Virus record (IMG/VR): IMGVR_UViG_3300021959_006017
Coordinates: 1 to 64,000 of that record
DNA: 64,000 nt
Source of the DNA: a virus
Reading direction: 5' to 3' (one strand)
In this document: positions 1 to 64,000 of the stretch, one piece after another
Layout of the letters: every line of letters begins with the position of its first letter
How positions within the stretch are numbered: the first letter of the stretch is position 1
Made by a program: the position numbers and the translations under genes
Notes under the pieces: model-generated
What the model saw: the letters and a program-made list of their open reading frames with translations, nothing else
What the model was told of the DNA's origin: nothing
Databases searched by the model: none

Positions 1-1
1 T

Positions 2-1579
2 GATTTACCAGACGAATGTTTTAGTAAAGGTATATTCCTAGCAGTTGATGCTGACTACGGATATGTAGCTTGGAGTGCAGACGGCCACTACTGGAGAACT
101 ATTGACGGAACTAACATTACTCCAGCAGTTTCAAATCCAAGACTTGCTCCTGCATATGAAATGACAGATAATGCTTATGGTAATAATAGACTAGTGTTTA
201 TAGGAAGAGAAGCAGATGATAGTGCAGGCGGATATATTCCAACTCCATACACATTTGACGGAGAAGAATGGGGTACAGGATTTATTGAGTTTGGCGATTT
301 ACATAGAATAAGCTATGGCGCAGGTGTGTTTATTGCTACAGGTACAAGTACATTTGTTGGTAAATCTCAAAGCGGCGCAACATGGCGTACTTACGGTGAC
401 GACAGTTCAAACTATTCTACAACAGAACTAGGTTTCTGGGAAGGAAGCGCATACAGAGCAGGACAGTGGGTAGTTGTACAAAACGATTCAGATACTTGGA
501 ATAAGATTGAAACAGGTGCAAGACCTATAGGTAGAGCAAAAGTTGAAGCAAGTAGACTTACAGGTATAAATCTTTATGATTCTGGAAGCAACTACACAAG
601 TGCTCCTACAGTAAACATTTACGACAATGTTGCTACAATATCTACAATACCTCAAATAAATCTTAGAGATGGCGTTTTACCTCAACCAAAACTATTGTAT
701 AGAGGTCAAGGTTATGTACAGTTTGGTGCAACTATATCAGGAAACGGGTTTGCTGAAATTTATCAAATAGGTAAAAACTTTAAAGTAGAAGGGTTAACTA
801 CAATACCCGGACCGGGTGCTAACTTAGAAATAAACGGTATCGACGAAGTGAGATTTAGTATTTCAAAAGTAGTTTCTTTTAGTGGTACAGCACCAAACTT
901 TACTGCAACTTTTGAAATAACACCTACTATAGATGTTGAAGAATCACCTGATCATGGAACAGGAATGATTATTCGTGAACGCTATAGTCAGATACGTTTA
1001 ACAGGTCATGATTTCTTAGATATAGGTTCTGGTAACTTTGGAGATACACAATATCCTTTAAGATATGTAGAAGGTGTAACAGATATTAACGAGTTACAAC
1101 CATTTAATGAAACTGTAGCAAACGGCGGCGGGCGTGTATTCTATACAAGTTCTGACCAAGATGGTAACTTTAGAGTAGGTGAACTATTTGAAGTTGAACA
1201 GGCAACAGGTATTGTTACTATTAACGCATCACAGTTTGATTTATCAGGACTTACAGAACTTTCACTAGGCGGCATTCAAGTTGGTGGTAGTGCAGTTGTT
1301 ATTAGAGAGTTTTCGAAAGAGCCTAGCTTTATTGCAAACTCAAATAACATTGTTCCTACCCAACGTGCTATTAAAACCTATATTGAAAGTAGAATAAGTG
1401 GCGGTGGATCTAATGTACAAACTAACGCACTAGTAGCAGGACAAGTCAGGCTGCAACAAAATAATATAGATACAACAAGTGGTAACCCAATAATAGTACC
1501 ACCTGTAATGAACGTCAATGGCGGCGTAGATGGACATTATTTCGCCAGTATGTTCTACACTATGGGACAACATGAGTAA
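2..1579 (+). CDS. Tail-fibre-like virion protein, 5' end cut by window edge
   Basis: The reading frame is open from the first bases of the window, so the N-terminus lies outside and about 525 residues are visible. The first in-window ATG is at 161, but in-frame coding sequence precedes it. The last ~200 residues align with the C-terminus of the next gene: both carry RYSQ(I/V)RLTGHDFLDIG, then GGGRVF(F/Y)TS, DQDGNFRVG, a (N/T)IVPTQ(R/K)AIKTYI segment and a closing VMN motif. Such C-termini are known from T4-like cyanophage fibre and baseplate proteins; I infer a distal tail structure. Its stop lies just before a late promoter for the next gene. Exact role unknown. Confidence 0.75.
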   Translation, partial: DLPDECFSKGIFLAVDADYGYVAWSADGHYWRTIDGTNITPAVSNPRLAPAYEMTDNAYGNNRLVFIGREADDSAGGYIPTPYTFDGEEWGTGFIEFGDLHRISYGAGVFIATGTSTFVGKSQSGATWRTYGDDSSNYSTTELGFWEGSAYRAGQWVVVQNDSDTWNKIETGARPIGRAKVEASRLTGINLYDSGSNYTSAPTVNIYDNVATISTIPQINLRDGVLPQPKLLYRGQGYVQFGATISGNGFAEIYQIGKNFKVEGLTTIPGPGANLEINGIDEVRFSISKVVSFSGTAPNFTATFEITPTIDVEESPDHGTGMIIRERYSQIRLTGHDFLDIGSGNFGDTQYPLRYVEGVTDINELQPFNETVANGGGRVFYTSSDQDGNFRVGELFEVEQATGIVTINASQFDLSGLTELSLGGIQVGGSAVVIREFSKEPSFIANSNNIVPTQRAIKTYIESRISGGGSNVQTNALVAGQVRLQQNNIDTTSGNPIIVPPVMNVNGGVDGHYFASMFYTMGQHE

Positions 1580-1587
1580 TGAATACG

Positions 1588-1594
1588 ATAAATA
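1588..1594 (+). promoter_or_regulatory. T4-type late promoter box (ATAAATA)
   Basis: ATAAATA preceded by G, followed by a ~27-base leader with GGAG at 1612-1615 before the ATG at 1622. This is the ordinary leadered class of late site. Confidence 0.6.
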
Positions 1595-1621
1595 CTTACA
1601 ACAATGATTTCGGAGCAATAA

Positions 1622-4600
1622 ATGGCTGATTTTAAACTTGGTAGAATTAGATTTATATGGAAGGGGGACTGGAGTGCCTCAACTACATATTACAAAGATG
1701 ACATCGTAAGGAACGGTGGTAATACATATGTATGTATAACAGGACATACATCTAGTATTAGTTTTCCAGATGATCAGTCAAACTGGAATAAAATAACAGA
1801 TGGCCAAGAGTGGAAAGCAGATTGGGCAGTTAGCACATATTATAAAGAAAACGATATTGTAAAATATGGCGGTTATTTATATATTGCAAATACTGCACAC
1901 ACTTCAGCAGTAACAGCCACAGCAGGATTAGAAAACGATCAAGCTAAATGGGATTTGTATGCTGAAGGTTTTGATTATCAAGCAGATTGGCAGCCAAACT
2001 ATCGCTACAAAATTAACGACATTGTAAAGTATAACTCAACTATCTATCTATGTACAGAAGGCCATACTTCGGCAGCAGACTCACTAACAGGTCTTGAAGT
2101 AGATCAAGACAAGTGGGATGTGTTTTCTCAAGGTGTAAGTTGGCAGGGAGATTGGCAAACTAACACAAGATATCTTGTAAATGATATTATTCGTTACGGT
2201 GGTAGAACTTATCTTTGTAACACAGGTCATGTAAGTGCTTTAACAGCAGCACTAGGACTAGAAGCAAACCAAGCAAGTTGGGATATTTTCCATGACGGTA
2301 TTGAATACAAAGGAGAATGGGCCTCTGGTACAAGATATAAACTAAACGATTTAGTAAAATCAGGCGGAGGTATTTGGATTTGTACAACATACCACACAAG
2401 TCAAAACTACCTATCAGATGATGAAGCAAAATGGGCTCAGTTTACTGAAGGTTTAGAGTTTGAAGATAGCTGGAGCGGCACACGTAGATATCAAGCAGGC
2501 GATTTTGTAACATACGGTGGTTACTCATATGTTGCTATTACAAATAACGTAGGACAACGTCCATCGGATAATCCAACAGATTGGGATCTATTTACTACTG
2601 GTTTTAGACTAGTTGGAGATTGGGGCGAAGATTCAAGTAGTTATGAATATTTTGTAGGTGATGTTGTACGTCAAGGTGGATATACATATCTATGTATTCT
2701 TGATCATACAGGACAAGAGCCTCCGAACACAACATACTGGGAAAGACTTAACCAAGGTATTGAATGGAACGATGCCTGGACAGATGCAACCGAATATGAT
2801 TTGGGCGATGCAGTGCGCTACGGAAGCAGCAGTTATATTGCAGTGCAAAAACATACTTCAGACGAAGTTGGTACACAAAACAGACCAGATCAAGATGTAA
2901 CAGGAGACTACTGGAACCTGCTATCAGGAGGAGGCGAAACACTTCCGCTTACAACTGAAGGTGATATAGTTTACTACGGCGGCGCAGGTCCAACAAGATT
3001 ACCAATCGGTGATCCAGGGCAATCACTAAGAGTAAACGCAACAGGTGATGCACCCGAGTGGAGCTTCTTTGGAAAGATTAATCACGTATGGTATACATCA
3101 ACAGACAATGGGGTTGACAGTCCAGCACCAAACTACGGTACTACACTTGATCAACCTTGGAAAACTATACGCTATGCACTAGAGCAGATTGAAAAAGGTG
3201 CTCTATATCCAAACGCTGCATATATACTCGAAGCAAATAGAGCATTTATACAAGCAGAAACAGTTGAGTGGGTTGACTATCAGATTGCAAACGTTATTGC
3301 TCCATTTACTGGATCATTTACATACACAAAAGAAACATGCCGTAGAGACGTAGGTCAAATCATTGATGCACTTATTTGGGATTTAACACACGGCGGTAAT
3401 AAGCGTATGCGTGATGCTACACTTACTTACTTTGACAGCAGCGGCGACTTAATCGCAGAAATTGCTGACGAAGATGGTGAAACATCAGCAGCACTAAAGT
3501 ATACACTAGAACTTATTGATAGTGCTATACTACAAAGTATTGATCCTGCAACAAACTATCAAACTGAAAATGCTGTAGGTAGTCCGATAACACAAGTAAA
3601 AGATTTAGCTACATATCCTGAAGAGACTGGTGCACAAACTAGACTTGATACACTGATGGCTATTGTAACAGATGCACTAGATGCAGAAAGCTCGGCAGAT
3701 GTTCCTGCTCAAGTTATTCCAAACAATTCATTGTTTGTTAAAACTGGAATTTACTCAGAAACACTTCCGATGGTTGTTCCTGTACAAACAGCAGTTGTAG
3801 GCGATGAACTACGTTCAACACGTATTACGCCAGCAGGCAGCTTAGTAGATAGTGGTGATACAACTTATACACTAGCGGGTATTGCTAGACTACAATCACT
3901 TACAGAAGATATTGTTACAAATACAGCAGTTACAAAGACAGCAGGTAATGCTGAATCACAAGTTACAACCCGTCCAGCAGGCGGAGCTAATCCTGCTATT
4001 CATGCAGCTGATTTGTGGCAACAAATTTATGATTATATTAACTGGGGTGTAAACGGTGCATCAGGTGACTCAACAGAACCTGTATTTAATGGAACAAATA
4101 CTCCTCAAACTTCAACAGACTTCACATATGCTGTTGAAGTACTAGAAGCAAACAGAACATTCTTAGTAGAGGAAGTTATTGCATACATTGCTGCTACTTA
4201 TCCTGCATATACATACGACGAAGACAGGTGTCGTAGAGATACAAACAGATATATTGACGCTATCAAATATGATCTTATATATCAGCCAGATTCTTCAGCA
4301 ACACCAGTAGAAACTAAAGGTAACTATAAGTCACTTAGTGCAGCAAGACTATATGTAAATGCTGTAAACGGATCAACTACAGAAGATATGTTCTATATGC
4401 GTAATGCTACTGGGCTAAGAAATTGTACACTAGCTGATTTAACAGGTACATTAAGTGCTGCTAATCAGTACGGAACAAGTCGTCCTACAGCTGGAGCATA
4501 TGTATCATTAGATCCAGGTTGGGGACCAGATGATTCTAGAGTTTGGGTAACAAACAAATCCCCATATGTACAAAATGTTTCAACATTCGGTACAGGTTGT

Positions 4601-6463
4601 ATAGGTCTAAAAGTAGACGGTGATCTACACAACGGTGGTAACGACTCTATTGTTGCTAACGACTTTACACAAATCTTAAGTGACGGTATTGGTTATTGGG
4701 TTACAAACTTAGGACGTTCAGAACTTGTATCTGTGTTTACATATTATAACCATATTGGTTACCTAGCAGAGAACGGTGGTAAGATCCGTGCAACAAACGG
4801 TAACAACTCATACGGTGACTTTGGTTCAGTATCAGAAGGTATTGATGACACAGAAGTTCCTGTAACTGCTGATGTAGACAACAGGACACTTGATGCTATT
4901 GTTGATAGTGTTATGACAGATGGTGATGATGTACTTGTTCTCAACTACTTAAATGCAGGACAGAACTATACAGCAGGCGGCACAACTATTAGCATTAGCG
5001 GTGAAGGTTATGGCTTAGGTACTGTAACACCTACTACTGTAAATGGTGGCGTCTTTCAAGTTAGAATGTTAGATACTGATGTAGACGGAGACAGCACAGC
5101 AGACACTGGCGGAGCCGATTATAAAGGTTCAACAAATAGTGCGCAGGAAGGTGATGCAACTAGTATTACTATTTCAAACACTGATACTGCTTTAAGTGCG
5201 CAATACATTGGTATGGCAATATATATTACAGCAGGAACAGGTGCAGGACAGTATGGATACATTAACAGCTATAACCAAGGTACAAAGGTTGCTCAAGTAT
5301 ACAAAATGAGTGATGGTACAGCTGGTTGGGATCATGTGATCGGAAATGCTATTGTAAGTGCGCTTGATGCTACAACTGAATATTCAATCGAACCGAGATT
5401 AACACTTAGTGCTCCACCAAGTGGATTATACGCAGATACTGCAAAAGGTCGTGCTATTATAGCTGACGAACAAATTGCACGTATTGTTATTTGGGATCCA
5501 GGCACAGGATACACAAGTGCTCCTACACTAACTATTACAGATCCTAACAATACTATCGAAGCACCTACTCAAGTTAGAATAGGCGACGGTGTACTTGCAC
5601 AACCTACATTCTCAGACAGAGGTACAGCATTTACTACTGCTACAGCAGAAGTAAGCGGAGACGGTTATGCAGATCAGTATCAACCAGGAGATTTTGTAGA
5701 AGTATCAAATCTTACAGAAGAACCACAGCCTGGTTCAAATATTGTGTTTAACCATTTACCAGATAAAGTGTTTAAACTTGTTACAGTAAGAGATTTTTCA
5801 GGTGCAGGTCCTTATTCAGCACAGTTACAAGTGTCACCAGAACTTACTATTACAGAAGCACCTGAACACAACGAATCCTTAGAAATGAGAATACGTTACT
5901 CTCAAGTACGTCTAACAGGTCATGACTTCTTAGACATTGGTACTGGTAACTTTTCAGAAACAAACTATCCAAATCAACCTTTGTATGATTCGGATCCAGA
6001 AAAAGAAACTACAGAATCAGGAGGAGGACGAGTGTTCTTCACCTCAACGGACCAAGATGGTAACTTTAGAGTTGGCGACTTGTTCTCCGTTGAACAGAGT
6101 ACTGGTATTGCTACACTAAATGCTGATGCATTTAATATCAGTGGTCTACAAGAACTGTCACTAGGCGAACTTGGATTAGGAAGCACAGGTGCGGTGATTA
6201 GTGAGTTTAGTACAGATGGTACGTTTACTGCTAATAGTGATAATATTGTTCCAACGCAAAAAGCTATTAAAACATATATTACTTCACAAATTGGTGGCGG
6301 CGCAGCAACACTAAACGTAAATAGTGTAACTGCTGGTCAGATTACTATTAGTGGTCAAGAAATAACCACTAACCTTGAAACCAAAATTGATGTTCAAACA
6401 GTAATGAACTTTGAAAAAGGTGTTACGGGCGTACCAGTAGCAATGAATTATTTCTTATCATAA
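1622..6463 (+). CDS. Giant tail fibre with eight N-terminal CBM-like repeats
   Basis: 1613 residues. Residues ~12-440 are eight tandem ~50-residue units of the form W..dW...t.Y...DiV.ygg..Y.c...Ht, ending in W and a turn; this resembles the small carbohydrate-binding (CBM5/12-like) fold of chitinases and phage fibres. The middle is rich in Ser, Thr and Gly, looks like beta-helix, and twice carries a C-x-RD...DL motif also found in the 1937-residue gene at 15547. The C-terminal ~200 residues match the end of the preceding gene. I infer a long receptor-binding fibre or baseplate appendage. GGAG precedes the ATG, with a late promoter upstream. Naming beyond fibre-like would be a guess. Confidence 0.75.
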   Translation: MADFKLGRIRFIWKGDWSASTTYYKDDIVRNGGNTYVCITGHTSSISFPDDQSNWNKITDGQEWKADWAVSTYYKENDIVKYGGYLYIANTAHTSAVTATAGLENDQAKWDLYAEGFDYQADWQPNYRYKINDIVKYNSTIYLCTEGHTSAADSLTGLEVDQDKWDVFSQGVSWQGDWQTNTRYLVNDIIRYGGRTYLCNTGHVSALTAALGLEANQASWDIFHDGIEYKGEWASGTRYKLNDLVKSGGGIWICTTYHTSQNYLSDDEAKWAQFTEGLEFEDSWSGTRRYQAGDFVTYGGYSYVAITNNVGQRPSDNPTDWDLFTTGFRLVGDWGEDSSSYEYFVGDVVRQGGYTYLCILDHTGQEPPNTTYWERLNQGIEWNDAWTDATEYDLGDAVRYGSSSYIAVQKHTSDEVGTQNRPDQDVTGDYWNLLSGGGETLPLTTEGDIVYYGGAGPTRLPIGDPGQSLRVNATGDAPEWSFFGKINHVWYTSTDNGVDSPAPNYGTTLDQPWKTIRYALEQIEKGALYPNAAYILEANRAFIQAETVEWVDYQIANVIAPFTGSFTYTKETCRRDVGQIIDALIWDLTHGGNKRMRDATLTYFDSSGDLIAEIADEDGETSAALKYTLELIDSAILQSIDPATNYQTENAVGSPITQVKDLATYPEETGAQTRLDTLMAIVTDALDAESSADVPAQVIPNNSLFVKTGIYSETLPMVVPVQTAVVGDELRSTRITPAGSLVDSGDTTYTLAGIARLQSLTEDIVTNTAVTKTAGNAESQVTTRPAGGANPAIHAADLWQQIYDYINWGVNGASGDSTEPVFNGTNTPQTSTDFTYAVEVLEANRTFLVEEVIAYIAATYPAYTYDEDRCRRDTNRYIDAIKYDLIYQPDSSATPVETKGNYKSLSAARLYVNAVNGSTTEDMFYMRNATGLRNCTLADLTGTLSAANQYGTSRPTAGAYVSLDPGWGPDDSRVWVTNKSPYVQNVSTFGTGCIGLKVDGDLHNGGNDSIVANDFTQILSDGIGYWVTNLGRSELVSVFTYYNHIGYLAENGGKIRATNGNNSYGDFGSVSEGIDDTEVPVTADVDNRTLDAIVDSVMTDGDDVLVLNYLNAGQNYTAGGTTISISGEGYGLGTVTPTTVNGGVFQVRMLDTDVDGDSTADTGGADYKGSTNSAQEGDATSITISNTDTALSAQYIGMAIYITAGTGAGQYGYINSYNQGTKVAQVYKMSDGTAGWDHVIGNAIVSALDATTEYSIEPRLTLSAPPSGLYADTAKGRAIIADEQIARIVIWDPGTGYTSAPTLTITDPNNTIEAPTQVRIGDGVLAQPTFSDRGTAFTTATAEVSGDGYADQYQPGDFVEVSNLTEEPQPGSNIVFNHLPDKVFKLVTVRDFSGAGPYSAQLQVSPELTITEAPEHNESLEMRIRYSQVRLTGHDFLDIGTGNFSETNYPNQPLYDSDPEKETTESGGGRVFFTSTDQDGNFRVGDLFSVEQSTGIATLNADAFNISGLQELSLGELGLGSTGAVISEFSTDGTFTANSDNIVPTQKAIKTYITSQIGGGAATLNVNSVTAGQITISGQEITTNLETKIDVQTVMNFEKGVTGVPVAMNYFLS
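1655..2941 (+). repeat. Eight tandem ~50-residue repeats (protein-level)
   Basis: Eight degenerate units at residues ~12-440 of the fibre, each with two Trp, a Y...DIV.YGG..Y core and usually a HTS motif. Unit length varies from about 49 to 57 residues through loop insertions such as the TAGLE or TGLE segment in units 2-4. DNA identity between units is low, so this is an old duplication rather than a recent one. Confidence 0.8.
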
Positions 6464-6478
6464 CGGAGACAAAACAAA

Positions 6479-6799
6479 ATGGCAACAGGAATATTAGGAA
6501 CAGCAGATATGGCAGCAGGTACAGAAACAGTTCTGTATACTGTTCCTGCAGATACATTTGCTGTAACAAGTGTTTCGTTCTGTAATAGAGGTAATGCTGC
6601 AATCACTGTACGACTTGCAGTGTGCGTAGCAGACACCGCAACAGCAGACGAATATATAGAATATGACACCACTATACAAGCTAAAGGTGTCTTGGAAAGA
6701 ACAGGTATTGTTCTAGATGCAACCAAAAGAATAGTAGCTTATTCAAGTGCTGAAAATGTTTCAGCAGTTGCATTTGGAATTGAGACCTCAACGGCATAA
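6479..6799 (+). CDS. Small virion-type beta protein, function unknown
   Basis: 106 residues starting 15 bases after the giant fibre, with GGAG in the gap. The sequence alternates hydrophobic and polar residues (TVLYTVPADTFAVTSV, then NRGNAAITVRLAV), typical of a beta-sandwich fibre or baseplate appendage. Similar short proteins accompany fibre genes in marine T4-like phages. No enzyme motif is visible. Its stop overlaps the late box of the next gene. I infer an accessory virion protein from position and composition only. Confidence 0.6.
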   Translation: MATGILGTADMAAGTETVLYTVPADTFAVTSVSFCNRGNAAITVRLAVCVADTATADEYIEYDTTIQAKGVLERTGIVLDATKRIVAYSSAENVSAVAFGIETSTA

Positions 6800-6802
6800 A
6801 TA
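6796..6802 (+). promoter_or_regulatory. T4-type late promoter box
   Basis: CATAAATAC overlapping the end of the preceding gene; the leader contains AAGGA at 6811-6815 before the ATG at 6826. Confidence 0.55.
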
Positions 6803-6825
6803 CATTAACAAAGGAAACTACTACA

Positions 6826-7158
6826 ATGGGAAGATTTATTACAGAGACCGGAACAGCTTCTACAGTAATTCGTGAAGTAAGTGGAACCTATACAGCCGAA
6901 GTTAATGACCGTATTCTTGCAGATACAACAGTCAGTGCTTTTACAATCACTTTACCTGTTAACTCAAGTTTGTTAGTAAACGACACTATTCAAATAATTG
7001 ATGTTACTTCTAGTTTTGGAACTAATGCAGTAACATTATCAAGAAACGGTTCACTAATACAAGGCGCAAGTGATAATTTAGATTTAGACCTAAATGGTGC
7101 ATCTATTACACTTATGTATAGCGGATCAACATACGGTTGGATTATTATAGGAACATAA
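6826..7158 (+). CDS. Small fibre-associated virion protein, function unknown
   Basis: 110 residues. The C-terminal two thirds (LPVNSSLLVNDTIQIIDV, a SRNGSLIQGASDNL turn, then SITLMYSGSTYGWIII) is a short beta-rich module that recurs at the tips of phage fibres and in cyanophage structural proteins, to my knowledge. The gene has its own late promoter and SD (AAGGA), and stops 3 bases before the first Cys-rich gene. No catalytic residues are seen. I infer a structural role. Confidence 0.6.
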   Translation: MGRFITETGTASTVIREVSGTYTAEVNDRILADTTVSAFTITLPVNSSLLVNDTIQIIDVTSSFGTNAVTLSRNGSLIQGASDNLDLDLNGASITLMYSGSTYGWIIIGT

Positions 7159-7161
7159 GAT

Positions 7162-8046
7162 ATGGCATCACTACGATCACTACTAGACAAAGGAAGTGTT
7201 GACTCATTAAATGCAGGACCGCAGCCAGCCTATATGGAAGGTGACTACGAGTCAATGTACTTTCATACAAGATGTACACAGCAATATGAAACATCATATG
7301 GAAAAAACTGTATTGACTGGTGGCAACTACCTTCCGACGTAACAAGCACAGTTACTATGGAAGTCTGGGGCGGCGGCGGAGGCGGCGCTGGTAGTGGAAC
7401 GTGTGGTTGTAACTTTGGTTGGCCAGGCGGGTCTGGAGCATATGTAAAGAAAACATTTACACAAGCAGAAATTGCAACAGCAAAAGGAACTTGCTATTGT
7501 ATGTGTATTTCTCCAGCAAGTTGTTGCTCGCCAAACGAAACTTGTGGATACAAAGGCTGCAAAAGCTGGATTATAGGTTCAGGACTAAGCAACTTCTGTG
7601 CAGATGGCGGAGAGCCGGGTTGTACGTTGTTCTGTATGACAGGATGTGGCGGTAACTGGACAGGTATGTGTCCACACCCAAATGATGGAACATGTGCTTG
7701 TTATTATGATTGCACAGATCCAACAGTAACTGGTGTTCCAGGTAGACATGGATTTTTATACGCAAACTTCCATTGTGACAGTAACTGGTGTTATTATTCA
7801 CAAATATTTGCAGGACCACCGTTTGACGGTAACAACGATACTGTTTATCATTTAGTAAGATTCTGCGGTAACGTAGAAGCGTATCATGATAGATGTAAAG
7901 CAGGCGGCTTTATGGCAGCAGGCATGAGAGGCGATAGCGAAAATATTCCAATCGGAGTAGGTGGTAACAGTACTAGAGTATGCGGCGACGGTTGTTGCTG
8001 CGGCTGGGGTGGCGGTCCTGGTTTAGTAAGGATAAATTGGAAGTAA
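7162..8046 (+). CDS. Cys/Gly-rich protein 1 of a tandem trio
   Basis: 294 residues with about 27 cysteines. Order: a short N-terminal MASLRSLL tag; a beta segment ending in a WGGGGGGAG run near residue 72; a PGGSGAY segment; a region dense in CC, CxC and CxxC; NFCADGG; and a C-terminal CGDGCCCGW..GG.GLVRINWK end. The Gly-run followed by GGSG(A/S) resembles Gly-rich receptor-binding fibre domains, but the cysteine load is exceptional. There is no signal peptide. It sits in the fibre operon, 1 base before paralogue 2, so I infer a virion surface protein. It could bind metal or form disulfides after lysis; neither is shown. Confidence 0.6.
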   Translation: MASLRSLLDKGSVDSLNAGPQPAYMEGDYESMYFHTRCTQQYETSYGKNCIDWWQLPSDVTSTVTMEVWGGGGGGAGSGTCGCNFGWPGGSGAYVKKTFTQAEIATAKGTCYCMCISPASCCSPNETCGYKGCKSWIIGSGLSNFCADGGEPGCTLFCMTGCGGNWTGMCPHPNDGTCACYYDCTDPTVTGVPGRHGFLYANFHCDSNWCYYSQIFAGPPFDGNNDTVYHLVRFCGNVEAYHDRCKAGGFMAAGMRGDSENIPIGVGGNSTRVCGDGCCCGWGGGPGLVRINWK

Positions 8047-8047
8047 A

Positions 8048-8953
8048 ATGGCAGGATTAAGAGACTTATTTGGAAAATATGAACAAGTAACACAAAGCGA
8101 AATCGATGGCGGAACTATTGAAGTTACCGGCTATGACGGTAAAATGTTTACTGTTGACACATTCTGTCATCCATCGATGAATGGTCCTACTTGTTGTGAT
8201 GCTTACAACGCAAACTTAGTTTGTTACTGGTGTGTGCCAGCAGGCACAACTGGCATGAAGATTGAAATCTGGGGCGGTGGCGGCGCCGGCGCAGGTATGC
8301 GTGGCTGTCATGGAGGTATTCCAGGTGGATCTGGTTCTTGGGCTGTAAAAAGTATTACTAGCACAGATTTTTCAGACGGTGACTGCTACTTGTTGTGTTC
8401 AGGAAACGGCGGACGTTGGTGCTGTTGTCAATGTATTGGTTGCCGTGGATGTAAATCATATGTTACAGGTAACGGATTAACTAACTTTTGTGCAGATGGC
8501 GGATTTGGCGGATATGTTAACTGCTTCTGCTATATTAGACAGTGTTGTATTTCAGGACCAAACGGTGACGGACGTGGCGTAGACTATGGCTGGCACTATA
8601 TGGGTCGTAGCGGATGCTGTTCAGAATACTTTGGTGCAGACTGCGGCGAATATGGTGTTCCAGGTTGGTATACAAACTATTGTGGTTGCGGATCAGATTG
8701 TACACCGTGTTGGGTAAAACAATGGGTTCCAAACTCACCAGGTATAGTTTCAACCGGCGGAATGCATAACGGTGTTCGTGTACAAGGTTGGGCATGTAAT
8801 AATGAATACACACAATGTTCAGTAAACGGACCAGATCACGGACACTATAACTTCCCAAGAGCAATGGGCGGTGTAAGTATGACAACATGTGGTGATGGTA
8901 CTTGCTGTGGTAACCCAGGCGGTTCTGGACAAGTAAGAATCACATATAAATAA
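8048..8953 (+). CDS. Cys/Gly-rich protein 2 of a tandem trio
   Basis: 301 residues with about 31 cysteines. Shares with its neighbours the MA(G/S)LR(D/S)L N-terminal tag, the VPAGTT...IEIWGGGG core, PGGSGSW, a YLLC...CCCQC stretch, NFCADGG and the C-terminal CGDGTCCGNPGGSGQVRITYK end. Spacing between cysteines is not conserved between paralogues outside these blocks, suggesting fast divergence of exposed loops on a common beta scaffold. The ATG follows the upstream stop by 1 base, which implies translational coupling. Probable appendage or decoration protein of the virion; function unknown. Confidence 0.6.
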   Translation: MAGLRDLFGKYEQVTQSEIDGGTIEVTGYDGKMFTVDTFCHPSMNGPTCCDAYNANLVCYWCVPAGTTGMKIEIWGGGGAGAGMRGCHGGIPGGSGSWAVKSITSTDFSDGDCYLLCSGNGGRWCCCQCIGCRGCKSYVTGNGLTNFCADGGFGGYVNCFCYIRQCCISGPNGDGRGVDYGWHYMGRSGCCSEYFGADCGEYGVPGWYTNYCGCGSDCTPCWVKQWVPNSPGIVSTGGMHNGVRVQGWACNNEYTQCSVNGPDHGHYNFPRAMGGVSMTTCGDGTCCGNPGGSGQVRITYK

Positions 8954-8962
8954 GGACAGGAA

Positions 8963-9796
8963 ATGGCAAGTTTAAGAGATTTACTAAACATAGAAACAGC
9001 AGCAGATCTAGCAGGACAAGCCGGCGCTGTACCTGGAAAACAATGGGTAGCACAGGCTACATGTCAGCAGTGTCAGTTTGACTCTTACGGTGACTGGTGT
9101 TGTAACGTGTTTATTGTTCCATCAGGTACATCAGAGATTATTTTCGATGTATGGGGCGGCGGTGGCGGCGGTGGCCGTTCAGCATGCTGTGGCGCAGGTG
9201 GACCAGGTGGATCCGGTGCTTGGGCACGTAGATGTATTAATAGTGAAGAGTTTGGCATAGGCGATTGTTATAGAGTTACAGTCGGTCGTGCTACTTACTG
9301 CTCACAAGATCAGACAGGATGCGCAGGTAACTATAGCTGTGTATGTAGTATTGAAAACGACTTTGTAAGAGTTTGTTCAGAAGGCGGCGGACGTGGATGC
9401 TGGTATTGTTTTGCAGATTGCTGTACAACTAATGCATACTGCACATGTGAGCAAAAATGTGCTTACGGTGGAGACATTAACGTAAAAGGACACCCAGGTT
9501 GTTTCTGGCACAGATGTTTAGAAGATCACTGCTATGACAAGATAGGTTTTGCTTATCCAGGCGGACTTAACAACAAATGTGGCGGCGTTGTTTGGACACA
9601 AGTATGCTGTAAATATGCACACGGCTCAGCACTACAAAACTATGCAATAGGTATACTTGGTAGTACTGCAGGAAGCCAATATTGCTGTAACGGTTATATG
9701 CCAGGAGTAGGCGGCGGAACAATGCCAACAGAAGACGGTGTATGTCGCTGTGGACTACAAGGTACACCAGGATTAGTAAGAGTAACATATAGATAA
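8963..9796 (+). CDS. Cys/Gly-rich protein 3 of a tandem trio
   Basis: 277 residues with about 30 cysteines. Same block order as the two genes upstream: MASLRDLL tag, VPSGTS...FDVWGGGGGGG, GPGGSGAW, then a Cys-dense region and a C-terminal G.CRCGL.GTPGLVRVTYR end. The NFCADGG block of its neighbours is replaced by VCSEGGGRGC. AGGA occurs just upstream of the ATG. Adjacent cysteine pairs (CC) recur seven times. I infer a third diversified copy of the same virion surface protein; I do not recognise a characterised homologue. Confidence 0.6.
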   Translation: MASLRDLLNIETAADLAGQAGAVPGKQWVAQATCQQCQFDSYGDWCCNVFIVPSGTSEIIFDVWGGGGGGGRSACCGAGGPGGSGAWARRCINSEEFGIGDCYRVTVGRATYCSQDQTGCAGNYSCVCSIENDFVRVCSEGGGRGCWYCFADCCTTNAYCTCEQKCAYGGDINVKGHPGCFWHRCLEDHCYDKIGFAYPGGLNNKCGGVVWTQVCCKYAHGSALQNYAIGILGSTAGSQYCCNGYMPGVGGGTMPTEDGVCRCGLQGTPGLVRVTYR

Positions 9797-9808
9797 GGTA
9801 AAAATAAA

Positions 9809-10684
9809 ATGGAAATTATAACAGAAGATTTTACATACAATGTTCCAGATAGTTACCTAAGTACTGCAACAACAGAAGGTAAAACTAACACTCTTACCTA
9901 TACAGGACCTAATGAAATATGGGTATTTGTTGATAAAGTTTCAGGAAAACTGGACTGGAGTATGCATGCACTTATTAACTTTGACGAAGGAATGCAAGAA
10001 ATAGCAATAACTCATGCAGGACAATATCATAAACCAATACTTGTTCATTTCGATCAAAATCCTTTGATTTGTTGGGCAATGTATGGCGATCTTGATTGGG
10101 ATTCTTTAGGAGAAAAAACGTTCACACTTGACGGAGAAACTGAGCCTTATTATAGACACCCTGATCCTTTACCACCACAACTGATTTATGATTATCCTTC
10201 TTTTGTATATTTGTTTGATAGCAGCACTTGGAAACAACCTTATCCTATGCAAACACCTAAACAAACACAGGACGATGTTGAAGGATATATAGCTGCATAC
10301 ATAGCAGATATTGAAAAACATATTGCTGACTCTAACAGTGGTTTAACAGCTGATCAAAAAACAACAATGACAGCAGCTAAAACTACAGCAGAAGGTATTG
10401 TAGCAAAATATGGTCCAGACGGAGCAAATGTTCCTTATTGGATGTGGCCACCTTGTCCTCCTACACCAGATTGGGATCCTAATATGGAAGAAGACACTGA
10501 TGTACCAGAAGCAGAACGTTGGGATTCAGCAGCTGATGGCTCAGAAGGTGCGGGTGCTGAAACTAACTATCAGCCAGAAAATAACGAACCTACTCCAGCA
10601 TCAGAAAGCGAAGCATTTCCTAACACAGATAGCCAGCAAACTGAAGCAGGTGAACTACCAGACGAAGACGCTCCAACAGAATAA
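9809..10684 (+). CDS. Uncharacterised acidic protein ending the fibre operon
   Basis: 291 residues, not recognised. The N-terminal ~140 residues are beta-rich with several Trp. A Pro/Tyr-rich link (residues ~110-150) is followed by a helix with Lys and Ala, a WMWPPCPPTPDWDP segment near residue 215, and a strongly acidic Glu/Pro/Ser/Thr tail of ~70 residues. It follows the Cys-rich trio by 12 bases and is closed by a strong terminator, so it belongs to the same transcript. The acidic disordered tail suggests an assembly or chaperone role for its neighbours; that is inference only. Confidence 0.55.
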   Translation: MEIITEDFTYNVPDSYLSTATTEGKTNTLTYTGPNEIWVFVDKVSGKLDWSMHALINFDEGMQEIAITHAGQYHKPILVHFDQNPLICWAMYGDLDWDSLGEKTFTLDGETEPYYRHPDPLPPQLIYDYPSFVYLFDSSTWKQPYPMQTPKQTQDDVEGYIAAYIADIEKHIADSNSGLTADQKTTMTAAKTTAEGIVAKYGPDGANVPYWMWPPCPPTPDWDPNMEEDTDVPEAERWDSAADGSEGAGAETNYQPENNEPTPASESEAFPNTDSQQTEAGELPDEDAPTE

Positions 10685-10691
10685 AATAGAT

Positions 10692-10723
10692 AAAAAAGGC
10701 TTCATTTCTAGAAGCCTTTTTTT
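10692..10723 (+). terminator. Rho-independent terminator
   Basis: GGCTTC (10698-10703) and GAAGCC (10711-10716) form a 6-bp stem, extended by an A-tract pairing with the T-run; 7-base loop; seven T follow. It closes the fibre/Cys-rich operon 8 bases after its last stop. Confidence 0.85.
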
Positions 10724-10744
10724 ATGGCTGGATTAAAGTGCGTA

Positions 10745-10752
10745 TATAAATA
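10745..10752 (+). promoter_or_regulatory. Late promoter TATAAATA, predicted leaderless
   Basis: Exact T4 consensus TATAAATA, followed by 5 bases (tttgc) and the ATG at 10758. With T4 spacing, transcription would begin at the A of the ATG. No SD is present. Confidence 0.65.
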
Positions 10753-10757
10753 TTTGC

Positions 10758-11345
10758 ATGGAAGATCCAAGAGATGAATATCGTATATTACCAAATCTTT
10801 TACCTAAATCCTATGCAGATCTTTTAGAAGCTGAACTTTCTAAAATACATTGGTATTGGTATCCAAGTGCTTCAGGAGATGTTGCTGTAGATCCCGATGA
10901 CAAAAATATTTTTGATTCTCCCCAAATGCAACATGTTTTTATTGAAGAAAATGAACCAATATCTCCGTATGCTTCTCTAATACAACCAGTAGTTTGGTTT
11001 TTAGAAAAAGAAATGCAAATGAGTATTAAAAATATTGTACGTGTAAAAGCAAATCTTTTAATGCCAGGTAGATCAAACTTAGATAACTATAATATTCCTC
11101 ATGTTGATTCTCCAAGCGACGATTATATTAGCATGGTTTATTATGTAAACAATGCAGACGGTGATACTAAAATATTTCACAAAACACTTGACGAAGGACA
11201 CAAAGACTTATATACTATAGCAGGCATTAGTCCTAAGAAAGGAAGAGCTGTAATGTTTAAATCAAATAGATTTCATGCAAGCACACCCCCGTTTAAAGCT
11301 GATAAAAGAATAGTATTAAACTTTGTATTACAACCAGGAACATAA
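10758..11345 (+). CDS. 2OG-Fe(II) oxygenase (prolyl-hydroxylase type)
   Basis: 195 residues. The C-terminal half has the double-stranded beta-helix signature: HVDSPSDDYISMVYYVN supplies the H-x-D iron ligands (His ~115, Asp ~117). Then GRAVMFKSNRFHAS supplies the distal His (~175), and an Arg in KRIVLNFV is placed for 2-oxoglutarate. Such enzymes hydroxylate proteins, sugars or bases using Fe(II), O2 and 2-oxoglutarate, and are frequent in marine T4-like phages. It heads a three-gene run with a GT9-like transferase and a carbamoyltransferase, suggesting glycan or nucleotide-sugar modification. The substrate is unknown. The start is set by a late box 5 bases upstream. Confidence 0.8.
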   Translation: MEDPRDEYRILPNLLPKSYADLLEAELSKIHWYWYPSASGDVAVDPDDKNIFDSPQMQHVFIEENEPISPYASLIQPVVWFLEKEMQMSIKNIVRVKANLLMPGRSNLDNYNIPHVDSPSDDYISMVYYVNNADGDTKIFHKTLDEGHKDLYTIAGISPKKGRAVMFKSNRFHASTPPFKADKRIVLNFVLQPGT

Positions 11346-11347
11346 AA

Positions 11348-12391
11348 ATGACAGATAGAGCAAAAGCCTTTTTTATTAATGGAGGTGCAGGCAGGGTGCT
11401 TGCTAGTATTCCAGCATTAGAAAAGTATTATGAAGAAACTAGCCAAGACTTTATTATTGTAGCAGAAGGCGGAATGGACCTCTATAAAGGTCATCCAATA
11501 CTACATGAACGTGCATATGATGTTTGGCATAAAGGAATATTCCAAGACAAAATTAAAAATATGGATGTAGTAACTCCAGAACCATACAGAGTGTGGGAGT
11601 ACTACAATCAAAAATGTAACCTACAACAAGGTTTTGATATAGAAATAAACGGTAAAGGTATAAGAGATCTTCCAAGACCTTTTATACATTTAACACAAGA
11701 AGAAAAAGTAAATGGTAAAGCATGCATTAAAGAGGTATTAGATAATGTAGGTTTTAATAAAACTATCGTATTCCAACCATTTGGAAGAGGCATAGGAGAA
11801 CACGCAGGGTTTTTAACAGATCCAAGTGGAAGAAGTTTTGAATATGCAAATATAATAAGCATTGTGAAGAAGTTACAAGAAAAAGAGTTTGCAGTTATTT
11901 TAATGAGTGAACTAAACTTAGACTTCCAAAAAGAAGGAACGCCGAAACCTGTTGCACAGCCAAGTGGAATAGGTTTAAAGCAGTGGGCAGCTATTATTGC
12001 CGAAGCAGACTATTTCTTAGGCTGCGATAGTGTGGGACAACATATTGCACACAGTTTAAATAAACCTGCTACAGTAGTAACTGGTAGCACTTTTGCTGAA
12101 AATGTTAGTTTTTTAGATGATGAAAAGTTTGATATTCAAGACATGGGAGAAAGTAAAAGAAAATATGATCCTATTAGAATAGTACCAGACGAAGTTGTTG
12201 CAAAAAACAACGATGGTATAATGGCTATGAATGGTCCCATTGAAGACGAGATTATTAAAAACTTAATAAAAAACTTTGAAAAATATGTAAAAAAAGAAAC
12301 TACAGTAAAAAAGAAAGTTTCTGAACTTACTAACAAAACAAACAATACAGCACCTAAGCTGGTGCCTGGTTTATCACCTATTAAGGAATAA
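11348..12391 (+). CDS. GT9-like (heptosyltransferase-type) glycosyltransferase
   Basis: 347 residues. The diagnostic part is residues ~210-240: GIGLKQWAAIIAEADYFLGCDSVGQHIAHSLN followed by KPATVVTGST. This matches the GT9 pattern in which an Asp-Ser plus a His-(I/L)-A helix bind the ADP-sugar before a KP..V loop. GT9 enzymes (WaaC/WaaF) transfer heptose from ADP-heptose to LPS inner core, and this phage also encodes ADP-heptose synthesis at 21357-24960. The N-terminal acceptor half is divergent, and the C-terminal ~60 residues are Lys-rich and low in complexity. The 2-base gap from the oxygenase implies co-transcription. Specificity is inferred. Confidence 0.7.
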   Translation: MTDRAKAFFINGGAGRVLASIPALEKYYEETSQDFIIVAEGGMDLYKGHPILHERAYDVWHKGIFQDKIKNMDVVTPEPYRVWEYYNQKCNLQQGFDIEINGKGIRDLPRPFIHLTQEEKVNGKACIKEVLDNVGFNKTIVFQPFGRGIGEHAGFLTDPSGRSFEYANIISIVKKLQEKEFAVILMSELNLDFQKEGTPKPVAQPSGIGLKQWAAIIAEADYFLGCDSVGQHIAHSLNKPATVVTGSTFAENVSFLDDEKFDIQDMGESKRKYDPIRIVPDEVVAKNNDGIMAMNGPIEDEIIKNLIKNFEKYVKKETTVKKKVSELTNKTNNTAPKLVPGLSPIKE

Positions 12392-12393
12392 AA

Positions 12394-14187
12394 ATGAGCG
12401 AAGAAAATAAAGACATTTGGATTGCAGGTATTACAAGAGGACATAATGGAGGTGTCTGTTTATTAAAAAACGGCGAAGTTATATTTGCTACTGAAGAAGA
12501 ACGTTATTCTCGGTACAAGTATGATGGCGGACCACTAGCTAGTATGCTTAAAATTAAAGAATATACAGATAAACTTGATTATATAGTTGTTGCTCACACG
12601 CAAAGTTTAAAAGATACAGCAGGTATTATTGATTTCTCAGGCGATGACATGTATACTGGTTGGGCAAGAAAGTTAGGCCTTATAGAAAGAAAGAATGTAG
12701 ATTTAAGAAATCACCCACAAGTAATGGATCTAAGCCACATGCATCATAGACTACATGCTGCTTGTGCTTTTTATAGATCTGGATTTGACGAAGCAGTAGC
12801 CGTTATTGTTGATGGCGCCGGTACTTTTATTCCAATGCAAATAAATGAGAATGAACATGCATACGGATTTGAAGTTGAAAGTTTATTCGACTGTTCTTAT
12901 CCTGCAAACTTTGCTACTTTATTTAAAAGTATAGGACTTAAAAATGGCGGAGTTCGTACTCAAATAGATAATGTAGAAACTTTTGGAGAAGAATACGAAA
13001 GCGTTATACATGATAGAGCAGGTATTGTTAAAGTGTATGAAGCTGTTACTGAGTTTTGTGGATTTCCTGCTATTGAAGCAGGTAAAACTATGGGACTATT
13101 TCCGTACGGTGAACCTAACGAAAATATTCCACCGTTGTTTGAAAAAGGCGGTCGTGTTAGATTAAGTAATAGAAATGTTATTATACCAACGTATCCTAAC
13201 TCTGCACTAGTAAACTTTCAACAATATGATGAACTAAAAGACGGTTTAGCAAGTGACTTAACTAAGTTACAAAATCGCAGAGATCTAGCATATGCTGTCC
13301 AGACACAATCACAAGATCAGGTTGTAGAATATATTCGTCAGGCTGTTGCAATGAGTGGTAAAAAGAATGTTGTTATTTCAGGCGGCTATGGATTAAACTG
13401 TGTTGCTAACTATCATTACTTAGAAGCACTCAAAGACGAAGATATTAACATATATGTAGAACCTGTTAGTAATGATGCAGGCACAGCTATAGGTGGTGCA
13501 CTAATGACATATTACCATTTGTCTGAAAGCACTGAAAATAAAGGTATTAACCATAACTTATATTTAGGTATTCCTTATACTTATGAAATAGACGAGATTG
13601 AATCATTAGCACAAGAATACGGAGCAACAGTAACAGATGCTACAAATGAAGATGTAGTTGATTTAATCACTAGTAAAAACATTGTAAGTGTATTCCAAGG
13701 AGGATCAGAATCAGGACCTAGAGCACTTGGTAACAGAAGTATACTTTATGATCCAACAGATCCAGATGGAAAAGATTTTGTTAATACTGTAAAACGCAGA
13801 GAATACTTCCGTCCGTTTGCTGGTAGTATCCTTGAAGAAGATGTACACGAATGGTTTGATTTACGTGGTATGGAAAGCTCACCTACAATGATGTATGCTG
13901 TAAACTGTCAGCCAGGCATTGAAGAAAAGATTCCTGCTATTATTCATGTAGACGGTACTTGTCGTATACAAACTGTTAATAGAGAACAAAATGCAAACTA
14001 TTATGATTTGATTAAAGCCTTTAAAGAAAAGACAGGCTGTCCGATTATCTTTAATACTAGCTTTAACTTAGGCGGTGAACCATTAGTAGAAACACTAGAA
14101 GATGCATTTTGGACACTACAGCAAAGTGATATTGAATACTGTTATCTTCCAGAATATGGTAAGTTGTTGTCAATCAAAAACGCATAA
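12394..14187 (+). CDS. O-carbamoyltransferase, NodU/CmcH/TobZ family
   Basis: 597 residues, near the family length. The N-terminal YrdC-independent Kae1-like domain starts GITRGHNGGVCLLKNGEV and EEERYSR, and contains the metal-binding HMHHRLHAA (~residues 110-119) and a VDGAG phosphate loop. The C-terminal domain carries the signature FQGGSESGPRALGNRS near residue 435 and a RPFAGSI segment. These enzymes transfer a carbamoyl group from carbamoyl phosphate via carbamoyl-adenylate to sugar hydroxyls. It lies 2 bases after the GT9-like gene, so the pair probably makes and decorates one glycan. Similar genes occur in marine T4-like phages. The acceptor is unknown. Confidence 0.88.
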   Translation: MSEENKDIWIAGITRGHNGGVCLLKNGEVIFATEEERYSRYKYDGGPLASMLKIKEYTDKLDYIVVAHTQSLKDTAGIIDFSGDDMYTGWARKLGLIERKNVDLRNHPQVMDLSHMHHRLHAACAFYRSGFDEAVAVIVDGAGTFIPMQINENEHAYGFEVESLFDCSYPANFATLFKSIGLKNGGVRTQIDNVETFGEEYESVIHDRAGIVKVYEAVTEFCGFPAIEAGKTMGLFPYGEPNENIPPLFEKGGRVRLSNRNVIIPTYPNSALVNFQQYDELKDGLASDLTKLQNRRDLAYAVQTQSQDQVVEYIRQAVAMSGKKNVVISGGYGLNCVANYHYLEALKDEDINIYVEPVSNDAGTAIGGALMTYYHLSESTENKGINHNLYLGIPYTYEIDEIESLAQEYGATVTDATNEDVVDLITSKNIVSVFQGGSESGPRALGNRSILYDPTDPDGKDFVNTVKRREYFRPFAGSILEEDVHEWFDLRGMESSPTMMYAVNCQPGIEEKIPAIIHVDGTCRIQTVNREQNANYYDLIKAFKEKTGCPIIFNTSFNLGGEPLVETLEDAFWTLQQSDIEYCYLPEYGKLLSIKNA

Positions 14188-14190
14188 ATA
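14184..14190 (+). promoter_or_regulatory. T4-type late promoter box
   Basis: CATAAATAC overlapping the carbamoyltransferase stop; leader with GGAG at 14203-14206 before the ATG at 14212. Confidence 0.55.
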
Positions 14191-14211
14191 CTCTGTAAGT
14201 TCGGAGTTGAG

Positions 14212-14607
14212 ATGAATATTGATGACTATTTAACTAATGGATTAAATGACACACTTCTTGTAAAAAACAACGGAGGGTTTAGTCATAACGGTCCTTGGAA
14301 AAATTTGCAGAGTGATACTCTAGTTGATAGATATTATATTGGAGATATAAGTTCTGCAGAATATACTATTAGTATTGATTTAAACTCTGATAACAAAGAA
14401 ATCTTTAAATGTTTAGTTACGAGCAGTTTAAACGAAGCAAAAGTAGTAGTGTTTGCTCGTAACTATACAAACAATAGCCTTGCTGAAGTTTATGCTTTAG
14501 TAAACAATCAATATGTAGAACTTTACATTAACCCTAAAAACGATGCATTTAAAGCATCGAGATTTATTCACACAGCACAATACTTTCACAATCTTCATCA
14601 ACTCTAA
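14212..14607 (+). CDS. Uncharacterised small virion-type protein
   Basis: 131 residues, not recognised. Alternating beta strands (YTISIDLNSDN, FKCLVTSS, KVVVFARNY, AEVYALVNNQYVELYI) suggest a compact beta-sandwich; the C-terminus is His/Phe/Gln-rich. It has a GGAG SD 5 bases from the ATG and a late promoter, and is followed by two fibre/baseplate-like genes, each also late. I infer a structural or assembly role from position. No catalytic or membrane motif is visible. Confidence 0.55.
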   Translation: MNIDDYLTNGLNDTLLVKNNGGFSHNGPWKNLQSDTLVDRYYIGDISSAEYTISIDLNSDNKEIFKCLVTSSLNEAKVVVFARNYTNNSLAEVYALVNNQYVELYINPKNDAFKASRFIHTAQYFHNLHQL

Positions 14608-14624
14608 GTAAGTATTTGATTCTG

Positions 14625-14631
14625 ATAAATA
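14625..14631 (+). promoter_or_regulatory. T4-type late promoter box
   Basis: GATAAATAC; leader includes GGAG at 14640-14643 ahead of the ATG at 14650. Confidence 0.55.
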
Positions 14632-14649
14632 CAATAGTTGGAGTATGAG

Positions 14650-15543
14650 ATGAAGAAAGCCGCCAATACAGCATTTGAGTCAGATTATGGATTTAAAAGT
14701 CCTAGTTTCAGTGTAGATGCGCTTGGTAATATTATTGCAAATAGCATTAGTACCACAGAACCCATTGGCAGTGGAGCTGATGGAAGTTCGGGTATTTCAA
14801 ACTTTATTGTAACAGAAAATTTAAGCAACACAGCGTTTTTGTTTACTGGTAATGATTCTCCAAATCCAACAATACAGTTACAAAGAGGAACAACTTATAC
14901 CTTTGATTTACAACTTGAAGATCTAGAACTATTTATATATGAATCGGATGGTTCTACACCTTATCAAAATATTTTAGATGATCAAGGAAACACAGGGTTA
15001 TTAGCACAAGGTAAAAAAACTGGTCTAATACAAATAACTATTACAAGTTCCACAACAAATCCGTTAATATATAAAGACGATTCGGGTGATGTTACAGGAC
15101 AGTTTGAGGTAGTTAATCCTACTGGCGTGTTTGGTGGTCTATCAGTTACAAATACAACGCAATCAACAGGTATTGGAACAGGTTCTCTACAAGTATCCGG
15201 CGGCGCAAGCATTGCCAAAGATTTATATCTAGGCGGAAGTTTAATTTTAGATAGCACTGGCGATGTAAAGTTTGATAGTGCTTCTAATCTTACACTTGGA
15301 GCAGTTAACAAGGTTATTATAGTTATTAATGGCAATAAGCTAGGAGAGATAACTAGCGAAGGTATAGAAACACCGATAGCAAATACAACAATAGATAATA
15401 CTGTGATAGGATCTGCAACACCAACAACAGCAACATTTACCAATGCTGATGTCACAGAAGTTCCAACTACGGTAAATAATGTAACAAACAAAGCATATGT
15501 AGATCAGCAAGATATTGCATTAACAATAGCACTTGGAAGTTAA
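14650..15543 (+). CDS. Tail-fibre/baseplate-type virion protein
   Basis: 298 residues. ATG 14650 is preferred over the in-frame TTG at 14638 because GGAG sits 6 bases before it. The C-terminal half has fibre-type motifs: a LQVSGGASIAKDLYLGGSL segment (near-universal in phage fibre shafts that string variable beta modules), then NATFTNADV... ending in VNNVTNKAYVDQQD, a common collar motif of T4-like short fibre and baseplate proteins. The N-terminal part contains a cupredoxin-like strand set (TIQLQRGTTYTFDLQ). It lies 3 bases before the 1937-residue gene, and both probably belong to one appendage. Confidence 0.65.
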   Translation: MKKAANTAFESDYGFKSPSFSVDALGNIIANSISTTEPIGSGADGSSGISNFIVTENLSNTAFLFTGNDSPNPTIQLQRGTTYTFDLQLEDLELFIYESDGSTPYQNILDDQGNTGLLAQGKKTGLIQITITSSTTNPLIYKDDSGDVTGQFEVVNPTGVFGGLSVTNTTQSTGIGTGSLQVSGGASIAKDLYLGGSLILDSTGDVKFDSASNLTLGAVNKVIIVINGNKLGEITSEGIETPIANTTIDNTVIGSATPTTATFTNADVTEVPTTVNNVTNKAYVDQQDIALTIALGS

Positions 15544-15546
15544 TAA

Positions 15547-18500
15547 ATGGCAAAAAGAAAAATAGATAATTATGTTTTTAGTCCAGGAATGTCCTACAAA
15601 GACAATCTTGTTCCTAATGCGTATTCACTTATAGACAGTAATACAAACTATATTATTGCAGAAGCAATATCATGGATACAGCAAGAAATAGATGCAGATA
15701 ATGCACCGTTTATAGGGTACACTTACAACCAATCCAAGTGCGAAAGAGATATTGGTTTTATACTAAGTAGTTACAAGAATGATCTACGCTATGGCGGCAA
15801 CGAAAAAACAAGATTATATGCCCAAAAGTATTGGGAAGGTTCTGTATCTCAGTTAGACGGTGATAGACAGCCCGAGGTAGTAACTCATACTTACATTAAA
15901 AATCTTATCAATAACTATATTCTAACAAATACGGCATTTACAAGTTTAAGCGACGAAACCCAAGTTATTGATACAACAAAAACAGCAGAAGCAAGTGCAT
16001 CTACTACAATAACTACGCTTTCAACATTTTTAGTTGATGTTATAGAAAACGGATTAGGACAGCTTCCAACACTTGATCCTAATACATTTGGTTATGTTAA
16101 GATGCAAGGAAAGTATAATCTTTCTGATATACTTCTTATTACTAACAATACAACCAATGACGTTATATTCAACTTTACTAACAACGACACTGGTGCAGTT
16201 ATTGAAGTCAAAGACGCACAGACTGTAGATAACTCACAAGACGTTGACTTTCCAAAGTACCTACAAACAACAGACGGCGTTACAACTCTAAAGCTAAATG
16301 CAAGCACTGCTTCGCAATCTGCAGATGATGATTTACAAATATTTGTTGAATACACAGAAAACGGAAAAAGTTTAACTGTAACTAGACCGTACGACTTTGG
16401 TACAGATGCTATTGAACGTATGCGTGTTGCACCTGCACTATCAATGCTTGACGCTGACTTTGAGTACGGACTACAGCCTACCAAATGGTCTGCTATCGGT
16501 ATGATGCGCGGCTATCCTAGTATTTATGAAGTCCCAGGATCTGAACTAAATGTATCATCTGTAACTACTGATGCATCAGCAGGTACAGGCGGAGTAGGTC
16601 AAAGTTTAGTAACAGTGAACACTGTTTCACCACATGGATTTACTCCAGGCAAGCCTATAACAATCAAAGCACTAGAAAATAGTGTAGCGGGAGCATCAAG
16701 AGCAGAAGGTAGTTTTGTAATTGTTGAAACACCTAGTACACGATCCTTTAGATATTATGCAAAAGCAAAAGTAGGCACAACAAGCGGCGAAGTACTTAGT
16801 ACAACATATACTCAGCTTCGCGCAGCAGGATTTTATACTGGTTCAAATATAAGTTCAAACCCTGTGTTTACTGTTGAAAGTAATGGTTTTAGCGGAACGA
16901 TGGTTGCAGAACTAACTGTTCCAACAGGTGAAACAAGAATACCATATGATGGAAACACCCCAGAACTAGGTGCTCCACTAGTACATGCTGGCGGAAATAT
17001 CCCAACAGGTTCTCAGGTTACTCAATCTATTACACAATCGTCAGGCGGCGGTACATATTTAACAGCAGGTATTGCACAAGATATTTCTAATGGTTCGAAT
17101 ACATTTACAGTTACAGATGCAACAGGTATTATCACAGATTTAGCTATTGATAGAGGTGACGGTGTTGCAGCATTTATAACAAACATTATAGGTGAAGATA
17201 TTACAATAAGTGATAACTTCACAAGAGATATTTCAGGTACTACTGTTACCTATAGCGGTGTATCAGCAGCTCCAGAAACTGGCGTTGGTTTTAATGCAAA
17301 GTTTGATGTATCATGGACCGGAGGTACATATACTGTAGCAGTTGGCGCAGGCATAAATGACGCAGGTGAAGCATACGAGGTTGGGGATAAAATACGCATA
17401 TTAGGTAGCGATGTAGGCGGGTTTAGTCCCGATAATGATATTATTATTACAGTTGACGGAATATTTAGCTTAGGTTCTATTAATGCACTTACAGCAACAG
17501 GTACAGCATTTGATGGAACTGGTAATTTACCAGGAGAACAACCTCCTGTTGAAGGTGGATTAGGTTTTGGTTCAATATTTGATGTTACATATACTGATAA
17601 TACATATGGTAGTGTTACTATAGATACATCGGGCGAATCATATACTGCAAATGATGTTATTGTTATTGATGGTAATAACTTTCTTGGAGGCTCATCAGGA
17701 ACAAATGATGCAACAGTTAAAGTAACAACAGTTGACGGATCAGGAGGTATTACTGCTGCAACAGTAACAGGTACAGCACCGAATGCAAGTGTAAACTATG
17801 GTGTTGATAACGTTGATATTACATACGTATATAGCGGAACAACTGGTTCGGGTGCAGAGTTTACTGTAACTAGAAACGGTACTGTGTATAGTGCTTCTAT
17901 TGATGTTGCAGGTTCAAACTATTTGCCTACAGAAACATTTACTATTGACGGTGCAAACTTAGGTGGTGTAACAACAACTAACGATTGTATTATTACAGTT
18001 GATAATGTCGGCGGATCTGGCGAAATATCTGCAGTTAGTGTTTCAGGTACAGCAGCTAACACAGATACAAAGTTAGCTGTTTCAGGCACAAACTTGTCAG
18101 GTACAGGGGCTATATTTACAATAGATATTGCAGCTGGAGTATATTCTGTAACTATTGATGATGGTGGTTTTGATTACGCAACAAACCAAACTTTTGTTAT
18201 AGAAGGTACATCTTTAGGAGGCACTACACCTACAAACGATGCAACTATTACAGTTAGTACAGTAGATGCTAGTGGAACTATTACAGGAGCAACTATAGCT
18301 GGTACAGCTATAACAGATACAGGTAGTGTAACTTCAGTTGGAGGTACTAACGAGTTACCTGAAGGAGACGGTGCAACATTTGATGTTGTTAGATCAGCAA
18401 GTGCATATTCTGTAACTGTTATTGACCAAGGTACACTGTATACCAACGGCAATAGAATGATTATTACAGGAGACCTCCTTGGTGGACAATCTCCATTACA

Positions 18501-21360
18501 TGATTTAGAAATCGTAGTAGCAAGTGTTGACACAGGTGGTGAAATACTTACAGTAACAGAAAACTACGAAGCAGCAGTAACAGGAGAATCAGCAAACTTC
18601 ATTGCTACTGTAACAATGTCAGAGGCTACCACAGGTGATATACTTCCATTAGAAGAAATAACATTTAGTGCATTAGCTACATTAAATGTAACTTTTCCAA
18701 ATAATCACGGACTTGTACCTGGAGATACATTTATTACAACAGTTACATCAGATGATGGTGCTAACAATCATAACCTAGCAGCTGGTTCATTCATTGCAAC
18801 GGATATTCCAACAGATGATTCTCTTACATTCCAAGCAAGAGCAGCAGGAAATATAGATGCTGCTACAATAAAATTAGACGGAGTAGTATATCCAAGACCA
18901 GATGCATTCTTTACACATAGACCATATGATGGAGGTGTACAGCTTGGTACAGGCGGTCCACAACACGGTTCGCAAGCAATACGTCAAAGTAAAAACTATA
19001 TTCGTTACCAGTCTGGTAAAGGTATTATGTATACAACTGGTGCGCTATTTGCACCAAGTTATGATTTGCGTAGTGTAACATCAGACGGAGTAGAAGTAGG
19101 ATCAACTATTACTATAGTTACAGACGATAATGACCACGGTGTACAAGCTGGCGGCGTTATTAGATTGATTGGCGTTGAAACTGAAGGTTACAATAGCGGT
19201 ACAGAAAGCTATCACGAACCGAAGTTTGATTATACAGTTACTAGAGTAGTTGACGAAAGAACTTTTGAAGTTGAAGCACAGCGTAGACTAGGAGCAACAA
19301 GTGCAGTACTAGGATTTGCAGCACAAATGAGTGTCGTTAGTTGGCATGGTGCTACAGTACGTTCTGGTATTTTTGACGATCAAAACGGAATTTTTTGGGA
19401 ATACGACGGAACACAACTAAGCGTAGTACAGCGTACTGGTACAAAACAAGTAGCAGGTACTATTGCTATGACTGTAGACGATAGCCAAGTAAGAGGTACA
19501 AATACAAGATTTAGAGATCAGCTAAAAGCCGGCGATAGGATCATCATCAAAGGTATGACACATGTTATTTCTAACATTGTTGATCAAGATACAATGTATG
19601 TAACTCCGGATTTTAGAGGCGTAGTTGATATTAGTGGTGCAAAAGCGATGCTAATCACTGACAAAAAAGTAAAACAAAGTGAGTTTAACTTAGATAGCCT
19701 AGATGGTACAGGACCGAGCAACTACAACTTTGATCATGCTAAAATGCAAATGATCGGTATTCAATACTCATGGTATGGTGCTGGTTTCATTGACTTTATG
19801 GTACGTGGTTCAGATGGTAATTTTGTGTTTGCACATAGAATGCGTAACTCAAACGTAAACACTGAAGCATTTATGCGTTCAGGTAACTTACCTGTACGTT
19901 ATGAAGTTTCTAATGAAGGTCCTCCAGGTAAACTTGTGGCAGATATAGATGCAACCCAAACAAGTCTTGTTTTAGAAGATTCAAGTTTCTTCCCAACTAC
20001 AGGTACTTTATACATCGACAACGAAGTTATTAGATTTACAGGAAATAATAAGACAACAAACACACTTACTGGGCTTACAAGAGGAAGTACTCTTACAAAC
20101 TTCCAAGCAGGCGCAACAAGAGCTTATGCAGCAGGAAATGCAGCATCACATAGTAATAAAACTGGTGTTATACTAATATCACAAACTATTACTCCACTTA
20201 TATCACACTGGGGTAGTGCGTTTATTACAGACGGCGGATTTGACGAAGACCGCGGTTACATTTTCTCTTACACTGAATCTAGTGTTCCTGTTACTACAAC
20301 TAAACAGACAGCATTTTTGATTCGACTAGCACCTAGTGTTTCTAACGCTATTATTGGAGATTTAGGAGAACGAGAACTCCTAAACCGTGCCCAGTTACTA
20401 TTACAAGGTATTGAGTGTACTTCGGATACAGGAACCGGCGGTATTGTTATTGAAGGTGTGTTAAATCCAAAGAACTATCCAACAAACCCAGCAAATATTG
20501 GTTGGCAGACACTAAGTACAGAAGCCCAAGGTGGACAACCTAGCTTTGCTCAAGTTGCAGCAGGTGGTTCTGTAACTTGGTCAACAGGCGCAGCAGCAAC
20601 AACTGCATCGGCAACAGCTATTGCAACTCTATCAGTGACAATGCCAACAAACGAAAACAACGGCAAAAACGATGAAATTGATTTTGATGCTATTGACTAT
20701 GAAACTTCAGGGCCAGTTGTACGGGGTGCTATTGTTAGTTCAACTAACTCAAGTGGAGATACTGTTTATGATGCAGCCGACGGTGTTACTGTACAAAGTA
20801 TTCAGTATAGACAAAATGACAACGACTACAGAATAACAGTGTCGGCTGACCCTGATGATAGATATGATGATGACTTTACATTTACATTTGGTGGTAACTT
20901 ATCTAACAGAAACTTTGTTTATTTAACAAAAACTACTTTTGACAGTACTAACGCTACTATTGGTACAGGAGTTACACAAACAGGCGGAAGTGTTAACTTC
21001 CCAGCTGGAACATTGATATCTCAGATTATACCTTTAAACCACGGCGGCACAGAGTTCTACGAAGTTAGATTTAACAACAGTTTCTCAGGTACATTTGCAG
21101 CAGGTTCAGGAACAATCGAGTTTGAGTTTGTTGAACCACCTTATGCACAGCCAGGTGAAACTGTATTTTCGTTTATTGCTAACCCAGGAGAACGCTCAGT
21201 TCTTAGTTTAAATCAACTAAAAGAACTTACAAATACTACACTAGGTGGTAGAGGTACATTTCCGAATGGTCCGGATGTGCTTGCTATCAACGTGTATAAG
21301 GTTACTGGCACATCAATTGATGCAAATATTATTCTAAGATGGGGTGAAGCTCAGGCTTAA
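15547..21360 (+). CDS. 1937-residue baseplate/fibre-scale virion protein
   Basis: The start is right after the upstream stop. Residues 1-450 (MAKRKIDNYVFSPGM, CERDIGFILSSYKNDLRYGGN, RPYDFGTDAIERMRV, ADFEYGLQPTKW, RGYPSIYEVPGS) are of a type I recognise from large virion proteins of T4-like cyanophages, where annotations vary between baseplate wedge and fibre. Residues ~580-1008 hold five tandem repeats. The rest contains Hint-like or Ig-like beta segments and a C-terminal region rich in Gly and Thr. No protease or lysozyme motif is seen. I call it a baseplate-associated structural protein; assignment to T4 gp7 or gp10 would need structure comparison. Confidence 0.7.
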   Translation: MAKRKIDNYVFSPGMSYKDNLVPNAYSLIDSNTNYIIAEAISWIQQEIDADNAPFIGYTYNQSKCERDIGFILSSYKNDLRYGGNEKTRLYAQKYWEGSVSQLDGDRQPEVVTHTYIKNLINNYILTNTAFTSLSDETQVIDTTKTAEASASTTITTLSTFLVDVIENGLGQLPTLDPNTFGYVKMQGKYNLSDILLITNNTTNDVIFNFTNNDTGAVIEVKDAQTVDNSQDVDFPKYLQTTDGVTTLKLNASTASQSADDDLQIFVEYTENGKSLTVTRPYDFGTDAIERMRVAPALSMLDADFEYGLQPTKWSAIGMMRGYPSIYEVPGSELNVSSVTTDASAGTGGVGQSLVTVNTVSPHGFTPGKPITIKALENSVAGASRAEGSFVIVETPSTRSFRYYAKAKVGTTSGEVLSTTYTQLRAAGFYTGSNISSNPVFTVESNGFSGTMVAELTVPTGETRIPYDGNTPELGAPLVHAGGNIPTGSQVTQSITQSSGGGTYLTAGIAQDISNGSNTFTVTDATGIITDLAIDRGDGVAAFITNIIGEDITISDNFTRDISGTTVTYSGVSAAPETGVGFNAKFDVSWTGGTYTVAVGAGINDAGEAYEVGDKIRILGSDVGGFSPDNDIIITVDGIFSLGSINALTATGTAFDGTGNLPGEQPPVEGGLGFGSIFDVTYTDNTYGSVTIDTSGESYTANDVIVIDGNNFLGGSSGTNDATVKVTTVDGSGGITAATVTGTAPNASVNYGVDNVDITYVYSGTTGSGAEFTVTRNGTVYSASIDVAGSNYLPTETFTIDGANLGGVTTTNDCIITVDNVGGSGEISAVSVSGTAANTDTKLAVSGTNLSGTGAIFTIDIAAGVYSVTIDDGGFDYATNQTFVIEGTSLGGTTPTNDATITVSTVDASGTITGATIAGTAITDTGSVTSVGGTNELPEGDGATFDVVRSASAYSVTVIDQGTLYTNGNRMIITGDLLGGQSPLHDLEIVVASVDTGGEILTVTENYEAAVTGESANFIATVTMSEATTGDILPLEEITFSALATLNVTFPNNHGLVPGDTFITTVTSDDGANNHNLAAGSFIATDIPTDDSLTFQARAAGNIDAATIKLDGVVYPRPDAFFTHRPYDGGVQLGTGGPQHGSQAIRQSKNYIRYQSGKGIMYTTGALFAPSYDLRSVTSDGVEVGSTITIVTDDNDHGVQAGGVIRLIGVETEGYNSGTESYHEPKFDYTVTRVVDERTFEVEAQRRLGATSAVLGFAAQMSVVSWHGATVRSGIFDDQNGIFWEYDGTQLSVVQRTGTKQVAGTIAMTVDDSQVRGTNTRFRDQLKAGDRIIIKGMTHVISNIVDQDTMYVTPDFRGVVDISGAKAMLITDKKVKQSEFNLDSLDGTGPSNYNFDHAKMQMIGIQYSWYGAGFIDFMVRGSDGNFVFAHRMRNSNVNTEAFMRSGNLPVRYEVSNEGPPGKLVADIDATQTSLVLEDSSFFPTTGTLYIDNEVIRFTGNNKTTNTLTGLTRGSTLTNFQAGATRAYAAGNAASHSNKTGVILISQTITPLISHWGSAFITDGGFDEDRGYIFSYTESSVPVTTTKQTAFLIRLAPSVSNAIIGDLGERELLNRAQLLLQGIECTSDTGTGGIVIEGVLNPKNYPTNPANIGWQTLSTEAQGGQPSFAQVAAGGSVTWSTGAAATTASATAIATLSVTMPTNENNGKNDEIDFDAIDYETSGPVVRGAIVSSTNSSGDTVYDAADGVTVQSIQYRQNDNDYRITVSADPDDRYDDDFTFTFGGNLSNRNFVYLTKTTFDSTNATIGTGVTQTGGSVNFPAGTLISQIIPLNHGGTEFYEVRFNNSFSGTFAAGSGTIEFEFVEPPYAQPGETVFSFIANPGERSVLSLNQLKELTNTTLGGRGTFPNGPDVLAINVYKVTGTSIDANIILRWGEAQA
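17282..18570 (+). repeat. Five tandem ~80-residue repeats (protein-level)
   Basis: Units share: G.GA.F.V....Y.V.I...G..Y...(D/T)...I.G..LGG...(T/D)ND..I.V..V...G.I....V.GTA. They begin at about residues 579, 674, 754, 840 and 937 of the 1937-residue protein. The NDA(T/I)(I/V)(T/K)V core is best kept in the middle three; units 1 and 5 are degenerate. Confidence 0.7.
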
Positions 21361-21956
21361 AGTGCCTGTGCAAACTCTAATAGATTATCAAACACATAGG
21401 TTTGTTTTTTGAGCTTTTTGTAGGTAAACTTATTGAGTTCTTTTTCAGTTTCTGAACCATAACCTGTTCTTACAAGCACAGGTCTTGCTCTTGCTTTTAC
21501 AGCAGCCTTTAAATCGTTTAGTTTATCACCTACATAGAATCCTTGCTTGAACTTTATTTGAGGATTTTCTTTTTCACAGCGTTGAAACATTCCAATATTA
21601 GGCTTTGCATAGATATCATCTTTCATACTGCTTGTGCTGTAGTAGAGTGCGTCTATGCTAGGACATCCTGCTTCTCCTAGCAGTTGGAACATATAAGAAT
21701 GTACTTGTTCTACCTGTTCTACAGTTAAACTGCCCTTCATAATACCGCCTTGGTTAGTAATGATAGCAATTTTATGTCCTTTTGATCTTATAATAGCAAG
21801 AGCCTCAAGACTTCCTTCGATAGGTACAAAATCACCCGGCCTAGTAACATATGTTCCTAAGTCTTTGTTTATAGTACCGTCGCGATCTATACCAACTACA
21901 CACTTTGTATATTTGCTTAGATCATCTTGTCCTTGAGGACCCCACATATTATTCAT
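21357..21956 (-). CDS. gmhB: HAD phosphatase, GmhB-like (heptose 1,7-bisphosphatase)
   Basis: 199 residues from the ATG at 21956, which overlaps the upstream stop by 8 bases; an earlier in-frame ATG at 22022 lies deep inside the cupin gene. HAD motif I is GIDRDGTIN (nucleophile and acid/base Asp); an NQGGI segment gives motif II. KPNIGMF matches the KP.PGM block of GmhB, and GDKLNDLKAA gives motif IV. GmhB removes the C7 phosphate in ADP-heptose synthesis, and the operon encodes HldE and HldD. Odd: the Cys/His zinc loop usually placed before the KP.PGM block is absent. It could alternatively serve as a Kdo-8-phosphate-type phosphatase. Confidence 0.75.
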   Translation of the reverse strand: MNNMWGPQGQDDLSKYTKCVVGIDRDGTINKDLGTYVTRPGDFVPIEGSLEALAIIRSKGHKIAIITNQGGIMKGSLTVEQVEQVHSYMFQLLGEAGCPSIDALYYSTSSMKDDIYAKPNIGMFQRCEKENPQIKFKQGFYVGDKLNDLKAAVKARARPVLVRTGYGSETEKELNKFTYKKLKKQTYVFDNLLEFAQAL

Positions 21957-22356
21957 CTTTTGGAGTTTCTTCTTCTTTGTTACTTTGACTATCGCCTGGA
22001 ATAATACGATAGTTGTCTTCAACTGAATCCGGTGTGCTTACTTCTGTAATACTAGCACCGTCAGTAAGTGCTTCTAGTTGATGCGGCAAACACGGAGGAT
22101 TATTCCATACATCACCTTCTTTTAGTTCCTGTTCCATAAGTGTAGCATTGTTTGGATTGATGTAACGTAGTTTAAACTTACCGCTGTTTACAAACCAAGT
22201 TTCATCTTTTTCTTTGTGAAAATGCATGCTAAACTTTGAACCTGCTTTTTCAAAGAAAAGAATCTTACCGCAATACTTGTCGTTAGTGGCAAAGATAAGT
22301 TCATATCCCCATCCTTTTTGTACTGCACCTTGTAGTCTAGTTGGCTTATCTGTCAT
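21949..22356 (-). CDS. Cupin protein (sugar-isomerase type)
   Basis: 135 residues. A single cupin barrel: GWGYELIFATNDKYCGKILFFE, then FSMHFHKEKDETWFVNSG (metal-binding H-x-H and Glu), and PCLPHQLEAL with the third His. The pattern resembles the C-terminal cupin of type II phosphomannose isomerases and WbuC-like sugar-binding cupins. It overlaps hldD by 11 bases and gmhB by 8, so it is part of the heptose operon. It may isomerise or epimerise a sugar phosphate; gmhA, the missing first step, has an unrelated SIS fold, so replacement by this cupin is only speculation. Tail is Glu/Lys-rich. Confidence 0.7.
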   Translation of the reverse strand: MTDKPTRLQGAVQKGWGYELIFATNDKYCGKILFFEKAGSKFSMHFHKEKDETWFVNSGKFKLRYINPNNATLMEQELKEGDVWNNPPCLPHQLEALTDGASITEVSTPDSVEDNYRIIPGDSQSNKEEETPKDE

Positions 22357-23164
22357 TTATATAATCCTTAATGTTAGTCCAATCAACGTCTATATTATTA
22401 GTTAACTTGTTTATGTTTGCACAGGTGTATTTTTGATATTGACCTTTAAGGTTTTCAGGCATAGGAATATATTCAATATCTGCATTGTATTTTTTTGCAA
22501 TAGTTCTTGCTACTGTTTCAAAACTTTCTGCTGTGCCTGTTCCTACATTGTAGATTCCTGATTGATCTACACCTAGCATTTTTTCGTGTACCCTACACAC
22601 ATCTTCTACACATACAAAGTCTCGCTTATAGTTTTCACTGTTTTCAAATACTTTGATTTTGCCTTGTTTGGCTTGCTTTGTAAACTTAGTATAAGGACTA
22701 GCCATATCGCCTTTTTGTTCTTCGCCATTTGCACCATATACATTGAAATAACGCATGCCTTGAACAATAACTTGAAAGTGTTCTAGATTTTGTGTAACAA
22801 ATCTATCAAACAAATATTTTGTCCAAGCATAAGGGCTTTGTGGCTGTAAAGGACCATTTTCTGTAAAGTGTTCAGTAGGTCCGTACACACTTGCACTTGA
22901 TGAATATTGGAAGTTAACACCTATCATATCACATGCTTGTAGCAAACGTAAACTATGTTCAAGATTCTGTTCCATAATAAAGTCTACATTAGTTTCTGTT
23001 GTGCTACTGTTTGCACCGATGTGCATAACCCAATCATATCCGCTAGGATCTGGAATAGTGTTAGGAATATAATCCCAACCTTCTACTTCGTGTCCTTGTG
23101 CCTGCAAATATAATGCAAGATTTGAACCGATAAATCCTTTATGACCCGTTACTAGTATTTTCAT
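22346..23164 (-). CDS. hldD: NAD(P)-dependent sugar-nucleotide epimerase, HldD-like
   Basis: 272 residues, extended SDR fold. GHKGFIGSN at residues 7-15 is the dinucleotide loop; SSSASVYG and the Y112-x3-K116 pair (YAWTK) form the catalytic set. HIGANSSTTETN near residue 48 resembles the A.SSTTE loop specific to ADP-glycero-manno-heptose 6-epimerase rather than UDP-galactose epimerases; FNVYG is also kept. HldD converts ADP-D,D-heptose to ADP-L,D-heptose, the donor for LPS inner core. Slightly shorter than E. coli HldD (310). Overlaps its neighbours by 26 and 11 bases. Family certain; the exact substrate is inferred from the operon. Confidence 0.8.
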   Translation of the reverse strand: MKILVTGHKGFIGSNLALYLQAQGHEVEGWDYIPNTIPDPSGYDWVMHIGANSSTTETNVDFIMEQNLEHSLRLLQACDMIGVNFQYSSSASVYGPTEHFTENGPLQPQSPYAWTKYLFDRFVTQNLEHFQVIVQGMRYFNVYGANGEEQKGDMASPYTKFTKQAKQGKIKVFENSENYKRDFVCVEDVCRVHEKMLGVDQSGIYNVGTGTAESFETVARTIAKKYNADIEYIPMPENLKGQYQKYTCANINKLTNNIDVDWTNIKDYINDR

Positions 23165-23714
23165 TAATATCCTCTAATTCAAAAAAGAAAACTTGTGTTA
23201 ACCTAGAATCTTCTAGTTTTGTTCCAAATCCTGTAGTAGTACTTCTATGATATATTTCTCCGTTATAAAGAATCAATCTATTATAGATATTTCCTACTCT
23301 TGCCATTTCTTCCCACTCGTTTGGGTTTAAATGATCTTCGGTAGTGTTATCGCGCCCGTACATTATTTTTGTATTTTTATGCCTATAAAGACTTGTTCCG
23401 TATTCAATGGGTGCATCGGGTGTCAAGTATAGTACACCTGCCCACGGCTCTAAATCGTGGTGTATCCAGTTATCTTCAGGGCCTTCTGCAGACGTAACTA
23501 TCTGAAACTGTTTACTAGCCATTTTGTGTATAGGTTTTTTACCGAATATAGAAATAAACTGTTCTTCAAGAAATTGATTATAAGGTTCACTTTTCCATCT
23601 AGATCTAACACCTGGATGAGTTCCTGCTCCGGCAAACGTTTGTTTGAGAGCAAAGTTTCTAATCTTGTCAGGATCTGGTAAAAAGTTATCTATGACTATA
23701 AGATTAAGATCCAT
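23139..23714 (-). CDS. 2OG-Fe(II) oxygenase-like protein (DUF6445-like)
   Basis: 191 residues. NWIHHDLEPWAGVLYLTPDAP holds an H-x-D pair, IYHRSTTTGFG the distal His, and SRLTQVFFF the Arg after ~10 residues, the order expected for a 2-oxoglutarate oxygenase jelly-roll. The N-terminus (LIVIDNFLPDPDKIRNFAL) matches the small family I know as DUF6445. It sits between hldE (11-base overlap) and hldD (26-base overlap), so a role in modifying the heptose product or its acceptor is reasonable. Substrate unknown. This is the second putative 2OG enzyme of the window and is not closely similar to the one at 10758. Confidence 0.65.
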   Translation of the reverse strand: MDLNLIVIDNFLPDPDKIRNFALKQTFAGAGTHPGVRSRWKSEPYNQFLEEQFISIFGKKPIHKMASKQFQIVTSAEGPEDNWIHHDLEPWAGVLYLTPDAPIEYGTSLYRHKNTKIMYGRDNTTEDHLNPNEWEEMARVGNIYNRLILYNGEIYHRSTTTGFGTKLEDSRLTQVFFFELEDINENTSNGS

Positions 23715-24960
23715 TTATTTCTCCAATCAACTTTGTTGTAGAATAGCCGTCTACAGTAGGAACAATATGCACAGGCGCAATATCATGTCCTACAACTTGT
23801 TCTACCGTATAATCGCCACCTTTTACTATTAGGTCGGGTTGTATAGTTTTGATTAACTCATAAGGAGTATCGTCTGTAAATGTAACTACTTCGTCTACCC
23901 AAGGTAACATTTCAAGTTGTGCAACTCTTGTTTGCACATCATTTATAGGGCGATCGCTACCTTTTAATCTTTGTACACTAGCATCTGTATTAACACCAAC
24001 AACTAGTTTATTTCCTAAACTGCGAGCTTCTTTTAATAACTGTAAGTGTCCTTTGTGTAGTATATCAAAAACACCGTTTGTAAAAACCACACCTTTAGTA
24101 AGGTCTTCATGTGTTACAACATGTACACCTCTATATTCAACACTTCGTGCAGCAGCAAAACATGCTTTTGCAGCAGCGTCAAAAACATCTATATCTTGAT
24201 GAATATAATATGCAAGAACTGCAAGTACAGTATCACCTGCACCTGTTACATCTGCTACTTCTTTTACAGGTTCTTGATAGTGTTTGATTCTGCCATCTTC
24301 ATTCATTACAGTAAGCCCATTCTTGCCGTCTGTAACTACTAACCAAGTCCAGTTATACTTTTTCATTTTTAGCAGTGCAGTTTCTTTACGGAAATCGCCA
24401 AACCACTGTTTGTATTCTTTCATATTAGGTTTAACAAGAAACGCACCTTTATAGTATTCAGGATCTTGTTTAGGATCCACAAGTACTTTGCAGCCTCTTT
24501 TAACTAGTGTAGGCACAGTGTCTTTTTTTATAGTACCTTTGTTATAGTCACTTATACAAACAAGATCGTTTGTTACTTGATCATTAATAAGTCTATTAAA
24601 TGCTTCCGTGCCTGTATAATGTTCTTCACGATCCCAACGTACAATGTGTTGCCCGCCTTGTCCTACTAGTCTATTTTTAGTAGTTGTAACCTTGCTATCA
24701 AGTGTTGCTCTAAAATCTATTTTGTTATAAGGTTTAAAACAATCAATAACTCTATAACCTTCTCTGTCTGGCGCTATAGTTCCGTAGATAGCTATATTTC
24801 CATTAAGACTTGCAATATTAAGTGCAAGGTTAGCAGCACCGCCGGGACAAAACTTTTGTTCACTTTCTTTAAGCACAGGAACAGGTGCTTCAGGACTGAT
24901 TCTTTTGGCTTTGCCAATAATCCATCTGTCCAACATAATATCGCCATAAACTCTAATCAT
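23704..24960 (-). CDS. hldE: Bifunctional heptose-7-P kinase / heptose-1-P adenylyltransferase
   Basis: 418 residues. Residues 1-280 are a PfkB-type kinase: GDIMLDRWI, PGGAANLALN at ~39-48, and DVTGAGDT at 237-244 with the catalytic Asp. Residues 290-418 are a cytidylyltransferase-fold adenylyltransferase: VFTNGVFDILHKGH (HxGH-type motif at 302-305), VGVNTDASV, RLKG..RPIND and a YSTTKLI end. This two-domain order is specific to HldE. It phosphorylates D-glycero-manno-heptose 7-phosphate and later joins the 1-phosphate to ATP. It leads a five-gene overlapping operon and has its own sigma-70 promoter, TATAAT lying only 5 bases before the ATG. Confidence 0.93.
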   Translation of the reverse strand: MIRVYGDIMLDRWIIGKAKRISPEAPVPVLKESEQKFCPGGAANLALNIASLNGNIAIYGTIAPDREGYRVIDCFKPYNKIDFRATLDSKVTTTKNRLVGQGGQHIVRWDREEHYTGTEAFNRLINDQVTNDLVCISDYNKGTIKKDTVPTLVKRGCKVLVDPKQDPEYYKGAFLVKPNMKEYKQWFGDFRKETALLKMKKYNWTWLVVTDGKNGLTVMNEDGRIKHYQEPVKEVADVTGAGDTVLAVLAYYIHQDIDVFDAAAKACFAAARSVEYRGVHVVTHEDLTKGVVFTNGVFDILHKGHLQLLKEARSLGNKLVVGVNTDASVQRLKGSDRPINDVQTRVAQLEMLPWVDEVVTFTDDTPYELIKTIQPDLIVKGGDYTVEQVVGHDIAPVHIVPTVDGYSTTKLIGEINGS

Positions 24961-24965
24961 GCTTT

Positions 24966-24994
24966 ATTATACTATACCTTTATATTTTAGTCAA
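24966..24994 (-). promoter_or_regulatory. Sigma-70-type promoter for hldE, predicted leaderless
   Basis: Read on the minus strand: TTGACT (24994-24989), 17-base spacer, TATAAT (24971-24966), 5 bases, ATG at 24960. The -35 lies in the last codons of the Nudix gene. Transcription is expected within a base or two of the start codon. Confidence 0.75.
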
Positions 24995-25421
24995 GAAGAT
25001 TAATAGTTTGGAATACAGTTTCTAGTTTAGTTAGATTGACTTTGCTTTGTAAAGTATTACGCAAACCGTGATGCAGTGGCTTAGGCCATTTTGTAAAACT
25101 ACACCATGCATATCCGTCATGTTCGTCGTTTAGTTTTGGTATAAACTCTTCGTCGACAATACATAGATAGGTATGAAAGTAAAACTTAGTATCTGCACTA
25201 ATAAAACTTTCAAGAGGAAGTGTTTTTTTGATTTCAGGAAGAAAGCCTATTTCTTCTTTTATTTCTCGTTGTAAGCCTTCCCAAGGTGTTTCACCTGCTT
25301 CGTTACCGCCGCCTACAAGGCCCCACATTTCACTTTTCTTTCCACCTACTCTGTGTAGAAATAAAAAACGATTAGTGTTACGTGTATAGAAGAGAGCACC
25401 GCTGCATATAATCTTGTCCAT
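24987..25421 (-). CDS. Nudix hydrolase
   Basis: 144 residues. A complete Nudix box at ~37-59: GGNEAGE then TPWEGLQ then REIKEEIGF, matching G-x5-E-x7-REUxEExGU, on a WGLVGGG strand. Nudix enzymes hydrolyse nucleoside diphosphates linked to another moiety (NTPs, ADP-sugars, NADH, ApnA). T4 has its own Nudix enzyme (NudE), and GDP-mannose-type variants handle nucleotide sugars, so beside an ADP-heptose operon the substrate might be an ADP-sugar. It follows gp15 by 8 bases and is followed by hldE, which has a separate promoter. Substrate unknown. Confidence 0.85.
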   Translation of the reverse strand: MDKIICSGALFYTRNTNRFLFLHRVGGKKSEMWGLVGGGNEAGETPWEGLQREIKEEIGFLPEIKKTLPLESFISADTKFYFHTYLCIVDEEFIPKLNDEHDGYAWCSFTKWPKPLHHGLRNTLQSKVNLTKLETVFQTINLLD

Positions 25422-25429
25422 ACTAATAG

Positions 25430-26842
25430 TTAGCCGGCTAGTTCTATTCGCCAGGTGCCAACTGGATAATCGCCATCAACAGCTTTTAGCCAATCACCAT
25501 TATCATAGCGGTATTGTATTTGTGTGTTAAGATTTGTAGTATATGTAGTTTCAGAACTTGCATTAGAATCAAAAACAATATTCCATTTTGATCCGTCCCA
25601 TTCGATTATATCATTTGCTTTTGCAACAAGACCGGTCCCATCATTGTTTGTCCATGCTTGAGCATGAACAGTTTGGCCTTCTTTACCTATATCTTCGAGT
25701 ATAAGAAGTCTTAGCCCGTCAGTTAGTCGTGTAAGAGGATTAAATGTTGTAGGATCGATAATATAATCTATACTAGTTCTACCTTCAATAATAGTGTCTT
25801 GTGGAAATGTATCTTCATCAAAGTCTATTTGTATTTGTGTATCGTCTAATGGATTTTGAGCAAACGTGCCTGTCACAGTGACGTCAGTATCTAAGTTTGT
25901 AAGATAAATTCTACTTACGCCTGCTCCATACTGACCTGGTAGTGCTTCAAATATATCTTGCCAGTTTTTAGATCCCACTCTACCGTTCGCATAAAGTTGT
26001 GCAATACCATTTTCTAAATATACTCCATAAGTATTATAGTTTACATTAGCCATTTCATTTGCTAAAATAGTATTTGCTTTTTGTCCAAACTCGTTAGTTG
26101 TTGCACCAGGTACTGGGGCATCGTCAAACTGATTAAGTTGAGGAATACTAATACCATCTTCAATAGTTCCTCTATTTTCGTCAAACATGCTAGTAATAAT
26201 ATTTGTAACAACACCCATTTTCTTAACTTTTACAGGTGGACTAATATAGATAGGAACACTAAATGTAAGTGTTGCAATATCTATTTCACTATCAACGCCT
26301 ACAGGAATACTACGATTTGACCAGTTTACATTTTCAAGGTTTACAACAGTAATAGCAGTCCAGTCAACAAAGTTATCACTTTTTTGCATTTCCAAACTTG
26401 GATTAAAAAGAACTAATATTTGCTCTAGTATTTGTAACTTCTGATCAGTGTTGCTTGCCCATATGTCTGCATTAACACGTAAAATGTAAGGTGTAGGCAT
26501 TAGTCTTTCTACAGTATAGTTTTTACCTTGATAATTTTCGTATTCGCCTGTTTCTTCATTAAATGCACGTTCTCTTATATTAGATTTTTTAACAAACGTA
26601 GCGTCTAATAATCTTGCTTTGTCTAGTTCTAAGCCTGTTATATAAACACTAATACGTGGAGCACTAGGAAGTTTGTTTTCACTGTTCTCTCTAATAATGT
26701 TTGCAACTTGTCTAGTTAAATCACCATACATTACAGGAACATCTTTAACATTGCCCTTTCCATCTTTGACAGGAAAGTTACTCAAAATGCGCATCATTTG
26801 AGTAGTATATCTTCTTATTTGTCCATCATAAAAATGAAGCAT
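25430..26842 (-). CDS. 15: Tail completion and sheath stabiliser protein, gp15-like
   Basis: 470 residues. The N-terminus FYDGQIRRYTTQMMRILSNF...VPVMYGD matches T4 gp15 (FY...RRY...L.SNI, then VPI.Y). Later blocks match too: a PRI.VYITGLELD segment, YNP-like PTPYILRVNADIW, LEQILVLFNPSLE, and a SRRR-like strand pair. In T4, gp15 forms the ring that caps the tail and joins it to the neck. This protein is ~200 residues longer, with an added C-terminal region rich in Asp and Thr (residues ~260-470). The ATG overlaps the gp14 stop by 1 base. It is on the minus strand, away from its T4 neighbours gp18/gp19. Confidence 0.82.
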   Translation of the reverse strand: MLHFYDGQIRRYTTQMMRILSNFPVKDGKGNVKDVPVMYGDLTRQVANIIRENSENKLPSAPRISVYITGLELDKARLLDATFVKKSNIRERAFNEETGEYENYQGKNYTVERLMPTPYILRVNADIWASNTDQKLQILEQILVLFNPSLEMQKSDNFVDWTAITVVNLENVNWSNRSIPVGVDSEIDIATLTFSVPIYISPPVKVKKMGVVTNIITSMFDENRGTIEDGISIPQLNQFDDAPVPGATTNEFGQKANTILANEMANVNYNTYGVYLENGIAQLYANGRVGSKNWQDIFEALPGQYGAGVSRIYLTNLDTDVTVTGTFAQNPLDDTQIQIDFDEDTFPQDTIIEGRTSIDYIIDPTTFNPLTRLTDGLRLLILEDIGKEGQTVHAQAWTNNDGTGLVAKANDIIEWDGSKWNIVFDSNASSETTYTTNLNTQIQYRYDNGDWLKAVDGDYPVGTWRIELAG

Positions 26843-28002
26843 TAGTTATCTGCCCTTGGTTTAAGTGCTTTCGTAAGACTTTGTCTTTCTTCTACTTGTT
26901 CGCTACCTATGTCGGAAGTTTTAGTATTATTAATAAACTGTGTCTTATAAGTTTGACGCTCTAATGTATTACTTAGTTCCATACGTATGTCGTCTTGTAC
27001 TTTTACCCAGCGGGTTCCATCATATTTAAACATTCTGTTAGGTAAAAAATCTGTTCTTAAAAAATAATCACCTTCTTGTTTGTCTCTTGGAAACTGTATT
27101 CCAAAACCAAACGGTGCGCCGTTAGGTGTGTCGCTACCTGTTCCAACAAGATAACCTGTATAACCTTCTCTATCAGGTCTGTCTGTGACTTCGTCTGCAC
27201 CTATACTAATATTACTTGCATCTAAATCAGTTTCGTCTGCTGTTTTAAGTGCAACTGAGCCATCATCATTTGTAGCAACAGTATAATAGTGATCAATATC
27301 AAAACCGCTTTTTGGTGAATCTATTTCTGCTTGTGCAACAACAGCATTGTTTATTTGCATTTCTTTTTCGTATGTAGATAGCAAATCTCTTAGTGTAGTG
27401 TCTGAACCTTCTGCTGCTGGTAAGTCGAGTATTTCTGCATATTCTTGTCCGTCGTATATTTGTTTAAGTTTTAAACGATATAAGTGCGGATACCAAGTAT
27501 GTGAAAACCCCTCTGCTGCACGATTTACGTCTTCTATAACATAAAATCTTTTTAGTGCAATATCATAGTCGTTAAGTGCATATTCGTCTTTTAAATGAGG
27601 CAACTCGATAACATCACCTGCCATAGGCTTGCGTCCTATTGTTTTTACAATACTATTAATGTGTACTGTAAGAAAAAGTGTATCATTGCTTAAAAATAAA
27701 CCAAATGCACTAAGGTCAAAGTCTATATCTTGAACGTTGTATATACCACGTGTAGTATAAACATCCGGATCATACTTTCTATCTCTATTTTCTAAAAATA
27801 ACAAATCTTGAATATTTGTTTCTTTTACAACATCATACTCTGGCTGTGTAGAACTTCTATCTTCCTCTGAAGGAGCGTTTGGTCCTATATATTTGTGAAT
27901 ATTGATATCAGTACCGCCAATAGTAAACATTTCATAGACTTGTTTGTCTATAAAATGATAATCATTGCCGCGTTCTGGTTTATATAAAGATAGTCTTGGC
28001 AT
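26842..28002 (-). CDS. 14: Neck protein gp14-like
   Basis: 386 residues from the ATG at 28002. A longer frame to 28155 exists, but the late box places the start at 28002 and homologues begin with MPRLSLYKPE. Blocks EMFTIGGTDINIHKYIGP, QDLLFLENRDRKYDPDVY, and MAGDVIELPHL (matching the EGDLIYFP segment of T4 gp14) identify the neck protein that joins the head to the tail with gp13. It is transcribed divergently from gp13, with the two late boxes only 6 bases apart. The C-terminus is polar and Lys/Arg-rich. Longer than T4 gp14 (256), as in cyanophages. Confidence 0.8.
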   Translation of the reverse strand: MPRLSLYKPERGNDYHFIDKQVYEMFTIGGTDINIHKYIGPNAPSEEDRSSTQPEYDVVKETNIQDLLFLENRDRKYDPDVYTTRGIYNVQDIDFDLSAFGLFLSNDTLFLTVHINSIVKTIGRKPMAGDVIELPHLKDEYALNDYDIALKRFYVIEDVNRAAEGFSHTWYPHLYRLKLKQIYDGQEYAEILDLPAAEGSDTTLRDLLSTYEKEMQINNAVVAQAEIDSPKSGFDIDHYYTVATNDDGSVALKTADETDLDASNISIGADEVTDRPDREGYTGYLVGTGSDTPNGAPFGFGIQFPRDKQEGDYFLRTDFLPNRMFKYDGTRWVKVQDDIRMELSNTLERQTYKTQFINNTKTSDIGSEQVEERQSLTKALKPRADN

Positions 28003-28007
28003 ATACA

Positions 28008-28014
28008 TATTTAT
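28008..28014 (-). promoter_or_regulatory. Late promoter for gp14, predicted leaderless
   Basis: Minus-strand ATAAATA, then 5 bases (tgtat), then ATG at 28002. Six bases separate it from the plus-strand box for gp13. Confidence 0.65.
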
Positions 28015-28020
28015 CGTTAG

Positions 28021-28027
28021 ATAAATA
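28021..28027 (+). promoter_or_regulatory. T4-type late promoter for gp13
   Basis: GATAAATAC with a ~19-base leader carrying CGGAG at 28032-28036 before the ATG at 28047. Divergent partner of the gp14 box. Confidence 0.65.
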
Positions 28028-28046
28028 CAATACGGAGAACTTCTAT

Positions 28047-28805
28047 ATGGCAGACTTAGCAACACAAAAACAAGAGATTTTTGATTATGTAAATGCAATG
28101 CTAGGTGGCGGAATGGTTGATGTTGAACTAGATCCAATCCACTACGAAACTGCACTTACAAAAGCACTGACACGTTTTAGACAACGTTCAGACAATAGTG
28201 TTGAAGAATCATACTTGTTTATGACAACAGTCATTGATCAGAATGACTACACACTTCCTAATGAAGTTATTGAAGTTCGTAAAATATTCCGTAGAAGTGT
28301 AGGTTCTAGAACCGGTGGTGGCGATGGCGGCACAATCTTTGAACCATTTAATCTTGCATATACAAACACATATTTGCTGTCTAGTTCACAACTAGGCGGA
28401 CTAGCAACATATGATTTATTTGCACAACACCAAGAACTTGTTGGACGTATGTTTGGATCATTTATTGAGTTTAAATGGAACACTACAAGCAAAAAACTTA
28501 CACTACTACAACGTCCTAGAGCAGAAGAAGACCTATTGTTATACTGCTATAACTATCGTCCAGATAGTCAACTACTTGACGACTATCTAGCAAAACAATG
28601 GATTAAAGATTATACACTTGCAAGTTGTAAGTATATGCTAGGCGAAGCACGTTCAAAGTTTGCTACTATTGCAGGTCCGCAAGGTGGATCAACACTTAAC
28701 GGTGATGCACTTAAAGCAGAAGCACAGCAAGAAATGGAAAAACTTGATGCTGAAGTATCTACACAAATAGGCGGCGGCGTAGGCTATAGCTTTTTAATCG
28801 GTTGA
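28047..28805 (+). CDS. 13: Neck protein gp13-like
   Basis: 252 residues from the ATG at 28047 (SD CGGAG). The upstream in-frame ATG at 27996 lies inside the gp14 coding region on the other strand and is rejected. Sequence is typical of marine T4-like gp13: FRRSVGSRTGGGDGGTIF, PFNLAYTNTYLLSSSQ, YDLFAQHQELVGRMFGSF, LLQRPRAEEDLLLY, and KYMLGEARSKFATIAGPQGG with a C-terminal GY.F.IG. gp13 joins gp14 in the head-to-tail neck. The very Gly-rich loop at residue ~90 is a normal family feature. Confidence 0.88.
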   Translation: MADLATQKQEIFDYVNAMLGGGMVDVELDPIHYETALTKALTRFRQRSDNSVEESYLFMTTVIDQNDYTLPNEVIEVRKIFRRSVGSRTGGGDGGTIFEPFNLAYTNTYLLSSSQLGGLATYDLFAQHQELVGRMFGSFIEFKWNTTSKKLTLLQRPRAEEDLLLYCYNYRPDSQLLDDYLAKQWIKDYTLASCKYMLGEARSKFATIAGPQGGSTLNGDALKAEAQQEMEKLDAEVSTQIGGGVGYSFLIG

Positions 28806-28830
28806 CAAACTGTCTAAATCCTCGTATAAT
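28802..28830 (+). promoter_or_regulatory. Consensus sigma-70 promoter
   Basis: TTGACA (28802-28807), 17-base spacer, TATAAT (28825-28830). It overlaps the gp13 stop. A ~21-base leader with AAAGGA precedes the ATG at 28858, so this early-type site is leadered. Confidence 0.85.
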
Positions 28831-28857
28831 ATAAAAATATTGTATAAAGGATTTTAA

Positions 28858-29418
28858 ATGTTACCTAAACTTTTAGTTGTTGGCCACGGCAGACATGGCA
28901 AAGATACTGTATGTGAAATGCTAGAGGCATACGGTTATACCTTTGAATCAAGTTCTAAGTTTTGTTCTGAACTGTTTATCTATAACGATCTAAAAGAAAA
29001 ATATAACTATTCAAGTGAAGAAGAGTGCTATGCAGATAGACACAATCACCGCACTGAATGGTATAATATGATTCACGACTATTGTAAAGATGATTTAGCA
29101 CGTCTTGGCCGTAACTTGTTTGCAAAGCATGATATTTACTGCGGCTTACGAAACAAGCGTGAGTTTTTTGCAATGCAAAATGAAAAAATATTTGATTATG
29201 CTATTTGGGTAGATCGTTGTGATCACCTGCCTACTGAAGATCCTAGCTCGATGAGTATTGAACAGTGGATGTGTGATTATACTATTGATAACAATGGCGA
29301 TTTAAAAAGACTACAAAAGAATGTCGATATTCTAATGCGTACTATTTTTAGAAGTCAGGGCGTAAGTCTCCCTGCTTCCACCGCACTCCAGTTTTCTGCA
29401 GAATACGCTGACAGTTAG
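28858..29418 (+). CDS. P-loop dNMP kinase-like protein
   Basis: 186 residues. The N-terminus LLVVGHGRHGKDTVCEML is a Walker A loop of the GxGxxGKDT type used by T4 gp1 deoxynucleoside monophosphate kinase and related phage kinases. Other traits: a helix with SSKFCSELF and an IWVDRCDHLP strand resembling the WVDRS of dNMP kinases. It would phosphorylate dNMPs for phage DNA synthesis, fitting its early-type promoter, unlike the late genes on either side. The last 71 bases overlap the convergent HNH gene. Precise nucleotide specificity cannot be told. Confidence 0.7.
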   Translation: MLPKLLVVGHGRHGKDTVCEMLEAYGYTFESSSKFCSELFIYNDLKEKYNYSSEEECYADRHNHRTEWYNMIHDYCKDDLARLGRNLFAKHDIYCGLRNKREFFAMQNEKIFDYAIWVDRCDHLPTEDPSSMSIEQWMCDYTIDNNGDLKRLQKNVDILMRTIFRSQGVSLPASTALQFSAEYADS

Positions 29419-29683
29419 CACAAATAGTTTTTAGATTTGTAGGACGGCAGTTGTTCAAATCTCCGTCAATATGAAATACATTAAACTGCTCAGGATGTTT
29501 GCTAGTGTGGCCGCATTTCTCGCATTCATCCTTTTTCTCGTAACCACGCTGTTTCCATTTAGGTATACCGTGTCCTACACCATTACGTAAACATTTTTCA
29601 CATAGACGTCTATAGTAGATCTTGCCATCTTTTTTATAGTTTATAGCAGCAGGCCTTTGCCCACATTTACATAAAGGTCTCAT
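29348..29683 (-). CDS. HNH-type endonuclease-like protein
   Basis: 111 residues. Two zinc-type Cys pairs (CKCGQ, CEKCLR), then CEKCGHTSKHPEQFNVFHIDGDLNNCRPTNLKTICANCQ, in which the H..G...N...NL...C..CH-like order is that of HNH nucleases (VFHIDGD and NL.TIC.NC). Free-standing HNH genes are common phage homing elements or packaging-associated nucleases. The start at 29683 is set by a late-type box 5 bases upstream (an in-frame ATG at 29689 overlaps the box). It converges on, and overlaps by 71 bases, the kinase gene, suggesting insertion or transcriptional interference. Confidence 0.7.
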   Translation of the reverse strand: MRPLCKCGQRPAAINYKKDGKIYYRRLCEKCLRNGVGHGIPKWKQRGYEKKDECEKCGHTSKHPEQFNVFHIDGDLNNCRPTNLKTICANCQRILQKTGVRWKQGDLRPDF

Positions 29684-29688
29684 ATACA

Positions 29689-29695
29689 TATTTAC
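29689..29695 (-). promoter_or_regulatory. Late-type box for HNH gene, predicted leaderless
   Basis: Minus-strand GTAAATA, 5 bases (tgtat), ATG at 29683: the same 5-base block as in front of gp14. Confidence 0.5.
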
Positions 29696-29752
29696 CTCAC
29701 CTTTTCGGTCCCTTTTTCTATGCTATTATCCAGTATTTTTATCCTACAAGTG

Positions 29753-29759
29753 GTAAATA
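29753..29759 (+). promoter_or_regulatory. Late-type promoter box for gp18
   Basis: GTAAATAC with a ~34-base leader that includes AGGAG at 29782-29786, ahead of the ATG at 29794. Confidence 0.5.
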
Positions 29760-29793
29760 CAGTAGCAGAACACTATCCTATAGGAGAAATAAA

Positions 29794-31956
29794 ATGGCAT
29801 TAGTATCACCCGGTGTAGAGGTTAACGTAATTGACGAAAGTTTTTACACCCCAGCAGCAGCAGGCACAGTTCCTGTAATATTTGTTGCTTCTGCCAGCAA
29901 TAAGACAAGTAGTTCAGGATCGGGTATTGCTCCTGGTACAACGAAAGCTAATGCTGGACGAGCATATTTAATCACTAGTCAAAGAGAGCTAGGAGAAACA
30001 TTTGGAGATCCGGTCTTCAAGTCTGATAACAATGGTAACATGATCCATGCAGGCGAGCAAAACGAATACGGACTTCAAGCAGCATACAGTTTATTAGGTG
30101 TAACAAACTCAGTATACGTTGTAAGAGCAGACTTAGATCTAGGAGAACTAGATCCTAGTGCAACTGCTCCAGAAGGCGAGCCAGCAGACGGCGCAAACTG
30201 GTTTGATACACAAATCACAAGTTTCGGCATTCTAGAATGGAATGCAGCACCGCTATCAACAACAGGCGGACAATCATTCACAGCACAGACAAGGATTGTT
30301 GTAACTGAAACATCAGACATTGATAGCATTACAGATGCTCCAAAGACTTCAATCGGTCAAATCGGAAATTACGCTGTAGATGCAACAACAACAATGAATC
30401 GTTTGTGGTACAAAACAGCTGGTACAAACACACTAGCAGGATCATCAGGTACATGGGTTGAAGTTGGTTCGGATGCATGGAAGGCAAGTCACTACACAGT
30501 ACGTGGCGCAAATACAAATCCAACTCTGCAAAATGGCGACACTATGTTAATCAACGAAACAACAGTACTATTAAGTGGTACAACTATTTCAGATATGGCT
30601 ACAGCTATTAACACTGCTGGCATTACAGGTGTTGCAGCAGCAGTTGTAGACAGTTCATTAGAAATATATGCAACAAGTGCAGCTATTAGTGACGAAGGTG
30701 GCGGCGGGACAACAGCCGACGGCAAACTAAAAATCGAAGGCGGTGTTGGAACATTAACTGGACCGTCAGACACTGCATCTGACGCTGGTGCATTAGGTAT
30801 TGTTGAAAAAACATACCAGTCACCGCAGCTAGCCATTCAATCACATACAAGTGTACCTGCATTTAAGTCAACTGACACAGATCCTGCACCAACAGGCAGC
30901 ATTTGGATTAAAACAACCAATCCAAATGGTGGAGCAGAGTTTAGTGTTAAACAATATAATGAAGATACTCAACTATGGAACTCCATAGATGCTCCTATGT
31001 ATACAACAGCTGAAGGTGCTATTTACGATCTTGATAAAACAGGCGGTACAGCACTAAGAGCTGGTGATTTGTTTGTAAAAGCAAACGTAGAAGAAGAAGA
31101 CCCATCCATTTCAAACTTTAAGATTTATGTTCGTAATGGAACAGGCGCTACTTCTGCAAAGAGTGCTAAGATTACTACTCAACTTACAGCAAGCACATAT
31201 ACATTTGATCTTGCAGAAACAGTTGCAAACGATAATGCACTAGGTACACCAAAAACTATTTCTGTAACAACAACAGCAGCAAGTGCAGACGCTGATGTTA
31301 TTGCAGGTGAGATCAACGCAGCAGGATTTACAAATATTGTATCTTATGTTGATAGCACAAATAAAGTAGTTATTGAACACAAACTAGGCGGTGAGATTCG
31401 TGTAGATGATACAGATGGATTGATCGCACTAGCAGGTTTTGCAGCATATAATTACACTACCGAAGAAGGAACAGCAAACTTTTATGATGCTCCAACAGGC
31501 GATGATGTGTATGACTATGTAATCAGCTTATGGAAAGAACTAAGCTACACAGCTAGTGAAGATGCTCCATCAAGTCTTACTGAAGATGGTAAGATCTGGT
31601 ATAGTTCTGTTGTAGACGAAGTTGACATGATGATTCATGATGGTAGCAACTGGGTTGGATACCAAAACTTTAGTTCAGATTATGCAGACTGTGATCCAGA
31701 AGGACCGATTGTAAGTGCAACTGAACCTACTGAACAGTCAGACGGAACAGCACTAGTAGATGGCGATGTTTGGATTGATACTTCAACTATTGAAGAATAT
31801 CCAGGTGTTTACATTTATAACGCTGTACTAGAAAGTTGGGTACAAAGAGATATCACAGATCAAACAACTGATAATGGTGTATTGTTTGCAGATGCACGTT
31901 GGAGTGATGCAGGTTCTAACTCAGCAGCAGGATATTGTAGATCTACTAACAAGTGA
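29794..31956 (+). CDS. 18: Contractile tail sheath gp18, N-terminal part (frameshifted)
   Basis: 720 residues. The start MALVSPGVEVNVIDESFYTP, with ITSQRELGETFGDP and NEYGLQAAYSLLGVTNSVYVVRADL, is a T4-like sheath N-terminus. A long Ser/Thr-rich insertion (residues ~115-680) forms the variable protruding domains. The frame then ends in a short junk tail after DAGSNSAA (codons to 31929), while the sheath C-terminus continues in the next frame from 31931 (DIVDLL). Removing one base at ~31930 restores a 1116-residue protein; T4 gp18 has 659. An essential gene, so an assembly or sequencing indel is the simplest cause; programmed shifting is possible but there is no obvious slippery site. Confidence 0.85.
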   Translation: MALVSPGVEVNVIDESFYTPAAAGTVPVIFVASASNKTSSSGSGIAPGTTKANAGRAYLITSQRELGETFGDPVFKSDNNGNMIHAGEQNEYGLQAAYSLLGVTNSVYVVRADLDLGELDPSATAPEGEPADGANWFDTQITSFGILEWNAAPLSTTGGQSFTAQTRIVVTETSDIDSITDAPKTSIGQIGNYAVDATTTMNRLWYKTAGTNTLAGSSGTWVEVGSDAWKASHYTVRGANTNPTLQNGDTMLINETTVLLSGTTISDMATAINTAGITGVAAAVVDSSLEIYATSAAISDEGGGGTTADGKLKIEGGVGTLTGPSDTASDAGALGIVEKTYQSPQLAIQSHTSVPAFKSTDTDPAPTGSIWIKTTNPNGGAEFSVKQYNEDTQLWNSIDAPMYTTAEGAIYDLDKTGGTALRAGDLFVKANVEEEDPSISNFKIYVRNGTGATSAKSAKITTQLTASTYTFDLAETVANDNALGTPKTISVTTTAASADADVIAGEINAAGFTNIVSYVDSTNKVVIEHKLGGEIRVDDTDGLIALAGFAAYNYTTEEGTANFYDAPTGDDVYDYVISLWKELSYTASEDAPSSLTEDGKIWYSSVVDEVDMMIHDGSNWVGYQNFSSDYADCDPEGPIVSATEPTEQSDGTALVDGDVWIDTSTIEEYPGVYIYNAVLESWVQRDITDQTTDNGVLFADARWSDAGSNSAAGYCRSTNK

Positions 31957-33145
31957 CTACTTAGATCCAGATGCTCCAGATCCAGCACTATATCCAAAAG
32001 GTATGTTGCTATGGAACATGCGTAGAAGCGGATTTAATGTTAAAGAATTCCGTCGTAACTATATTGATACATCAGGTGACAACGGGCGTTATCAAGTTAT
32101 TGGTGCAAGTGGTTCTTTAGAAGATGAATCAATGAGCGGTTACTATGCAAACCGTTGGGTTACTGCTTCAGGTAACAACGAAGATGGATCAGGTACATTT
32201 GGACGTCATGCAGTACGCAAGACTGTTGTACAGGCTCTACAAGCAGAAGTTAACAGCAATGTTGATATTAGAGATGAAGAATCACGTCAGTTTAACTTGA
32301 TTGCTTGCCCAGGTTATTCAGAACTAATCGGCGAAATGATTAGTCTAAACTATGACAGACGTCTAACAGCGTTTGTTGTTGGTGATACACCAGCAAGACT
32401 AACACCAGATGCAACTTCACTAAATGAGTGGGCAACTAACGTTGCTGGCGCAGTTGAAGATAATGATGATGGTGCAGTTAGCCGTGATGAATACTTAGGT
32501 ATGTATTATCCATGGGGCTTCACAAGCGACAACTTAGGAAACAATGTTGTTGTTCCACCAAGTCATATGGCACTACGCACTATCATACTAAACGACCAAG
32601 TTGCTTATCCGTGGTTTGCACCAGCAGGTACAAGACGTGGCGGTGTTACAAACGCAACAAGTTCAGGATATGTTACAAGTGAAGGCGAGTTCCAAACTGT
32701 TTCACTTAACACTGGACAACGTGACACACTATACAGCAACAATATTAACCCGATTACATTTATTAATGGAGCAGGACTAGTTGTATTTGGTCAGAAAACT
32801 CGTGCTAGAAACGCAAGTGCGCTAGACAGAATCAACGTAGCAAGACTAACAGTTTACCTACGTGGACAACTAGAACTTCTTGCAAGACCTTACTTGTTTG
32901 AACCAAATGACAAGATCACACGTGATCAAGTTAAAGCAGCAGCAGATGCTCTGCTACTAGAACTAGTTGGTCTAAGAGCGATTTATGACTACTTATCAGT
33001 ATGTGATGAATCAAACAATACTCCAGCAAGGATTGATAGAAATGAACTATACTTAGACATTGCTATTGAGCCAGTAAAAGCTATCGAGTTTATCTACATA
33101 CCGTTGCGTATTAAGAACACAGGAGAGATTGCAGCACTAGGTTAA
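31874..33145 (+). CDS. 18: Contractile tail sheath gp18, C-terminal part (frameshifted)
   Basis: The frame opens with an ATG at 31874, but its first ~19 residues are out-of-frame reading of the upstream part; genuine sheath sequence begins at about 31931 (DIVDLLTSDYLDPDAPDP). It then shows the conserved sheath core: PKGMLLWNMRRSGFNVKEFRR, FNLIACPGYSELIGEMI, FVVGDTPARLTPDA, YYPWGFTSDN, PWFAPAGTRRGGV, NINPITFINGAGLVVFGQKT, RINVARLTVYLR and the RIDRNELYLDIAIEPVKAIEFIYIP end. These are the contractile sheath subunits that surround the gp19 tube. Best annotated jointly with 29794-31930 as one gene. Confidence 0.88.
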   Translation: MVYCLQMHVGVMQVLTQQQDIVDLLTSDYLDPDAPDPALYPKGMLLWNMRRSGFNVKEFRRNYIDTSGDNGRYQVIGASGSLEDESMSGYYANRWVTASGNNEDGSGTFGRHAVRKTVVQALQAEVNSNVDIRDEESRQFNLIACPGYSELIGEMISLNYDRRLTAFVVGDTPARLTPDATSLNEWATNVAGAVEDNDDGAVSRDEYLGMYYPWGFTSDNLGNNVVVPPSHMALRTIILNDQVAYPWFAPAGTRRGGVTNATSSGYVTSEGEFQTVSLNTGQRDTLYSNNINPITFINGAGLVVFGQKTRARNASALDRINVARLTVYLRGQLELLARPYLFEPNDKITRDQVKAAADALLLELVGLRAIYDYLSVCDESNNTPARIDRNELYLDIAIEPVKAIEFIYIPLRIKNTGEIAALG

Positions 33146-33158
33146 GTGCGTATTTAAT

Positions 33159-33180
33159 GGACGGGGAATAAACCCCGTCC
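33159..33180 (+). terminator. 18: Hairpin after gp18, terminator-like
   Basis: GGACGGGG (33159-33166), 6-base loop AATAAA, CCCCGTCC (33173-33180). Strong 8-bp GC stem but no T-run follows, so it may act as a 3' RNA-protecting stem or a weak terminator between sheath and tube genes. Confidence 0.55.
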
Positions 33181-33188
33181 AAATATGC

Positions 33189-33195
33189 ATAAATA
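33189..33195 (+). promoter_or_regulatory. T4-type late promoter for gp19
   Basis: CATAAATAC after the gp18 hairpin; leader with AGGAG at 33206-33210 and ATG at 33217. Confidence 0.65.
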
Positions 33196-33216
33196 CTACT
33201 GTAATAGGAGATTATA

Positions 33217-33876
33217 ATGGCAATTACAACTTTAGACAATATTAGTGTACCAACAGGAGGCGCAAATACAAATAGTTCGATATTGATGCCTAAGCTACAA
33301 TATCGTTTCCGTGTATTGTTCACAGGATTTGGTGGCGGTGTTAGCACCAATGGTACAAGAGACCTAACACAAAACGTAATTGATGTTACTAGACCAAATG
33401 TGTCATTTGAACAAATGACTATTGATGCTTATAACTCAAGAACATATCTTGCAGGTAAGCACACATGGGAGCCAGTTACAATCAACCTACGTGATGATGC
33501 AAACAACAATGTACAAAAGATTGTTGGCGGACAGCTTCAAAGACAGTTTGACTTCTTCGAACAGTCAAGTGCTGTATCATCAGGTACTTATAAGTTTACT
33601 ACAAAGATTGAAATCTTAGACGGTGGTAACGGCGGCTACAACGCAAACGTACTAGATGCGTTTGAGTTAGTAGGTTGTTATTTAGAAAGTGCAAACTATA
33701 ATGCACTAAACTATGCAACTAACGAGCCAGTTACTATTGCATTAGCTATTCGTTATGACAATGCTGTCCAGTATGGCGCAGGCGGCGCAGGATCACCAGA
33801 TGGTATTGGTATAGCAACAGCAAGAAATACACAAGGCAGCACAGGCGGCGAAATAGTATCAGGCCAAGGCACTTAA
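33217..33876 (+). CDS. 19: Tail tube protein gp19
   Basis: 219 residues, directly after the sheath as in T4. LMPKLQYRFRVLFTGFG, DVTRPNVSFEQMTIDAYNSRTYLAGKHTWEPVTINLRDD, QLQRQFDFFEQSSA and FELVGCYLESANYNALNYATNEPVTIALAIRYDNAVQ are hallmarks of T4-like tube proteins. Subunits stack as hexamers to form the inner tube that conducts DNA. The C-terminal ~35 residues are Gly-rich and probably disordered. Strong SD, own late promoter and strong terminator make it a single highly expressed late unit. Confidence 0.93.
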   Translation: MAITTLDNISVPTGGANTNSSILMPKLQYRFRVLFTGFGGGVSTNGTRDLTQNVIDVTRPNVSFEQMTIDAYNSRTYLAGKHTWEPVTINLRDDANNNVQKIVGGQLQRQFDFFEQSSAVSSGTYKFTTKIEILDGGNGGYNANVLDAFELVGCYLESANYNALNYATNEPVTIALAIRYDNAVQYGAGGAGSPDGIGIATARNTQGSTGGEIVSGQGT

Positions 33877-33902
33877 TACTCTTTTTAGTATTGCCATTAT
33901 TT

Positions 33903-33936
33903 AACGGGAGTTTCTTTTTGAGACTCCCGTTTTTTA
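33903..33936 (+). terminator. Rho-independent terminator after gp19
   Basis: AACGGGAGTTTC and GAGACTCCCGTT pair (33903-33914 with 33920-33931, one G-U), followed by a T-run to 33936. Ends the tube transcript just before the next late box. Confidence 0.9.
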
Positions 33937-33940
33937 TTAG

Positions 33941-33947
33941 ATAAATA
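33941..33947 (+). promoter_or_regulatory. Late promoter, predicted leaderless
   Basis: GATAAATA, 5 bases (ttatt), ATG at 33953. It lies 5 bases after the gp19 terminator T-run, leaving no room for an SD on a new transcript. Confidence 0.65.
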
Positions 33948-33952
33948 TTATT

Positions 33953-35206
33953 ATGGCAGTAGTACAATCACAATATACCAGAGCAAGTAATGATATTCAT
34001 TTAAGAGACTGGCGTCACGCCAGAAATCTTTACTACGAATACGGCTTAGCATTTGCACCTAAAACAAAGTTTCTTTACCATTGTTTGTTTGAACCTTCTC
34101 CAGAAATAGGTAATAGCGCAACTGTAAATTCATTTGCATTTCAAAAACAGTTAGGTGTATTGGTTAAATCAGCCGACTTACCAAGTTTTAGAATAAGTGT
34201 AGAAAACAAAAAACAATACAATCGTATTAAACAGTTTCAAACAAGAATAGATTATCAAGATGTAAACATTACTTTTCATGATGATAACTTAGGTCTTACT
34301 AGGGCATTGTTTGAAGAGTATTACAAGTATAACTTTTTAGACGGAAGACATAATCCTCAAAAAGGTGCAATAGTTGCTGGACCTTATGCATCTAGAGATA
34401 AGTATTCCCCAACAGTTCCGAAATACGGATTAAACACAGGAAACATAGGTCCTTTCTTTAATAGTATTACAATATATCAACTATCTAGACAGCAATATTT
34501 TGCATATACATTAGTAAACCCAATAGTTACACAATGGAATCACGGTGATGTAGCATACGAAGATGGCAGCGGCTTAAACGAAAATGCTATGAGTATAGCA
34601 TACGAATCTGTAATATTTTCAAACGGAGATATTGGCGAAAATAGCGAACCAGTTGCATTTACAGATCCAGAAACAGGATACGATCAGTCACCAAGTCCGC
34701 TTTCAGAACCTGACTTGCGTGGTAGAGGAAATCAGTACGTAAGCGGTGGGCCAAAACTATTAGAACCTGCACCTCCTACTGATCCAACTATAAACCGTAA
34801 AACTACTGTATCTTCAACCACTACAACTTTTACATCAACTACTGAAACTGAAAAAACATATTCTATTCCTAAAAAAGATACAAAAAACGAAATAACTCCT
34901 GTACCAGCACCTAAGGAAAATGATTATCCTCCAAAAGATGCTAATACTATACAGAAAAAACTTGATAACAGATTTAGTTCTAGAGGGCCAAATAAGAAAA
35001 GAAGAGAAAAAGCTAGAAAAACTTTTGCAATGAAAGCAATAAATGCAGGCGAACTTCCTTATGATTCATATGTTGACTTTACTAAACAAGTACCTAGTAA
35101 ACGAGAAAGAGATGCTATTATAAACGCTAAGTTAGCCGAAACTCAATCAAATAAAAAACTATCAAATCTAGCAAGTGAAGCGATAGATGACCACGGAGTA
35201 AAATAA
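33953..35206 (+). CDS. Second tail-tube-like virion protein with disordered tail
   Basis: 417 residues. Residues ~20-230 look like a tube-fold domain: KFLYHCLFEP, FQKQLGVLVKSADLPSFRI, NKKQYNRIKQFQTRIDYQDVNITFHDDN, ALFEEYYKYNF, FFNSITIYQLSRQQYFAYTLVNPIVTQWNHGDVAYEDG, MSIAYESVIF. This order parallels gp19, and T4 tube initiators gp48/gp54 share the fold. The C-terminal ~180 residues are Pro/Thr/Lys-rich and probably disordered. It is placed between gp19 and gp4. I infer a tube-terminal or baseplate-tube junction protein; cyanophages have homologues annotated only as structural, as far as I recall. Confidence 0.65.
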   Translation: MAVVQSQYTRASNDIHLRDWRHARNLYYEYGLAFAPKTKFLYHCLFEPSPEIGNSATVNSFAFQKQLGVLVKSADLPSFRISVENKKQYNRIKQFQTRIDYQDVNITFHDDNLGLTRALFEEYYKYNFLDGRHNPQKGAIVAGPYASRDKYSPTVPKYGLNTGNIGPFFNSITIYQLSRQQYFAYTLVNPIVTQWNHGDVAYEDGSGLNENAMSIAYESVIFSNGDIGENSEPVAFTDPETGYDQSPSPLSEPDLRGRGNQYVSGGPKLLEPAPPTDPTINRKTTVSSTTTTFTSTTETEKTYSIPKKDTKNEITPVPAPKENDYPPKDANTIQKKLDNRFSSRGPNKKRREKARKTFAMKAINAGELPYDSYVDFTKQVPSKRERDAIINAKLAETQSNKKLSNLASEAIDDHGVK

Positions 35207-35575
35207 ATGGCAAACTCAGGATTACCAGAAGATATAAAAACAGAAGATACATTAGTTTATTTTAATAGTTTCTACAATAATACAGGATCAGTAAGTTATA
35301 CACAAAATGAAGTAGATGCAGTAGTTGGCTATTTTCTTAAAAGAGGATTTGATAAAGTAGCAGCAATTAACACAGGCGGTGTATTATTAGAACAAGCTAA
35401 ACGTGATAGTGTACCAGTATTTAAACTGTTAGATACATTAAAAGGCGTTAATGAAGTACAACTAAGTAATATTGTTGCACAAATCATAAATGCAAATAGA
35501 CGTAAAACAAGTTCAATAGGTTATAGACAACAATCAGAAAATCAACTTTTCGATCAAAGGAATATAATAGTTTGA
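35207..35575 (+). CDS. Conserved small virion-associated protein
   Basis: 122 residues starting at the base after the preceding stop. Features: YFNSFYNN, EVDAVVGYFLKRGFDKVAA, LLEQAKRDSVPVFKLLDTL, GVNEVQLSNIVAQIINANRRKTSSIGYR, with a polar end. It is mostly alpha-helical. I recall equivalents next to the gp4 gene in marine T4-like phages, with no known function. Tight coupling to the tube-like protein suggests a shared structure, perhaps an assembly partner. Confidence 0.65.
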   Translation: MANSGLPEDIKTEDTLVYFNSFYNNTGSVSYTQNEVDAVVGYFLKRGFDKVAAINTGGVLLEQAKRDSVPVFKLLDTLKGVNEVQLSNIVAQIINANRRKTSSIGYRQQSENQLFDQRNIIV

Positions 35576-35576
35576 T

Positions 35577-36014
35577 ATGGGTCGATTCGCAGCAGGTAAA
35601 TTTCAACTCAAAAATCCTGATAAGTATGTAGGAACAAAGACGCCAACATATAGAAGTGGCTGGGAGTTCCACTTTATGAAGTTTTGCGACGAACATCCGG
35701 CTATTGCACAGTGGGCCAGTGAAGCAGTGCGTATACCTTATAGACATCCTTTTACAGGTAAGCATACGGTTTATGTTCCAGACTTCTTTATTGTATATAA
35801 CGATCGTGTAGGTAAGCAGCGTGTAGAACTAATAGAAGTAAAACCTAAAAATCAAACTCTAAAAGAAAAAACAGGACGTTCAAAAGCAAATCAAGCACAT
35901 TGGGTTGTAAATCAAGCAAAGTGGGAAAGTGCCAGAGCCTGGTGTAAACAAAAAGGTATTATATTCCGTATTGTAACAGAAGATGATATATTTCATAACG
36001 GACGAAAACGATAA
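35577..36014 (+). CDS. 4: Head completion protein gp4-like
   Basis: 145 residues, near T4 gp4 (150). The order PTYRSGWEFHFMKFCDEHP, WASEAVRIPYRHP, VPDFFIV, VELIEVKPKNQT, KWESARAWCKQKGIIFRIVTEDD follows T4 gp4 closely and has the E...D...E-x-K core of PD-(D/E)xK (TnsA-like) nucleases. In T4, gp4 finishes DNA-filled heads before tail joining. Starts 2 bases after the upstream stop, and its own stop overlaps a late box. Confidence 0.88.
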   Translation: MGRFAAGKFQLKNPDKYVGTKTPTYRSGWEFHFMKFCDEHPAIAQWASEAVRIPYRHPFTGKHTVYVPDFFIVYNDRVGKQRVELIEVKPKNQTLKEKTGRSKANQAHWVVNQAKWESARAWCKQKGIIFRIVTEDDIFHNGRKR

Positions 36015-36017
36015 ATA
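36011..36017 (+). promoter_or_regulatory. T4-type late promoter box
   Basis: GATAAATAA overlapping the gp4 stop; leader with GGAAG at 36033-36037 before the ATG at 36043. Confidence 0.55.
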
Positions 36018-36042
36018 ATACTAGCAGTTAATGGAAGCTATA

Positions 36043-36543
36043 ATGACTAAAAAACTAGAAGATTTGTTAAACTTGCCTGATTCTAAAGAAATAATAGAAC
36101 AAGCAGAAGAACAAGAAAAAGAACAAAAACAATATGAAGTTGAACAAGCTGAAACTTTTAGAGATATAGCAGAGTTTGATAAGATAGCAGCAGCACTTCC
36201 TGCTGTAAAAGGCCTTGGCGAAATGGCTGATAAAGAACTTAACGAAGTTGCTGATAAAGCAATGAGTGCATATGAAGACCTAATGGACTTAGGTATGAAT
36301 GTTGAAAGTCGTTATTCAGGGCGTGTGTTTGAAGTAGCAGGCGGCATGCTCAAAACTAGTCTAGATGCTAAAGTTGCAAAACTAGATAAAAAACTTAAAA
36401 TGGTTGAACTGCAACTTAAAAAAGAAAAGCAAGATGCTGACACAAAAGGCTCAGATGGTGATATTATTAATGGCGAAGGCTATGTAGTTACAGATAGGAA
36501 CAGTCTGTTAGAGCGTCTAAAAGGGCTAGATAAAGATAAATAA
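36043..36543 (+). CDS. 16: Terminase small subunit gp16-like
   Basis: 166 residues from the ATG at 36043, chosen over 36031 because GGAAG precedes it at proper distance. A coiled-coil-prone N-terminus (EQEKEQKQYEVEQAETFRDIAEF) is followed by helices NEVADKAMSAYEDLMDLGMNVESRYSGRVFEVAGGMLKTSLDAKVAKLDKKLKMVELQLKK, which parallel the central helical hairpin of T4 gp16. The small subunit forms rings that recognise DNA and stimulate gp17. Gene order gp4 - gp16 - two genes - gp17 supports the call. Confidence 0.78.
   Translation: MTKKLEDLLNLPDSKEIIEQAEEQEKEQKQYEVEQAETFRDIAEFDKIAAALPAVKGLGEMADKELNEVADKAMSAYEDLMDLGMNVESRYSGRVFEVAGGMLKTSLDAKVAKLDKKLKMVELQLKKEKQDADTKGSDGDIINGEGYVVTDRNSLLERLKGLDKDK
36536..36542 (+). 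promoter_or_regulatory. T4-type late promoter box
   Basis: GATAAATAA overlapping the terminase small subunit stop; leader with AGGGA at 36554-36558 before the ATG at 36566. Confidence 0.5.
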
Positions 36544-36565
36544 TATATATGACAGGGAATAACCA

Positions 36566-37129
36566 ATGAAATCATTTGCGCAAATACTAACAGAATCTAA
36601 AAAAACTTACGAGTTTAAGATTGGTGTTGCAGGCGAACTACCAGAAGGTTTTCAAGACCATATGGAAACTGCACTGCAAAAGTTTAAACTGCTTAATAGT
36701 TCAGCAGGCAAGAAAACACCTATACAAGAACGTCCATTAGACTTTCCACAGTTACAAAATATGGAAGTTACATACTTTGAAGTAGAAACAGAGTATCCAA
36801 CTACTGTACAGATACTTCAAGAGTATTTAGGTCAATGCTGCGGTATTCCACAGAGTCATATTATTGTTCGTAATCCAAACGAACCACAAGAATTATACCA
36901 AGAAGCACAAGAAGACGAAGTATATGAGCCAATGTTAACTAAAGAAGATATGGGCGGCGAAAGCGGTCAAGAACATGTTGGCGGCGAGCGTATTATGGGA
37001 CTTCTAGCAGAACTTGAAAAAGCACGTAAGGAAGCAGCAGTTCCAGATGGAGCAGATGCTGCACCAGACGGCGAAACAGCAAAACAAATGGACGATTCAG
37101 AAAACACCAAAGCGGTGATAGGGAGTTAA
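36566..37129 (+). CDS. Uncharacterised head-region protein
   Basis: 187 residues, not recognised. The start MKSFAQILTESKKTYEFKI resembles the short F..(I/F)L.ES tag common on proteins of this phage group. Residues 15-110 look like an alpha/beta domain with a ferredoxin-like strand pattern (YEFKIGVAG, MEVTYFEVETEYPT, HIIVRNPN). The last 80 residues are acidic, with a Gly/Glu segment and an Ala/Glu helix. It is placed between the terminase subunits, with a late promoter, so a role in packaging or capsid assembly is likely but unproven. Confidence 0.55.
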   Translation: MKSFAQILTESKKTYEFKIGVAGELPEGFQDHMETALQKFKLLNSSAGKKTPIQERPLDFPQLQNMEVTYFEVETEYPTTVQILQEYLGQCCGIPQSHIIVRNPNEPQELYQEAQEDEVYEPMLTKEDMGGESGQEHVGGERIMGLLAELEKARKEAAVPDGADAAPDGETAKQMDDSENTKAVIGS

Positions 37130-37131
37130 AT

Positions 37132-38139
37132 ATGTCAAATATGAAAAAACTAATAGAGTCATTGGATGCATTAAATGAATGCCCTCCAGGAATGGACGAA
37201 GGCGGCATGCCAATGGGATCACTTCCTGCGCCAATAGACAAAGGTAATCCAGTAACAATGAACGTGAGCTTAAATGCAAGCGGCAAAGAGCATGTTGAAG
37301 ATCTAATCAACATGATGAAAAATGCAGGTATGAGCGATGCTAAAGAATTTGGGCAAGACGATATGCCAGCACTTCCAATGCGTATGGACATGGAAAGACT
37401 ACGTGATATTGTAGGCGAACCAGGCGATGAAGATACAGACGAAGCCTATTCACCAGGTGACGAAAATGCAGAAGGTGTTGTAAGTAACTGTTGTGGTGCG
37501 CCTGTTCAAGATGAGCGTGAAGGAACTGGTAGATGCAGTGCTTGCGGAGAAGGTTGCGAGGCTGTTGCAGAAGAATCAATCGAAGAAGGTGGAATGAAAG
37601 ATCAGCTTATCAAGGCAATGGAAAAGATTGCAGCTGATGACAGCGGAGATACACTTTATAAAGCAATGACCAAAGGTGCAATGGGCCCAGATGTACAAAA
37701 CTATCTACAAGATATGTACGATGACGTAGCACGTGATAATGGACTACACCCAGATGATGATCACGATCAAATAGAAGAAAAAATGCATGAACTGATCGCA
37801 GCAGATTATGGAATGCAAGAATGGGCCAACTCACCAGAAGGTTCAGAAGACGATGTAGACTATCGTGATCAAGACTACATGACAAACATGATGGGCGACG
37901 ATCTACACAAGAAAAAGAAAGCATATGCAGCCGCACAAGACGGCGATAATGCAATGGCTGTTGAAGCTATCAAAGCACAGCTAATGAAAGCACTTAGTGA
38001 AAAGAAAAAGCCAGACGCAAATAAAAACGGTATTCCTGATTATGCAGAAGATGGCAAAGGACCGAACGATCTTGCTAAAGGTAAAAAGGGCGGTAAGCCT
38101 AAAAAAGGTAAAGTACCTCCGCAATTTAAGAAAAAATAA
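37132..38139 (+). CDS. Acidic protein with zinc-ribbon and Ca-loop-like motifs
   Basis: 335 residues, not recognised as a whole. Visible: a Met-rich N-terminus; a zinc-ribbon-like block SNCCGAPVQDEREGTGRCSACGEGC near residue 120 (two Cys pairs ~18 apart); helices rich in Asp and Glu; a DANKNGIPDYAEDG loop near residue 300 resembling thrombospondin-type or dockerin-like Ca2+ loops; and a basic KGKKGGKPKKGK tail. The composition (acidic body, basic tail) recalls T4 prohead core proteins, and the gene lies in the head/packaging block. Ends at a UUCG-loop terminator. Function unknown. Confidence 0.55.
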   Translation: MSNMKKLIESLDALNECPPGMDEGGMPMGSLPAPIDKGNPVTMNVSLNASGKEHVEDLINMMKNAGMSDAKEFGQDDMPALPMRMDMERLRDIVGEPGDEDTDEAYSPGDENAEGVVSNCCGAPVQDEREGTGRCSACGEGCEAVAEESIEEGGMKDQLIKAMEKIAADDSGDTLYKAMTKGAMGPDVQNYLQDMYDDVARDNGLHPDDDHDQIEEKMHELIAADYGMQEWANSPEGSEDDVDYRDQDYMTNMMGDDLHKKKKAYAAAQDGDNAMAVEAIKAQLMKALSEKKKPDANKNGIPDYAEDGKGPNDLAKGKKGGKPKKGKVPPQFKKK

Positions 38140-38159
38140 ACTACGATGGGAGCGGAATC

Positions 38160-38187
38160 AAATAGGCACTTCGGTGCCTATTTTTTT
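38160..38187 (+). terminator. Rho-independent terminator with UUCG tetraloop
   Basis: AAATAGGCAC (38160-38169), TTCG loop, GTGCCTATTT (38174-38183), T-run to 38187. C(UUCG)G is an exceptionally stable tetraloop. Confidence 0.9.
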
Positions 38188-38189
38188 GA

Positions 38190-38196
38190 GTAAATA
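38190..38196 (+). promoter_or_regulatory. Late promoter for gp17, predicted leaderless
   Basis: GTAAATA, 4 bases (ctgt), ATG at 38201. It sits 2 bases after the terminator T-run, so the gp17 transcript has practically no leader. Confidence 0.6.
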
Positions 38197-38200
38197 CTGT

Positions 38201-39781
38201 ATGAGTAAGAGTTTAGATGGCGTATTAACTAAAAAAGCCAACACTAAAGAAACATATACAGAAGAACAAATACAGGATCTAATGCAGTGTATGGATCCTG
38301 AAAAAGGCTATCTGTATTTTGCAAGTAAGTTTGCATATATCCAACATCCTGTAAAAGGAAAACTACTATTCGAACCTTACGAATATCAACTAGGGTTAAT
38401 GGATACATATCATAACTATCGCTTTAACATTAATATGATGCCTAGACAAACAGGTAAAACTACTTGTGCCGCAATTTATCTTGCTTGGTATGCAATGTTT
38501 AATCCAGATCAAACTATACTTATTGCCGCACACAAATACACAGGTGCGCAGGAGATTATGGCACGTATTCGTTATGTGTATGAAACGTGTCCAGATCATA
38601 TTAGAGCAGGTGTTACTTCATATAACAAAGGTAGCATAGAGTTTGAGAATGGATCACGTATTGTAAGTCAGACAACAACAGGCAACACAGGACGTGGTAT
38701 GTCAATCTCGCTACTATACTGTGACGAGTTTGCGTTCGTACAGCCTAACATTGCTGAAGAGTTTTGGACGTCAATATCACCTACACTAGCAACAGGTGGT
38801 CGTGCTATTATTACTAGTACACCAAACTCAGACGAAGATACATTTGCTACTATTTGGAAACAAGCAGAACAACGGTTTGACGATCACGGCAACGAAAGTG
38901 ATCTTGGCATCAATGGCTTCCGTTCATTTATAGCACACTGGAGTGAACATCCCGATCGTGACGAGAAATGGAAGGCAGATGAGATCGGACGTATCGGTGA
39001 AGAAAAGTTTAGACGTGAATATGGTTGCGAGTTCTTAGTATTTGACGAAACTCTCATTAATAGTATAAAACTAAGTGCTATGGAAGGCGGCAGTCCTATA
39101 CTTAACATGGGGCAAACACGTTGGTATAAGAAGCCGACAAGTCAATACACATATGCAGTAGCACTTGATCCTAGTATGGGTACAGGAGGCGACTATGCGG
39201 CAATTCAAGTTATAGAACTTCCAACATACGAGCAAGTAGGAGAATGGCAGCATAACCAAACAGCTATTCCCGGACAAATAAGAGTACTTGCAGACATCTG
39301 TACATACATTGCAAATGAAACTAAAAATCCAAATGGAGTTTATTGGAGTGTAGAAAATAACGGCATCGGCGAAGCAGCACTAATCGTTATAAACGATTTC
39401 GGGGAAGAGAATATACCGGGACTTTTTGTCTCTGAACCTATTCGCAAAGGACATGTGCGCAAGTTCCGCAAAGGGTTTAATACTACACACAGCACAAAGA
39501 TTACAGCATGTAGTCGTTTAAAAACTATGATTGAAAACGATAAAATGACTGTACACAGCAAACCATTAATATCTGAACTCAAAGGTTTTATAGCATCAGC
39601 AAGTAGCTATCAAGCAAAACCGGGAATGACAGACGATTTAGTAAGTGCAACACTACTTGCTATAAGAATGATGGACGTATTAAAAGATTGGGATCCGCGG
39701 GTATATAACTCATTCAATCAAGCAGAAGATCTTGAGGATTATGAGATGCCCATGCCAATCTTTATTAGCAGCAACTATTGA
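38201..39781 (+). CDS. 17: Terminase large subunit gp17
   Basis: 526 residues from the ATG at 38201; a longer in-frame ORF to 37997 would overlap the previous gene and its terminator, and is rejected. Walker A PRQTGKTT at 81-88; Walker B LLYCDEFAF at 171-179 with the catalytic Glu; coupling motif ITSTPNSDED. The C-terminal RNase-H-like nuclease starts at ALDPSMGTGGDYAAIQ (~315) with later acidic residues in VENNGIGEAAL and MTDDLVSATLL. This motor cuts and packages concatemeric DNA into proheads. T4 gp17 has 610 residues. One of the surest calls in the window. Confidence 0.95.
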   Translation: MSKSLDGVLTKKANTKETYTEEQIQDLMQCMDPEKGYLYFASKFAYIQHPVKGKLLFEPYEYQLGLMDTYHNYRFNINMMPRQTGKTTCAAIYLAWYAMFNPDQTILIAAHKYTGAQEIMARIRYVYETCPDHIRAGVTSYNKGSIEFENGSRIVSQTTTGNTGRGMSISLLYCDEFAFVQPNIAEEFWTSISPTLATGGRAIITSTPNSDEDTFATIWKQAEQRFDDHGNESDLGINGFRSFIAHWSEHPDRDEKWKADEIGRIGEEKFRREYGCEFLVFDETLINSIKLSAMEGGSPILNMGQTRWYKKPTSQYTYAVALDPSMGTGGDYAAIQVIELPTYEQVGEWQHNQTAIPGQIRVLADICTYIANETKNPNGVYWSVENNGIGEAALIVINDFGEENIPGLFVSEPIRKGHVRKFRKGFNTTHSTKITACSRLKTMIENDKMTVHSKPLISELKGFIASASSYQAKPGMTDDLVSATLLAIRMMDVLKDWDPRVYNSFNQAEDLEDYEMPMPIFISSNY

Positions 39782-39787
39782 TAAATA
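39781..39787 (+). promoter_or_regulatory. Late promoter, predicted leaderless
   Basis: GATAAATA overlapping the gp17 stop, 4 bases (cagt), ATG at 39792. No SD between box and start. Confidence 0.6.
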
Positions 39788-39791
39788 CAGT

Positions 39792-41600
39792 ATGAGAGAA
39801 TTTAGTAAAATAGGCGAAGAGTTATTCAACAAGTTACGCGGAAGATTTCCAAGCGTAACTATTGGTGATGCTGAAGGTAACGTTACTAACGAACCTATTG
39901 CAGCAAGATACTTTGACTTTGATTACAAAGGCTTAGGTAAAGTAAGTGTTAACTTAGATGAAGATGAAGGATTAACTGTTATCTTTTCTAAAGACTTTGC
40001 AGAAGGTACTTCAGATGTAATCAAAAAAGGATGGCACGACTTTTTGAAAGAACTTCGTGTGTTTGGTAAAAAGCGTATGTTGGACTTTAGTGTACGTGAT
40101 ATTACTAAATCAAACTTAGATAAAAGAGATTATAAATTTTTAGCAACAAATCGCTCTGGGGACGATAAAATGACAGAATCAAAACTATATGGAACAAGCC
40201 GCGTTAGTTATCAAAACGTAGGCGAAGCACGTATTATGATTAAGCACACAGAGAGTGTAAATCAAGAAAGTGCAACAGGACGCATACAAAAGATTGGTAA
40301 GATCTACATTGAATCACCAGAAGGTGAACGTTTTAAATATCCATACAAGCATCTAAGTGGTGCAAGAGCAATGGCTATGCATGTAAGTGAAGGCGGCAAC
40401 GCATATGATGACTTTGGTAAGCACATTGTAGGACTTTCAGAAGAACTAGCAAAGCTACGCAAGTTTAAAACCTATATGGGCCGTTCAGCTGTAATGGCAG
40501 AAAGTCTAGCAGGATATGTAGACATTGTCAAAGAGCGTATTACAACAGTTAAGAAAACAATAGAAGGTTTGCAAAAGCCAGCATACTACAAAGAAGCATT
40601 TGAAAGTTTTAATCCCCCAGTACTAGAAGATGTTCCGAATGATGTTGCTGAAAACTGGATTGATGAGCTAACTATCAAACAGTTTAACGAAGAACTACAA
40701 GATATATTCCCTTACATTTACAACCTAGTAAAAGAAGGCACAAAAGCAAAAGAACTAGGACCAGAAGATTTAGAAGAAGTTGCAGGCCCAGAAAACTGCT
40801 GGCCCGGACATAGAAAAGTCGGCACCAAGCCGGGCACAGGTAAAAACAAAGGCAAGCGTGTAAACGACTGCGAAAAAATACCAGAAGAGATTGAACTAGA
40901 GCAAGGCTTTGAAGAAATGATGGGCCAATTTAGCGAAAGCGAACCAACTATTAGTCAAATGAGTGACGACGATTTAGCAGATTATTTAGGCGTTGATGTA
41001 GCAGAAGTAAAGGCTGATAGAGAGGCAGCAGAGGAAGCAGCAAACGAAAAATCAATGGATCAGTTTGCAGAAGGTATTGATCCCAAAAGTGCATTAGACG
41101 CTATTATGAAGAAAGATCCAGGTGACGAAGGTATCGGTTATGTGTTTGACAAATTTGCAAGCAGAATGTCTGATGAAGATGCAGATGAACTTGCAAAAGA
41201 ATTAGCAGAATTTTATCCAGAATGGTACGAACAACACTATCAAGACGAAGGCAATGCATATGCACACGCTGTAAAGCAAGCCAAAATGAACGGCAAGAAA
41301 AAAGGCGACAAAGTTGACGGTCCAGACGGCGACGAGATTACACTTGAAAAGGACAAAAAGGCACCATTAGGCGAGTTCATATTATCGTATTACGACAGAG
41401 AAACAGGCGAGTTCCCTAAAGGCGAAACCGCTGTACTTACCATGGTAGAGAAAGATTACGGCGAGCAGTTCATAGAACCTGCTAAGGCGTTTATCGAAAA
41501 GATTACCCAAACTTTTGAAGAGTATCAGATGCGTACACAACCACAGCAGTTGGATACACAAGAGTTTGACAGAATGAGAGAGTTAGCAGGTTTACGTTAA
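39792..41600 (+). CDS. Large uncharacterised late protein
   Basis: 602 residues from the ATG at 39792 (a frame to 39732 runs into gp17). Residues 1-130 look like a compact alpha/beta domain (ARYFDFDYKGLGKVSVNLDEDEGLTVIFSKDF). Later: helices, ENCWPGHRKVGTKPGTGKNKGKRVNDCEKI near residue 345 (a short Cys..Cys module recurrent in proteins of marine phages), several acidic helices, and a terminal DRMRELAGLR, similar to short C-terminal tags on other marine phage structural proteins. Late promoter and position after gp17 suggest a virion or capsid-interior protein. Function unknown. Confidence 0.6.
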   Translation: MREFSKIGEELFNKLRGRFPSVTIGDAEGNVTNEPIAARYFDFDYKGLGKVSVNLDEDEGLTVIFSKDFAEGTSDVIKKGWHDFLKELRVFGKKRMLDFSVRDITKSNLDKRDYKFLATNRSGDDKMTESKLYGTSRVSYQNVGEARIMIKHTESVNQESATGRIQKIGKIYIESPEGERFKYPYKHLSGARAMAMHVSEGGNAYDDFGKHIVGLSEELAKLRKFKTYMGRSAVMAESLAGYVDIVKERITTVKKTIEGLQKPAYYKEAFESFNPPVLEDVPNDVAENWIDELTIKQFNEELQDIFPYIYNLVKEGTKAKELGPEDLEEVAGPENCWPGHRKVGTKPGTGKNKGKRVNDCEKIPEEIELEQGFEEMMGQFSESEPTISQMSDDDLADYLGVDVAEVKADREAAEEAANEKSMDQFAEGIDPKSALDAIMKKDPGDEGIGYVFDKFASRMSDEDADELAKELAEFYPEWYEQHYQDEGNAYAHAVKQAKMNGKKKGDKVDGPDGDEITLEKDKKAPLGEFILSYYDRETGEFPKGETAVLTMVEKDYGEQFIEPAKAFIEKITQTFEEYQMRTQPQQLDTQEFDRMRELAGLR

Positions 41601-41645
41601 TCTGCTAACACTCATAAGTTTTATTTCTTTTTCTTTAAAAAAGAC

Positions 41646-41673
41646 TTGACAAATGTTATAGCGATGTTATACT
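41646..41673 (+). promoter_or_regulatory. Sigma-70-type promoter for gp32
   Basis: TTGACA (41646-41651), 16-base spacer, TATACT (41668-41673). Predicted start near 41680, giving a ~75-base leader with AGGAGG at 41741-41746 and the ATG at 41755. Confidence 0.8.
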
Positions 41674-41691
41674 AATAACTGTGCTATAACA
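41654..41691. promoter_or_regulatory. Large dyad across the gp32 promoter
   Basis: TGTTATAGC (41654-41662) and GCTATAACA (41683-41691) are perfect 9-base inverted repeats; inside them GTTAT and ATAAC pair around ACTA. The dyad covers the -10 and the start point, so it is better placed as a DNA operator than as a leader hairpin. On read-through RNA from upstream it would form a 38-base stem-loop. Confidence 0.6.
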
Positions 41692-41703
41692 CTTAAAGGC
41701 ACT

Positions 41704-41739
41704 AGTAGCAATGTAGCTACTGCACATAGGCATAACATT
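41704..41739 (+). promoter_or_regulatory. Candidate H-type pseudoknot in the gp32 leader
   Basis: Stem 1: AGTAGC (41704-41709) with GCTACT (41716-41721). Its loop AATGTA can pair through AATGT (41710-41714) with ACATT at 41735-41739, forming stem 2, one base before AGGAGG. T4 gene 32 mRNA uses an upstream pseudoknot to nucleate gp32 binding and repress translation; this structure is in the corresponding place. Pairing is seen; function is inferred. Confidence 0.5.
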
Positions 41740-41754
41740 TAGGAGGCATATACT

Positions 41755-42756
41755 ATGGCATCATTAGCAGAAATCCGAGCAAAGCTCAAAGAACAAGAGA
41801 ACCGTCAATCAGGTGGTTCAAGCGGCCCAAGCGGTCCAAACCCAATTTACCCATTTTGGAATATGAAAGAAGGCGAGAGTGCAACTCTACGTTTCCTTCC
41901 TGATGGTAACGCAGACAACACTTTCTTTTGGAAAGAGCGTTTGGTTATTAAACTTCCATTTGCTGGTGTAAAAGGTGAAACAGATTCACGTCCAGTACAA
42001 GTACAGATTCCATGTATGGAAATGTATGGCGAGTCATGTAACATTCTTAATGAAGTACGTGGCTGGTTCAAAGACCCTGCATTAGAAGATATGGGTCGTA
42101 AGTATTGGAAAAAGCGTTCTTACATTTTCCAAGGCTTTGTAACAGATAATCCACTAGCAGACGATGAAGCACCTGAGAATCCAATCAGACGCTTTATTAT
42201 TGGTCCACAAATCTTCCAGATCATTAAGCAGGCGCTTATGGATCCAGACATGGAAGAATTGCCAACAGATTACACAGCAGGTGTAGACTTCCGTCTTAAC
42301 AAAACTTCAAAAGGCGGATATGCAGACTACTCAACATCAAATTGGGCACGTAGAGATCGTCCGCTTGGTGATGCAGAGATGGCAGCAGTCAACACACATG
42401 GGTTGTTTGATCTAAATGACTTCTTACCTAAAAAGCCAGACGAAACTGCACAAAAAGTAATGCAGGAAATGTTTGAAGCATCAGTAGACGGAGAAGCATA
42501 TGATGCAGATCGTTGGAGTAATTACTTCCGCCCTGCAGGTATGCAAGCACGTACAGGTGATCCAAACACAGCACCTAGCCCGCAAGCAACGGCTGTAAGT
42601 CAGAGCGCACCTGCTCCGACAGCGGCTCCTGCTCCGGTAGCAGAAACTGCTCCAGCACCAGAAGCAACTCCAGCACCAGCAGCTGAAGCGGCTCCTGCAG
42701 AAGGTGGCAACGCCCAAGACATTCTAGCAATGATTAGAAGCCGTCAAGGACAATAA
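41755..42756 (+). CDS. 32: Single-stranded DNA-binding protein gp32
   Basis: 333 residues with an unusually strong AGGAGG SD. Core: a basic N-terminal cooperativity tail (LAEIRAKLKEQENR), then PFWNMKEGESATLRFLPDGN, FFWKERLVIKLPF, a VQIPCMEMYGESCNIL segment in place of the T4 zinc-subdomain, KYWKKRSYIFQGFV, IRRFIIGPQIFQII and GVDFRLNKTSKGGYADYSTSNWARR. The T4 acidic C-terminus is replaced by a ~50-residue Ala/Pro/Glu linker ending AQDILAMIRSRQGQ, probably the partner-binding peptide. It coats ssDNA in replication and recombination with UvsX/UvsY downstream. Confidence 0.92.
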   Translation: MASLAEIRAKLKEQENRQSGGSSGPSGPNPIYPFWNMKEGESATLRFLPDGNADNTFFWKERLVIKLPFAGVKGETDSRPVQVQIPCMEMYGESCNILNEVRGWFKDPALEDMGRKYWKKRSYIFQGFVTDNPLADDEAPENPIRRFIIGPQIFQIIKQALMDPDMEELPTDYTAGVDFRLNKTSKGGYADYSTSNWARRDRPLGDAEMAAVNTHGLFDLNDFLPKKPDETAQKVMQEMFEASVDGEAYDADRWSNYFRPAGMQARTGDPNTAPSPQATAVSQSAPAPTAAPAPVAETAPAPEATPAPAAEAAPAEGGNAQDILAMIRSRQGQ

Positions 42757-42760
42757 GAGC

Positions 42761-42815
42761 AAGCTAAAAGGGTTGCTTTCGCAAGATGCAACCCTTTATA
42801 CTTGCCCAGCTTTTT
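42761..42815 (+). terminator. Terminator-like hairpin after gp32
   Basis: AAAGGGTTGC (42767-42776) and GCAACCCTTT (42788-42797) form a perfect 10-bp stem; an outer AAGCT/AGCTT pair (42761-42765 with 42808-42812) brings a TTTTT run next to the base. Probably partial termination between gp32 and uvsX, giving higher gp32 levels. Confidence 0.75.
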
Positions 42816-42831
42816 AGATTAGGAGAATAAT

Positions 42832-43923
42832 ATGGCGAATAAAGCATTTGACCCTACGAAGTTTCGAACTTCATTAACTAAATCCATTACAGGCATGAGT
42901 GCAGGGTTTAACGATCCAACTGATTGGATTAGCACTGGTAACTACGCACTCAACTATCTTATCTCAGGAGACTTTAACAAAGGTGTTCCGCTTGGTAAGG
43001 TTACTGTGTTTGCAGGTGAATCAGGCGCAGGTAAATCATATATCTGTTCAGGTAACATTGTAAAGGCAGCACAGGATCAGGGTATCTTTGTAGTACTAAT
43101 TGACTCAGAGAACGCACTTGACGAATCGTGGCTACAGGCACTTGATGTAGACACATCAGAAGATAAACTACTAAAACTTAATATGTCAATGATTGATGAT
43201 GTAGCAAAGACCATTAGTACGTTTATGTCAGACTACAAAGCAATGAACGAAGAAGATCGTCCAAAAGTATTGTTTGTAGTTGACTCACTTGGTATGTTGC
43301 TAACACCTACTGACGTTGATCAGTTTAACAAGGGTGATATGAAAGGTGATATGGGTCGTAAGCCTAAGGCATTGACTTCACTTGTTCGTAACACAGTTAA
43401 TATGATTGGCTCACACAACATTGGACTAGTGTGTACTAATCACACTTACGCATCTCAAGATATGTTTGACCCAGATGACAAGATCTCAGGTGGTCAAGGC
43501 TTTATCTATGCATCATCTATTGTAGTTGCAATGAAGAAGTTGAAACTAAAAGAAGATGAAGATGGCAACAAGATCAGTGAAGTTCGTGGTATTCGTGCAG
43601 GCTGTAAGGTAATGAAGACACGCTATGCAAAACCTTTCGAAGGTGTGCAGGTTAAGATTCCTTATGAAACAGGCATGAATCCATATAGCGGTTTGCTTGA
43701 GCTATTTGAAAAGAAAGGCGTCATTGAAAAGCAAGGTAACAGATTGAAGTATGTTACTACTGACGGCGAAGAAATTCTCGAATACCGTAAAAAATGGGTA
43801 GGCGAGAACCTCGATAAGGTTATGTCAGATTACCTCAGAAAAGAAGCTTCTGTGGTAAATATCGACAACACTGACGAAGAAGCAGTGGTAGATCTTAACG
43901 AGGAAGAATTTGCTAATGAATGA
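42832..43923 (+). CDS. uvsX: RecA-like recombinase UvsX
   Basis: 363 residues with AGGAG before the ATG. Walker A GESGAGKS at 62-69, Walker B in KVLFVVDSLGML, catalytic NHTYASQDMF (loop) and ISGGQGFIYASSIVVAMKKLK typical of the phage RecA branch. It binds ssDNA and drives strand exchange and recombination-dependent replication, assisted by UvsY (44143) and UvsW (53462). The C-terminal acidic tail (DEEAVVDLNEEEFANE) overlaps the next ORF by 8 bases. Gene order gp32-uvsX-small ORF-uvsY is that of T4-like marine phages. Confidence 0.95.
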   Translation: MANKAFDPTKFRTSLTKSITGMSAGFNDPTDWISTGNYALNYLISGDFNKGVPLGKVTVFAGESGAGKSYICSGNIVKAAQDQGIFVVLIDSENALDESWLQALDVDTSEDKLLKLNMSMIDDVAKTISTFMSDYKAMNEEDRPKVLFVVDSLGMLLTPTDVDQFNKGDMKGDMGRKPKALTSLVRNTVNMIGSHNIGLVCTNHTYASQDMFDPDDKISGGQGFIYASSIVVAMKKLKLKEDEDGNKISEVRGIRAGCKVMKTRYAKPFEGVQVKIPYETGMNPYSGLLELFEKKGVIEKQGNRLKYVTTDGEEILEYRKKWVGENLDKVMSDYLRKEASVVNIDNTDEEAVVDLNEEEFANE

Positions 43924-44143
43924 AGAAAATATCGCTGATATCTGGACACTATTTAAAGAATATGTTGACAAAAAACAAGTAGAAATAGTTGCAGAAAAGT
44001 TTATCGATCTTATGGCAGACTATGGTGTAAGTGACGAAACATTAAAAGAGTGCTTAGGAGTAGACAGTGCTCTTGATGAAGCAATACACTACTATTTAGA
44101 TGATGGTGAAGATGTTGACGAAGATGATGAATGGGATGAGTAA
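43916..44143 (+). CDS. Conserved small acidic protein between uvsX and uvsY
   Basis: 75 residues from the ATG at 43916, 8 bases inside uvsX, with a GGAAG SD in the uvsX tail. NEENIADIWTLFKEYVDKKQ, VAEKFIDLMADYGVSDETLKECLG, ALDEAIHYYLDDGEDV and a run of Asp/Glu. I recall a protein of this size and pattern at the same place in T4-like cyanophages. Function unknown; the acidic helical character suggests a regulator or binding partner of the recombinase machinery. Its stop overlaps the uvsY start by one base. Confidence 0.75.
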   Translation: MNEENIADIWTLFKEYVDKKQVEIVAEKFIDLMADYGVSDETLKECLGVDSALDEAIHYYLDDGEDVDEDDEWDE

Positions 44144-44598
44144 TGGGTTGGTATAGCGAGATATCTCGTGATGTTGGTAAAATACCAGATGCAATACAAT
44201 ATTTTGAAACTGAACTAGTACAAGCAAAAGCAGAGTGTAAACTTGTAGGTAATGTTGAAAAAAGTGCAGCCGCAATGCCAGGTATTGTTGAGCATCGATT
44301 TAATCAGCTTCAAGAGATTGAAGCAATCCTTAACTATCTAAATATCGAGCTACGTAGATTACGTAGTTCGTTTTTTAAGAAGTATCTCGAAAACTATCAA
44401 CGAGCTCTGTCTAGCCGTGACGTAGAAAAATACGTTGACGGTGAGGCAGACGTTGTTGATTACGAAAAGATTATCAACGAGTTTGCACTTATGCGTAACA
44501 AATGGTTAGGAGTCTTAAAGGCACTGGACCAGAAGCAATGGCAGATAACTAATGTTGTAAAGCTCAGAGTAGCTGGAATGGAAGATGCAACATTATGA
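44143..44598 (+). CDS. uvsY: Recombination mediator UvsY
   Basis: 151 residues. Helical, with AAAMPGIVEHRFNQLQEIEAILNYLNIELRRLRSSFFKKYLENYQRALSSRDVEKYVDGEADVV and KWLGVLKALDQKQWQITNVVKLRVAGMEDATL. This matches marine T4-like UvsY, in which the KYLE.Y.RALSSR(D) segment replaces the shorter T4 form (137 residues). UvsY loads UvsX on gp32-coated ssDNA. It overlaps the small ORF upstream by 1 base and the glycosyltransferase downstream by 4, so recombination and glycan genes may share a transcript. Confidence 0.85.
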   Translation: MGWYSEISRDVGKIPDAIQYFETELVQAKAECKLVGNVEKSAAAMPGIVEHRFNQLQEIEAILNYLNIELRRLRSSFFKKYLENYQRALSSRDVEKYVDGEADVVDYEKIINEFALMRNKWLGVLKALDQKQWQITNVVKLRVAGMEDATL

Positions 44599-45227
44599 AC
44601 TTTTTAATAGCATGTGATCAAACCTATTATGATGACTGGGGTCATGAGCTTCTTAGAAGCATACAGTGGCACAACCCTTGGTTAAAGTTACACTGCCATA
44701 TTGTTAATCCTCAAAACAGAAAAAAAGGATTAACATATGTTGATTATACTACCGAAACAAAAGAATTTACTAGTGAGTCTAATAGGCTAGGATATTTACA
44801 AGCAGTTAGATTTTTAGCAGTTGCAGAAAAGTTTAATGATGAAGATTTTGTAATGACTACAGATGCTGATACTATCTGTACTAGACCTATTATAAAACAG
44901 CACTACCAAGAAGTATGTTCTCAAGTTAATATACTTACACATCAAAAACACGGCGGTTGGTTGTGTGGATTGGTTACATATGGTCGCGGATCTTTTAAAA
45001 AAGATTACGCAGATGCTCTCAAAAGTAAACCATTTGACAAATGGGAAGTAGGCCATGATCAACTAATATTACCAACGTTACAGGATAAGCATCGATTTAG
45101 AATATTAGATAAAAAGTGGATGAGTATTGGTAAACATCGTAACTCTAGTGCATTTTTTACACTAAAAGGTAACGATAGGAATAACAGAAACTTTAGAGCT
45201 GCATACGAATCATTTTTAATACAATGA
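44595..45227 (+). CDS. GT-A fold glycosyltransferase (DXD type)
   Basis: 210 residues overlapping uvsY by 4 bases. N-terminal strand MNFLIACDQTYYDDWGHELLRSIQ is typical of GT-A folds that start with a short nucleotide-sugar-binding strand; FVMTTDADTICTRP holds the DxD metal motif (~residues 92-98). GHDQLILPTL then supplies a conserved Asp near the acceptor site. It opens the glycan cluster and overlaps the next gene by 4 bases. Donor and acceptor are unknown; no membrane segment, so cytoplasmic. Confidence 0.72.
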   Translation: MNFLIACDQTYYDDWGHELLRSIQWHNPWLKLHCHIVNPQNRKKGLTYVDYTTETKEFTSESNRLGYLQAVRFLAVAEKFNDEDFVMTTDADTICTRPIIKQHYQEVCSQVNILTHQKHGGWLCGLVTYGRGSFKKDYADALKSKPFDKWEVGHDQLILPTLQDKHRFRILDKKWMSIGKHRNSSAFFTLKGNDRNNRNFRAAYESFLIQ

Positions 45228-46165
45228 ATGTAATAGGTATAGAAAAAGTTTTTAGAACACATCCTTTACCCGGTTTAGACAACTTCAAAGTTGTTTCTTG
45301 GGATGATAAAGAGTCTATTAAAAACGCTGACATTTATATACAAGCAAACATAATGGAGTGCAAACATAGGAAACTACGTCCTATGTATCAATATATTAAA
45401 GATAGCGGAAAACCTTGGATAGTTGCTGAAAGTGCTGTATTCCGTAAAAATATGAAGCAACCTCCTAATCCTATGGCATATCATAGATATAGTTGGTATA
45501 GTTATTATAGAGATGAAGGCTTATACAATAACAAAAATAGGCCTAGTGACAGATGGGATCAAATACAAAGAGATCAAAATATTGAAATAAAAGATTGGCG
45601 GCTAAACTTAGACGGATTTGTAACAGTTATTATGCAACGTCCGGGCGATAGTAGTCTTAAAAATCTTTTGGCAAAACATGGTACTTACGAAAACTTTATT
45701 TCTAATACTATTAAAGAAATAAGAAAAAATACAAAAAGACCTATTAGAATACGTATGCACCCGTTGCGTCAAGATAGACAAAAAGCAATACTTGACAAAC
45801 TAAATCTCAAAGATGTTTATATAAGCGAAAACATACAAGGAGCAAAACTTCTTGAAGGCGGCGACGGACTACAACGAGATTTTGATAATGCATGGGCAGT
45901 AGTCGGATTTAACTCTAATGCATTAACTGAAAGTATTTGTGAAGGAATACCTACGTTTAGTTTGTGTCCTAGTTCAATGGCTTGGGAATGTTCAAATACA
46001 GACTTATCTCAAATAGAAAACCCTAAGTTTTTTGATAGACAACAATGGTTAAACAACCTAGGGTACTGCCAATGGAGAGAAGATGAGATTGCTCAAGGAG
46101 CACCTTATTATCATTTAATGGAAATATATAACGAAGCTAAAAGTTATAGGAAAAATGTTTTATAA
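45224..46165 (+). CDS. GT-B-like glycan transferase paralogue A (Kdo-transferase-like)
   Basis: 313 residues. Shares with the genes at 48840, 49643 and 51407 a domain plan: an N-terminal half ending in W.QIQRDQNIEI(K)DWR, a strand with QRPGD.S, IKEIRKNTKRPIRIRMHP (177-180), a WAVVGFNSNALTESICEGIPTF block, then DLSQIENP..FDRQQWLNNLGYCQW..(D)EI..G...YHL. The R.HP and NS...ea...GiP motifs resemble capsule synthesis KpsS/KpsC beta-Kdo transferases. Since kdsA and kdsB are present at 57083-58517, CMP-Kdo use is an attractive but unproven idea. The 3' end overlaps the convergent sulfotransferase by 29 bases. Confidence 0.6.
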   Translation: MNVIGIEKVFRTHPLPGLDNFKVVSWDDKESIKNADIYIQANIMECKHRKLRPMYQYIKDSGKPWIVAESAVFRKNMKQPPNPMAYHRYSWYSYYRDEGLYNNKNRPSDRWDQIQRDQNIEIKDWRLNLDGFVTVIMQRPGDSSLKNLLAKHGTYENFISNTIKEIRKNTKRPIRIRMHPLRQDRQKAILDKLNLKDVYISENIQGAKLLEGGDGLQRDFDNAWAVVGFNSNALTESICEGIPTFSLCPSSMAWECSNTDLSQIENPKFFDRQQWLNNLGYCQWREDEIAQGAPYYHLMEIYNEAKSYRKNVL

Positions 46166-46721
46166 CATTTGAAAATCTTTCAGCTACTATATTTTTTGTT
46201 TCTTCATTATACATTTTTTTATAATCTTTTTCTCTAGATGTATCAGATTTAACAAATGTACGCAGTAGTTCATTATTGTAAGGTATAGGCATTTCTAAAA
46301 AAGACTCGTGTAAGTTTGTATAATCTATAAGATTATCTACTTTAATATTTCTTGCATGTGCATACATACCCCAGTCGTTTTGATCTTTTGCTCCTCTTAC
46401 AAATGCTTCAAAGCCCTTGGCAACTTTTTTAGGTTTACGTTTTTTATAATAAAAATAAGCACTAATAAGTTTATCCCAAGGATTTCTTTCTACTGCAAAC
46501 TTATAATAGGTTTCCCATTCTTTAGGATATGTATTGGCAATCCATTGCCAGCTTCTATGTCCATTTATTTCGTTTGTATTAATCCGAGGCGTACCGTCAG
46601 CTTTACTTCCTGTACAAATATCAGTTGGTCCGAGATAGTTTACAAGATATTTTTCAATACTGGATCCGGCTGTCTTTCTTGTCTTAACAAATATAAATTT
46701 ATGCTGGTGAGATATGATCAT
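46137..46721 (-). CDS. Sulfotransferase (PAPS-dependent, Sulfotransfer_2 type)
   Basis: 194 residues from the ATG at 46721, set by a late-type box 5 bases upstream; the frame is open to 46784 but would run through the next gene. FIFVKTRKTAGSSIEKYL at ~8-25 is the 5'-phosphosulfate loop, and FAVERNPWDKLISAYFYY near 73-90 is the 3'-phosphate-binding strand/helix (R and S). A conserved His in INGHRSWQWI may be the base. Such enzymes sulfate sugars or other hydroxyls with PAPS; an APS-kinase-like gene lies at 59635. It is the only minus-strand gene in the glycan cluster. Confidence 0.8.
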   Translation of the reverse strand: MIISHQHKFIFVKTRKTAGSSIEKYLVNYLGPTDICTGSKADGTPRINTNEINGHRSWQWIANTYPKEWETYYKFAVERNPWDKLISAYFYYKKRKPKKVAKGFEAFVRGAKDQNDWGMYAHARNIKVDNLIDYTNLHESFLEMPIPYNNELLRTFVKSDTSREKDYKKMYNEETKNIVAERFSNVIKHFSYNF

Positions 46722-46733
46722 ATAAATATTTAA
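46722..46733. promoter_or_regulatory. Overlapping divergent late boxes
   Basis: Plus-strand TATAAATA (box core 46722-46728) serves the methyltransferase at 46748 (leader with GGAG). Minus-strand TTAAATA (46733-46727) stands 5 bases (tttat) before the sulfotransferase ATG at 46721. The boxes share two bases, so both cannot be occupied at once. Confidence 0.6.
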
Positions 46734-46747
46734 CTGGAGCGAAGCAA

Positions 46748-47311
46748 ATGGTTCAAAACAAATGGTTGATGAGTTGGGAAACACCCCAACACCTTAAAAA
46801 GAAAAAAGAACTTTTTAATATTGTAGATAGTTATTTAGATTTCAAACCCAAAAGAATATTAGACATAGGGTGCGGACTTGCTAGAGAAAGTGAATACTTT
46901 CAGAAAAAGTATGGCTGTGAACTTTATTTACTAGACGGAGATTTTGGAGATACATCTAGTGTAAGAAGAGAAATAAAGTTTGGAACTGTTGATAACTTTG
47001 CCTTTTATAATAAGATAGATGATTTAAAAAAATCCTGTGATGAAAGAGGAATGAACTATGTATTTGTAAATGCAAACAATATAGATATTCCGTCAGATAT
47101 AAAGTTTGATCTTATTATAAGTAATCTTAGTTGCGGATTTCATTATCCAGCTAATACTTATAAATCACTAGTACAAAAGCATTCTTCTGAAGATACAAAA
47201 GTTATTTTTGATTTACGAAACGGTCAGGATCATCCTGACGTAGAGATATTAGAAATGGTACCTCGTGGAAGATGTAAAAAACATATAAAAGCATCTATTA
47301 GGTTTGTATAA
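46748..47311 (+). CDS. SAM-dependent methyltransferase, class I
   Basis: 187 residues. RILDIGCGLARESEYF near 35-50 is motif I (SAM-binding D.GCG), followed by acidic LYLLDGDFGD (motif II), YVFVNANNIDIP, and FDLIISNLSCGFHYP (motif IV) of Rossmann methyltransferases. The target cannot be told; inside a glycan cluster a sugar O-methyltransferase is likely, though nucleic-acid or protein substrates are possible. A clear GGAG leader is present, and it is divergent from the sulfotransferase with overlapping promoters, suggesting that the two decorating enzymes are controlled against each other. Confidence 0.78.
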   Translation: MVQNKWLMSWETPQHLKKKKELFNIVDSYLDFKPKRILDIGCGLARESEYFQKKYGCELYLLDGDFGDTSSVRREIKFGTVDNFAFYNKIDDLKKSCDERGMNYVFVNANNIDIPSDIKFDLIISNLSCGFHYPANTYKSLVQKHSSEDTKVIFDLRNGQDHPDVEILEMVPRGRCKKHIKASIRFV

Positions 47312-47387
47312 TGGATTTAGAAACAACGTACAAAAAAACTGTGCTATTACCGTAACCATAAAAATATAATGCTAGTTAAGTACATAC

Positions 47388-47394
47388 ATAAATA
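47388..47394 (+). promoter_or_regulatory. Late promoter, predicted leaderless
   Basis: CATAAATA, 5 bases (tcagt), ATG at 47400. The 88-base gap before it holds no other gene; a TATAAT at ~47364 has no matching -35. Confidence 0.6.
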
Positions 47395-47399
47395 TCAGT

Positions 47400-48173
47400 A
47401 TGAAAGTAGTATTAGTCACAGGTGGATTTGATCCACTGCACTCAGGACATATTGAGTATTTCAAAGAAGCAAAGAAGTTAGGCGACAAACTAGTTGTTGG
47501 CGTGAATTCAGACGATTGGTTAACACGAAAAAAAGGCAGACCATTTATGACCTTTGAAGAACGTTGTGCTATTATAAAAGAACTAGAAGTAGTTGATCAG
47601 GTTATTGGATTTAACGATCTAGACAACACAGCAAACAAAGCAATCGGCCAAGTAGCAACTATGATTACAGGCGATGACATTATGATCTTTGCCAACGGCG
47701 GAGATCGAACTGATACAACAACTCCGGAATATGAAGTATACGGTAGCTATCGTTGGTGCGAGTTTGCATTTGGCGTAGGCGGCGAAAACAAAATGAACTC
47801 TAGTAGTTGGATACTAGATGAATGGAAAACACAAAAGACAGAACGTGACTGGGGATATTGGCGTGTACTAGATCATAAGCCTGAAAAAGGATATAAGGTA
47901 AAAGAACTTGTAATATATCCTGGAAAAAGTTTAAGCGATCAGAAACACTACAAAAGATCTGAACAATGGATTGTACTTGAAGGGGTAGTTAAGATGGACA
48001 CAGAATGGGACGGCAGATCCGACAGTATTCATTTACAACCTCATACATTACCATATGAAATAGGTAAAGAAGTTTGGCATAAAGCAAGCAACCCCAACGG
48101 TGAAAACGCACACATACTTGAAATACAATGGGGTGGTGTGTGTGTTGAAGAAGATATAGAAAGAAGGGATTAA
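47400..48173 (+). CDS. Nucleotidyltransferase-cupin fusion
   Basis: 257 residues, two domains. Residues 1-140: cytidylyltransferase fold with LVTGGFDPLHSGH (HxGH at ~14-17), KLVVGVNSDDWLTRKKGRPFM and ERCAIIKELEVVDQVIGF, close to the adenylyltransferase half of HldE and to TagD/RfaE2. Residues ~150-257: a cupin resembling the C-terminus of type II phosphomannose isomerase (YKVKELVIYPGKSLSDQKHYKRSEQWIVLEG; LPYEIGKEVWHKASNP). A single polypeptide could activate and isomerise or bind a sugar phosphate. Product unknown; ADP- or CDP-linked sugar is inferred. The stop overlaps the next GT start by one base. Confidence 0.75.
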   Translation: MKVVLVTGGFDPLHSGHIEYFKEAKKLGDKLVVGVNSDDWLTRKKGRPFMTFEERCAIIKELEVVDQVIGFNDLDNTANKAIGQVATMITGDDIMIFANGGDRTDTTTPEYEVYGSYRWCEFAFGVGGENKMNSSSWILDEWKTQKTERDWGYWRVLDHKPEKGYKVKELVIYPGKSLSDQKHYKRSEQWIVLEGVVKMDTEWDGRSDSIHLQPHTLPYEIGKEVWHKASNPNGENAHILEIQWGGVCVEEDIERRD

Positions 48174-48847
48174 TGAAAGTATTTGTAGGATATGACACAA
48201 GAGAAGATATTGCTTATCAAGTATGTAAGCATAGTATTCTCAACAAACAACCTGACGCAGATGTGCGTCCGCTAAAACAAAAGGAACTGCGTGATGCAGG
48301 ATGGTACAAAAGACCAATAGACAAACTTGCATCAACAGAATTTACATTTACACGATTCCTTATCCCAGAACTTACTAACTTCGAAGGCTGGGCATTGTTT
48401 ATGGATTGTGATATGATCCTTACAACAGATATTAAAGAACTTTTTGATCAAGCAGACGACAAGTATGCTGTTATGTGTGTACACCATGATTACAAAGTTA
48501 GTGAAGGTACAAAGATGGATGGACAAAAGCAAACTATCTATCCACGTAAGAACTGGTCAAGTGTAATGTTGTTTAACTGTGCGCATCCTAGTAATGCTGC
48601 ACTTACAATGGACTTAGTTAATGAACCTGAAATCAATGGCGCATACTTACATCGTTTTAGTTGGTTAAAGGATGAAGAGATAGGTGAACTAGATCATACA
48701 TGGAACTATCTAGTAGGAGTATACAATGATATAGAAACTCCTAAACTTATTCATTATACAGAAGGCGGTCCTTGGTTTGAAAACTATAGGTACTGCGAGT
48801 TCCATGAACTTTGGAAAAAAGAACTACAGGAAATGATGAATGCCTAA
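48173..48847 (+). CDS. GT-A fold glycosyltransferase (GT8-like)
   Basis: 224 residues. MKVFVGYDTREDIAYQVCKHSI, STEFTFTRFLIPEL, GWALFMDCDMILTTDIKELF (DxD at ~78-80) and NWSSVMLFNC, then DHTWNYLVGVYN and a KLIHYTEGGPWF end. This is the LPS/GT8-type order with His in the final metal-binding strand. Genes of this type are frequent in marine T4-like phages. Overlaps the fusion gene by 1 base and the next GT-B-like gene by 8, so it is translated in the same operon. Donor unknown. Confidence 0.8.
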   Translation: MKVFVGYDTREDIAYQVCKHSILNKQPDADVRPLKQKELRDAGWYKRPIDKLASTEFTFTRFLIPELTNFEGWALFMDCDMILTTDIKELFDQADDKYAVMCVHHDYKVSEGTKMDGQKQTIYPRKNWSSVMLFNCAHPSNAALTMDLVNEPEINGAYLHRFSWLKDEEIGELDHTWNYLVGVYNDIETPKLIHYTEGGPWFENYRYCEFHELWKKELQEMMNA

Positions 48848-49646
48848 GTATCTCGCACTTGATAGTCTAGACACTATTGTAAAGCCTTTTGCAGAACATG
48901 TAAATGCTGAGTTTGTCGAAGGATGGAAAAATCTACACAAGTATCCATCCCACTTTCCAGTTATTTTTAGGAGTATGACACAGCGTAAAACTGTTACAGT
49001 TTGTAAAGAACAAAATAGGCCATACTTTTATATAGATACTGGATATATTGGAAATATGCAAAAACGAAAAGACTGGCATAGAATAGTACCTAGTGGAATG
49101 CAACATAACCAAGTAAACTGGGAAATGCCTTCCGATAGATTTAACAAAATTGCAGCAACAAAACCTTATCTAGCTTTTCCTGGTTGGAAGAAAAACGGAC
49201 GTAGCATATTAGTTGTAACACCGTCAGAAAAACCTTGCAAGTTTTATGGTATTAATAGAGACGAATGGCTAGCAGATACTCTTGCAAAAATAAAAGCAAA
49301 TACAGATAGACCTATTATTATTAGAGATAAAGTTAATAGAAGAGACAGAGTGGGTGCTGGAAGCATTTACAATCAAATAGATGAAGATGATATTTTTGCT
49401 GTAGTTACTTACAATAGTATTGCAGCAACAGAAGCTATAGGTTATGGTATTCCTTGTTTTACTCTTGCACCAAACGCTGCTGATCATTTTTGTGAAAAGG
49501 ATTTATCTAAAATAGAAACACCAAAATACGAAGAACCCGTTAAAGTGCATAAATGGCAGCATTGGATAGCATACTGTCAGTATCTTCCTAGAGAAATGCG
49601 AGACGGAACTGCACTAAAATATATAAAGGAGTACGGATTAAAATGA
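48840..49646 (+). CDS. GT-B-like glycan transferase paralogue B
   Basis: 268 residues, same family as the genes at 45224, 49643 and 51407. Kept blocks: INRDEWLADTLAKIKANTDRPIIIRDK (here the R.HP motif is altered to IRDK), FAVVTYNSIAATEAIGYGIPCFTL, DLSKIETPKYE and WIAYCQYLPREMRDGTALKYI. The loss of the HP pair while the NS..(E)A..GIP loop is kept suggests a changed substrate or a non-catalytic partner. Overlaps the GT8-like gene by 8 bases and the next paralogue by 4. Confidence 0.6.
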   Translation: MPKYLALDSLDTIVKPFAEHVNAEFVEGWKNLHKYPSHFPVIFRSMTQRKTVTVCKEQNRPYFYIDTGYIGNMQKRKDWHRIVPSGMQHNQVNWEMPSDRFNKIAATKPYLAFPGWKKNGRSILVVTPSEKPCKFYGINRDEWLADTLAKIKANTDRPIIIRDKVNRRDRVGAGSIYNQIDEDDIFAVVTYNSIAATEAIGYGIPCFTLAPNAADHFCEKDLSKIETPKYEEPVKVHKWQHWIAYCQYLPREMRDGTALKYIKEYGLK

Positions 49647-50578
49647 CAATAAAAGTTGCTTCTTATTTAATGGGTATACCCCCAGGTAATACAAACCCGG
49701 AAAAACCTGCTATTATTGTAAACTTTATCGAAGGTGTTTGGAAGTGCGGAGATGAAGGTACTATTGTAACTGATTATACTCCTGTAGATGCTGATGTAGC
49801 AGTAGTACAAGGATTTGTACACCCGGGTAGTAAAAACAGTCAACATTTAAATCTTAGAAAAAATGTATTCGAAAAACAGCAACGTGACGGAAAGCGTAGT
49901 GTTATTGTTGACAGTAATTTGTTTTTATTTGCTGATAAAAATAATAGTAAAAAATATTTAAGATATAGTTATGACGGTATATTTCCTAACACCGGTGAGT
50001 ATTGTAATAACAATCCTGATCCTGCACGTTGGGAAAAAATAAGAAGAGATCTTAAAATAACATTAAAGCCTTGGCGGCTTACTAAAGGAAAACACATACT
50101 AATAACTTGTCAGCGTGACGGCGGCTGGAGCATGGACGGGCAAGCTATTATGCCGTGGTTATTAAAGACAATAAAAGAAATACGCAAGCATACTGATAGG
50201 CCTGTGCGTATTAGATTCCATCCTGGTGATAAAAAGATTTTAGAACACAAAAGAGCATTAGCTCGATATCGCTTACCTGGAGTCACTGTAAGTCATTACG
50301 ATAATATTTTACAAGACTTTATTGGCTGTCATGCAGTTGTAAGTTACAACAGTAGCCCTGCAATAGCAGCAGCAATAGACGGAACACCAGTATTTGTTTT
50401 AGATCCAAATAGAAGTCAAGCAGGTGAAGTATCACACCACGACTTAGCAGATTTAGAAAACTTAAAAGAGCTTGACAGAGAGCGTTGGATACATTCAATG
50501 GCACAAATGCACTGGACATTAGACGAACTTAAAGACGGAACAGCATGGAGACATTTAAGAAAATGGGCAAAGAAATAA
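49643..50578 (+). CDS. GT-B-like glycan transferase paralogue C
   Basis: 311 residues. Contains ARWEKIRRDLKITLKPWR, GKHILITCQRDGGWSM, TIKEIRKHTDRPVRIRFHPGDKK, HAVVSYNSSPAIAAAIDGTPVFVLDP, DLADLENL..LDRERWIHSMAQMHWTLDELKDGTAWRHL. All family blocks are intact, including the R.HP motif. The N-terminal ~100 residues (acceptor side) differ from the other copies except for the D..V.QGFVHPG strand. It probably uses the same donor type as paralogue A. Four-base overlap with the upstream gene. Capsule-synthesis-like by motif; specificity unknown. Confidence 0.62.
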   Translation: MTIKVASYLMGIPPGNTNPEKPAIIVNFIEGVWKCGDEGTIVTDYTPVDADVAVVQGFVHPGSKNSQHLNLRKNVFEKQQRDGKRSVIVDSNLFLFADKNNSKKYLRYSYDGIFPNTGEYCNNNPDPARWEKIRRDLKITLKPWRLTKGKHILITCQRDGGWSMDGQAIMPWLLKTIKEIRKHTDRPVRIRFHPGDKKILEHKRALARYRLPGVTVSHYDNILQDFIGCHAVVSYNSSPAIAAAIDGTPVFVLDPNRSQAGEVSHHDLADLENLKELDRERWIHSMAQMHWTLDELKDGTAWRHLRKWAKK

Positions 50579-51417
50579 CAGTAGTAACTACGTTTCATCC
50601 TGAAGGCATGAAAGTATATGGACAAAGATTTATAGATAGTTTTGCTGAACGTGTAGACAAACGTATCAAACTATTAGTTTATGCTGAAGATTGCAAACCT
50701 ACTGTAGATCCATTAAATGAAAATATAACAATACTTGATGCTAAACAAGCACTGCCTAAACTAAATGCATTTAAGGAACGTTGGGGTAATGTTCCAAAAG
50801 CAAACGGTAAATGTCCTTGGCCCGAAAGACGTCCAAGAGATCATCACAAAGAGTTTAAATGGGACGCAGTAAGATTTGCTAACAAAGTATATGCAGTATT
50901 TGATGCGTGTGAACGTAGCACAGACTGGTGTGCATGGATGGATGCAGATACATTTATACACAGTGATTGGACGTATGAGCAGTTTTCTAACCTCTTGCCA
51001 AACGACTCATACCTCACAATGGTAGGTAGAGGTAAAGGATCACAAACTTGGCCAGAGTGTGGATTTTATGGTATGAATCTTAAAAACAAATCATGCCAAG
51101 AGTTTTTAGCAGAGTTTGAACGTGTGTATGAGGATGCAGAAAATGGCATCTTTACTTTAGAAGAATGGCACGACAGTTATGTCATGGGTGATATTATACA
51201 GAAGTTTAAACTGAATAAAAAAGATAATGTATACGATTATAGTTCAAGTATATATGTTAAAACTGCTAAGACAGGCGGTGGAGGACATCCACTTATTAAT
51301 AGTGAACTAGGACGTTGGATGGATCATATGAAGGGCGATCGTAAGTTCCAAGGTAAATCAAAAGCAAAAGATTTAATGGGTATAAGGCAGGAATCATATT
51401 GGCAAAATGCAGTTTAA
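50563..51417 (+). CDS. GT-A fold glycosyltransferase (DXD type), third copy
   Basis: 284 residues from the ATG at 50563, with GGAG 12 bases upstream (an in-frame ATG at 50545 is the alternative). EITVVTTFHPEGMKVYGQRFIDSF, then FKWDAVRFANKVYAVFDAC and WCAWMDADTFIHSDW with DxD (~residues 125-127), and WPECGFYGMNLKNKSCQEFL, HDSYVMGDII. It resembles the conserved phage GTs in which VWMDAD follows an acceptor helix. Overlaps paralogue C by 16 bases and paralogue D by 11. Confidence 0.72.
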   Translation: MGKEITVVTTFHPEGMKVYGQRFIDSFAERVDKRIKLLVYAEDCKPTVDPLNENITILDAKQALPKLNAFKERWGNVPKANGKCPWPERRPRDHHKEFKWDAVRFANKVYAVFDACERSTDWCAWMDADTFIHSDWTYEQFSNLLPNDSYLTMVGRGKGSQTWPECGFYGMNLKNKSCQEFLAEFERVYEDAENGIFTLEEWHDSYVMGDIIQKFKLNKKDNVYDYSSSIYVKTAKTGGGGHPLINSELGRWMDHMKGDRKFQGKSKAKDLMGIRQESYWQNAV

Positions 51418-52258
51418 CTTACATACAAAGTTTGGTGCCCTCAATAGTGGCCCTGTTTTTGATGCCTTTCGTACTGGCGCTAATGCTCTCGGGCATAGTG
51501 TTGTTGTTGACGGTAATGACGGCATTGATGTTATTTGGAGCGTACTTTGGAACGGTCGCATGTCTGGAAACCGTGCTATTTGGGAAAGAAACATTTCACA
51601 ATCCAAACCGACCATCGTCCTCGAAGTCGGAGGAATATCTCGAGGATCCACTTGGAAGGTAGGATTAAATGGAATTAATAGAGATGCTTTTTTCGGTGAT
51701 GGCGGGAACGATAGTAGGCGTAGCGATCTACTTAATCTTAGATTGAAACCGTGGCGCACTGAAGGCAAATACATTCTTATATGTGGACAGCATGATAAGA
51801 GTTTACAATGGCAAGACATGCCTAGAATGAGTCAATGGGTAATGGATACTATTGATGAAATAAAAAAGCATACCGATCGTACAATAATATTTCGACCACA
51901 TCCTAGATGCACCCTACCTCATATCGAACACGAATATACTAATGTTAAAAGACAAAACCCTCGCTATATTAATGGCACTTATGACGATTTTGACATGGGC
52001 TTTGATAACATATGGGCTACTGTAAGTTATAGCTCAAACCCAGGTATACACAGTATACTCGAAGGCGTACCTGCTTTTGTAAGTCCGCACAGTCTTGCAT
52101 ACGATGCAGCAAATGATATAGACTTCCTTCACGATATAGAAAACCCAATAAGACCTGATAGACAGCAATGGCTAAACGACTATGCATGGACAGAGTTTAC
52201 TGTAGAAGAAATAGCCTCAGGATTACCACTTAAACACTTGACATCTAAGCTAGTTTAA
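51407..52258 (+). CDS. GT-B-like glycan transferase paralogue D
   Basis: 283 residues. Blocks LNLRLKPWR, GKYILICGQHDKSLQW, TIDEIKKHTDRTIIFRPHPR, WATVSYSSNPGIHSILEGVPAFVSP, DIDFLHDIENPIRPDRQQWLNDYAWTEFTVEEIASGLPLKHL. IIFRPHPR is the closest of the four to the RPHP signature of KpsS/KpsC-type capsule transferases, and SS..GIHSILEGVP to their nucleotide-binding loop. Last gene of the glycan cluster; a perfect sigma-70 promoter begins in its final codons. Likely cytosolic; substrate unknown. Confidence 0.65.
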   Translation: MQFNLHTKFGALNSGPVFDAFRTGANALGHSVVVDGNDGIDVIWSVLWNGRMSGNRAIWERNISQSKPTIVLEVGGISRGSTWKVGLNGINRDAFFGDGGNDSRRSDLLNLRLKPWRTEGKYILICGQHDKSLQWQDMPRMSQWVMDTIDEIKKHTDRTIIFRPHPRCTLPHIEHEYTNVKRQNPRYINGTYDDFDMGFDNIWATVSYSSNPGIHSILEGVPAFVSPHSLAYDAANDIDFLHDIENPIRPDRQQWLNDYAWTEFTVEEIASGLPLKHLTSKLV

Positions 52259-52266
52259 GTTATAAT
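52238..52266 (+). promoter_or_regulatory. Perfect sigma-70 promoter, predicted leaderless
   Basis: TTGACA (52238-52243), 17 bases, TATAAT (52261-52266), 6 bases (gtttac), ATG at 52273. Transcription should start on the A of the ATG. Confidence 0.88.
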
Positions 52267-52272
52267 GTTTAC

Positions 52273-53460
52273 ATGATACAGACAATAGAAGACGCACTCG
52301 AAACCCTTGCCGGTCTTAAAGGCAACTACAATCTAAAGATAGAAAAGGAAGAGTTTACTATAGTGAATAGTATAGCTCGTCAAGTCTTTAGAGGTACAGC
52401 TTTAACTGATAGGCAGTATGCACTAATGAAGGACAAACTGCAAAAATATATTCCGCAGTTTGAACAAGCAGGTTTGGAAAACACACTAGTTGCTCTAGAG
52501 GAACTTAGACAGCCGCTAAGATCTATTGACAGAACTAGATATATTAAGATAGTTGATTATCCAGACGACATGCCGTATGATGCAGATGAATCTGAAAAGT
52601 ATATTGCTGTTAGGTTTCCATTTAAAAAGTCTGACATTATGCTTATAAATGATATCCCTAAACGAGATGGTTATCATCATAATAAAGGAAGTCATACACA
52701 TTATTTTGCATTAACTGAAAACTATTTGTTGGCTATTGGTGATAAGTTTTTTAATAAAGATTTTGAAATAAACAAAGTTCTTAAAGAAAGATATCAACAA
52801 ATAAAACAAATACAAAATAATGCAGAACAATATCTTCCATTTTTAGTAGATGATAAGATACAAAATATTAGCCCTAAACTTGAAAAGATAATACAAGAAG
52901 AAACGGGCTACGATCTATTAAAAATATATGATAGAAGATTTAGGTATTGTTTAGACGATATTAATATTAATGTTACTGGAAGTTCACTAGAAGAAGATAT
53001 TGCTAGTAGAAAAACTATTGAGTATCAAAGCAAACCTAGTGTACAATCTATTGATAATATTTTATATGCCTTGTATAACTTAGACAGATTTCCTATGCTA
53101 GTTGTACTAGATCACAAAGATTGTGAAACACAACTGCACGAAGTTGTAAACTTTTTTAGAGACTTGGTATCCTCTGAAGAACAAAGTGTGCTGTTTAGAG
53201 ATGAAGATACCGATAGCGGGTTTAACCAGTTGATAAAACACAGAAAACTTAATAATTGGGTTGACAAAACTACAAAAATAGTGTATATTAGTGATAATAA
53301 ACTTCCTAAAGTTTTATTAGAAACAGATTGGAGCCCAAACTGTGCATTTGCATACAACAGTAATAACAACAAAAGTGTACAGTTATATATTAAAAATAGT
53401 TGCGATTTAGTTGTGTTTAGAGAAGAGACAATAAGTCCGTTTGTGAGAATGTACAGATAA
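52273..53460 (+). CDS. Uncharacterised early protein upstream of uvsW
   Basis: 395 residues, function not recognised. Residues 1-80 are helical (IEDALETLAGLKGNYNLKIEKEEFTIVNSIARQVF, LTDRQYALMKDKLQKY); the rest is alpha/beta, with IKIVDYPDDMPYD, VRFPFKKSDIMLINDIP, SIDNILYALYNLDRFPMLVVLDHKD and KIVYISDNKLPKVLLETDWSPNCAFAY. No Walker or nuclease motif is certain; the LVVLDHKD and IVYISD strands recall a helicase-like domain without its P-loop. It is driven by a perfect early promoter and precedes uvsW by 1 base, so a replication or recombination role is probable. Confidence 0.6.
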   Translation: MIQTIEDALETLAGLKGNYNLKIEKEEFTIVNSIARQVFRGTALTDRQYALMKDKLQKYIPQFEQAGLENTLVALEELRQPLRSIDRTRYIKIVDYPDDMPYDADESEKYIAVRFPFKKSDIMLINDIPKRDGYHHNKGSHTHYFALTENYLLAIGDKFFNKDFEINKVLKERYQQIKQIQNNAEQYLPFLVDDKIQNISPKLEKIIQEETGYDLLKIYDRRFRYCLDDININVTGSSLEEDIASRKTIEYQSKPSVQSIDNILYALYNLDRFPMLVVLDHKDCETQLHEVVNFFRDLVSSEEQSVLFRDEDTDSGFNQLIKHRKLNNWVDKTTKIVYISDNKLPKVLLETDWSPNCAFAYNSNNNKSVQLYIKNSCDLVVFREETISPFVRMYR

Positions 53461-53461
53461 T

Positions 53462-54925
53462 ATGAGTTCGTGTAAACTAATAATTGAAGACGAAGTAAAC
53501 ATTAAGCTAGAAGGACTAGAGATTGATGTGCGGCGTAAAGTTGCTAACGCATTAAAGTTTGAAGTGCCTTATGCTCGATACATGCCTCAGTATAAGCTAG
53601 GACGATGGGACGGTAAGGTTGCTTTTTTTGGTATTGGTGGCACAGGCTACGTTAATCATCTTGATACTATTGTTGCTGTTCTACAAAAAAATAACGTCCA
53701 AATAGTAGACATTGACGATCGTAGACATCCTGTAACATTAGACTTTCAACCTATTACAGAACGTTATTGGGCAGATCAAGGTGTTGTATGGCCTAAAGGA
53801 CATCCTGCAGAAGGTGAAGAAATCATTCTGCGTGACTACCAAGTAACAGCAATCAACAACTTTCTACAAAACCCACAGAGCTTGCAAGAGATTGCAACAG
53901 GAGCAGGTAAAACTATTACAACTGCTACTCTGTCACATATTAGTGAGCCGTATGGACGCAGTCTTGTTATTGTACCTAACAAATCACTTGTTACACAAAC
54001 AGAAGAAGACTATATCAATTGTGGGTTAGACGTAGGGGTGTACTTCGGCGACAGAAAAGAGTTAGGTAAGACTCACACTATCTGTACATGGCAGAGCTTG
54101 AACATTCTAGACAAGAAGTTCAAAGACGGCAGTGCAGTACTAAGCCTCGCAGAGTTCTTAGACGGTGTAAGCACTATTATTGTCGACGAAGTACACCAAG
54201 CCAAAGCAGAAGTACTAAAGAATCTGCTTACACGCAACCTACGCAATGCACCTATCCGTTGGGGACTTACTGGTACAGTACCTAAAGAGAAGTTTGAGTT
54301 CGAAAGTATTCATGCTTCGTTAGGTCCAGTAATAGGACAGATTAGTGCAAAAGAACTTCAAGATAAAGGTGTGCTATCTCAATGTCATGTTAACATTGTA
54401 CAACTTATAGACACACAAGCACATAGTGATTATCAATCAGAATTAAAATATCTAGTAACAAATAAAGATAGAATCGAATACATAGGCAAACTACTAAACA
54501 ATATAAAAAACTCAGGCAATACACTTATACTTGTAGATAGGATTTCTGCAGGAGAAATGTTACAAGAACTTATACCAGGTTCGACATTCGTAAAAGGAGA
54601 CGTTAAATTAAAAGATAGAAAGGAAGCGTATGATGAAATCAATGAAGGAACTAATCATGTGGTTGTTGCAACCTACGGTGTGGCCGCGGTGGGCATTAAC
54701 ATTCCTCGTATTTTTAATTTGGTTCTTATTGAACCCGGCAAAAGTTTTGTTAGGGTTATTCAAAGTATAGGTAGAGGCGTAAGAAAGGCAAAGGACAAAG
54801 ACTTCGTACAAATATGGGATCTTACAAGCACTTGTAAGTTTGCGAAGCGGCACCTTACTCAGCGTAAAAAGTTTTATAAGGAAGCCCAATACCCCTTCAC
54901 AATAGAAAAGGTAGATTGGCAATGA
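53462..54925 (+). CDS. uvsW: DNA helicase UvsW
   Basis: 487 residues, T4 UvsW size. The N-terminal double-psi-like DNA-binding domain (ARYMPQYKLGRWDGKVAFF) precedes the SF2 core: Q-like RDYQ, motif I ATGAGKT at 145-151, Ia VIVPNKSLVTQT, motif II DEVHQ (~242), motif III GLTGTV, IV LILVD, V VVATYGVAAVGINIP, VI QSIGRGVRKA. UvsW unwinds R-loops and branched DNA, and turns off origin replication late in T4 infection. Coupled to the early gene upstream and overlapping the next small gene (ATGA). Confidence 0.95.
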   Translation: MSSCKLIIEDEVNIKLEGLEIDVRRKVANALKFEVPYARYMPQYKLGRWDGKVAFFGIGGTGYVNHLDTIVAVLQKNNVQIVDIDDRRHPVTLDFQPITERYWADQGVVWPKGHPAEGEEIILRDYQVTAINNFLQNPQSLQEIATGAGKTITTATLSHISEPYGRSLVIVPNKSLVTQTEEDYINCGLDVGVYFGDRKELGKTHTICTWQSLNILDKKFKDGSAVLSLAEFLDGVSTIIVDEVHQAKAEVLKNLLTRNLRNAPIRWGLTGTVPKEKFEFESIHASLGPVIGQISAKELQDKGVLSQCHVNIVQLIDTQAHSDYQSELKYLVTNKDRIEYIGKLLNNIKNSGNTLILVDRISAGEMLQELIPGSTFVKGDVKLKDRKEAYDEINEGTNHVVVATYGVAAVGINIPRIFNLVLIEPGKSFVRVIQSIGRGVRKAKDKDFVQIWDLTSTCKFAKRHLTQRKKFYKEAQYPFTIEKVDWQ

Positions 54926-55428
54926 GAATATTAACATTAGATAACGAGTGCTTTAAACTCGACGAGTTACCGGATCAGATCGAAGACGACATACGATTCA
55001 GTGTGTTAGATAACTCAGATCCACAAAATCCTGACTTCTTTTTTGTGCCTTTGATTTTTTTAGAATCGTTTAGTGCGCCTGCTATGGTAATAGAAATAGC
55101 AGGTAAAGAATTTACAATGCCTGTTGATTGGAGCATTGCAGTTGGCGATTCCGAAAGTGGCAACGACTTAGAAGTATTACCATTAACTAGTCTAAATGAC
55201 AGGGGCTTCGAAGCATTTCTTTTTAATCCCCTTACTAGTTATAAAACAGATTTTGCAGAGATAAACATAGTTAACTTTTATCAAGACATAAAATGGTATT
55301 TTCCGAAAATGAAAAACGGACAGTTACTTAGTGTACCGATTACAGAAGGTAAGAATCCTTTGTGTGCATACTTTGTTAAAGATATTAGCAGGCAATGCGA
55401 AATCATAGAATACGAGAAACTGTTATAA
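54922..55428 (+). CDS. Conserved protein following uvsW
   Basis: 168 residues from the ATG at 54922 in an ATGA overlap with the uvsW stop. RILTLDNECFKLDELPDQI, FFFVPLIFLESFSAPAMVIEIAGKEFTMPVDWSIAVGD, DLEVLPLTSLNDRGFEAFLFNPL, IKWYFPKMKNGQLLSVPITEGKNPLCAYFVKDI. A protein with the same L.LTSLNDRGF and KW.FPK blocks sits after uvsW in T4-like cyanophages, as I recall. Beta-rich, soluble; function unknown. Coupling suggests it acts with UvsW or in the early-to-late switch. Confidence 0.75.
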   Translation: MRILTLDNECFKLDELPDQIEDDIRFSVLDNSDPQNPDFFFVPLIFLESFSAPAMVIEIAGKEFTMPVDWSIAVGDSESGNDLEVLPLTSLNDRGFEAFLFNPLTSYKTDFAEINIVNFYQDIKWYFPKMKNGQLLSVPITEGKNPLCAYFVKDISRQCEIIEYEKLL

Positions 55429-55438
55429 GGAAAGGCGG

Positions 55439-55807
55439 ATGACAATGAAAGCAGGAAAGATATGGGGACAAACTGAACTAATACACGCTAATGGTGTATT
55501 AGAGTTTCACCGTATAGAGTTTAAAAAAGGATATAAATGTAGCGAGCATGAGCATCGTTATAAATGGAATGGATTCTTTGTTGAATCGGGCAAGATGATT
55601 GTTCGCGTTTGGCAAGATGCAGATCAAGAAGGGTTAGTTGATGAAACTATTCTTGAAGCTGGAGACTTCACACAGGTGAAGCCAGGAAAAATTCACCAGT
55701 TTGAAGGTTTAGAAGATGGTGTCGCTTTTGAACTTTACTGGGCTGAATTTAATCACGATGACATTGTTCGTCGTACAATAGGCACAGAAGTAAAAGGAAA
55801 AAAATAA
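55439..55807 (+). CDS. Cupin protein
   Basis: 122 residues. AAGGAAAGG precedes two possible starts (ATG 55439 and ATG 55445, giving MKAGKIWGQTE); the second matches the common N-terminus better. Cupin motif 1: GYKCSEHEHRYKWNGFFVESG with H-x-H; motif 2: GDFTQVKPGKIHQFEGLEDG with the third His. Single-domain metal cupin; I recall like genes in marine T4-like phages. It may bind or epimerise a sugar nucleotide. Its stop touches the transporter start. Confidence 0.7.
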   Translation: MTMKAGKIWGQTELIHANGVLEFHRIEFKKGYKCSEHEHRYKWNGFFVESGKMIVRVWQDADQEGLVDETILEAGDFTQVKPGKIHQFEGLEDGVAFELYWAEFNHDDIVRRTIGTEVKGKK

Positions 55808-56506
55808 ATGTTTACAAAACTACTAGAAGGTGTTGACAAAACACTTGTTAGAAATCTAGTTATTTTACACACGTTAGTTATTGCGGTGTCAAATTATCTA
55901 GTTACCATTCGATTTGATTTGTTCCCAGGAGCAGATCTACCGTTGTTTGGATCATTTCCATTAGCGGCGGCAGCGTTTACGTTTCCGATCGTAGTAGTGG
56001 CAACTGACCTTACTGTAAGGATGGTTGGTAAAGAAGCAGGTAGAGCCGTTGTAGCAATGGCTATTATTCCAGCTATTGTAGCATCAGTTCTTGTGCTGTT
56101 AGCACTAGGTGATGAACATGCTTACAGAGTAGGGTTTGCATCAGGTACAGCATATGCTATCGGTACAATGCTTGACGTATATGTATTCCAACATATTAGA
56201 GAGAAGTGGAGCGAAGCATGGTGGGCAGCCCCGGCGATTTCAACTATCGTGGCTAACATCATTGACACATATTCATTCTTTTATGTAGCATTTGCAGGTT
56301 CAACAGACGCAGAAGGCAACTTAACTTGGATTGGTGAAAACTGGCACATTGTTGCACAGAACAATACACTGACTAAGGTTGTAGTTGGCTTGATTGTATT
56401 CCTGCCAGCATATGGTGTACTCCTTGCATACTTGAAAAATCGAGTAGCGCCAACACCAGTAGAAGAAGCGCCTAAGAAGCGTGGACGTAAAAAGGCCACA
56501 AAATAA
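55808..56506 (+). CDS. yhhQ: Queuosine precursor transporter, YhhQ/VUT family
   Basis: 232 residues with about six hydrophobic segments: LVILHTLVIAVSNYLVTI, AAAFTFPIVVVATDLTV, VVAMAIIPAIVASVLVLLAL, AYAIGTMLDVYVF, ISTIVANIIDTYSFFYVAFA and KVVVGLIVFLPAYGVLLAYL. FPIVVVATDLTVRMVGKEAGR and the D(T/V)YVFQ..R...W..S...D..F features are typical of the VUT family that imports preQ0/preQ1. The precursor is used for queuosine in tRNA or for 7-deazaguanine DNA modification. The basic KKRGRKKATK tail is probably cytosolic. No preQ0 synthesis genes are in the window. Confidence 0.85.
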   Translation: MFTKLLEGVDKTLVRNLVILHTLVIAVSNYLVTIRFDLFPGADLPLFGSFPLAAAAFTFPIVVVATDLTVRMVGKEAGRAVVAMAIIPAIVASVLVLLALGDEHAYRVGFASGTAYAIGTMLDVYVFQHIREKWSEAWWAAPAISTIVANIIDTYSFFYVAFAGSTDAEGNLTWIGENWHIVAQNNTLTKVVVGLIVFLPAYGVLLAYLKNRVAPTPVEEAPKKRGRKKATK

Positions 56507-56763
56507 TGGGTGAGCTTCTACCAGGAGAAGCATTGATATACGAGCGTAGCAATGGAGTTGTCTACGCTCGTTATCGCGACAAGCCAGAAATAGAACGATG
56601 GGTAATAGGAGGAGATCCAGGTGCAGTGGCTAGAGCACAAGGTCGATTATGCGACTATAGTGAATGGCAAAAACTGTGTGATATGTGTGTAGAACATCCT
56701 ACGCTAATGAAACTTATGGACCAACTTGTAACAACATATTATATTATGAAGGACGACAAATGA
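56506..56763 (+). CDS. Conserved small protein of marine T4-like phages
   Basis: 85 residues overlapping the transporter stop by 1 base. LLPGEALIYERSNGVVYARYRDKPEIERWVIGGDPGAVARAQGRLCDYSEWQKLCDM, then a helical C-terminus (PTLMKLMDQLVTTYYIMKDD). The GE.LIYER..GV.YAR pattern is one I associate with cyanophage small ORFs of unknown function. No known domain. Four-base overlap with the cupin after it implies coupled translation. Confidence 0.7.
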   Translation: MGELLPGEALIYERSNGVVYARYRDKPEIERWVIGGDPGAVARAQGRLCDYSEWQKLCDMCVEHPTLMKLMDQLVTTYYIMKDDK

Positions 56764-57086
56764 AATATGAACAATGGGATATAGGAGGAGAAGTTGTAAA
56801 AGCAGACGATCGCTATGTTGTAAAAGACAATACACTTCTTAACAACTTAATAGTAAGTAGTACAAACTTAAAACCCGGGAAATCAACAACAGGCCACAAG
56901 CATGAAGGTCAAGAAGAAGTATACATTTTTGTAAAAGGCCATGGAGTAATGCAGATAGACGATGAACGATTTGATGTAAATGAAGGCGATACAGTCTTAA
57001 TACAAGACGGAGTCTTTCATCGTGTGTATGCAGGTACAACAGGTTGTTATTTTATTTGTGTATTTGACGGAAGGAGAACCCATTGA
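56760..57086 (+). CDS. Cupin protein
   Basis: 108 residues from the ATG at 56760 (ATGA overlap). Motif 1: STTGHKHEGQEEVYIFVKG (H-x-H and Glu); motif 2: GDTVLIQDGVFHRVYAG with the last His. A compact single cupin of the sugar-phosphate isomerase-like or dioxygenase-like type. It directly precedes kdsA (TTGA overlap), so a step in Kdo precursor metabolism, for example arabinose-5-phosphate supply, is conceivable but unproven. It is one of four cupin domains in the window. Confidence 0.75.
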   Translation: MKYEQWDIGGEVVKADDRYVVKDNTLLNNLIVSSTNLKPGKSTTGHKHEGQEEVYIFVKGHGVMQIDDERFDVNEGDTVLIQDGVFHRVYAGTTGCYFICVFDGRRTH

Positions 57087-57856
57087 GAATTATTGCAGGA
57101 CCGTGCCAACATGAAAGTTTAGAAAAAAGTTTAGAAATCGCAAAAGAATGTAAACGAGTTTGTCACAAACTCGGCATTGAATATTATTTTAAAGCAAGCT
57201 ATGATAAAGCCAATCGCACAAACATAAAGGGCGAAAGAGGTAAAGGTATTGGTTGCTTAGAAGATTTTAAAACTTTAAAAGAAGAAATACCTGGTCTTAA
57301 AACATTAACAGATGTACATGACAGTATGCAAGTTAATGTTATTCAATATCATTATAACGACTGTGTTGATGTACTACAGATACCTGCCTTTCTTTGTCGT
57401 CAAACAGATTTGATTAAAACAGCAGTTGATACAGGCAAGATAGTTAATATTAAAAAAGGACAGTTCTTAGCACCTTGGGACGTAGCAGGTATCCTTTCAA
57501 AAACAGAAGGTGCTAAAGAAGTATGGATTACTGAAAGGGGAACTAGCTTTGGATATAATACTTTGGTCGTTGATTTCACTGGCATGCAGTATATGCTTGA
57601 TACCTATAATGTTCCTATTGTTTTTGATGTTACCCACTCGGTTCAACGCCCGGGAGGAAATGGCAGTAGTAGCGGCGGCAATAGGGGGTATGTCCCTGGC
57701 CTATCTCGCGCTGCATCTGCAATGGGTATAACAGACTTCTTCTTAGAAGTACACGCTGACCCGGATAATGCACCCAGTGACGGTGCTAATATGTTACGCT
57801 TAGAAGATTTTGAAAGGACAGTAGATGACATCCACCGCTATTCTTATACCGGCTAG
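57083..57856 (+). CDS. kdsA: 3-deoxy-D-manno-octulosonate 8-phosphate synthase
   Basis: 257 residues, starting with TTG in a TTGA overlap with the cupin stop; AAGGAG lies 7-12 bases upstream. Family blocks are all present: IIAGPCQHES, FKASYDKANRT, LKTLTDVHD, DVLQIPAFLCRQTDL, VNIKKGQFLAPWDV, TERGTSFGYNTLVVDF, FDVTHSVQRPGG and SDGANML. The enzyme condenses phosphoenolpyruvate with arabinose 5-phosphate to Kdo-8-phosphate, the start of Kdo synthesis. The E. coli enzyme has 284 residues; the active-site set looks complete. Followed by kdsB with a 32-base overlap. KdsD and KdsC equivalents would come from the host. Confidence 0.94.
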   Translation: MRIIAGPCQHESLEKSLEIAKECKRVCHKLGIEYYFKASYDKANRTNIKGERGKGIGCLEDFKTLKEEIPGLKTLTDVHDSMQVNVIQYHYNDCVDVLQIPAFLCRQTDLIKTAVDTGKIVNIKKGQFLAPWDVAGILSKTEGAKEVWITERGTSFGYNTLVVDFTGMQYMLDTYNVPIVFDVTHSVQRPGGNGSSSGGNRGYVPGLSRAASAMGITDFFLEVHADPDNAPSDGANMLRLEDFERTVDDIHRYSYTG

Positions 57857-58517
57857 ATATGCAAGCACACGCCTGCATGGAAAGCCTATGCTTGAGTTAG
57901 ATGGCATACCTATGATAAAGCGTGTGTATGACGCTTGTATAGCGTCTAACCTGCCAACATTTGTGCTTACTGACCACCAAGACATATACAACTATATGGG
58001 TGCCGGCAAGTGCATTATGGACACAGCAGATTATGAAAACGGCACAGAAAGATGTGCAGGTGCAGTAGCAAGCCGTGTGTTTGATGACTTTGATCAGTTT
58101 ATAAATGTACAAGGTGATATGCCAGATGTAACAGTTAACATGATTCATAAGTGCATAGTTAGTCTTAATCAATACGAAGTAAGTACAGTGTACACCGAAA
58201 TGCCTGAAGAAGAACAAAACAAGCCAAGTAGTGTAAAGATGGTTAGAGCAGGAGATCAGGCTCTGTGGTTTGGTAGAGGTATGACAGGCTACGGTGATTG
58301 GCACTTAGGTGTTTACGGTTATCGCAAGACTGCACTACAAGCATATCCGCATCTACGTATAGAACAAGAAGAACGTGTAGAAAAACTTGAACAGTTGCGT
58401 TGGCTAAAAAGTGGTTGGCAAATAGGTTGTTTGAGTGTATACTTTAATGGTGTAGAGATTAATACTGAACACGATGTTAACTTATGGAAGTACAAGCATG
58501 CCAAACAAGCACATTGA
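57825..58517 (+). CDS. kdsB: CMP-Kdo synthetase (Kdo cytidylyltransferase)
   Basis: 230 residues. IPARYASTRLHGKPML is the CTP-binding signature; VLTDHQDI and ENGTERCAGAV match the family; FINVQGDMPDV stands where the usual NVQGDEP occurs, so Glu is changed to Met (odd). The HLGVYGYRKTAL and EQEERVEKLEQLRWLKSGWQI blocks match well; E..EQLR is diagnostic. It activates Kdo as CMP-Kdo for LPS or capsule transferases, fitting the four KpsS/C-like genes at 45-52 kb. It overlaps kdsA by 32 bases and the next gene by 20. Confidence 0.92.
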   Translation: MTSTAILIPARYASTRLHGKPMLELDGIPMIKRVYDACIASNLPTFVLTDHQDIYNYMGAGKCIMDTADYENGTERCAGAVASRVFDDFDQFINVQGDMPDVTVNMIHKCIVSLNQYEVSTVYTEMPEEEQNKPSSVKMVRAGDQALWFGRGMTGYGDWHLGVYGYRKTALQAYPHLRIEQEERVEKLEQLRWLKSGWQIGCLSVYFNGVEINTEHDVNLWKYKHAKQAH

Positions 58518-58962
58518 TTTATTCAAAGAAATGATTCCAGCACTAGATGGCGGAATGCGTGATTTGTGGGATGCCGCAGGCGAAGAAGGTCAAAAAGAGA
58601 TTAAGGGCGATTTGTGGAATCTAAATCGATACATGAGTAGTGTTACAGGATCGCGTGACAAACAAGAACTTGCTGTGTTTAAAACAAATGAATACTACAA
58701 CAAAAACTGGGCTGTGTTAGGAAACAAAGAGCCTAAGTTACAATGGCTACTACTTTGTCAGTGCGGCAACACAGGACGTAAAGAGTTTCATCCGTGGATA
58801 GGGTTTAAAAAGAAAACTAATAACAATGCCGGACTAAAACTTTTACAACAAATTTATCCTAATATGAAACAAGACGAGGTTGAGCTACTTGCTAGATTAT
58901 CTACAAAAAAAGAACTCAAAGAACTGGCTGAAGAGCATGGCATCGAAAACGTCAAACTCTGA
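58498..58962 (+). CDS. Conserved protein of unknown function
   Basis: 154 residues from the ATG at 58498 inside the kdsB end. MPNKHIDLFKEMIPALDGGMRDLWDAAGEEGQKEIKGDLWNLNRYMSSV, AVFKTNEYYNKNWAVLG..PKLQWLLLCQCG, FHPWIGFKKK, LQQIYPNMKQDEVELLARLSTKKELKELAEEHG. All-helical. The layout (helix, NE.YNK.W, W.LL, then C-terminal helical repeats) is loosely reminiscent of T4 clamp-loader subunit gp62, but similarity is too weak to assign. I recall homologues in marine T4-like phages. It overlaps the zinc-finger gene by 26 bases. Confidence 0.65.
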   Translation: MPNKHIDLFKEMIPALDGGMRDLWDAAGEEGQKEIKGDLWNLNRYMSSVTGSRDKQELAVFKTNEYYNKNWAVLGNKEPKLQWLLLCQCGNTGRKEFHPWIGFKKKTNNNAGLKLLQQIYPNMKQDEVELLARLSTKKELKELAEEHGIENVKL

Positions 58963-59638
58963 TAAGCCATATGTATGTGAATACTGCGGTAGTGGTTATG
59001 TAAGAGAAAAAACTCTTGCTGCTCATATGTGTGAACCAAAGCGTAGAGCATTACAAAAAGATGAGAAACGTGTAAGGCACGGGTTTTATGCATTTCAGAG
59101 GTTCTACAAACTGAGTGCAGGCACAAAGAAGGAAAAAACATATGAAGACTTTTGTAAATCACAGTACTATAATGCTTTCGTCAAGTTTGGTTCGTTTATC
59201 AATAATGTGCGTCCTTTATATCCTGAGCGTTATATTGATCATGTCGTTACTAGTGGAGTAAAGCTCGATCACTGGTGCAAAGAAGAAATGTACGAAAAAT
59301 ATGCACTTGAACTTATTCTTAAAGAAGACGTAACAACTGCTTTAGAAAGAAGTGTAAAAAACATGATGGAATGGGCAGATGAAAATAATAGTGTATGGAA
59401 TCATTATTTCTTCTATGTAAGTTTGAACAGAGCTGTATGGCATATTAAAGACGGAAAAGTAAGTCCTTGGCTCATACTTAACTGCAAGAGCGGAAAAGAG
59501 ATGCTAAGTAAATTTAACGATGAACAACTAGAACTTGTGTATCATGTGATTAATCCAGAGCATTGGGCAATGCGATTTAATCGTAATCCAAGTGATGTTG
59601 CACTTGTTCGTGATATTGTAAAGGAAAGCAATCTATGA
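58937..59638 (+). CDS. C2H2-type zinc-finger-containing conserved phage protein
   Basis: 233 residues from the ATG at 58937. YVCEYCGSGYVREKTLAAHMCEPKRR near residues 12-35 is a C2-HC finger. Then KRVRHGFYAFQRFYKLSA, EKTYEDFCKSQYYNAFVKFGSFINNVRPLYPERYIDHVVTSGVKLDHWCKEEMYEKY, and a helical C-terminus ending NPEHWAMRFNRNPSDVALVRDIVKESNL. I know this pattern from T4-like cyanophages, without a function. The zinc finger suggests DNA or RNA binding. Four-base overlap with the kinase downstream. Confidence 0.7.
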   Translation: MASKTSNSDKPYVCEYCGSGYVREKTLAAHMCEPKRRALQKDEKRVRHGFYAFQRFYKLSAGTKKEKTYEDFCKSQYYNAFVKFGSFINNVRPLYPERYIDHVVTSGVKLDHWCKEEMYEKYALELILKEDVTTALERSVKNMMEWADENNSVWNHYFFYVSLNRAVWHIKDGKVSPWLILNCKSGKEMLSKFNDEQLELVYHVINPEHWAMRFNRNPSDVALVRDIVKESNL

Positions 59639-60087
59639 AAATATTGATTATGGGCCTGCCAGGCGCAGGTAAAACTTGGCTGGCTGAAAGACTACAAAAA
59701 CATTTGCCTGATTGTGCATGGTTTAATGCAGACGAAGTTCGCAAGATGGCAAATGACTGGGAGTTTAGTGAAGACGCAAGAATAAGACAGTCTCGTCGTA
59801 TGCGTAACTTAGCAGATTACGAAAAGGGGTGCGGGCGTAATGTTATTTGCGACTTTGTTTGTCCAACTGAACTTACACGCCATATCTTTGAAGCAGATAT
59901 TACTGTTTGGGTTGACACTATTAAAGAAGGAAGATTTGAAGATACTAATAAAATGTTTGAAGAACCTAAAACTGTTGATTTTAGAATAGATAAACATCTA
60001 AGCGAAGACGACGGCGAAGTAGAAAATCTAGCAAGTGCTATTCAAGCATTAAGAATATATGACGACGGAACTATTACAGGTTGTTAA
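59635..60087 (+). CDS. APS-kinase-like P-loop kinase
   Basis: 150 residues. MKILIMGLPGAGKTWLAERL is a Walker A loop of the GLPGxGKT class; CAWFNADEVRKMANDWEFSEDARIRQSRRMRNLADYE parallels APS kinase (CysC) WLDGDN.R...N.DLGFS..DR.EN.RR(I/V).E.A. Adenylylsulfate kinase makes PAPS, the donor for sulfotransferases, and one such gene is at 46137. Shorter than CysC (~200), and the Asp of the D(G/E)DN.R loop is shifted, so it may act on another small molecule. Overlaps a DUF2061 gene, a family I associate with sulfur-assimilation neighbourhoods. Confidence 0.68.
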   Translation: MKILIMGLPGAGKTWLAERLQKHLPDCAWFNADEVRKMANDWEFSEDARIRQSRRMRNLADYEKGCGRNVICDFVCPTELTRHIFEADITVWVDTIKEGRFEDTNKMFEEPKTVDFRIDKHLSEDDGEVENLASAIQALRIYDDGTITGC

Positions 60088-60302
60088 TGGAAGAAAAAGT
60101 ATCAGCAAAGCGCCATTTAGCAAAAGCAGTTACATGGCGTATTATAGCAAGTATTACCACAGCACTTATTGCTTGGACGTTCGGATTGCCTCCAAAGGCT
60201 GTCGGAGCAGTATTCATAGCAGACTTAATCATTAAGTTTGTTTTGTATTATGCTCACGAACGTATGTGGTACAAACATATTAAATATGGAGTTAAAGAAT
60301 GA
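60087..60302 (+). CDS. DUF2061 family small membrane protein
   Basis: 71 residues from the ATG at 60087 (TAATG overlap). EKVSAKRHLAKAVTWRIIASITTALIAWTFG, then FIADLIIKFVLYYAHERMWYKHIKYG: one to two membrane helices with the WR(I/V)..s...T and YY.HER.W..I..G signatures of DUF2061. Inner-membrane, function unknown. Occurrence directly after an APS-kinase-like gene suggests a shared role in sulfate or sugar metabolism. Overlaps the nucleotidyltransferase gene by 4 bases. Confidence 0.8.
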   Translation: MEEKVSAKRHLAKAVTWRIIASITTALIAWTFGLPPKAVGAVFIADLIIKFVLYYAHERMWYKHIKYGVKE

Positions 60303-60712
60303 GTTTTGATTGGAAAAAGCCTACAACACAAATGTTAGGCAGATGGCAGCCGTGGCATGATGGTCATACTGCACTATTTAAAAAAGCATATGCAGAAACC
60401 GGCCAAGTTGCTATTATGATAAGAAATGTCGGAGGTATTATTGGAGAAGATGCTGGCGGCGGCCGTACAGTAAAACAAGACGACAATCCTTTTGATCTAA
60501 GCACAGTTACTAAAAATATTATTGCAGGATTAAAAGAACACGGCTTTAAACACGACGAAGATTATGTAATCATTGTTGTACCGAATATTGTAGATATTAG
60601 TTATGGACGAGGTGTTGGATATACCTTCACAGAACACGACTTAGGCAAAGACATACATGATATCAGTGCAACTAAGATTAGAGCAAAACTAAGGGAAGAA
60701 GGTAACCTATAA
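60299..60712 (+). CDS. Nucleotidyltransferase of the HxGH superfamily
   Basis: 137 residues. MLGRWQPWHDGHTALFKKA carries the cytidylyltransferase-type HxGH motif (His/Gly/His at ~20-23), and DISATKIRAKLREEG is the C-terminal IS.T.IR motif. It transfers a nucleotidyl group from ATP or CTP to a phosphorylated substrate. Proteins of this kind are widespread in T4-like cyanophages and usually left as cytidylyltransferase-like. Third member of the superfamily here, besides HldE-C and the 47400 fusion. Substrate unknown. Confidence 0.75.
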   Translation: MSFDWKKPTTQMLGRWQPWHDGHTALFKKAYAETGQVAIMIRNVGGIIGEDAGGGRTVKQDDNPFDLSTVTKNIIAGLKEHGFKHDEDYVIIVVPNIVDISYGRGVGYTFTEHDLGKDIHDISATKIRAKLREEGNL

Positions 60713-60713
60713 A

Positions 60714-61211
60714 ATGGAACTAATATATCATCCAAATGATTTTCTTAACAAGGAAGTTAAAACTGTTGATTTAGAAAACCCAGGATTTGATCCTAAGGAA
60801 CTTAAAAAAGAAATGGTAGACTTTATGCTAGAAAAAAATGGCATAGGACTAAGTGCTAACCAAATCGGACTAGATGCAAAAGTTTTTGTAATGGGTGATA
60901 AAGTAGAAAACTCTACTATTTGTATTAATCCAACAGTCTTACAGTATACAAGCGATACACAAAATGATTATGAAGGCTGTTTAAGTTTTCCGAATATATA
61001 CATGCGTATTACAAGACCTAAAGAAATACTTGCAGAGTTTTATGACGAAAACTTAGAAAAACAAACTGTAAAGATTACAGACTATAGTGCTAAGTGTTAT
61101 TTGCACGAACTTGATCACCTGTTAGGTATTACATTTAAAGATCGTGCAAGTAAACTTAAATGGGATATGGCTGTGAAGAAAGCACGTAAACTAGAGAAGC
61201 AGTATGCCTGA
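60714..61211 (+). CDS. def: Peptide deformylase
   Basis: 165 residues. All three PDF motifs: GIGLSANQIG (43-52), EGCLSFP (87-93) and HELDHLLG (131-138), giving Cys and two His for the metal and the catalytic Glu. It removes the formyl group from nascent proteins. Phage PDFs are well known in marine T4-like phages; the C-terminal helix of the bacterial enzyme is largely kept (KARKLEKQYA). Starts 1 base after the upstream stop and overlaps the next ORF by 8. Confidence 0.95.
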   Translation: MELIYHPNDFLNKEVKTVDLENPGFDPKELKKEMVDFMLEKNGIGLSANQIGLDAKVFVMGDKVENSTICINPTVLQYTSDTQNDYEGCLSFPNIYMRITRPKEILAEFYDENLEKQTVKITDYSAKCYLHELDHLLGITFKDRASKLKWDMAVKKARKLEKQYA

Positions 61212-61773
61212 TATTGATATAGATTTTGCAGATAGAGATGTTGTATTAGAAAAGATACAACATCGTGTTGCAAAACTAGACTCAGGCAAGAAGCACAATA
61301 CAGGTGTTTATGCTACAGAGATACCTCATAATCCTGTAGACAATCTAGCCACAATCGATTATAAGACAGCAGAAGAACGTGGATATTTTAAACTAGACTT
61401 TCTCAATGTTAGCATCTATAAAGATGTTAAAGACGAAGCACACTTGCAACAACTTATGGAAAAAGAACCACAATGGGAACTTTTACAACACAACGATTTC
61501 ACAGATCTTATCTTTCATATCTCTGGTCACGGAGATATACTACAAAAAACAAAGCCTACAAACATCGAACAACTAGCAGCAGTACTAGCGATGATACGGC
61601 CTGCCAAACGCCATCTTGTCAACGAAACTTGGCCAACGATATTAGAAAGTGTGTGGGTCGCACCCACTGACGGAAGTTACTACTTTAAGAAAGCACATGC
61701 TATTGCATATGCTGTAAGTGTTGTAGTTCATATGAACTTACTATGTGAACAGCTGGCTAGCGAGGTTTCTTAA
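61204..61773 (+). CDS. DnaE-like fragment protein, conserved in marine phages
   Basis: 189 residues. MPDIDIDFADRDVVLEKI and TAEERGYFKLDFLNVSIYKDV resemble catalytic and finger segments of bacterial DNA polymerase III alpha (PDIDID(F) and a KFDFLG.. strand), and KKAHAIAYAVSVVVHMNLL resembles its helix with the KSHA.aYa motif. It is far too short for a polymerase. I recall the same compact protein in T4-like cyanophages. I infer a domesticated DnaE-derived DNA-binding or regulatory protein; catalysis is doubtful. Convergent overlap of 17 bases with the next gene. Confidence 0.7.
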   Translation: MPDIDIDFADRDVVLEKIQHRVAKLDSGKKHNTGVYATEIPHNPVDNLATIDYKTAEERGYFKLDFLNVSIYKDVKDEAHLQQLMEKEPQWELLQHNDFTDLIFHISGHGDILQKTKPTNIEQLAAVLAMIRPAKRHLVNETWPTILESVWVAPTDGSYYFKKAHAIAYAVSVVVHMNLLCEQLASEVS

Positions 61774-62125
61774 CTAGTTGGATTGATTTTCTTTTTACTC
61801 TTTTTAAACTTAAATCATTTAAGTTGACACACGGACCAATAACTATTCTTACATCTTTTGAGTTCATTGTAACAATAGAATATTTAAACGGATCCATATC
61901 TCGTTTTAAAAAAATGTTTATTGGAATAAGTCGATTAGATTCCCACCACCATGCTTCTCCTAGCTCTAAGAACACTCGTTGTTCTTCAGGAGTTCTAAGA
62001 TTAGTATAAACGTACATGGACGTGACAGTCGAATCTTGGTTAATCACTATACCTACAAACTCTTGCCCTCCGTAGGTAATAACCGATAGAAACGGAAATT
62101 TTTCTTGTATTTCTTTTGTTAACAT
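61757..62125 (-). CDS. Conserved phage protein of unknown function
   Basis: 122 residues from the ATG at 62125; a longer in-frame start at 62152 would overlap the opposite gene. LTKEIQEKFPFLSVITYGGQEFVGIVINQDSTVTSMYVY, FLELGEAWWWESNRLIPINIFLKRDM, YSIVTMNSKDVRIVIGPCVNLNDLSLKRVKRKSIQLVKKPR. I know an equivalent with the WWWESNR..PINIFL block in T4-like cyanophages. It is beta-rich with a basic C-terminus (possible nucleic-acid binding). A lone minus-strand gene here, with no visible late box; GGGAAA precedes the start. Confidence 0.72.
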   Translation of the reverse strand: MLTKEIQEKFPFLSVITYGGQEFVGIVINQDSTVTSMYVYTNLRTPEEQRVFLELGEAWWWESNRLIPINIFLKRDMDPFKYSIVTMNSKDVRIVIGPCVNLNDLSLKRVKRKSIQLVKKPR

Positions 62126-62134
62126 AGTTTCCCG

Positions 62135-62141
62135 ATAAATA
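62135..62141 (+). promoter_or_regulatory. Late promoter, predicted leaderless
   Basis: GATAAATA, 5 bases (atatt), ATG at 62147. Divergent from the minus-strand gene starting at 62125. Confidence 0.6.
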
Positions 62142-62146
62142 ATATT

Positions 62147-62914
62147 ATGCAATTAATACCTAGATATTTAGTCACAAATAGAATCAACATTGTCGCAGAT
62201 GTGGCAGGATTCATTACGGAGTATAGACCAGTGTACAATAAACAAATACAACTTTATAAAGGCGTTGACAATGTTATAGAGTTTAAAGTTCTCAACGCAG
62301 ATCAAAAAGCAGTAGACATAAGTTCATACACACCGACTGTGTATGCATTTGGAGAAGATAAAACACTGCTTATAGAAAAACAAGGAGTAGTATCCGCAAC
62401 TAAAGGAGTGTTTACTGTAACTATTACAGAAAGCGACTTGCTTAATATTAAACAACAGTATCTAGGTTATAATGTATTGCTAAACACAGACTCCGGAAAA
62501 ACATTAACATACGCTCACAGTAACTTTGATAATGATGCTACAATGTTTATTAATGCTAGAACAATGCCTGGTCCATTAGCAACATACGAAGTTACACAGT
62601 TTGCCGAAACAGCAGTAAACAGTGATGTATGGGTTAGCGAAAGTATAACAGCACAGCCTGCTATCAATGGCAACGAAGCACTACATACAGCAGCCGTATA
62701 TACAGACGGTTATGCTGGAGATGTTACTGTACAAGCAACACTTGACAATCAAGTAACAGGTAACACTGTATGGGCAAACGTAAGCACACTAACATTTACA
62801 GGGTCAGAAACACAACCTACACCTGTTAACTTTAATGGTGTATACAGTTATTTAAGATTCAAAACAGACGCAGATCCTGCTAGTACTATAACAAAGGTTT
62901 TGGTCAGAAATTAG
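62147..62914 (+). CDS. Virion structural protein, BppU-like N-terminal domain
   Basis: 255 residues. TEYRPVYNKQIQLYKGVDNVIEFKVLNADQKAVDISSYTPTVYAFG, then GVFTVTITESDLLNIKQQYLGYNVLL, follow the beta-sandwich plan of baseplate upper-protein (BppU-like) N-terminal domains. The C-terminal half (VTVQATLDNQVTGNTVWANVSTLTFTG, NGVYSYLRFKTD) looks like a second discoidin-like sandwich. Its late promoter agrees with a virion role. It stands alone among early-type genes. Probable baseplate or fibre component. Confidence 0.68.
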   Translation: MQLIPRYLVTNRINIVADVAGFITEYRPVYNKQIQLYKGVDNVIEFKVLNADQKAVDISSYTPTVYAFGEDKTLLIEKQGVVSATKGVFTVTITESDLLNIKQQYLGYNVLLNTDSGKTLTYAHSNFDNDATMFINARTMPGPLATYEVTQFAETAVNSDVWVSESITAQPAINGNEALHTAAVYTDGYAGDVTVQATLDNQVTGNTVWANVSTLTFTGSETQPTPVNFNGVYSYLRFKTDADPASTITKVLVRN

Positions 62915-62915
62915 G

Positions 62916-62943
62916 TTGACATATATTAAAAATAATATATAAT
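62916..62943 (+). promoter_or_regulatory. Consensus sigma-70 promoter, predicted leaderless
   Basis: TTGACA (62916-62921), 16 bases, TATAAT (62938-62943), 6 bases (atagta), ATG at 62950. It begins just after the late gene's stop. Confidence 0.8.
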
Positions 62944-62949
62944 ATAGTA

Positions 62950-63312
62950 ATGTATAAAATAATAATAACATTAGTGGCAACATTGTTTGCCACTTTTTCT
63001 TATGCTAACGAAGAAACTAAAAAGTCATTTACAGATGATATGACATTTAGTGTTACATTAGAAAGAGGCATGGAAACAGAACTACAATATGGTTACTTCT
63101 ATGCTACTAAGCCAATAACTAACAAACTCAGCACAACATACGGTGCAACATGGGATATAGACGCTGTAGGTAAATCTTTAGTAGATTTATCAAGTCAAAC
63201 TATAAATGTTAGTTATCAAGTAAACGATAATCTAAGTGTATATGCACTTACTGATTTAAATGATAATTTTGAGAGATCGGAAACATGGGTAGGTACAACT
63301 TACATTTGGTAG
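62950..63312 (+). CDS. Small exported beta-rich protein
   Basis: 120 residues. Residues 1-19 (MYKIIITLVATLFATFSYA, then NEE) are a clear Sec signal peptide with a YA-N cleavage site. The mature part alternates in a barrel-like way (MTFSVTLERGMETELQYGYFYATKP, KLSTTYGATWDI, TINVSYQVNDNLSVYALTDL, WVGTTYIW), with a C-terminal aromatic residue as in outer-membrane barrels, though only four to six strands are possible. An early promoter suggests host envelope alteration, for example superinfection exclusion; not recognised. The last 28 bases overlap the next gene. Confidence 0.65.
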   Translation: MYKIIITLVATLFATFSYANEETKKSFTDDMTFSVTLERGMETELQYGYFYATKPITNKLSTTYGATWDIDAVGKSLVDLSSQTINVSYQVNDNLSVYALTDLNDNFERSETWVGTTYIW

Positions 63313-63770
63313 GATGGATAGCTGGACTAACTCTGCTACTAGGACTTAGCAGAGTTATTCCTCACCCACCTAACTTTACACCAATACTAGCAGTTGGAAT
63401 ATTTGTTCCTTTGCTAACAGGTAAATGGCAACATGCACTTCCACTAACACTAGGTGCTATGTTTATAGGAGATTTGTTTTGGGGATTACATCCTTATATG
63501 GCATGGACCTATGCAAGCGTAGCTTTAGTATCATTAGTAGCATTAAATATGAGTTTGTTGGTTAACTGCATTGTTGCTCCTATTATCTTTTTTATAATAA
63601 CAAACTTTGGTGTATGGACTAGCGGTTACTATGGATTAACCCTAGAAGGATTAATAGCATGTTATATTGCTGCTATTCCTTTCTTCCATATGACACTATT
63701 AGGAACTATTGTATATACAGGTCTGTTTTACGGATTATACAAAACTTATAGCCAAAAAGTCTTGACATAA
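63285..63770 (+). CDS. Multi-pass membrane protein, DUF6580-like
   Basis: 161 residues overlapping the signal-peptide gene by 28 bases. LHLVGWIAGLTLLLGLSRVIPHPPNFTPILAVGIFVPLLTG, then LPLTLGAMFIGDLFWGLHPYMAWTYASVALVSLVAL and further helices; five or so membrane spans. The SR..PHPPNF.P..A and GD...G.H segments are those of the small DUF6580 family, with an ECF-type or VUT-like transporter look. It could import a small metabolite, like the queuosine-precursor transporter at 55808. Substrate unknown. The primase promoter starts in its last codons. Confidence 0.75.
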   Translation: MGRYNLHLVGWIAGLTLLLGLSRVIPHPPNFTPILAVGIFVPLLTGKWQHALPLTLGAMFIGDLFWGLHPYMAWTYASVALVSLVALNMSLLVNCIVAPIIFFIITNFGVWTSGYYGLTLEGLIACYIAAIPFFHMTLLGTIVYTGLFYGLYKTYSQKVLT

Positions 63771-63790
63771 TCTAACACTGGTACTATAAT
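63762..63790 (+). promoter_or_regulatory. Perfect sigma-70 promoter for primase, predicted leaderless
   Basis: TTGACA (63762-63767), 17 bases, TATAAT (63785-63790), 6 bases (aatagt), ATG at 63797. The same geometry as at 52238 and 62916. Confidence 0.88.
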
Positions 63791-63796
63791 AATAGT

Positions 63797-64000
63797 ATGA
63801 GTGTAGTAAACGATACAGTTCTGACATACCTTCCTGCAAAGCGTAAGCAATCGCCGAGCGGATGGATCTCCTTCAATGCGCCGTGCTGTCATCATAACGG
63901 ACACTCTGTGGATACTCGCGGTAGAGGCGGTTTGATATCTAATGCCGATGGTAGTGTTAGCTATCACTGCTTCAACTGCGGTTTCAAAGCAAGCTGGCAA
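63797..64000 (+). CDS. DNA primase, N-terminal zinc domain (cut by window edge)
   Basis: 68 residues are visible and the frame is open to the end. After VLTYLPAKRKQSPSGWISFNAP comes a zinc-binding domain: C30, C31 or His32/33 as one ligand pair, and C58 and C61 in SYHCFNCGF, with TRGRGG between. This is the start of T4-like phage primases (gp61 type), which make RNA primers at the fork with a gp41-type helicase. The strong early promoter agrees with a replication role. The gene is not covered by any long ORF call because it is cut at the edge; identity rests on the zinc ribbon and GWISFNAPC motif. Confidence 0.8.
   Translation, partial: MSVVNDTVLTYLPAKRKQSPSGWISFNAPCCHHNGHSVDTRGRGGLISNADGSVSYHCFNCGFKASWQ

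Follow-up and report, generated by a model that had tools for sequence, protein, structure and literature searches.

Receptor-binding proteins determine which phage pairs with which bacterium, and in large marine cyanophages they are mostly annotated as "hypothetical". The window analyzed here, the whole stretch of 64,000 nucleotides at positions 1 to 64,000 of IMG/VR virus record IMGVR_UViG_3300021959_006017, belongs to a 236,751-base record of an aquatic phage and carries in its fibre operon three consecutive genes for proteins exceptionally rich in cysteine. The locus raises the question of what such proteins do beside a tail fibre, and how a reducing cytoplasm can produce a chain carrying some 30 cysteines that then matures once released. 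We propose, with somewhat better than even confidence, that the three are paralogous receptor-binding fibre tips that are folded by a chaperone and whose loops are cross-linked through cysteines after release, the simplest form being a 1:1:1 heterotrimer. The tips would then be specific and widespread receptor-binding candidates in the cultivated phages S-SSM7, S-CAM1, S-CAM3 and P-SSM2. In open-access papers we found no description, test or virion proteomics of a cysteine-rich fibre-tip family.

Gene content of the fibre locus

The genes considered, with the three cysteine-rich proteins named tips after their proposed role, are as follows.

1622..6463, + strand: large tail fibre, 1613 aa; PHROG 9851 (tail fiber), E 1e-223
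6479..6799, + strand: small fibre-cluster protein, 106 aa; weak matches to tail-fibre PHROGs
6826..7158, + strand: small fibre-cluster protein, 110 aa; matches to tail-protein PHROGs
7162..8046, + strand: tip 1, 294 aa, 27 Cys (9.2%); PHROG 4205, E 3e-49
8048..8953, + strand: tip 2, 301 aa, 31 Cys (10.3%); PHROG 4205, E 4e-50
8963..9796, + strand: tip 3, 277 aa, 30 Cys (10.8%); PHROG 4205, E 2e-39
9809..10684, + strand: probable tail-fibre assembly chaperone, 291 aa; PHROG 9740
10758..11345, + strand: 2OG-Fe(II) oxygenase adjoining the cluster; PF13640
11348..12391, + strand: heptosyltransferase-like neighbour; PF01075 below its cut-off, PHROG 8954
12394..14187, + strand: Nol-like carbamoyltransferase, conserved neighbour; PF16861/PF02543

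The three tip ORFs are all intact and are separated by 1-9 bases. The first-pass annotation had described a trio of these lengths and cysteine numbers with repeated CC and CxC on a common scaffold, and the ORF counts agree: tips 1, 2 and 3 contain 3, 6 and 5 CC pairs and 5, 4 and 3 CxC, and share the MA.LR.L start, WGGGG, PGGSG and the G..G.VRI.YK end. The cysteine load is indeed exceptional, at 9.2-10.8% against a median of 1.3% and a 95th percentile of 2.3% in the other ORFs of at least 250 aa in the fetched loci. Identity to tip 2 is 34% for tip 1 and 31% for tip 3, and all three tips match PHROG 4205, a family of unknown function, over nearly their whole length. Pfam PF21722 (Gly_rich_2, gathering cut-off 24.3 bits) is matched by tip 3 at 27.3 bits and by tip 2 at 18.3 bits; tip 1 has no match to it and clusters in the tree with other first-position tips. 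Chance or a compositional artefact as the source of the cysteine load is ruled out by the ORF baseline together with the conservation of the cysteines and a Trp-Gly6 scan (both below).

The large fibre, presumed to be the carrier of the tips, occupies an orthologous position in S-CAM1/3, P-SSM2 and S-SSM7, and genes similar in size to the two small ones that follow it lie at equivalent places in S-CAM1/3 and P-SSM2. Eight Pfam matches to the carbohydrate-binding module CBM_5_12 fall in its N-terminal part. The gene at 9809..10684 probably encodes a tail-fibre assembly chaperone: S-SSM7_118, which shares PHROG 9740, has further matches to PF16778 (Phage_tail_APC) and to PHROGs of tail fiber assembly, and a profile of the chaperones of other clusters, built without the window protein, recovers it at E 1.5e-27. 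Its own Pfam scan is blank and a Foldseek search of the PDB with its model (pLDDT 86) found nothing, so that the assignment rests on sequence families. Synteny and this chaperone partner, together with the fold match described below, support the first-pass suggestion of a fibre-operon adhesin.

Downstream, a 2OG-Fe(II) oxygenase-like gene also follows the tip-chaperone cluster in S-SSM7 and Sf-FS3 (11245-11904 in L011 and 11189-11821 in L013); such an enzyme could conceivably modify the PG-rich tips. The Nol-like carbamoyltransferase is 48-62% identical to those of tip-carrying cyanophages.

Fold of the head and placement of the cysteines

An AlphaFold model of tip 2, built as a monomer from a 94-sequence alignment, has a mean pLDDT of 78 and a pTM of 0.78, with low confidence in the long loops 165-189. 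Its best Foldseek match in the PDB is chain Q of the tail tip of mycobacteriophage Bxb1, a siphophage (PDB 9d93, E 1.5e-7). The tail fibre gp24 of cyanophage Pam3 (PDB 7ypx, 7yfw) comes next at E 2.4e-6 with TM 0.48; matches to this type of tip have E 2.4e-6 and 1.6e-5, TM 0.47-0.56 and probability 1.00, a moderate fold match at 15-16% identity. Next and weaker (TM about 0.2-0.3) comes the TNF-like/glycine-rich domain of ALK/LTK, an animal receptor whose likeness to the tips is limited to architecture and whose resemblance to Pam3 gp24 was noted in PMC9608196. The best predicted viral matches are S-CAM3 and P-SSM2 proteins and many phage proteins named "glycine-rich domain"; S16 gp38 (6F45) is not among the best 50 PDB matches listed for the model, and the family profile has no match at E 10 among the sequences of solved structures. 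Structure prediction, which the first-pass annotation had suggested as a check, thus sets tip 2 beside the Bxb1 tail tip and Pam3 gp24.

In Pam3 the TNF-like/glycine-rich head of gp24 serves receptor recognition, and the chaperone gp25 folds gp24; gp24 is part of the virion and gp25 was not detected there (PMC9608196). The tips resemble this pair in having a TNF-like and glycine-rich head, a chaperone gene of their own and a length of about 280 residues. They differ in that Pam3 has a single homotrimeric tip protein (PMC9608196) with a long helical shaft, whereas the window encodes three paralogues with about 11% cysteine and a short tag. The long N-terminal shaft is absent from the tip 2 model, the N-terminus of which has only short helices at 4-8 and 16-20, predicted with low confidence. 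By analogy, tips 1-3 would be receptor-binding subunits at the tip of the 1622-6463 fibre, each with a short N-terminal docking tag nearly without cysteine followed by the head, a predicted TNF-like beta-sandwich continued by glycine-rich loops, whose folding would be assisted by the 9809-10684 chaperone. The tips might instead be accessory folding proteins of the fibre that stay out of the virion, as T4 gp38 does, and several glycine-rich phage homologues are labelled "tail fiber assembly" (the PHROG 863 match of a relative; Syn9 gp38/39). We regard this as very improbable, as the gene adjoining the tips already specifies a chaperone distinct from them, and as gp24 of Pam3, which shares the fold, is a virion component while the Pam3 chaperone is not (PMC9608196).

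Cysteine is the best conserved residue of the family. In pairs 50-88% identical its retention is 0.912, against 0.822 for glycine and 0.740 for tryptophan, and when the scoring bonus for cysteine is removed, it still reaches 97% at a pairwise identity of about 85% and 88% at one of about 57%. In the 94-sequence alignment, cysteine makes up more than 90% of each of nine well-filled columns. Residues 1-30 are nearly free of it (1 of 2579 residues, and 25 of 7740 in another count), and within the head it makes up 12% of loops and 8.5% of strands. The CCC columns at tip 2 positions 85-87, flanked by the WGGGG and PGGSG glycine runs, are 91-97% cysteine, and positions 285-287 in the last loop are 94, 77 and 51% cysteine; by comparison with Pam3, both triplets would lie at distal loop apices. 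The first-pass annotation had also seen "rapid divergence in loops but not in the scaffold", and this was not found: the mean frequency of the majority residue is 0.52 in loops and 0.47 in strands, the loops being no less conserved because the conserved cysteines and glycines sit in them.

A scan for Trp-Gly6 that is blind to cysteine served as a check against bias from relatives chosen by similarity. The cysteine content of its matches is two-peaked: seven ORFs have 9.4-12.5%, all of them members of the cysteine-rich tip family, one unrelated ORF has 5.4%, and the others have at most 2.5%. Ordinary glycine-rich tips have 33% glycine and 0.4% cysteine, as against 19% and 11% in the cysteine-rich tips; cysteine-poor examples are Syn9 gp36 and gp38 and Mosig_00062 (Syn9 gp38 and Mosig_00062 have 0.8% each). 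These compositions suggest that cysteine replaces part of the role of the glycine lattice, and cysteines at the loop apices would share the stabilizing job that the lattice does in ordinary tips.

Spread of the family and the number of tips

Three tips are carried by S-CAM1, S-CAM3, S-SSM7 and Sf-FS3; S-SSM6a, P-SSM2 and P-SSM5 carry tips too, two in the case of P-SSM2, and beyond some model cyanophages the triplet recurs in dozens of uncharacterised phages. PHROG 4205 holds the window, S-CAM1 and S-SSM7 types, and PHROG 35878 (unknown function) the P-SSM2 type; for neither family did the papers searched yield an account of structure or cysteine content. The order of fibre, tips and Nol-like carbamoyltransferase is the same in five regions. 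Two alignment-based scans of viral contigs gave at least about 80 loci each, so the family is larger than the sample. Bacterial and archaeal genomes yielded a single match, in a metagenome-assembled genome labelled Euryarchaeota (L284, PAZU01000047.1); this tip gene is 67% identical to the query, the ORF layout around it resembles the whole tip-chaperone-carbamoyltransferase cluster, and the contig is probably a mis-binned phage.

The copy-number survey that the first-pass annotation had also suggested covered 86 distinct complete clusters among the matches listed, without those interrupted by contig ends; 82 of them have exactly three tips. The constancy of three, the chaperone and the wide spread of the family had not figured in that annotation. 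With T for a tip and c for a chaperone, the order is TTTc in 61 clusters, TcTTc in 20 and TTTcc in one. The exceptions are P-SSM2 and L258 with two tips, L059 with four and L053 with at least four, so that three is not an absolute need. Tips of a shorter kind, about 230-265 aa, occur in the order tip-chaperone-tip-tip-chaperone (L067, L085, L086, L087, L090, L092, L096), still three to a cluster.

Within each main lineage of a tree built from 43 triplets, the tips group by position, and the clades of the different positions branch alike. Each of four tested lineages unites its own three positions (SH-aLRT 97, 98, 73 and 99, the third not firm), and AU tests reject a single ancient triplication with plain descent thereafter (p 3e-130, 2e-129 and 2e-72 with first, second and third positions united, respectively). 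The triplet therefore arose repeatedly, or recombination homogenised the copies of each lineage; the number came back to three either way. The N-terminal tag is specific to the lineage and not to the position. The tag shared within a genome was considered as a sign of co-adaptation, and this signal vanishes once lineages are compared separately.

The simplest account of the threes would be a three-fold fibre end occupied by three different chains. A precedent is the tail of the DSLV2 virophage, in which three consecutive paralogues reportedly assemble 1:1:1 into a heterotrimer with Synechococcus-binding activity (PMC12724248). The tips share with it the three consecutive paralogues and the position-specific clades (within lineages, not across them), but the DSLV2 proteins have a gp37-like fibre fold, and neither cysteine nor glycine is mentioned in the text of PMC12724248. 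A 1:1:1 heterotrimer of the tips is plausible by analogy; it would cap the fibre at its three-fold end, and the three different chains would be retained because all three are required together. It is also possible, though in our view doubtful, that three separate homotrimeric tips compete for one docking site on the fibre, in which case virions would bear a mixture of tips and their host range would widen. Pam3 gp24 is itself a homotrimer (PMC9608196), a lineage-specific tag could make one site usable by all three tips, and TcTTc clusters provide two chaperones for three tips; yet optional alternatives should vary in number, and 82 of the 86 clusters have three, while the position-specific clades and the matching branching within lineages suggest that no tip is dispensable.

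State of the cysteines and setting of the phage

The number of cysteines shows no even bias: it is even in 122 chains and odd in 121, and the triplet totals are even in 40 cases and odd in 41. Single cysteine changes are as frequent as double ones, and pairwise co-loss, sought as a sign of disulfides in a test of low power, gave no signal. With no even bias and single changes common, not every cysteine can be in an obligate pair. Compared with shuffled sequences, CC is enriched 1.85-fold and CxC 1.26-fold in 100 representatives, which are related to each other, so that the deviations are not strict probabilities; CxxC is not in excess in them (0.95-fold). Parity, pair loss and CxxC counts do not discriminate disulfides from metal.

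Our preferred reading is that disulfides form after release and that some cysteines stay unpaired. After exit from the reducing cell, the cysteines would cross-link adjacent loops and perhaps chains, and the cross-links would permit longer and more varied loops to be displayed to the host surface. Disulfide cross-linked virion proteins have a precedent in the Agrobacterium phage Milano, the structural proteins of which contain 2.1% cysteine and form a disulfide network (PMC10811340); that network lies in the sheath, tube, baseplate and fibre attachment, as opposed to the tip head with its content of about 11%. Of the chemistries raised by the first-pass annotation, disulfide armour may apply, cysteine being strongly retained, yet the even-number bias and paired loss that would go with it are missing; metal loading has no support from motifs, with CC and not CxxC in excess. 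Binding of zinc, iron or copper, as a structural element or in a "Ferrojan horse" tip, is nevertheless compatible with the odd cysteine numbers and the tolerated single changes, and PMC11705849 proposes fibres of marine phages that bind iron. Some second-position tips of the S-CAM type end in CxCW..DCxxHxCN (nine distinct cases, for example 9001-9933 in L005 and 9001-9909 in L004), a possible metal site or cap. This C-terminal tail is absent from the window proteins, histidine makes up only 2.1% of the tips and CxxC is at chance level, and we consider metal binding improbable. The lack of a parity or pair-loss signal, and the fact that no spacing is more enriched than vicinal CC, would suit free thiols that exchange with a host envelope protein, or cysteines acting as plain small packing residues. 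Both seem unlikely to us, given that ordinary glycine-rich tips such as Syn9 gp38 and Mosig_00062 manage without cysteine and that dozens of thiols per tip are expected to oxidise in oxic water.

No thioredoxin match is present in the phage record, and its one glutaredoxin match is little informative on cysteine chemistry. A "cysteine dioxygenase" that other phages encode beside the cluster was set aside as a clue to this chemistry, the P-SSM2 protein concerned (14981-15337 in L012) matching only Cupin_2; the name it bears in P-SSM2 may mislead.

PA5oct-like Pseudomonas phages have the terminases most similar to that of the phage (about 53%); for the terminase as well as for one large structural protein, the nearest phages are PA5oct-like ones and Agrobacterium phage Atu_ph07. 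The 1622-6463 fibre is closest to cyanophage and pelagiphage Mosig fibres. The record, which may be incomplete, has no match to psbA/psbD or to high-light-inducible (hli) type proteins. With a cyanophage-like fibre, a PA5oct-like terminase and no psbA match, the fibre module has probably moved between backbones, and the phage is probably a hybrid with a cyanophage-like fibre locus on another backbone. A more far-reaching form of the heterotrimer proposal, which we hold only tentatively, would join these points: a heterotrimeric TNF-like tip with up to about 88 cysteines cross-linked within and between chains, the covalent links partly substituting for the glycine lattice, and a set of three that was rebuilt or homogenised by recombination in several lineages and moves as a mobile module between unrelated backbones.

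On the minus strand of the window, 23704-24960 encodes a fusion of a PfkB sugar kinase with a cytidylyltransferase-like domain, similar to HldE, which with the heptosyltransferase-like gene and the carbamoyltransferase may form a surface-sugar module.

Follow-up and report, generated by a model that had tools for sequence, protein, structure and literature searches.

Two placements of a late box

The DNA analysed here (the window) comprises positions 1 to 64,000 of a virus record of 236,751 bases, which is itself incomplete. Nine of its genes, among them gp17 (terminase large subunit), carry the hexamer TAAATA, hereafter the box, 4 or 5 bases before the ATG (Table 1). This arrangement had been proposed from a sequence-only reading of the same DNA, and when the nTAAATA-to-ATG sites were re-read all nine were as claimed, with spacers of 4 bases at 38201 and 39792 and of 5 at the other seven. 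The same reading had placed both gp17 and gp14 in this set; the name gp14 for the gene at 26842–28002 (minus strand) rests on its position beside the gp15-like gene 25430–26842 and not on a profile. We use "leaderless" below as a label for genes with this placement.

Some ten boxed genes with a Shine-Dalgarno sequence (SD) and a longer spacer had also been claimed, and such genes do occur in the window with spacers of 18–34 bases: 1622 (27), 6826 (23), 14212 (21), 14650 (18), 28047 (19), 29794 (34), 33217 (21), 36566 (23, weak SD) and 46748 (19). Twice, at 28002(−)/28047(+) and at 46721(−)/46748(+), one start of each class lies back to back with the other, their boxes adjacent or overlapping. 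The two late classes are indeed encoded side by side, and across the whole record the leaderless one comprises 22 genes rather than nine.

Table 1. Late boxes and terminator-like hairpins of the window, with the starts that they precede
Feature	Position	Strand	Context
Late box	10747..10752	+	5 bases before ATG 10758; 2OG-Fe(II) oxygenase-like gene 10758-11345
Late box	28008..28013	-	5 bases before ATG 28002; virion gene 26842-28002
SD-led late box	28022..28027	+	19 bases before ATG 28047; back to back with leaderless 28002 start
Late box	29689..29694	-	5 bases before ATG 29683; HNH-like gene 29348-29683
SD-led late box	29754..29759	+	34 bases before ATG 29794 (tail sheath)
SD-led late box	33190..33195	+	21 bases before ATG 33217
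Intrinsic terminator-like hairpin and T run	33903..33931	+	directly upstream of 33942 box
Late box	33942..33947	+	5 bases before ATG 33953; tail tube-like gene 33953-35206
Intrinsic terminator-like hairpin and T run	38160..38183	+	directly upstream of gp17 box; kept in most gp17 relatives
Late box	38191..38196	+	4 bases before ATG 38201; gp17, terminase large subunit 38201-39781
Late box	39782..39787	+	4 bases before ATG 39792; virion structural gene 39792-41600
SD-led late box	46723..46728	+	19 bases before ATG 46748
Late box	46727..46732	-	5 bases before ATG 46721; sulfotransferase 46137-46721; overlaps plus-strand box 46723-46728
Late box	47389..47394	+	5 bases before ATG 47400; cytidylyltransferase-cupin gene 47400-48173
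Late box	62136..62141	+	5 bases before ATG 62147; virion structural-like gene 62147-62914

Box-to-start distance and sequence at leaderless starts

Over the whole record we counted, at each distance d in bases after TAAATA, the ATGs that begin an ORF of 60 aa or more. For d = 0 to 11 the counts are 0, 1, 0, 0, 8, 14, 0, 0, 1, 1, 3 and 1: 22 ATGs lie at d = 4–5 against about 1.8 expected from adjacent distances, and each of d = 0–3 and 6–9 holds 0–1. A second, broad mode at about 17–35 bases consists mostly of starts with an SD. When gene starts were instead called blind to the motif with a simple home-made caller (300 genes), 19 had a box at d = 4–5, compared with a mean of 1.03 and a maximum of 6 when the 50 bases upstream were dinucleotide-shuffled 400 times. 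In the ORF count, hexamers with the letters of TAAATA in another order gave 0–6, except AAATAT (13), whose count largely represents TAAATA sites read one base on. In the window phage genome, TAAATA at offset 5 is the commonest single combination of 6-mer and offset before gene starts, above the SD hexamers. Since the hexamer is not over-represented overall, being rarer in the window than expected (64 seen, 99 expected), the signal lies in its placement and not in its number. The excess at 4–5 bases anticipated by the sequence-only reading is found in this genome when set against shuffled upstream sequence, the distance distribution is not flat, and an excess is seen in relatives too (below).

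Start codons at d = 4–5 in the window phage are 22 ATG and one TTG (of a 71-aa ORF), with no GTG. No SD precedes 18/19 genes of this class in the window phage, 12/12 and 14/17 in its relatives G001 and G004, and 8/10 in the cultured Pelagibacter phage HTVC008M, whereas 39 of the 45 window-phage genes with a box 12–36 bases upstream have one. Position −1 is a pyrimidine at 54 of 58 leaderless starts from these four phages, against 39% of other window-phage genes (p ~2e-15; window phage alone, p ~1e-6). SD-led promoters show a T peak at base 4 and an A peak at base 5 after the box, which suggests that transcription of the two classes begins at a similar distance from it. The first base after the box tracks the spacer, being C in 82% of d = 4 sites and in 10% of those with d = 5, in which T is the commonest base; we infer what looks like a discriminator that sets the one-base choice of start point. 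The first 36 bases are less structured in leaderless than in other genes of the window phage (p 0.03), G001 (p 0.008) and G004 (p 0.016), a difference not seen in HTVC008M.

To describe the motif as an nTAAATA late box of T4 type is fair as far as the core goes. The full T4 octamer TATAAATA is not present at these boxes, which match TAAATA only: the bases equivalent to T4 −13 and −12, the first two of the octamer, are not conserved in the window phage and are most commonly G and then A/G.

Conservation of the class and its occurrence in other phages

Whether a gene is leaderless or SD-led is itself conserved, gene by gene. Among homologues tallied in IMG/VR loci, which are partly redundant, and in panel genomes, the leaderless arrangement was kept in 95/101 for gp17, 89/94 for 39792, 57/57 for the HNH gene, 37/40 for 33953, 19/22 for 28002 and 25/30 for 47400. 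The SD-led controls kept their class (33217, box and SD in 91/91; 28047, SD in 25/25; 29794, SD in 59/59), and none of them turned leaderless among the homologues tallied. Exceptions to the leaderless class are mainly outgroups (PA5oct, T4, Syn9, HTVC008M) or spacers of 7–8, which would give a 3-nt leader; the 62147 relatives in G001 and G004, for instance, have a spacer of 8 and hence a predicted 3-nt leader. Several relatives of gene 114446 are SD-led, and a single true switch of gp17 to box plus SD was seen, at locus L093. The order hairpin, T run, box, ATG recurs in most of 80 gp17 loci (84–93% protein identity).

The spike at d = 4–5 is also present in G001 (20 genes), G004 (28) and HTVC008M (13), against about 1–2 expected. 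All 13 HTVC008M genes lie at RefSeq CDS starts, which were annotated independently, and they include head closure, baseplate, DNA-end protector, tape measure and tail completion genes. For HTVC008M gp54 the same d = 5 arrangement is found in 56/59 IMG/VR homologues, down to ~42% identity, though the bases after the box have changed. Identity between the gp17 proteins of HTVC008M and the window phage is only 34%, and the leaderless genes of the one are mostly not those of the other, a CHASE2-cyclase gene being the shared exception; judged from these comparisons, the class apparently arose separately in the two lineages.

No such spike was detected in T4, PA5oct, Syn9, S-PM2, P-SSM2, Atu_ph07 (400 kb), phiM12, Vibrio phage 2.275 (200 kb) or AG-345-F15, and Melnitz has only 3 genes at d = 4–5. 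PA5oct has a few candidate genes, such as 144985, whose product has already been detected as a virion protein. The spike as a general property of T4-like phages is ruled out by its absence from T4, PA5oct, the cyanophages, Atu_ph07, phiM12 and others (a literature search for Syn9 transcription returned no match). An alphaproteobacterial host as its cause is not supported either, Atu_ph07 and phiM12 being without it. For the window phage itself such a host is a hint only. The nearest relatives of its 5-aminolevulinate synthase are on Flavobacteriales and Rhodobacteraceae MAG contigs, followed by Caulobacterales.

Start point, translation route and known systems

We consider it very probable that these are T4-type late promoters starting on the A of the ATG, which yield leaderless mRNAs beside SD-led late mRNAs. 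TAAATA would be the core of a gp55-dependent promoter of this type, at which a gp55-type late holoenzyme would open and, in one set of late genes, initiate on that A; the ribosome would then bind the 5′-terminal AUG directly, without SD pairing. The second set would use the same promoter with an SD-bearing leader, some twelve to thirty bases long, after it. The T4 late box spans −13 to −6 (PMC2988020), so the sixth base after TAAATA corresponds to +1; with a spacer of 5, that base is the A of the ATG. A spacer of 4 requires +1 one base nearer the box than in T4, and this counts against the explanation. The earlier claim that transcription begins on the ATG is otherwise supported by the observed placement and its statistics, the lack of SD, the ATG-only starts, the pyrimidine before the A, the terminators, the low 5′ structure and the conservation of class; the start point, gp55 dependence and translation route remain inferences, with no 5′ end mapped.

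Single-sequence searches with gp55 of HTVC008M, G004, PA5oct or T4 did not find gp55 in the incomplete record, nor was it found in G001 by a search of this kind. The block of ~30 kb that holds gp55 in G004 (125394–126224, 276 aa, 49% identical to PA5oct gp55) is wholly missing from the window-phage record; a gp55-type late sigma is also present in PA5oct. Ribosomal protein bS21 is encoded in the window phage, G001, G004 and HTVC008M, and also in PA5oct, Atu_ph07, Phosso and Vibrio phage 2.275. Of the latter carriers, PA5oct, Atu_ph07 and 2.275 are without a leaderless spike and Phosso is without enrichment of the pattern, so bS21 is not sufficient; PA5oct and Atu_ph07 rule it out as a sufficient cause of the class. 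We can only speculate, and think it rather unlikely, that differently tuned ribosomes read the two classes and that a late shift, perhaps via phage bS21, favours leaderless late mRNAs over host and SD-led ones and so governs when, or in what amount, packaging and neck proteins are made.

An AT-rich genome, in which AT-rich sequence is common before start codons, might place TAAATA near them by chance or composition, and we see practically no room for this: the count falls to about 1 whether the sequence is shuffled, the 6-mer permuted or the distance slid, these flat control distributions refute it, and T4 and PA5oct are more AT-rich without showing the spike. As starts were inferred and not measured, the boxed ATG could also be incidental, the real start being an internal ATG with an SD. 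This we hold to be very improbable, for codons 2–4 after the boxed ATG vary synonymously (AGT/AGC/TCA/TCG, AAA/AAG) in the 80 gp17 loci, the spacing survives the divergence of the gp54 homologues, and the HTVC008M spike falls on starts that were annotated independently.

It is somewhat easier to imagine, and still improbable, that the box at −10 is a promoter while the working mRNA comes from upstream read-through and is translated by coupling or from an A/U-rich standby site. Many phage genes lie in operons, and 4/22 leaderless genes of the window phage do abut their upstream neighbour. However, gp17 and 33953 start directly behind terminators, 6/22 leaderless genes have an opposite-strand upstream neighbour, the median same-strand gap is 67 bases, and, because the box fills the SD position, even a read-through RNA would have no SD. 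Initiation on the ATG remains the preferred reading.

Late genes of T4 type serve as the textbook example of control at the level of transcription, with ordinary SD-led translation. Neither their promoters nor leaderless mRNAs are new in themselves; both are well known. The window phage resembles the T4 system (gp55/gp33/gp45) in the TAAATA core, the lack of a −35 element, the structural genes on both strands and the gp55 homologue of its clade member G004. It differs in that T4 has its box ~20–30 bases before SD-led genes and has no d = 4–5 class.

Bacterial leaderless mRNAs, of which 171 are known in Sinorhizobium meliloti and which are common in Mycobacterium and Deinococcus (PMC3616915, PMC9031893), share the exclusive use of a 5′-terminal AUG, the lack of SD and a +1 on the A of the ATG, the 5′ end being inferred here. 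Unlike them, the set described here belongs to a phage late regulon and to one phage promoter type. Among phages, lambda cI has a short-leader or leaderless transcript (PMC9031893), and the AR9 paper remarks that phage transcripts are often leaderless (PMC5312081); these are likewise mRNAs with little or no leader, but made by another polymerase or from another promoter, and no conserved two-class late regulon is described there. Late promoters of phiKZ read TATG with +1 at the G and are served by a phage-encoded multisubunit polymerase (PMC5312081).

No paper in the literature searched, which left out most subscription journals, described a conserved leaderless subset within a T4-type late regulon, so that a prior mention is not excluded. 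The presence of such a subset in two lineages far apart, one of them with a cultured SAR11 phage, suggests that the position of a late promoter alone can set the mode of translation; the two classes offer a natural pair of translation modes that can be tested under a single promoter, and recognising them would improve the annotation of promoters and starts in abundant marine phages. An earlier published attempt to find late promoters in pelagimyophages was unsuccessful (PMC7029224), which the leaderless placement may explain. HTVC008M and the pelagimyophages share the d = 5 late box class with the window phage, but are distant from it and have mostly different genes in that class.

Spacer length and start-site choice

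Among late boxes from the window phage and its relatives G001 and G004, the base directly after TAAATA correlates with the spacer to the ATG, being C at 82% of sites with a spacer of 4 vs 10% of those with 5; judged from sequence, this base may possibly act as a rule for start-site choice. Spacers of 7 or 8 (4+3 or 5+3) are found in some orthologues of leaderless genes, in IMG/VR loci L019, L025, L026 and L067 as well as in the G001 and G004 homologues of 62147, a virion structural-like gene, and a 3-nt leader is predicted for these.

TAAGTA box and sigma-70 promoter

A box reading TAAGTA lies 4 bases before the ATG of a 5-aminolevulinate synthase-like gene, whose closest database matches are Flavobacteriales (74%) and Rhodobacteraceae (71%) MAG contigs, followed by Caulobacterales, and of a DnaJ-type co-chaperone gene. 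Amid the late genes, an exact sigma-70 consensus promoter (TTGACA-17-TATAAT) closely precedes an ORF.

Coordinates of the features (G000, whole phage record)
Feature	Sequence	Position	Strand
sigma-70 consensus promoter	window	28802-28830	+
ORF after promoter	window	28858	
5-aminolevulinate synthase-like gene	G000	87864-89060	-
bS21 gene (beyond window)	G000	121276-121425	+
CsgF, CsgG, curlin-like genes, then CHASE2-guanylate cyclase gene	G000	126471-135299	+
DnaJ-type co-chaperone gene	G000	196011	+

Genes shared with other phages

The window phage carries a gene for ribosomal protein bS21 (Pfam E=5.5e-18), and so do G001, G004, HTVC008M, PA5oct, Atu_ph07, Phosso and Vibrio phage 2.275. The curli-type cluster and the CHASE2-guanylate cyclase gene are common to G000 and the cultured Pelagibacter phage HTVC008M, and in the G000 phage, HTVC008M and Melnitz this cyclase gene is one of those with the leaderless arrangement.
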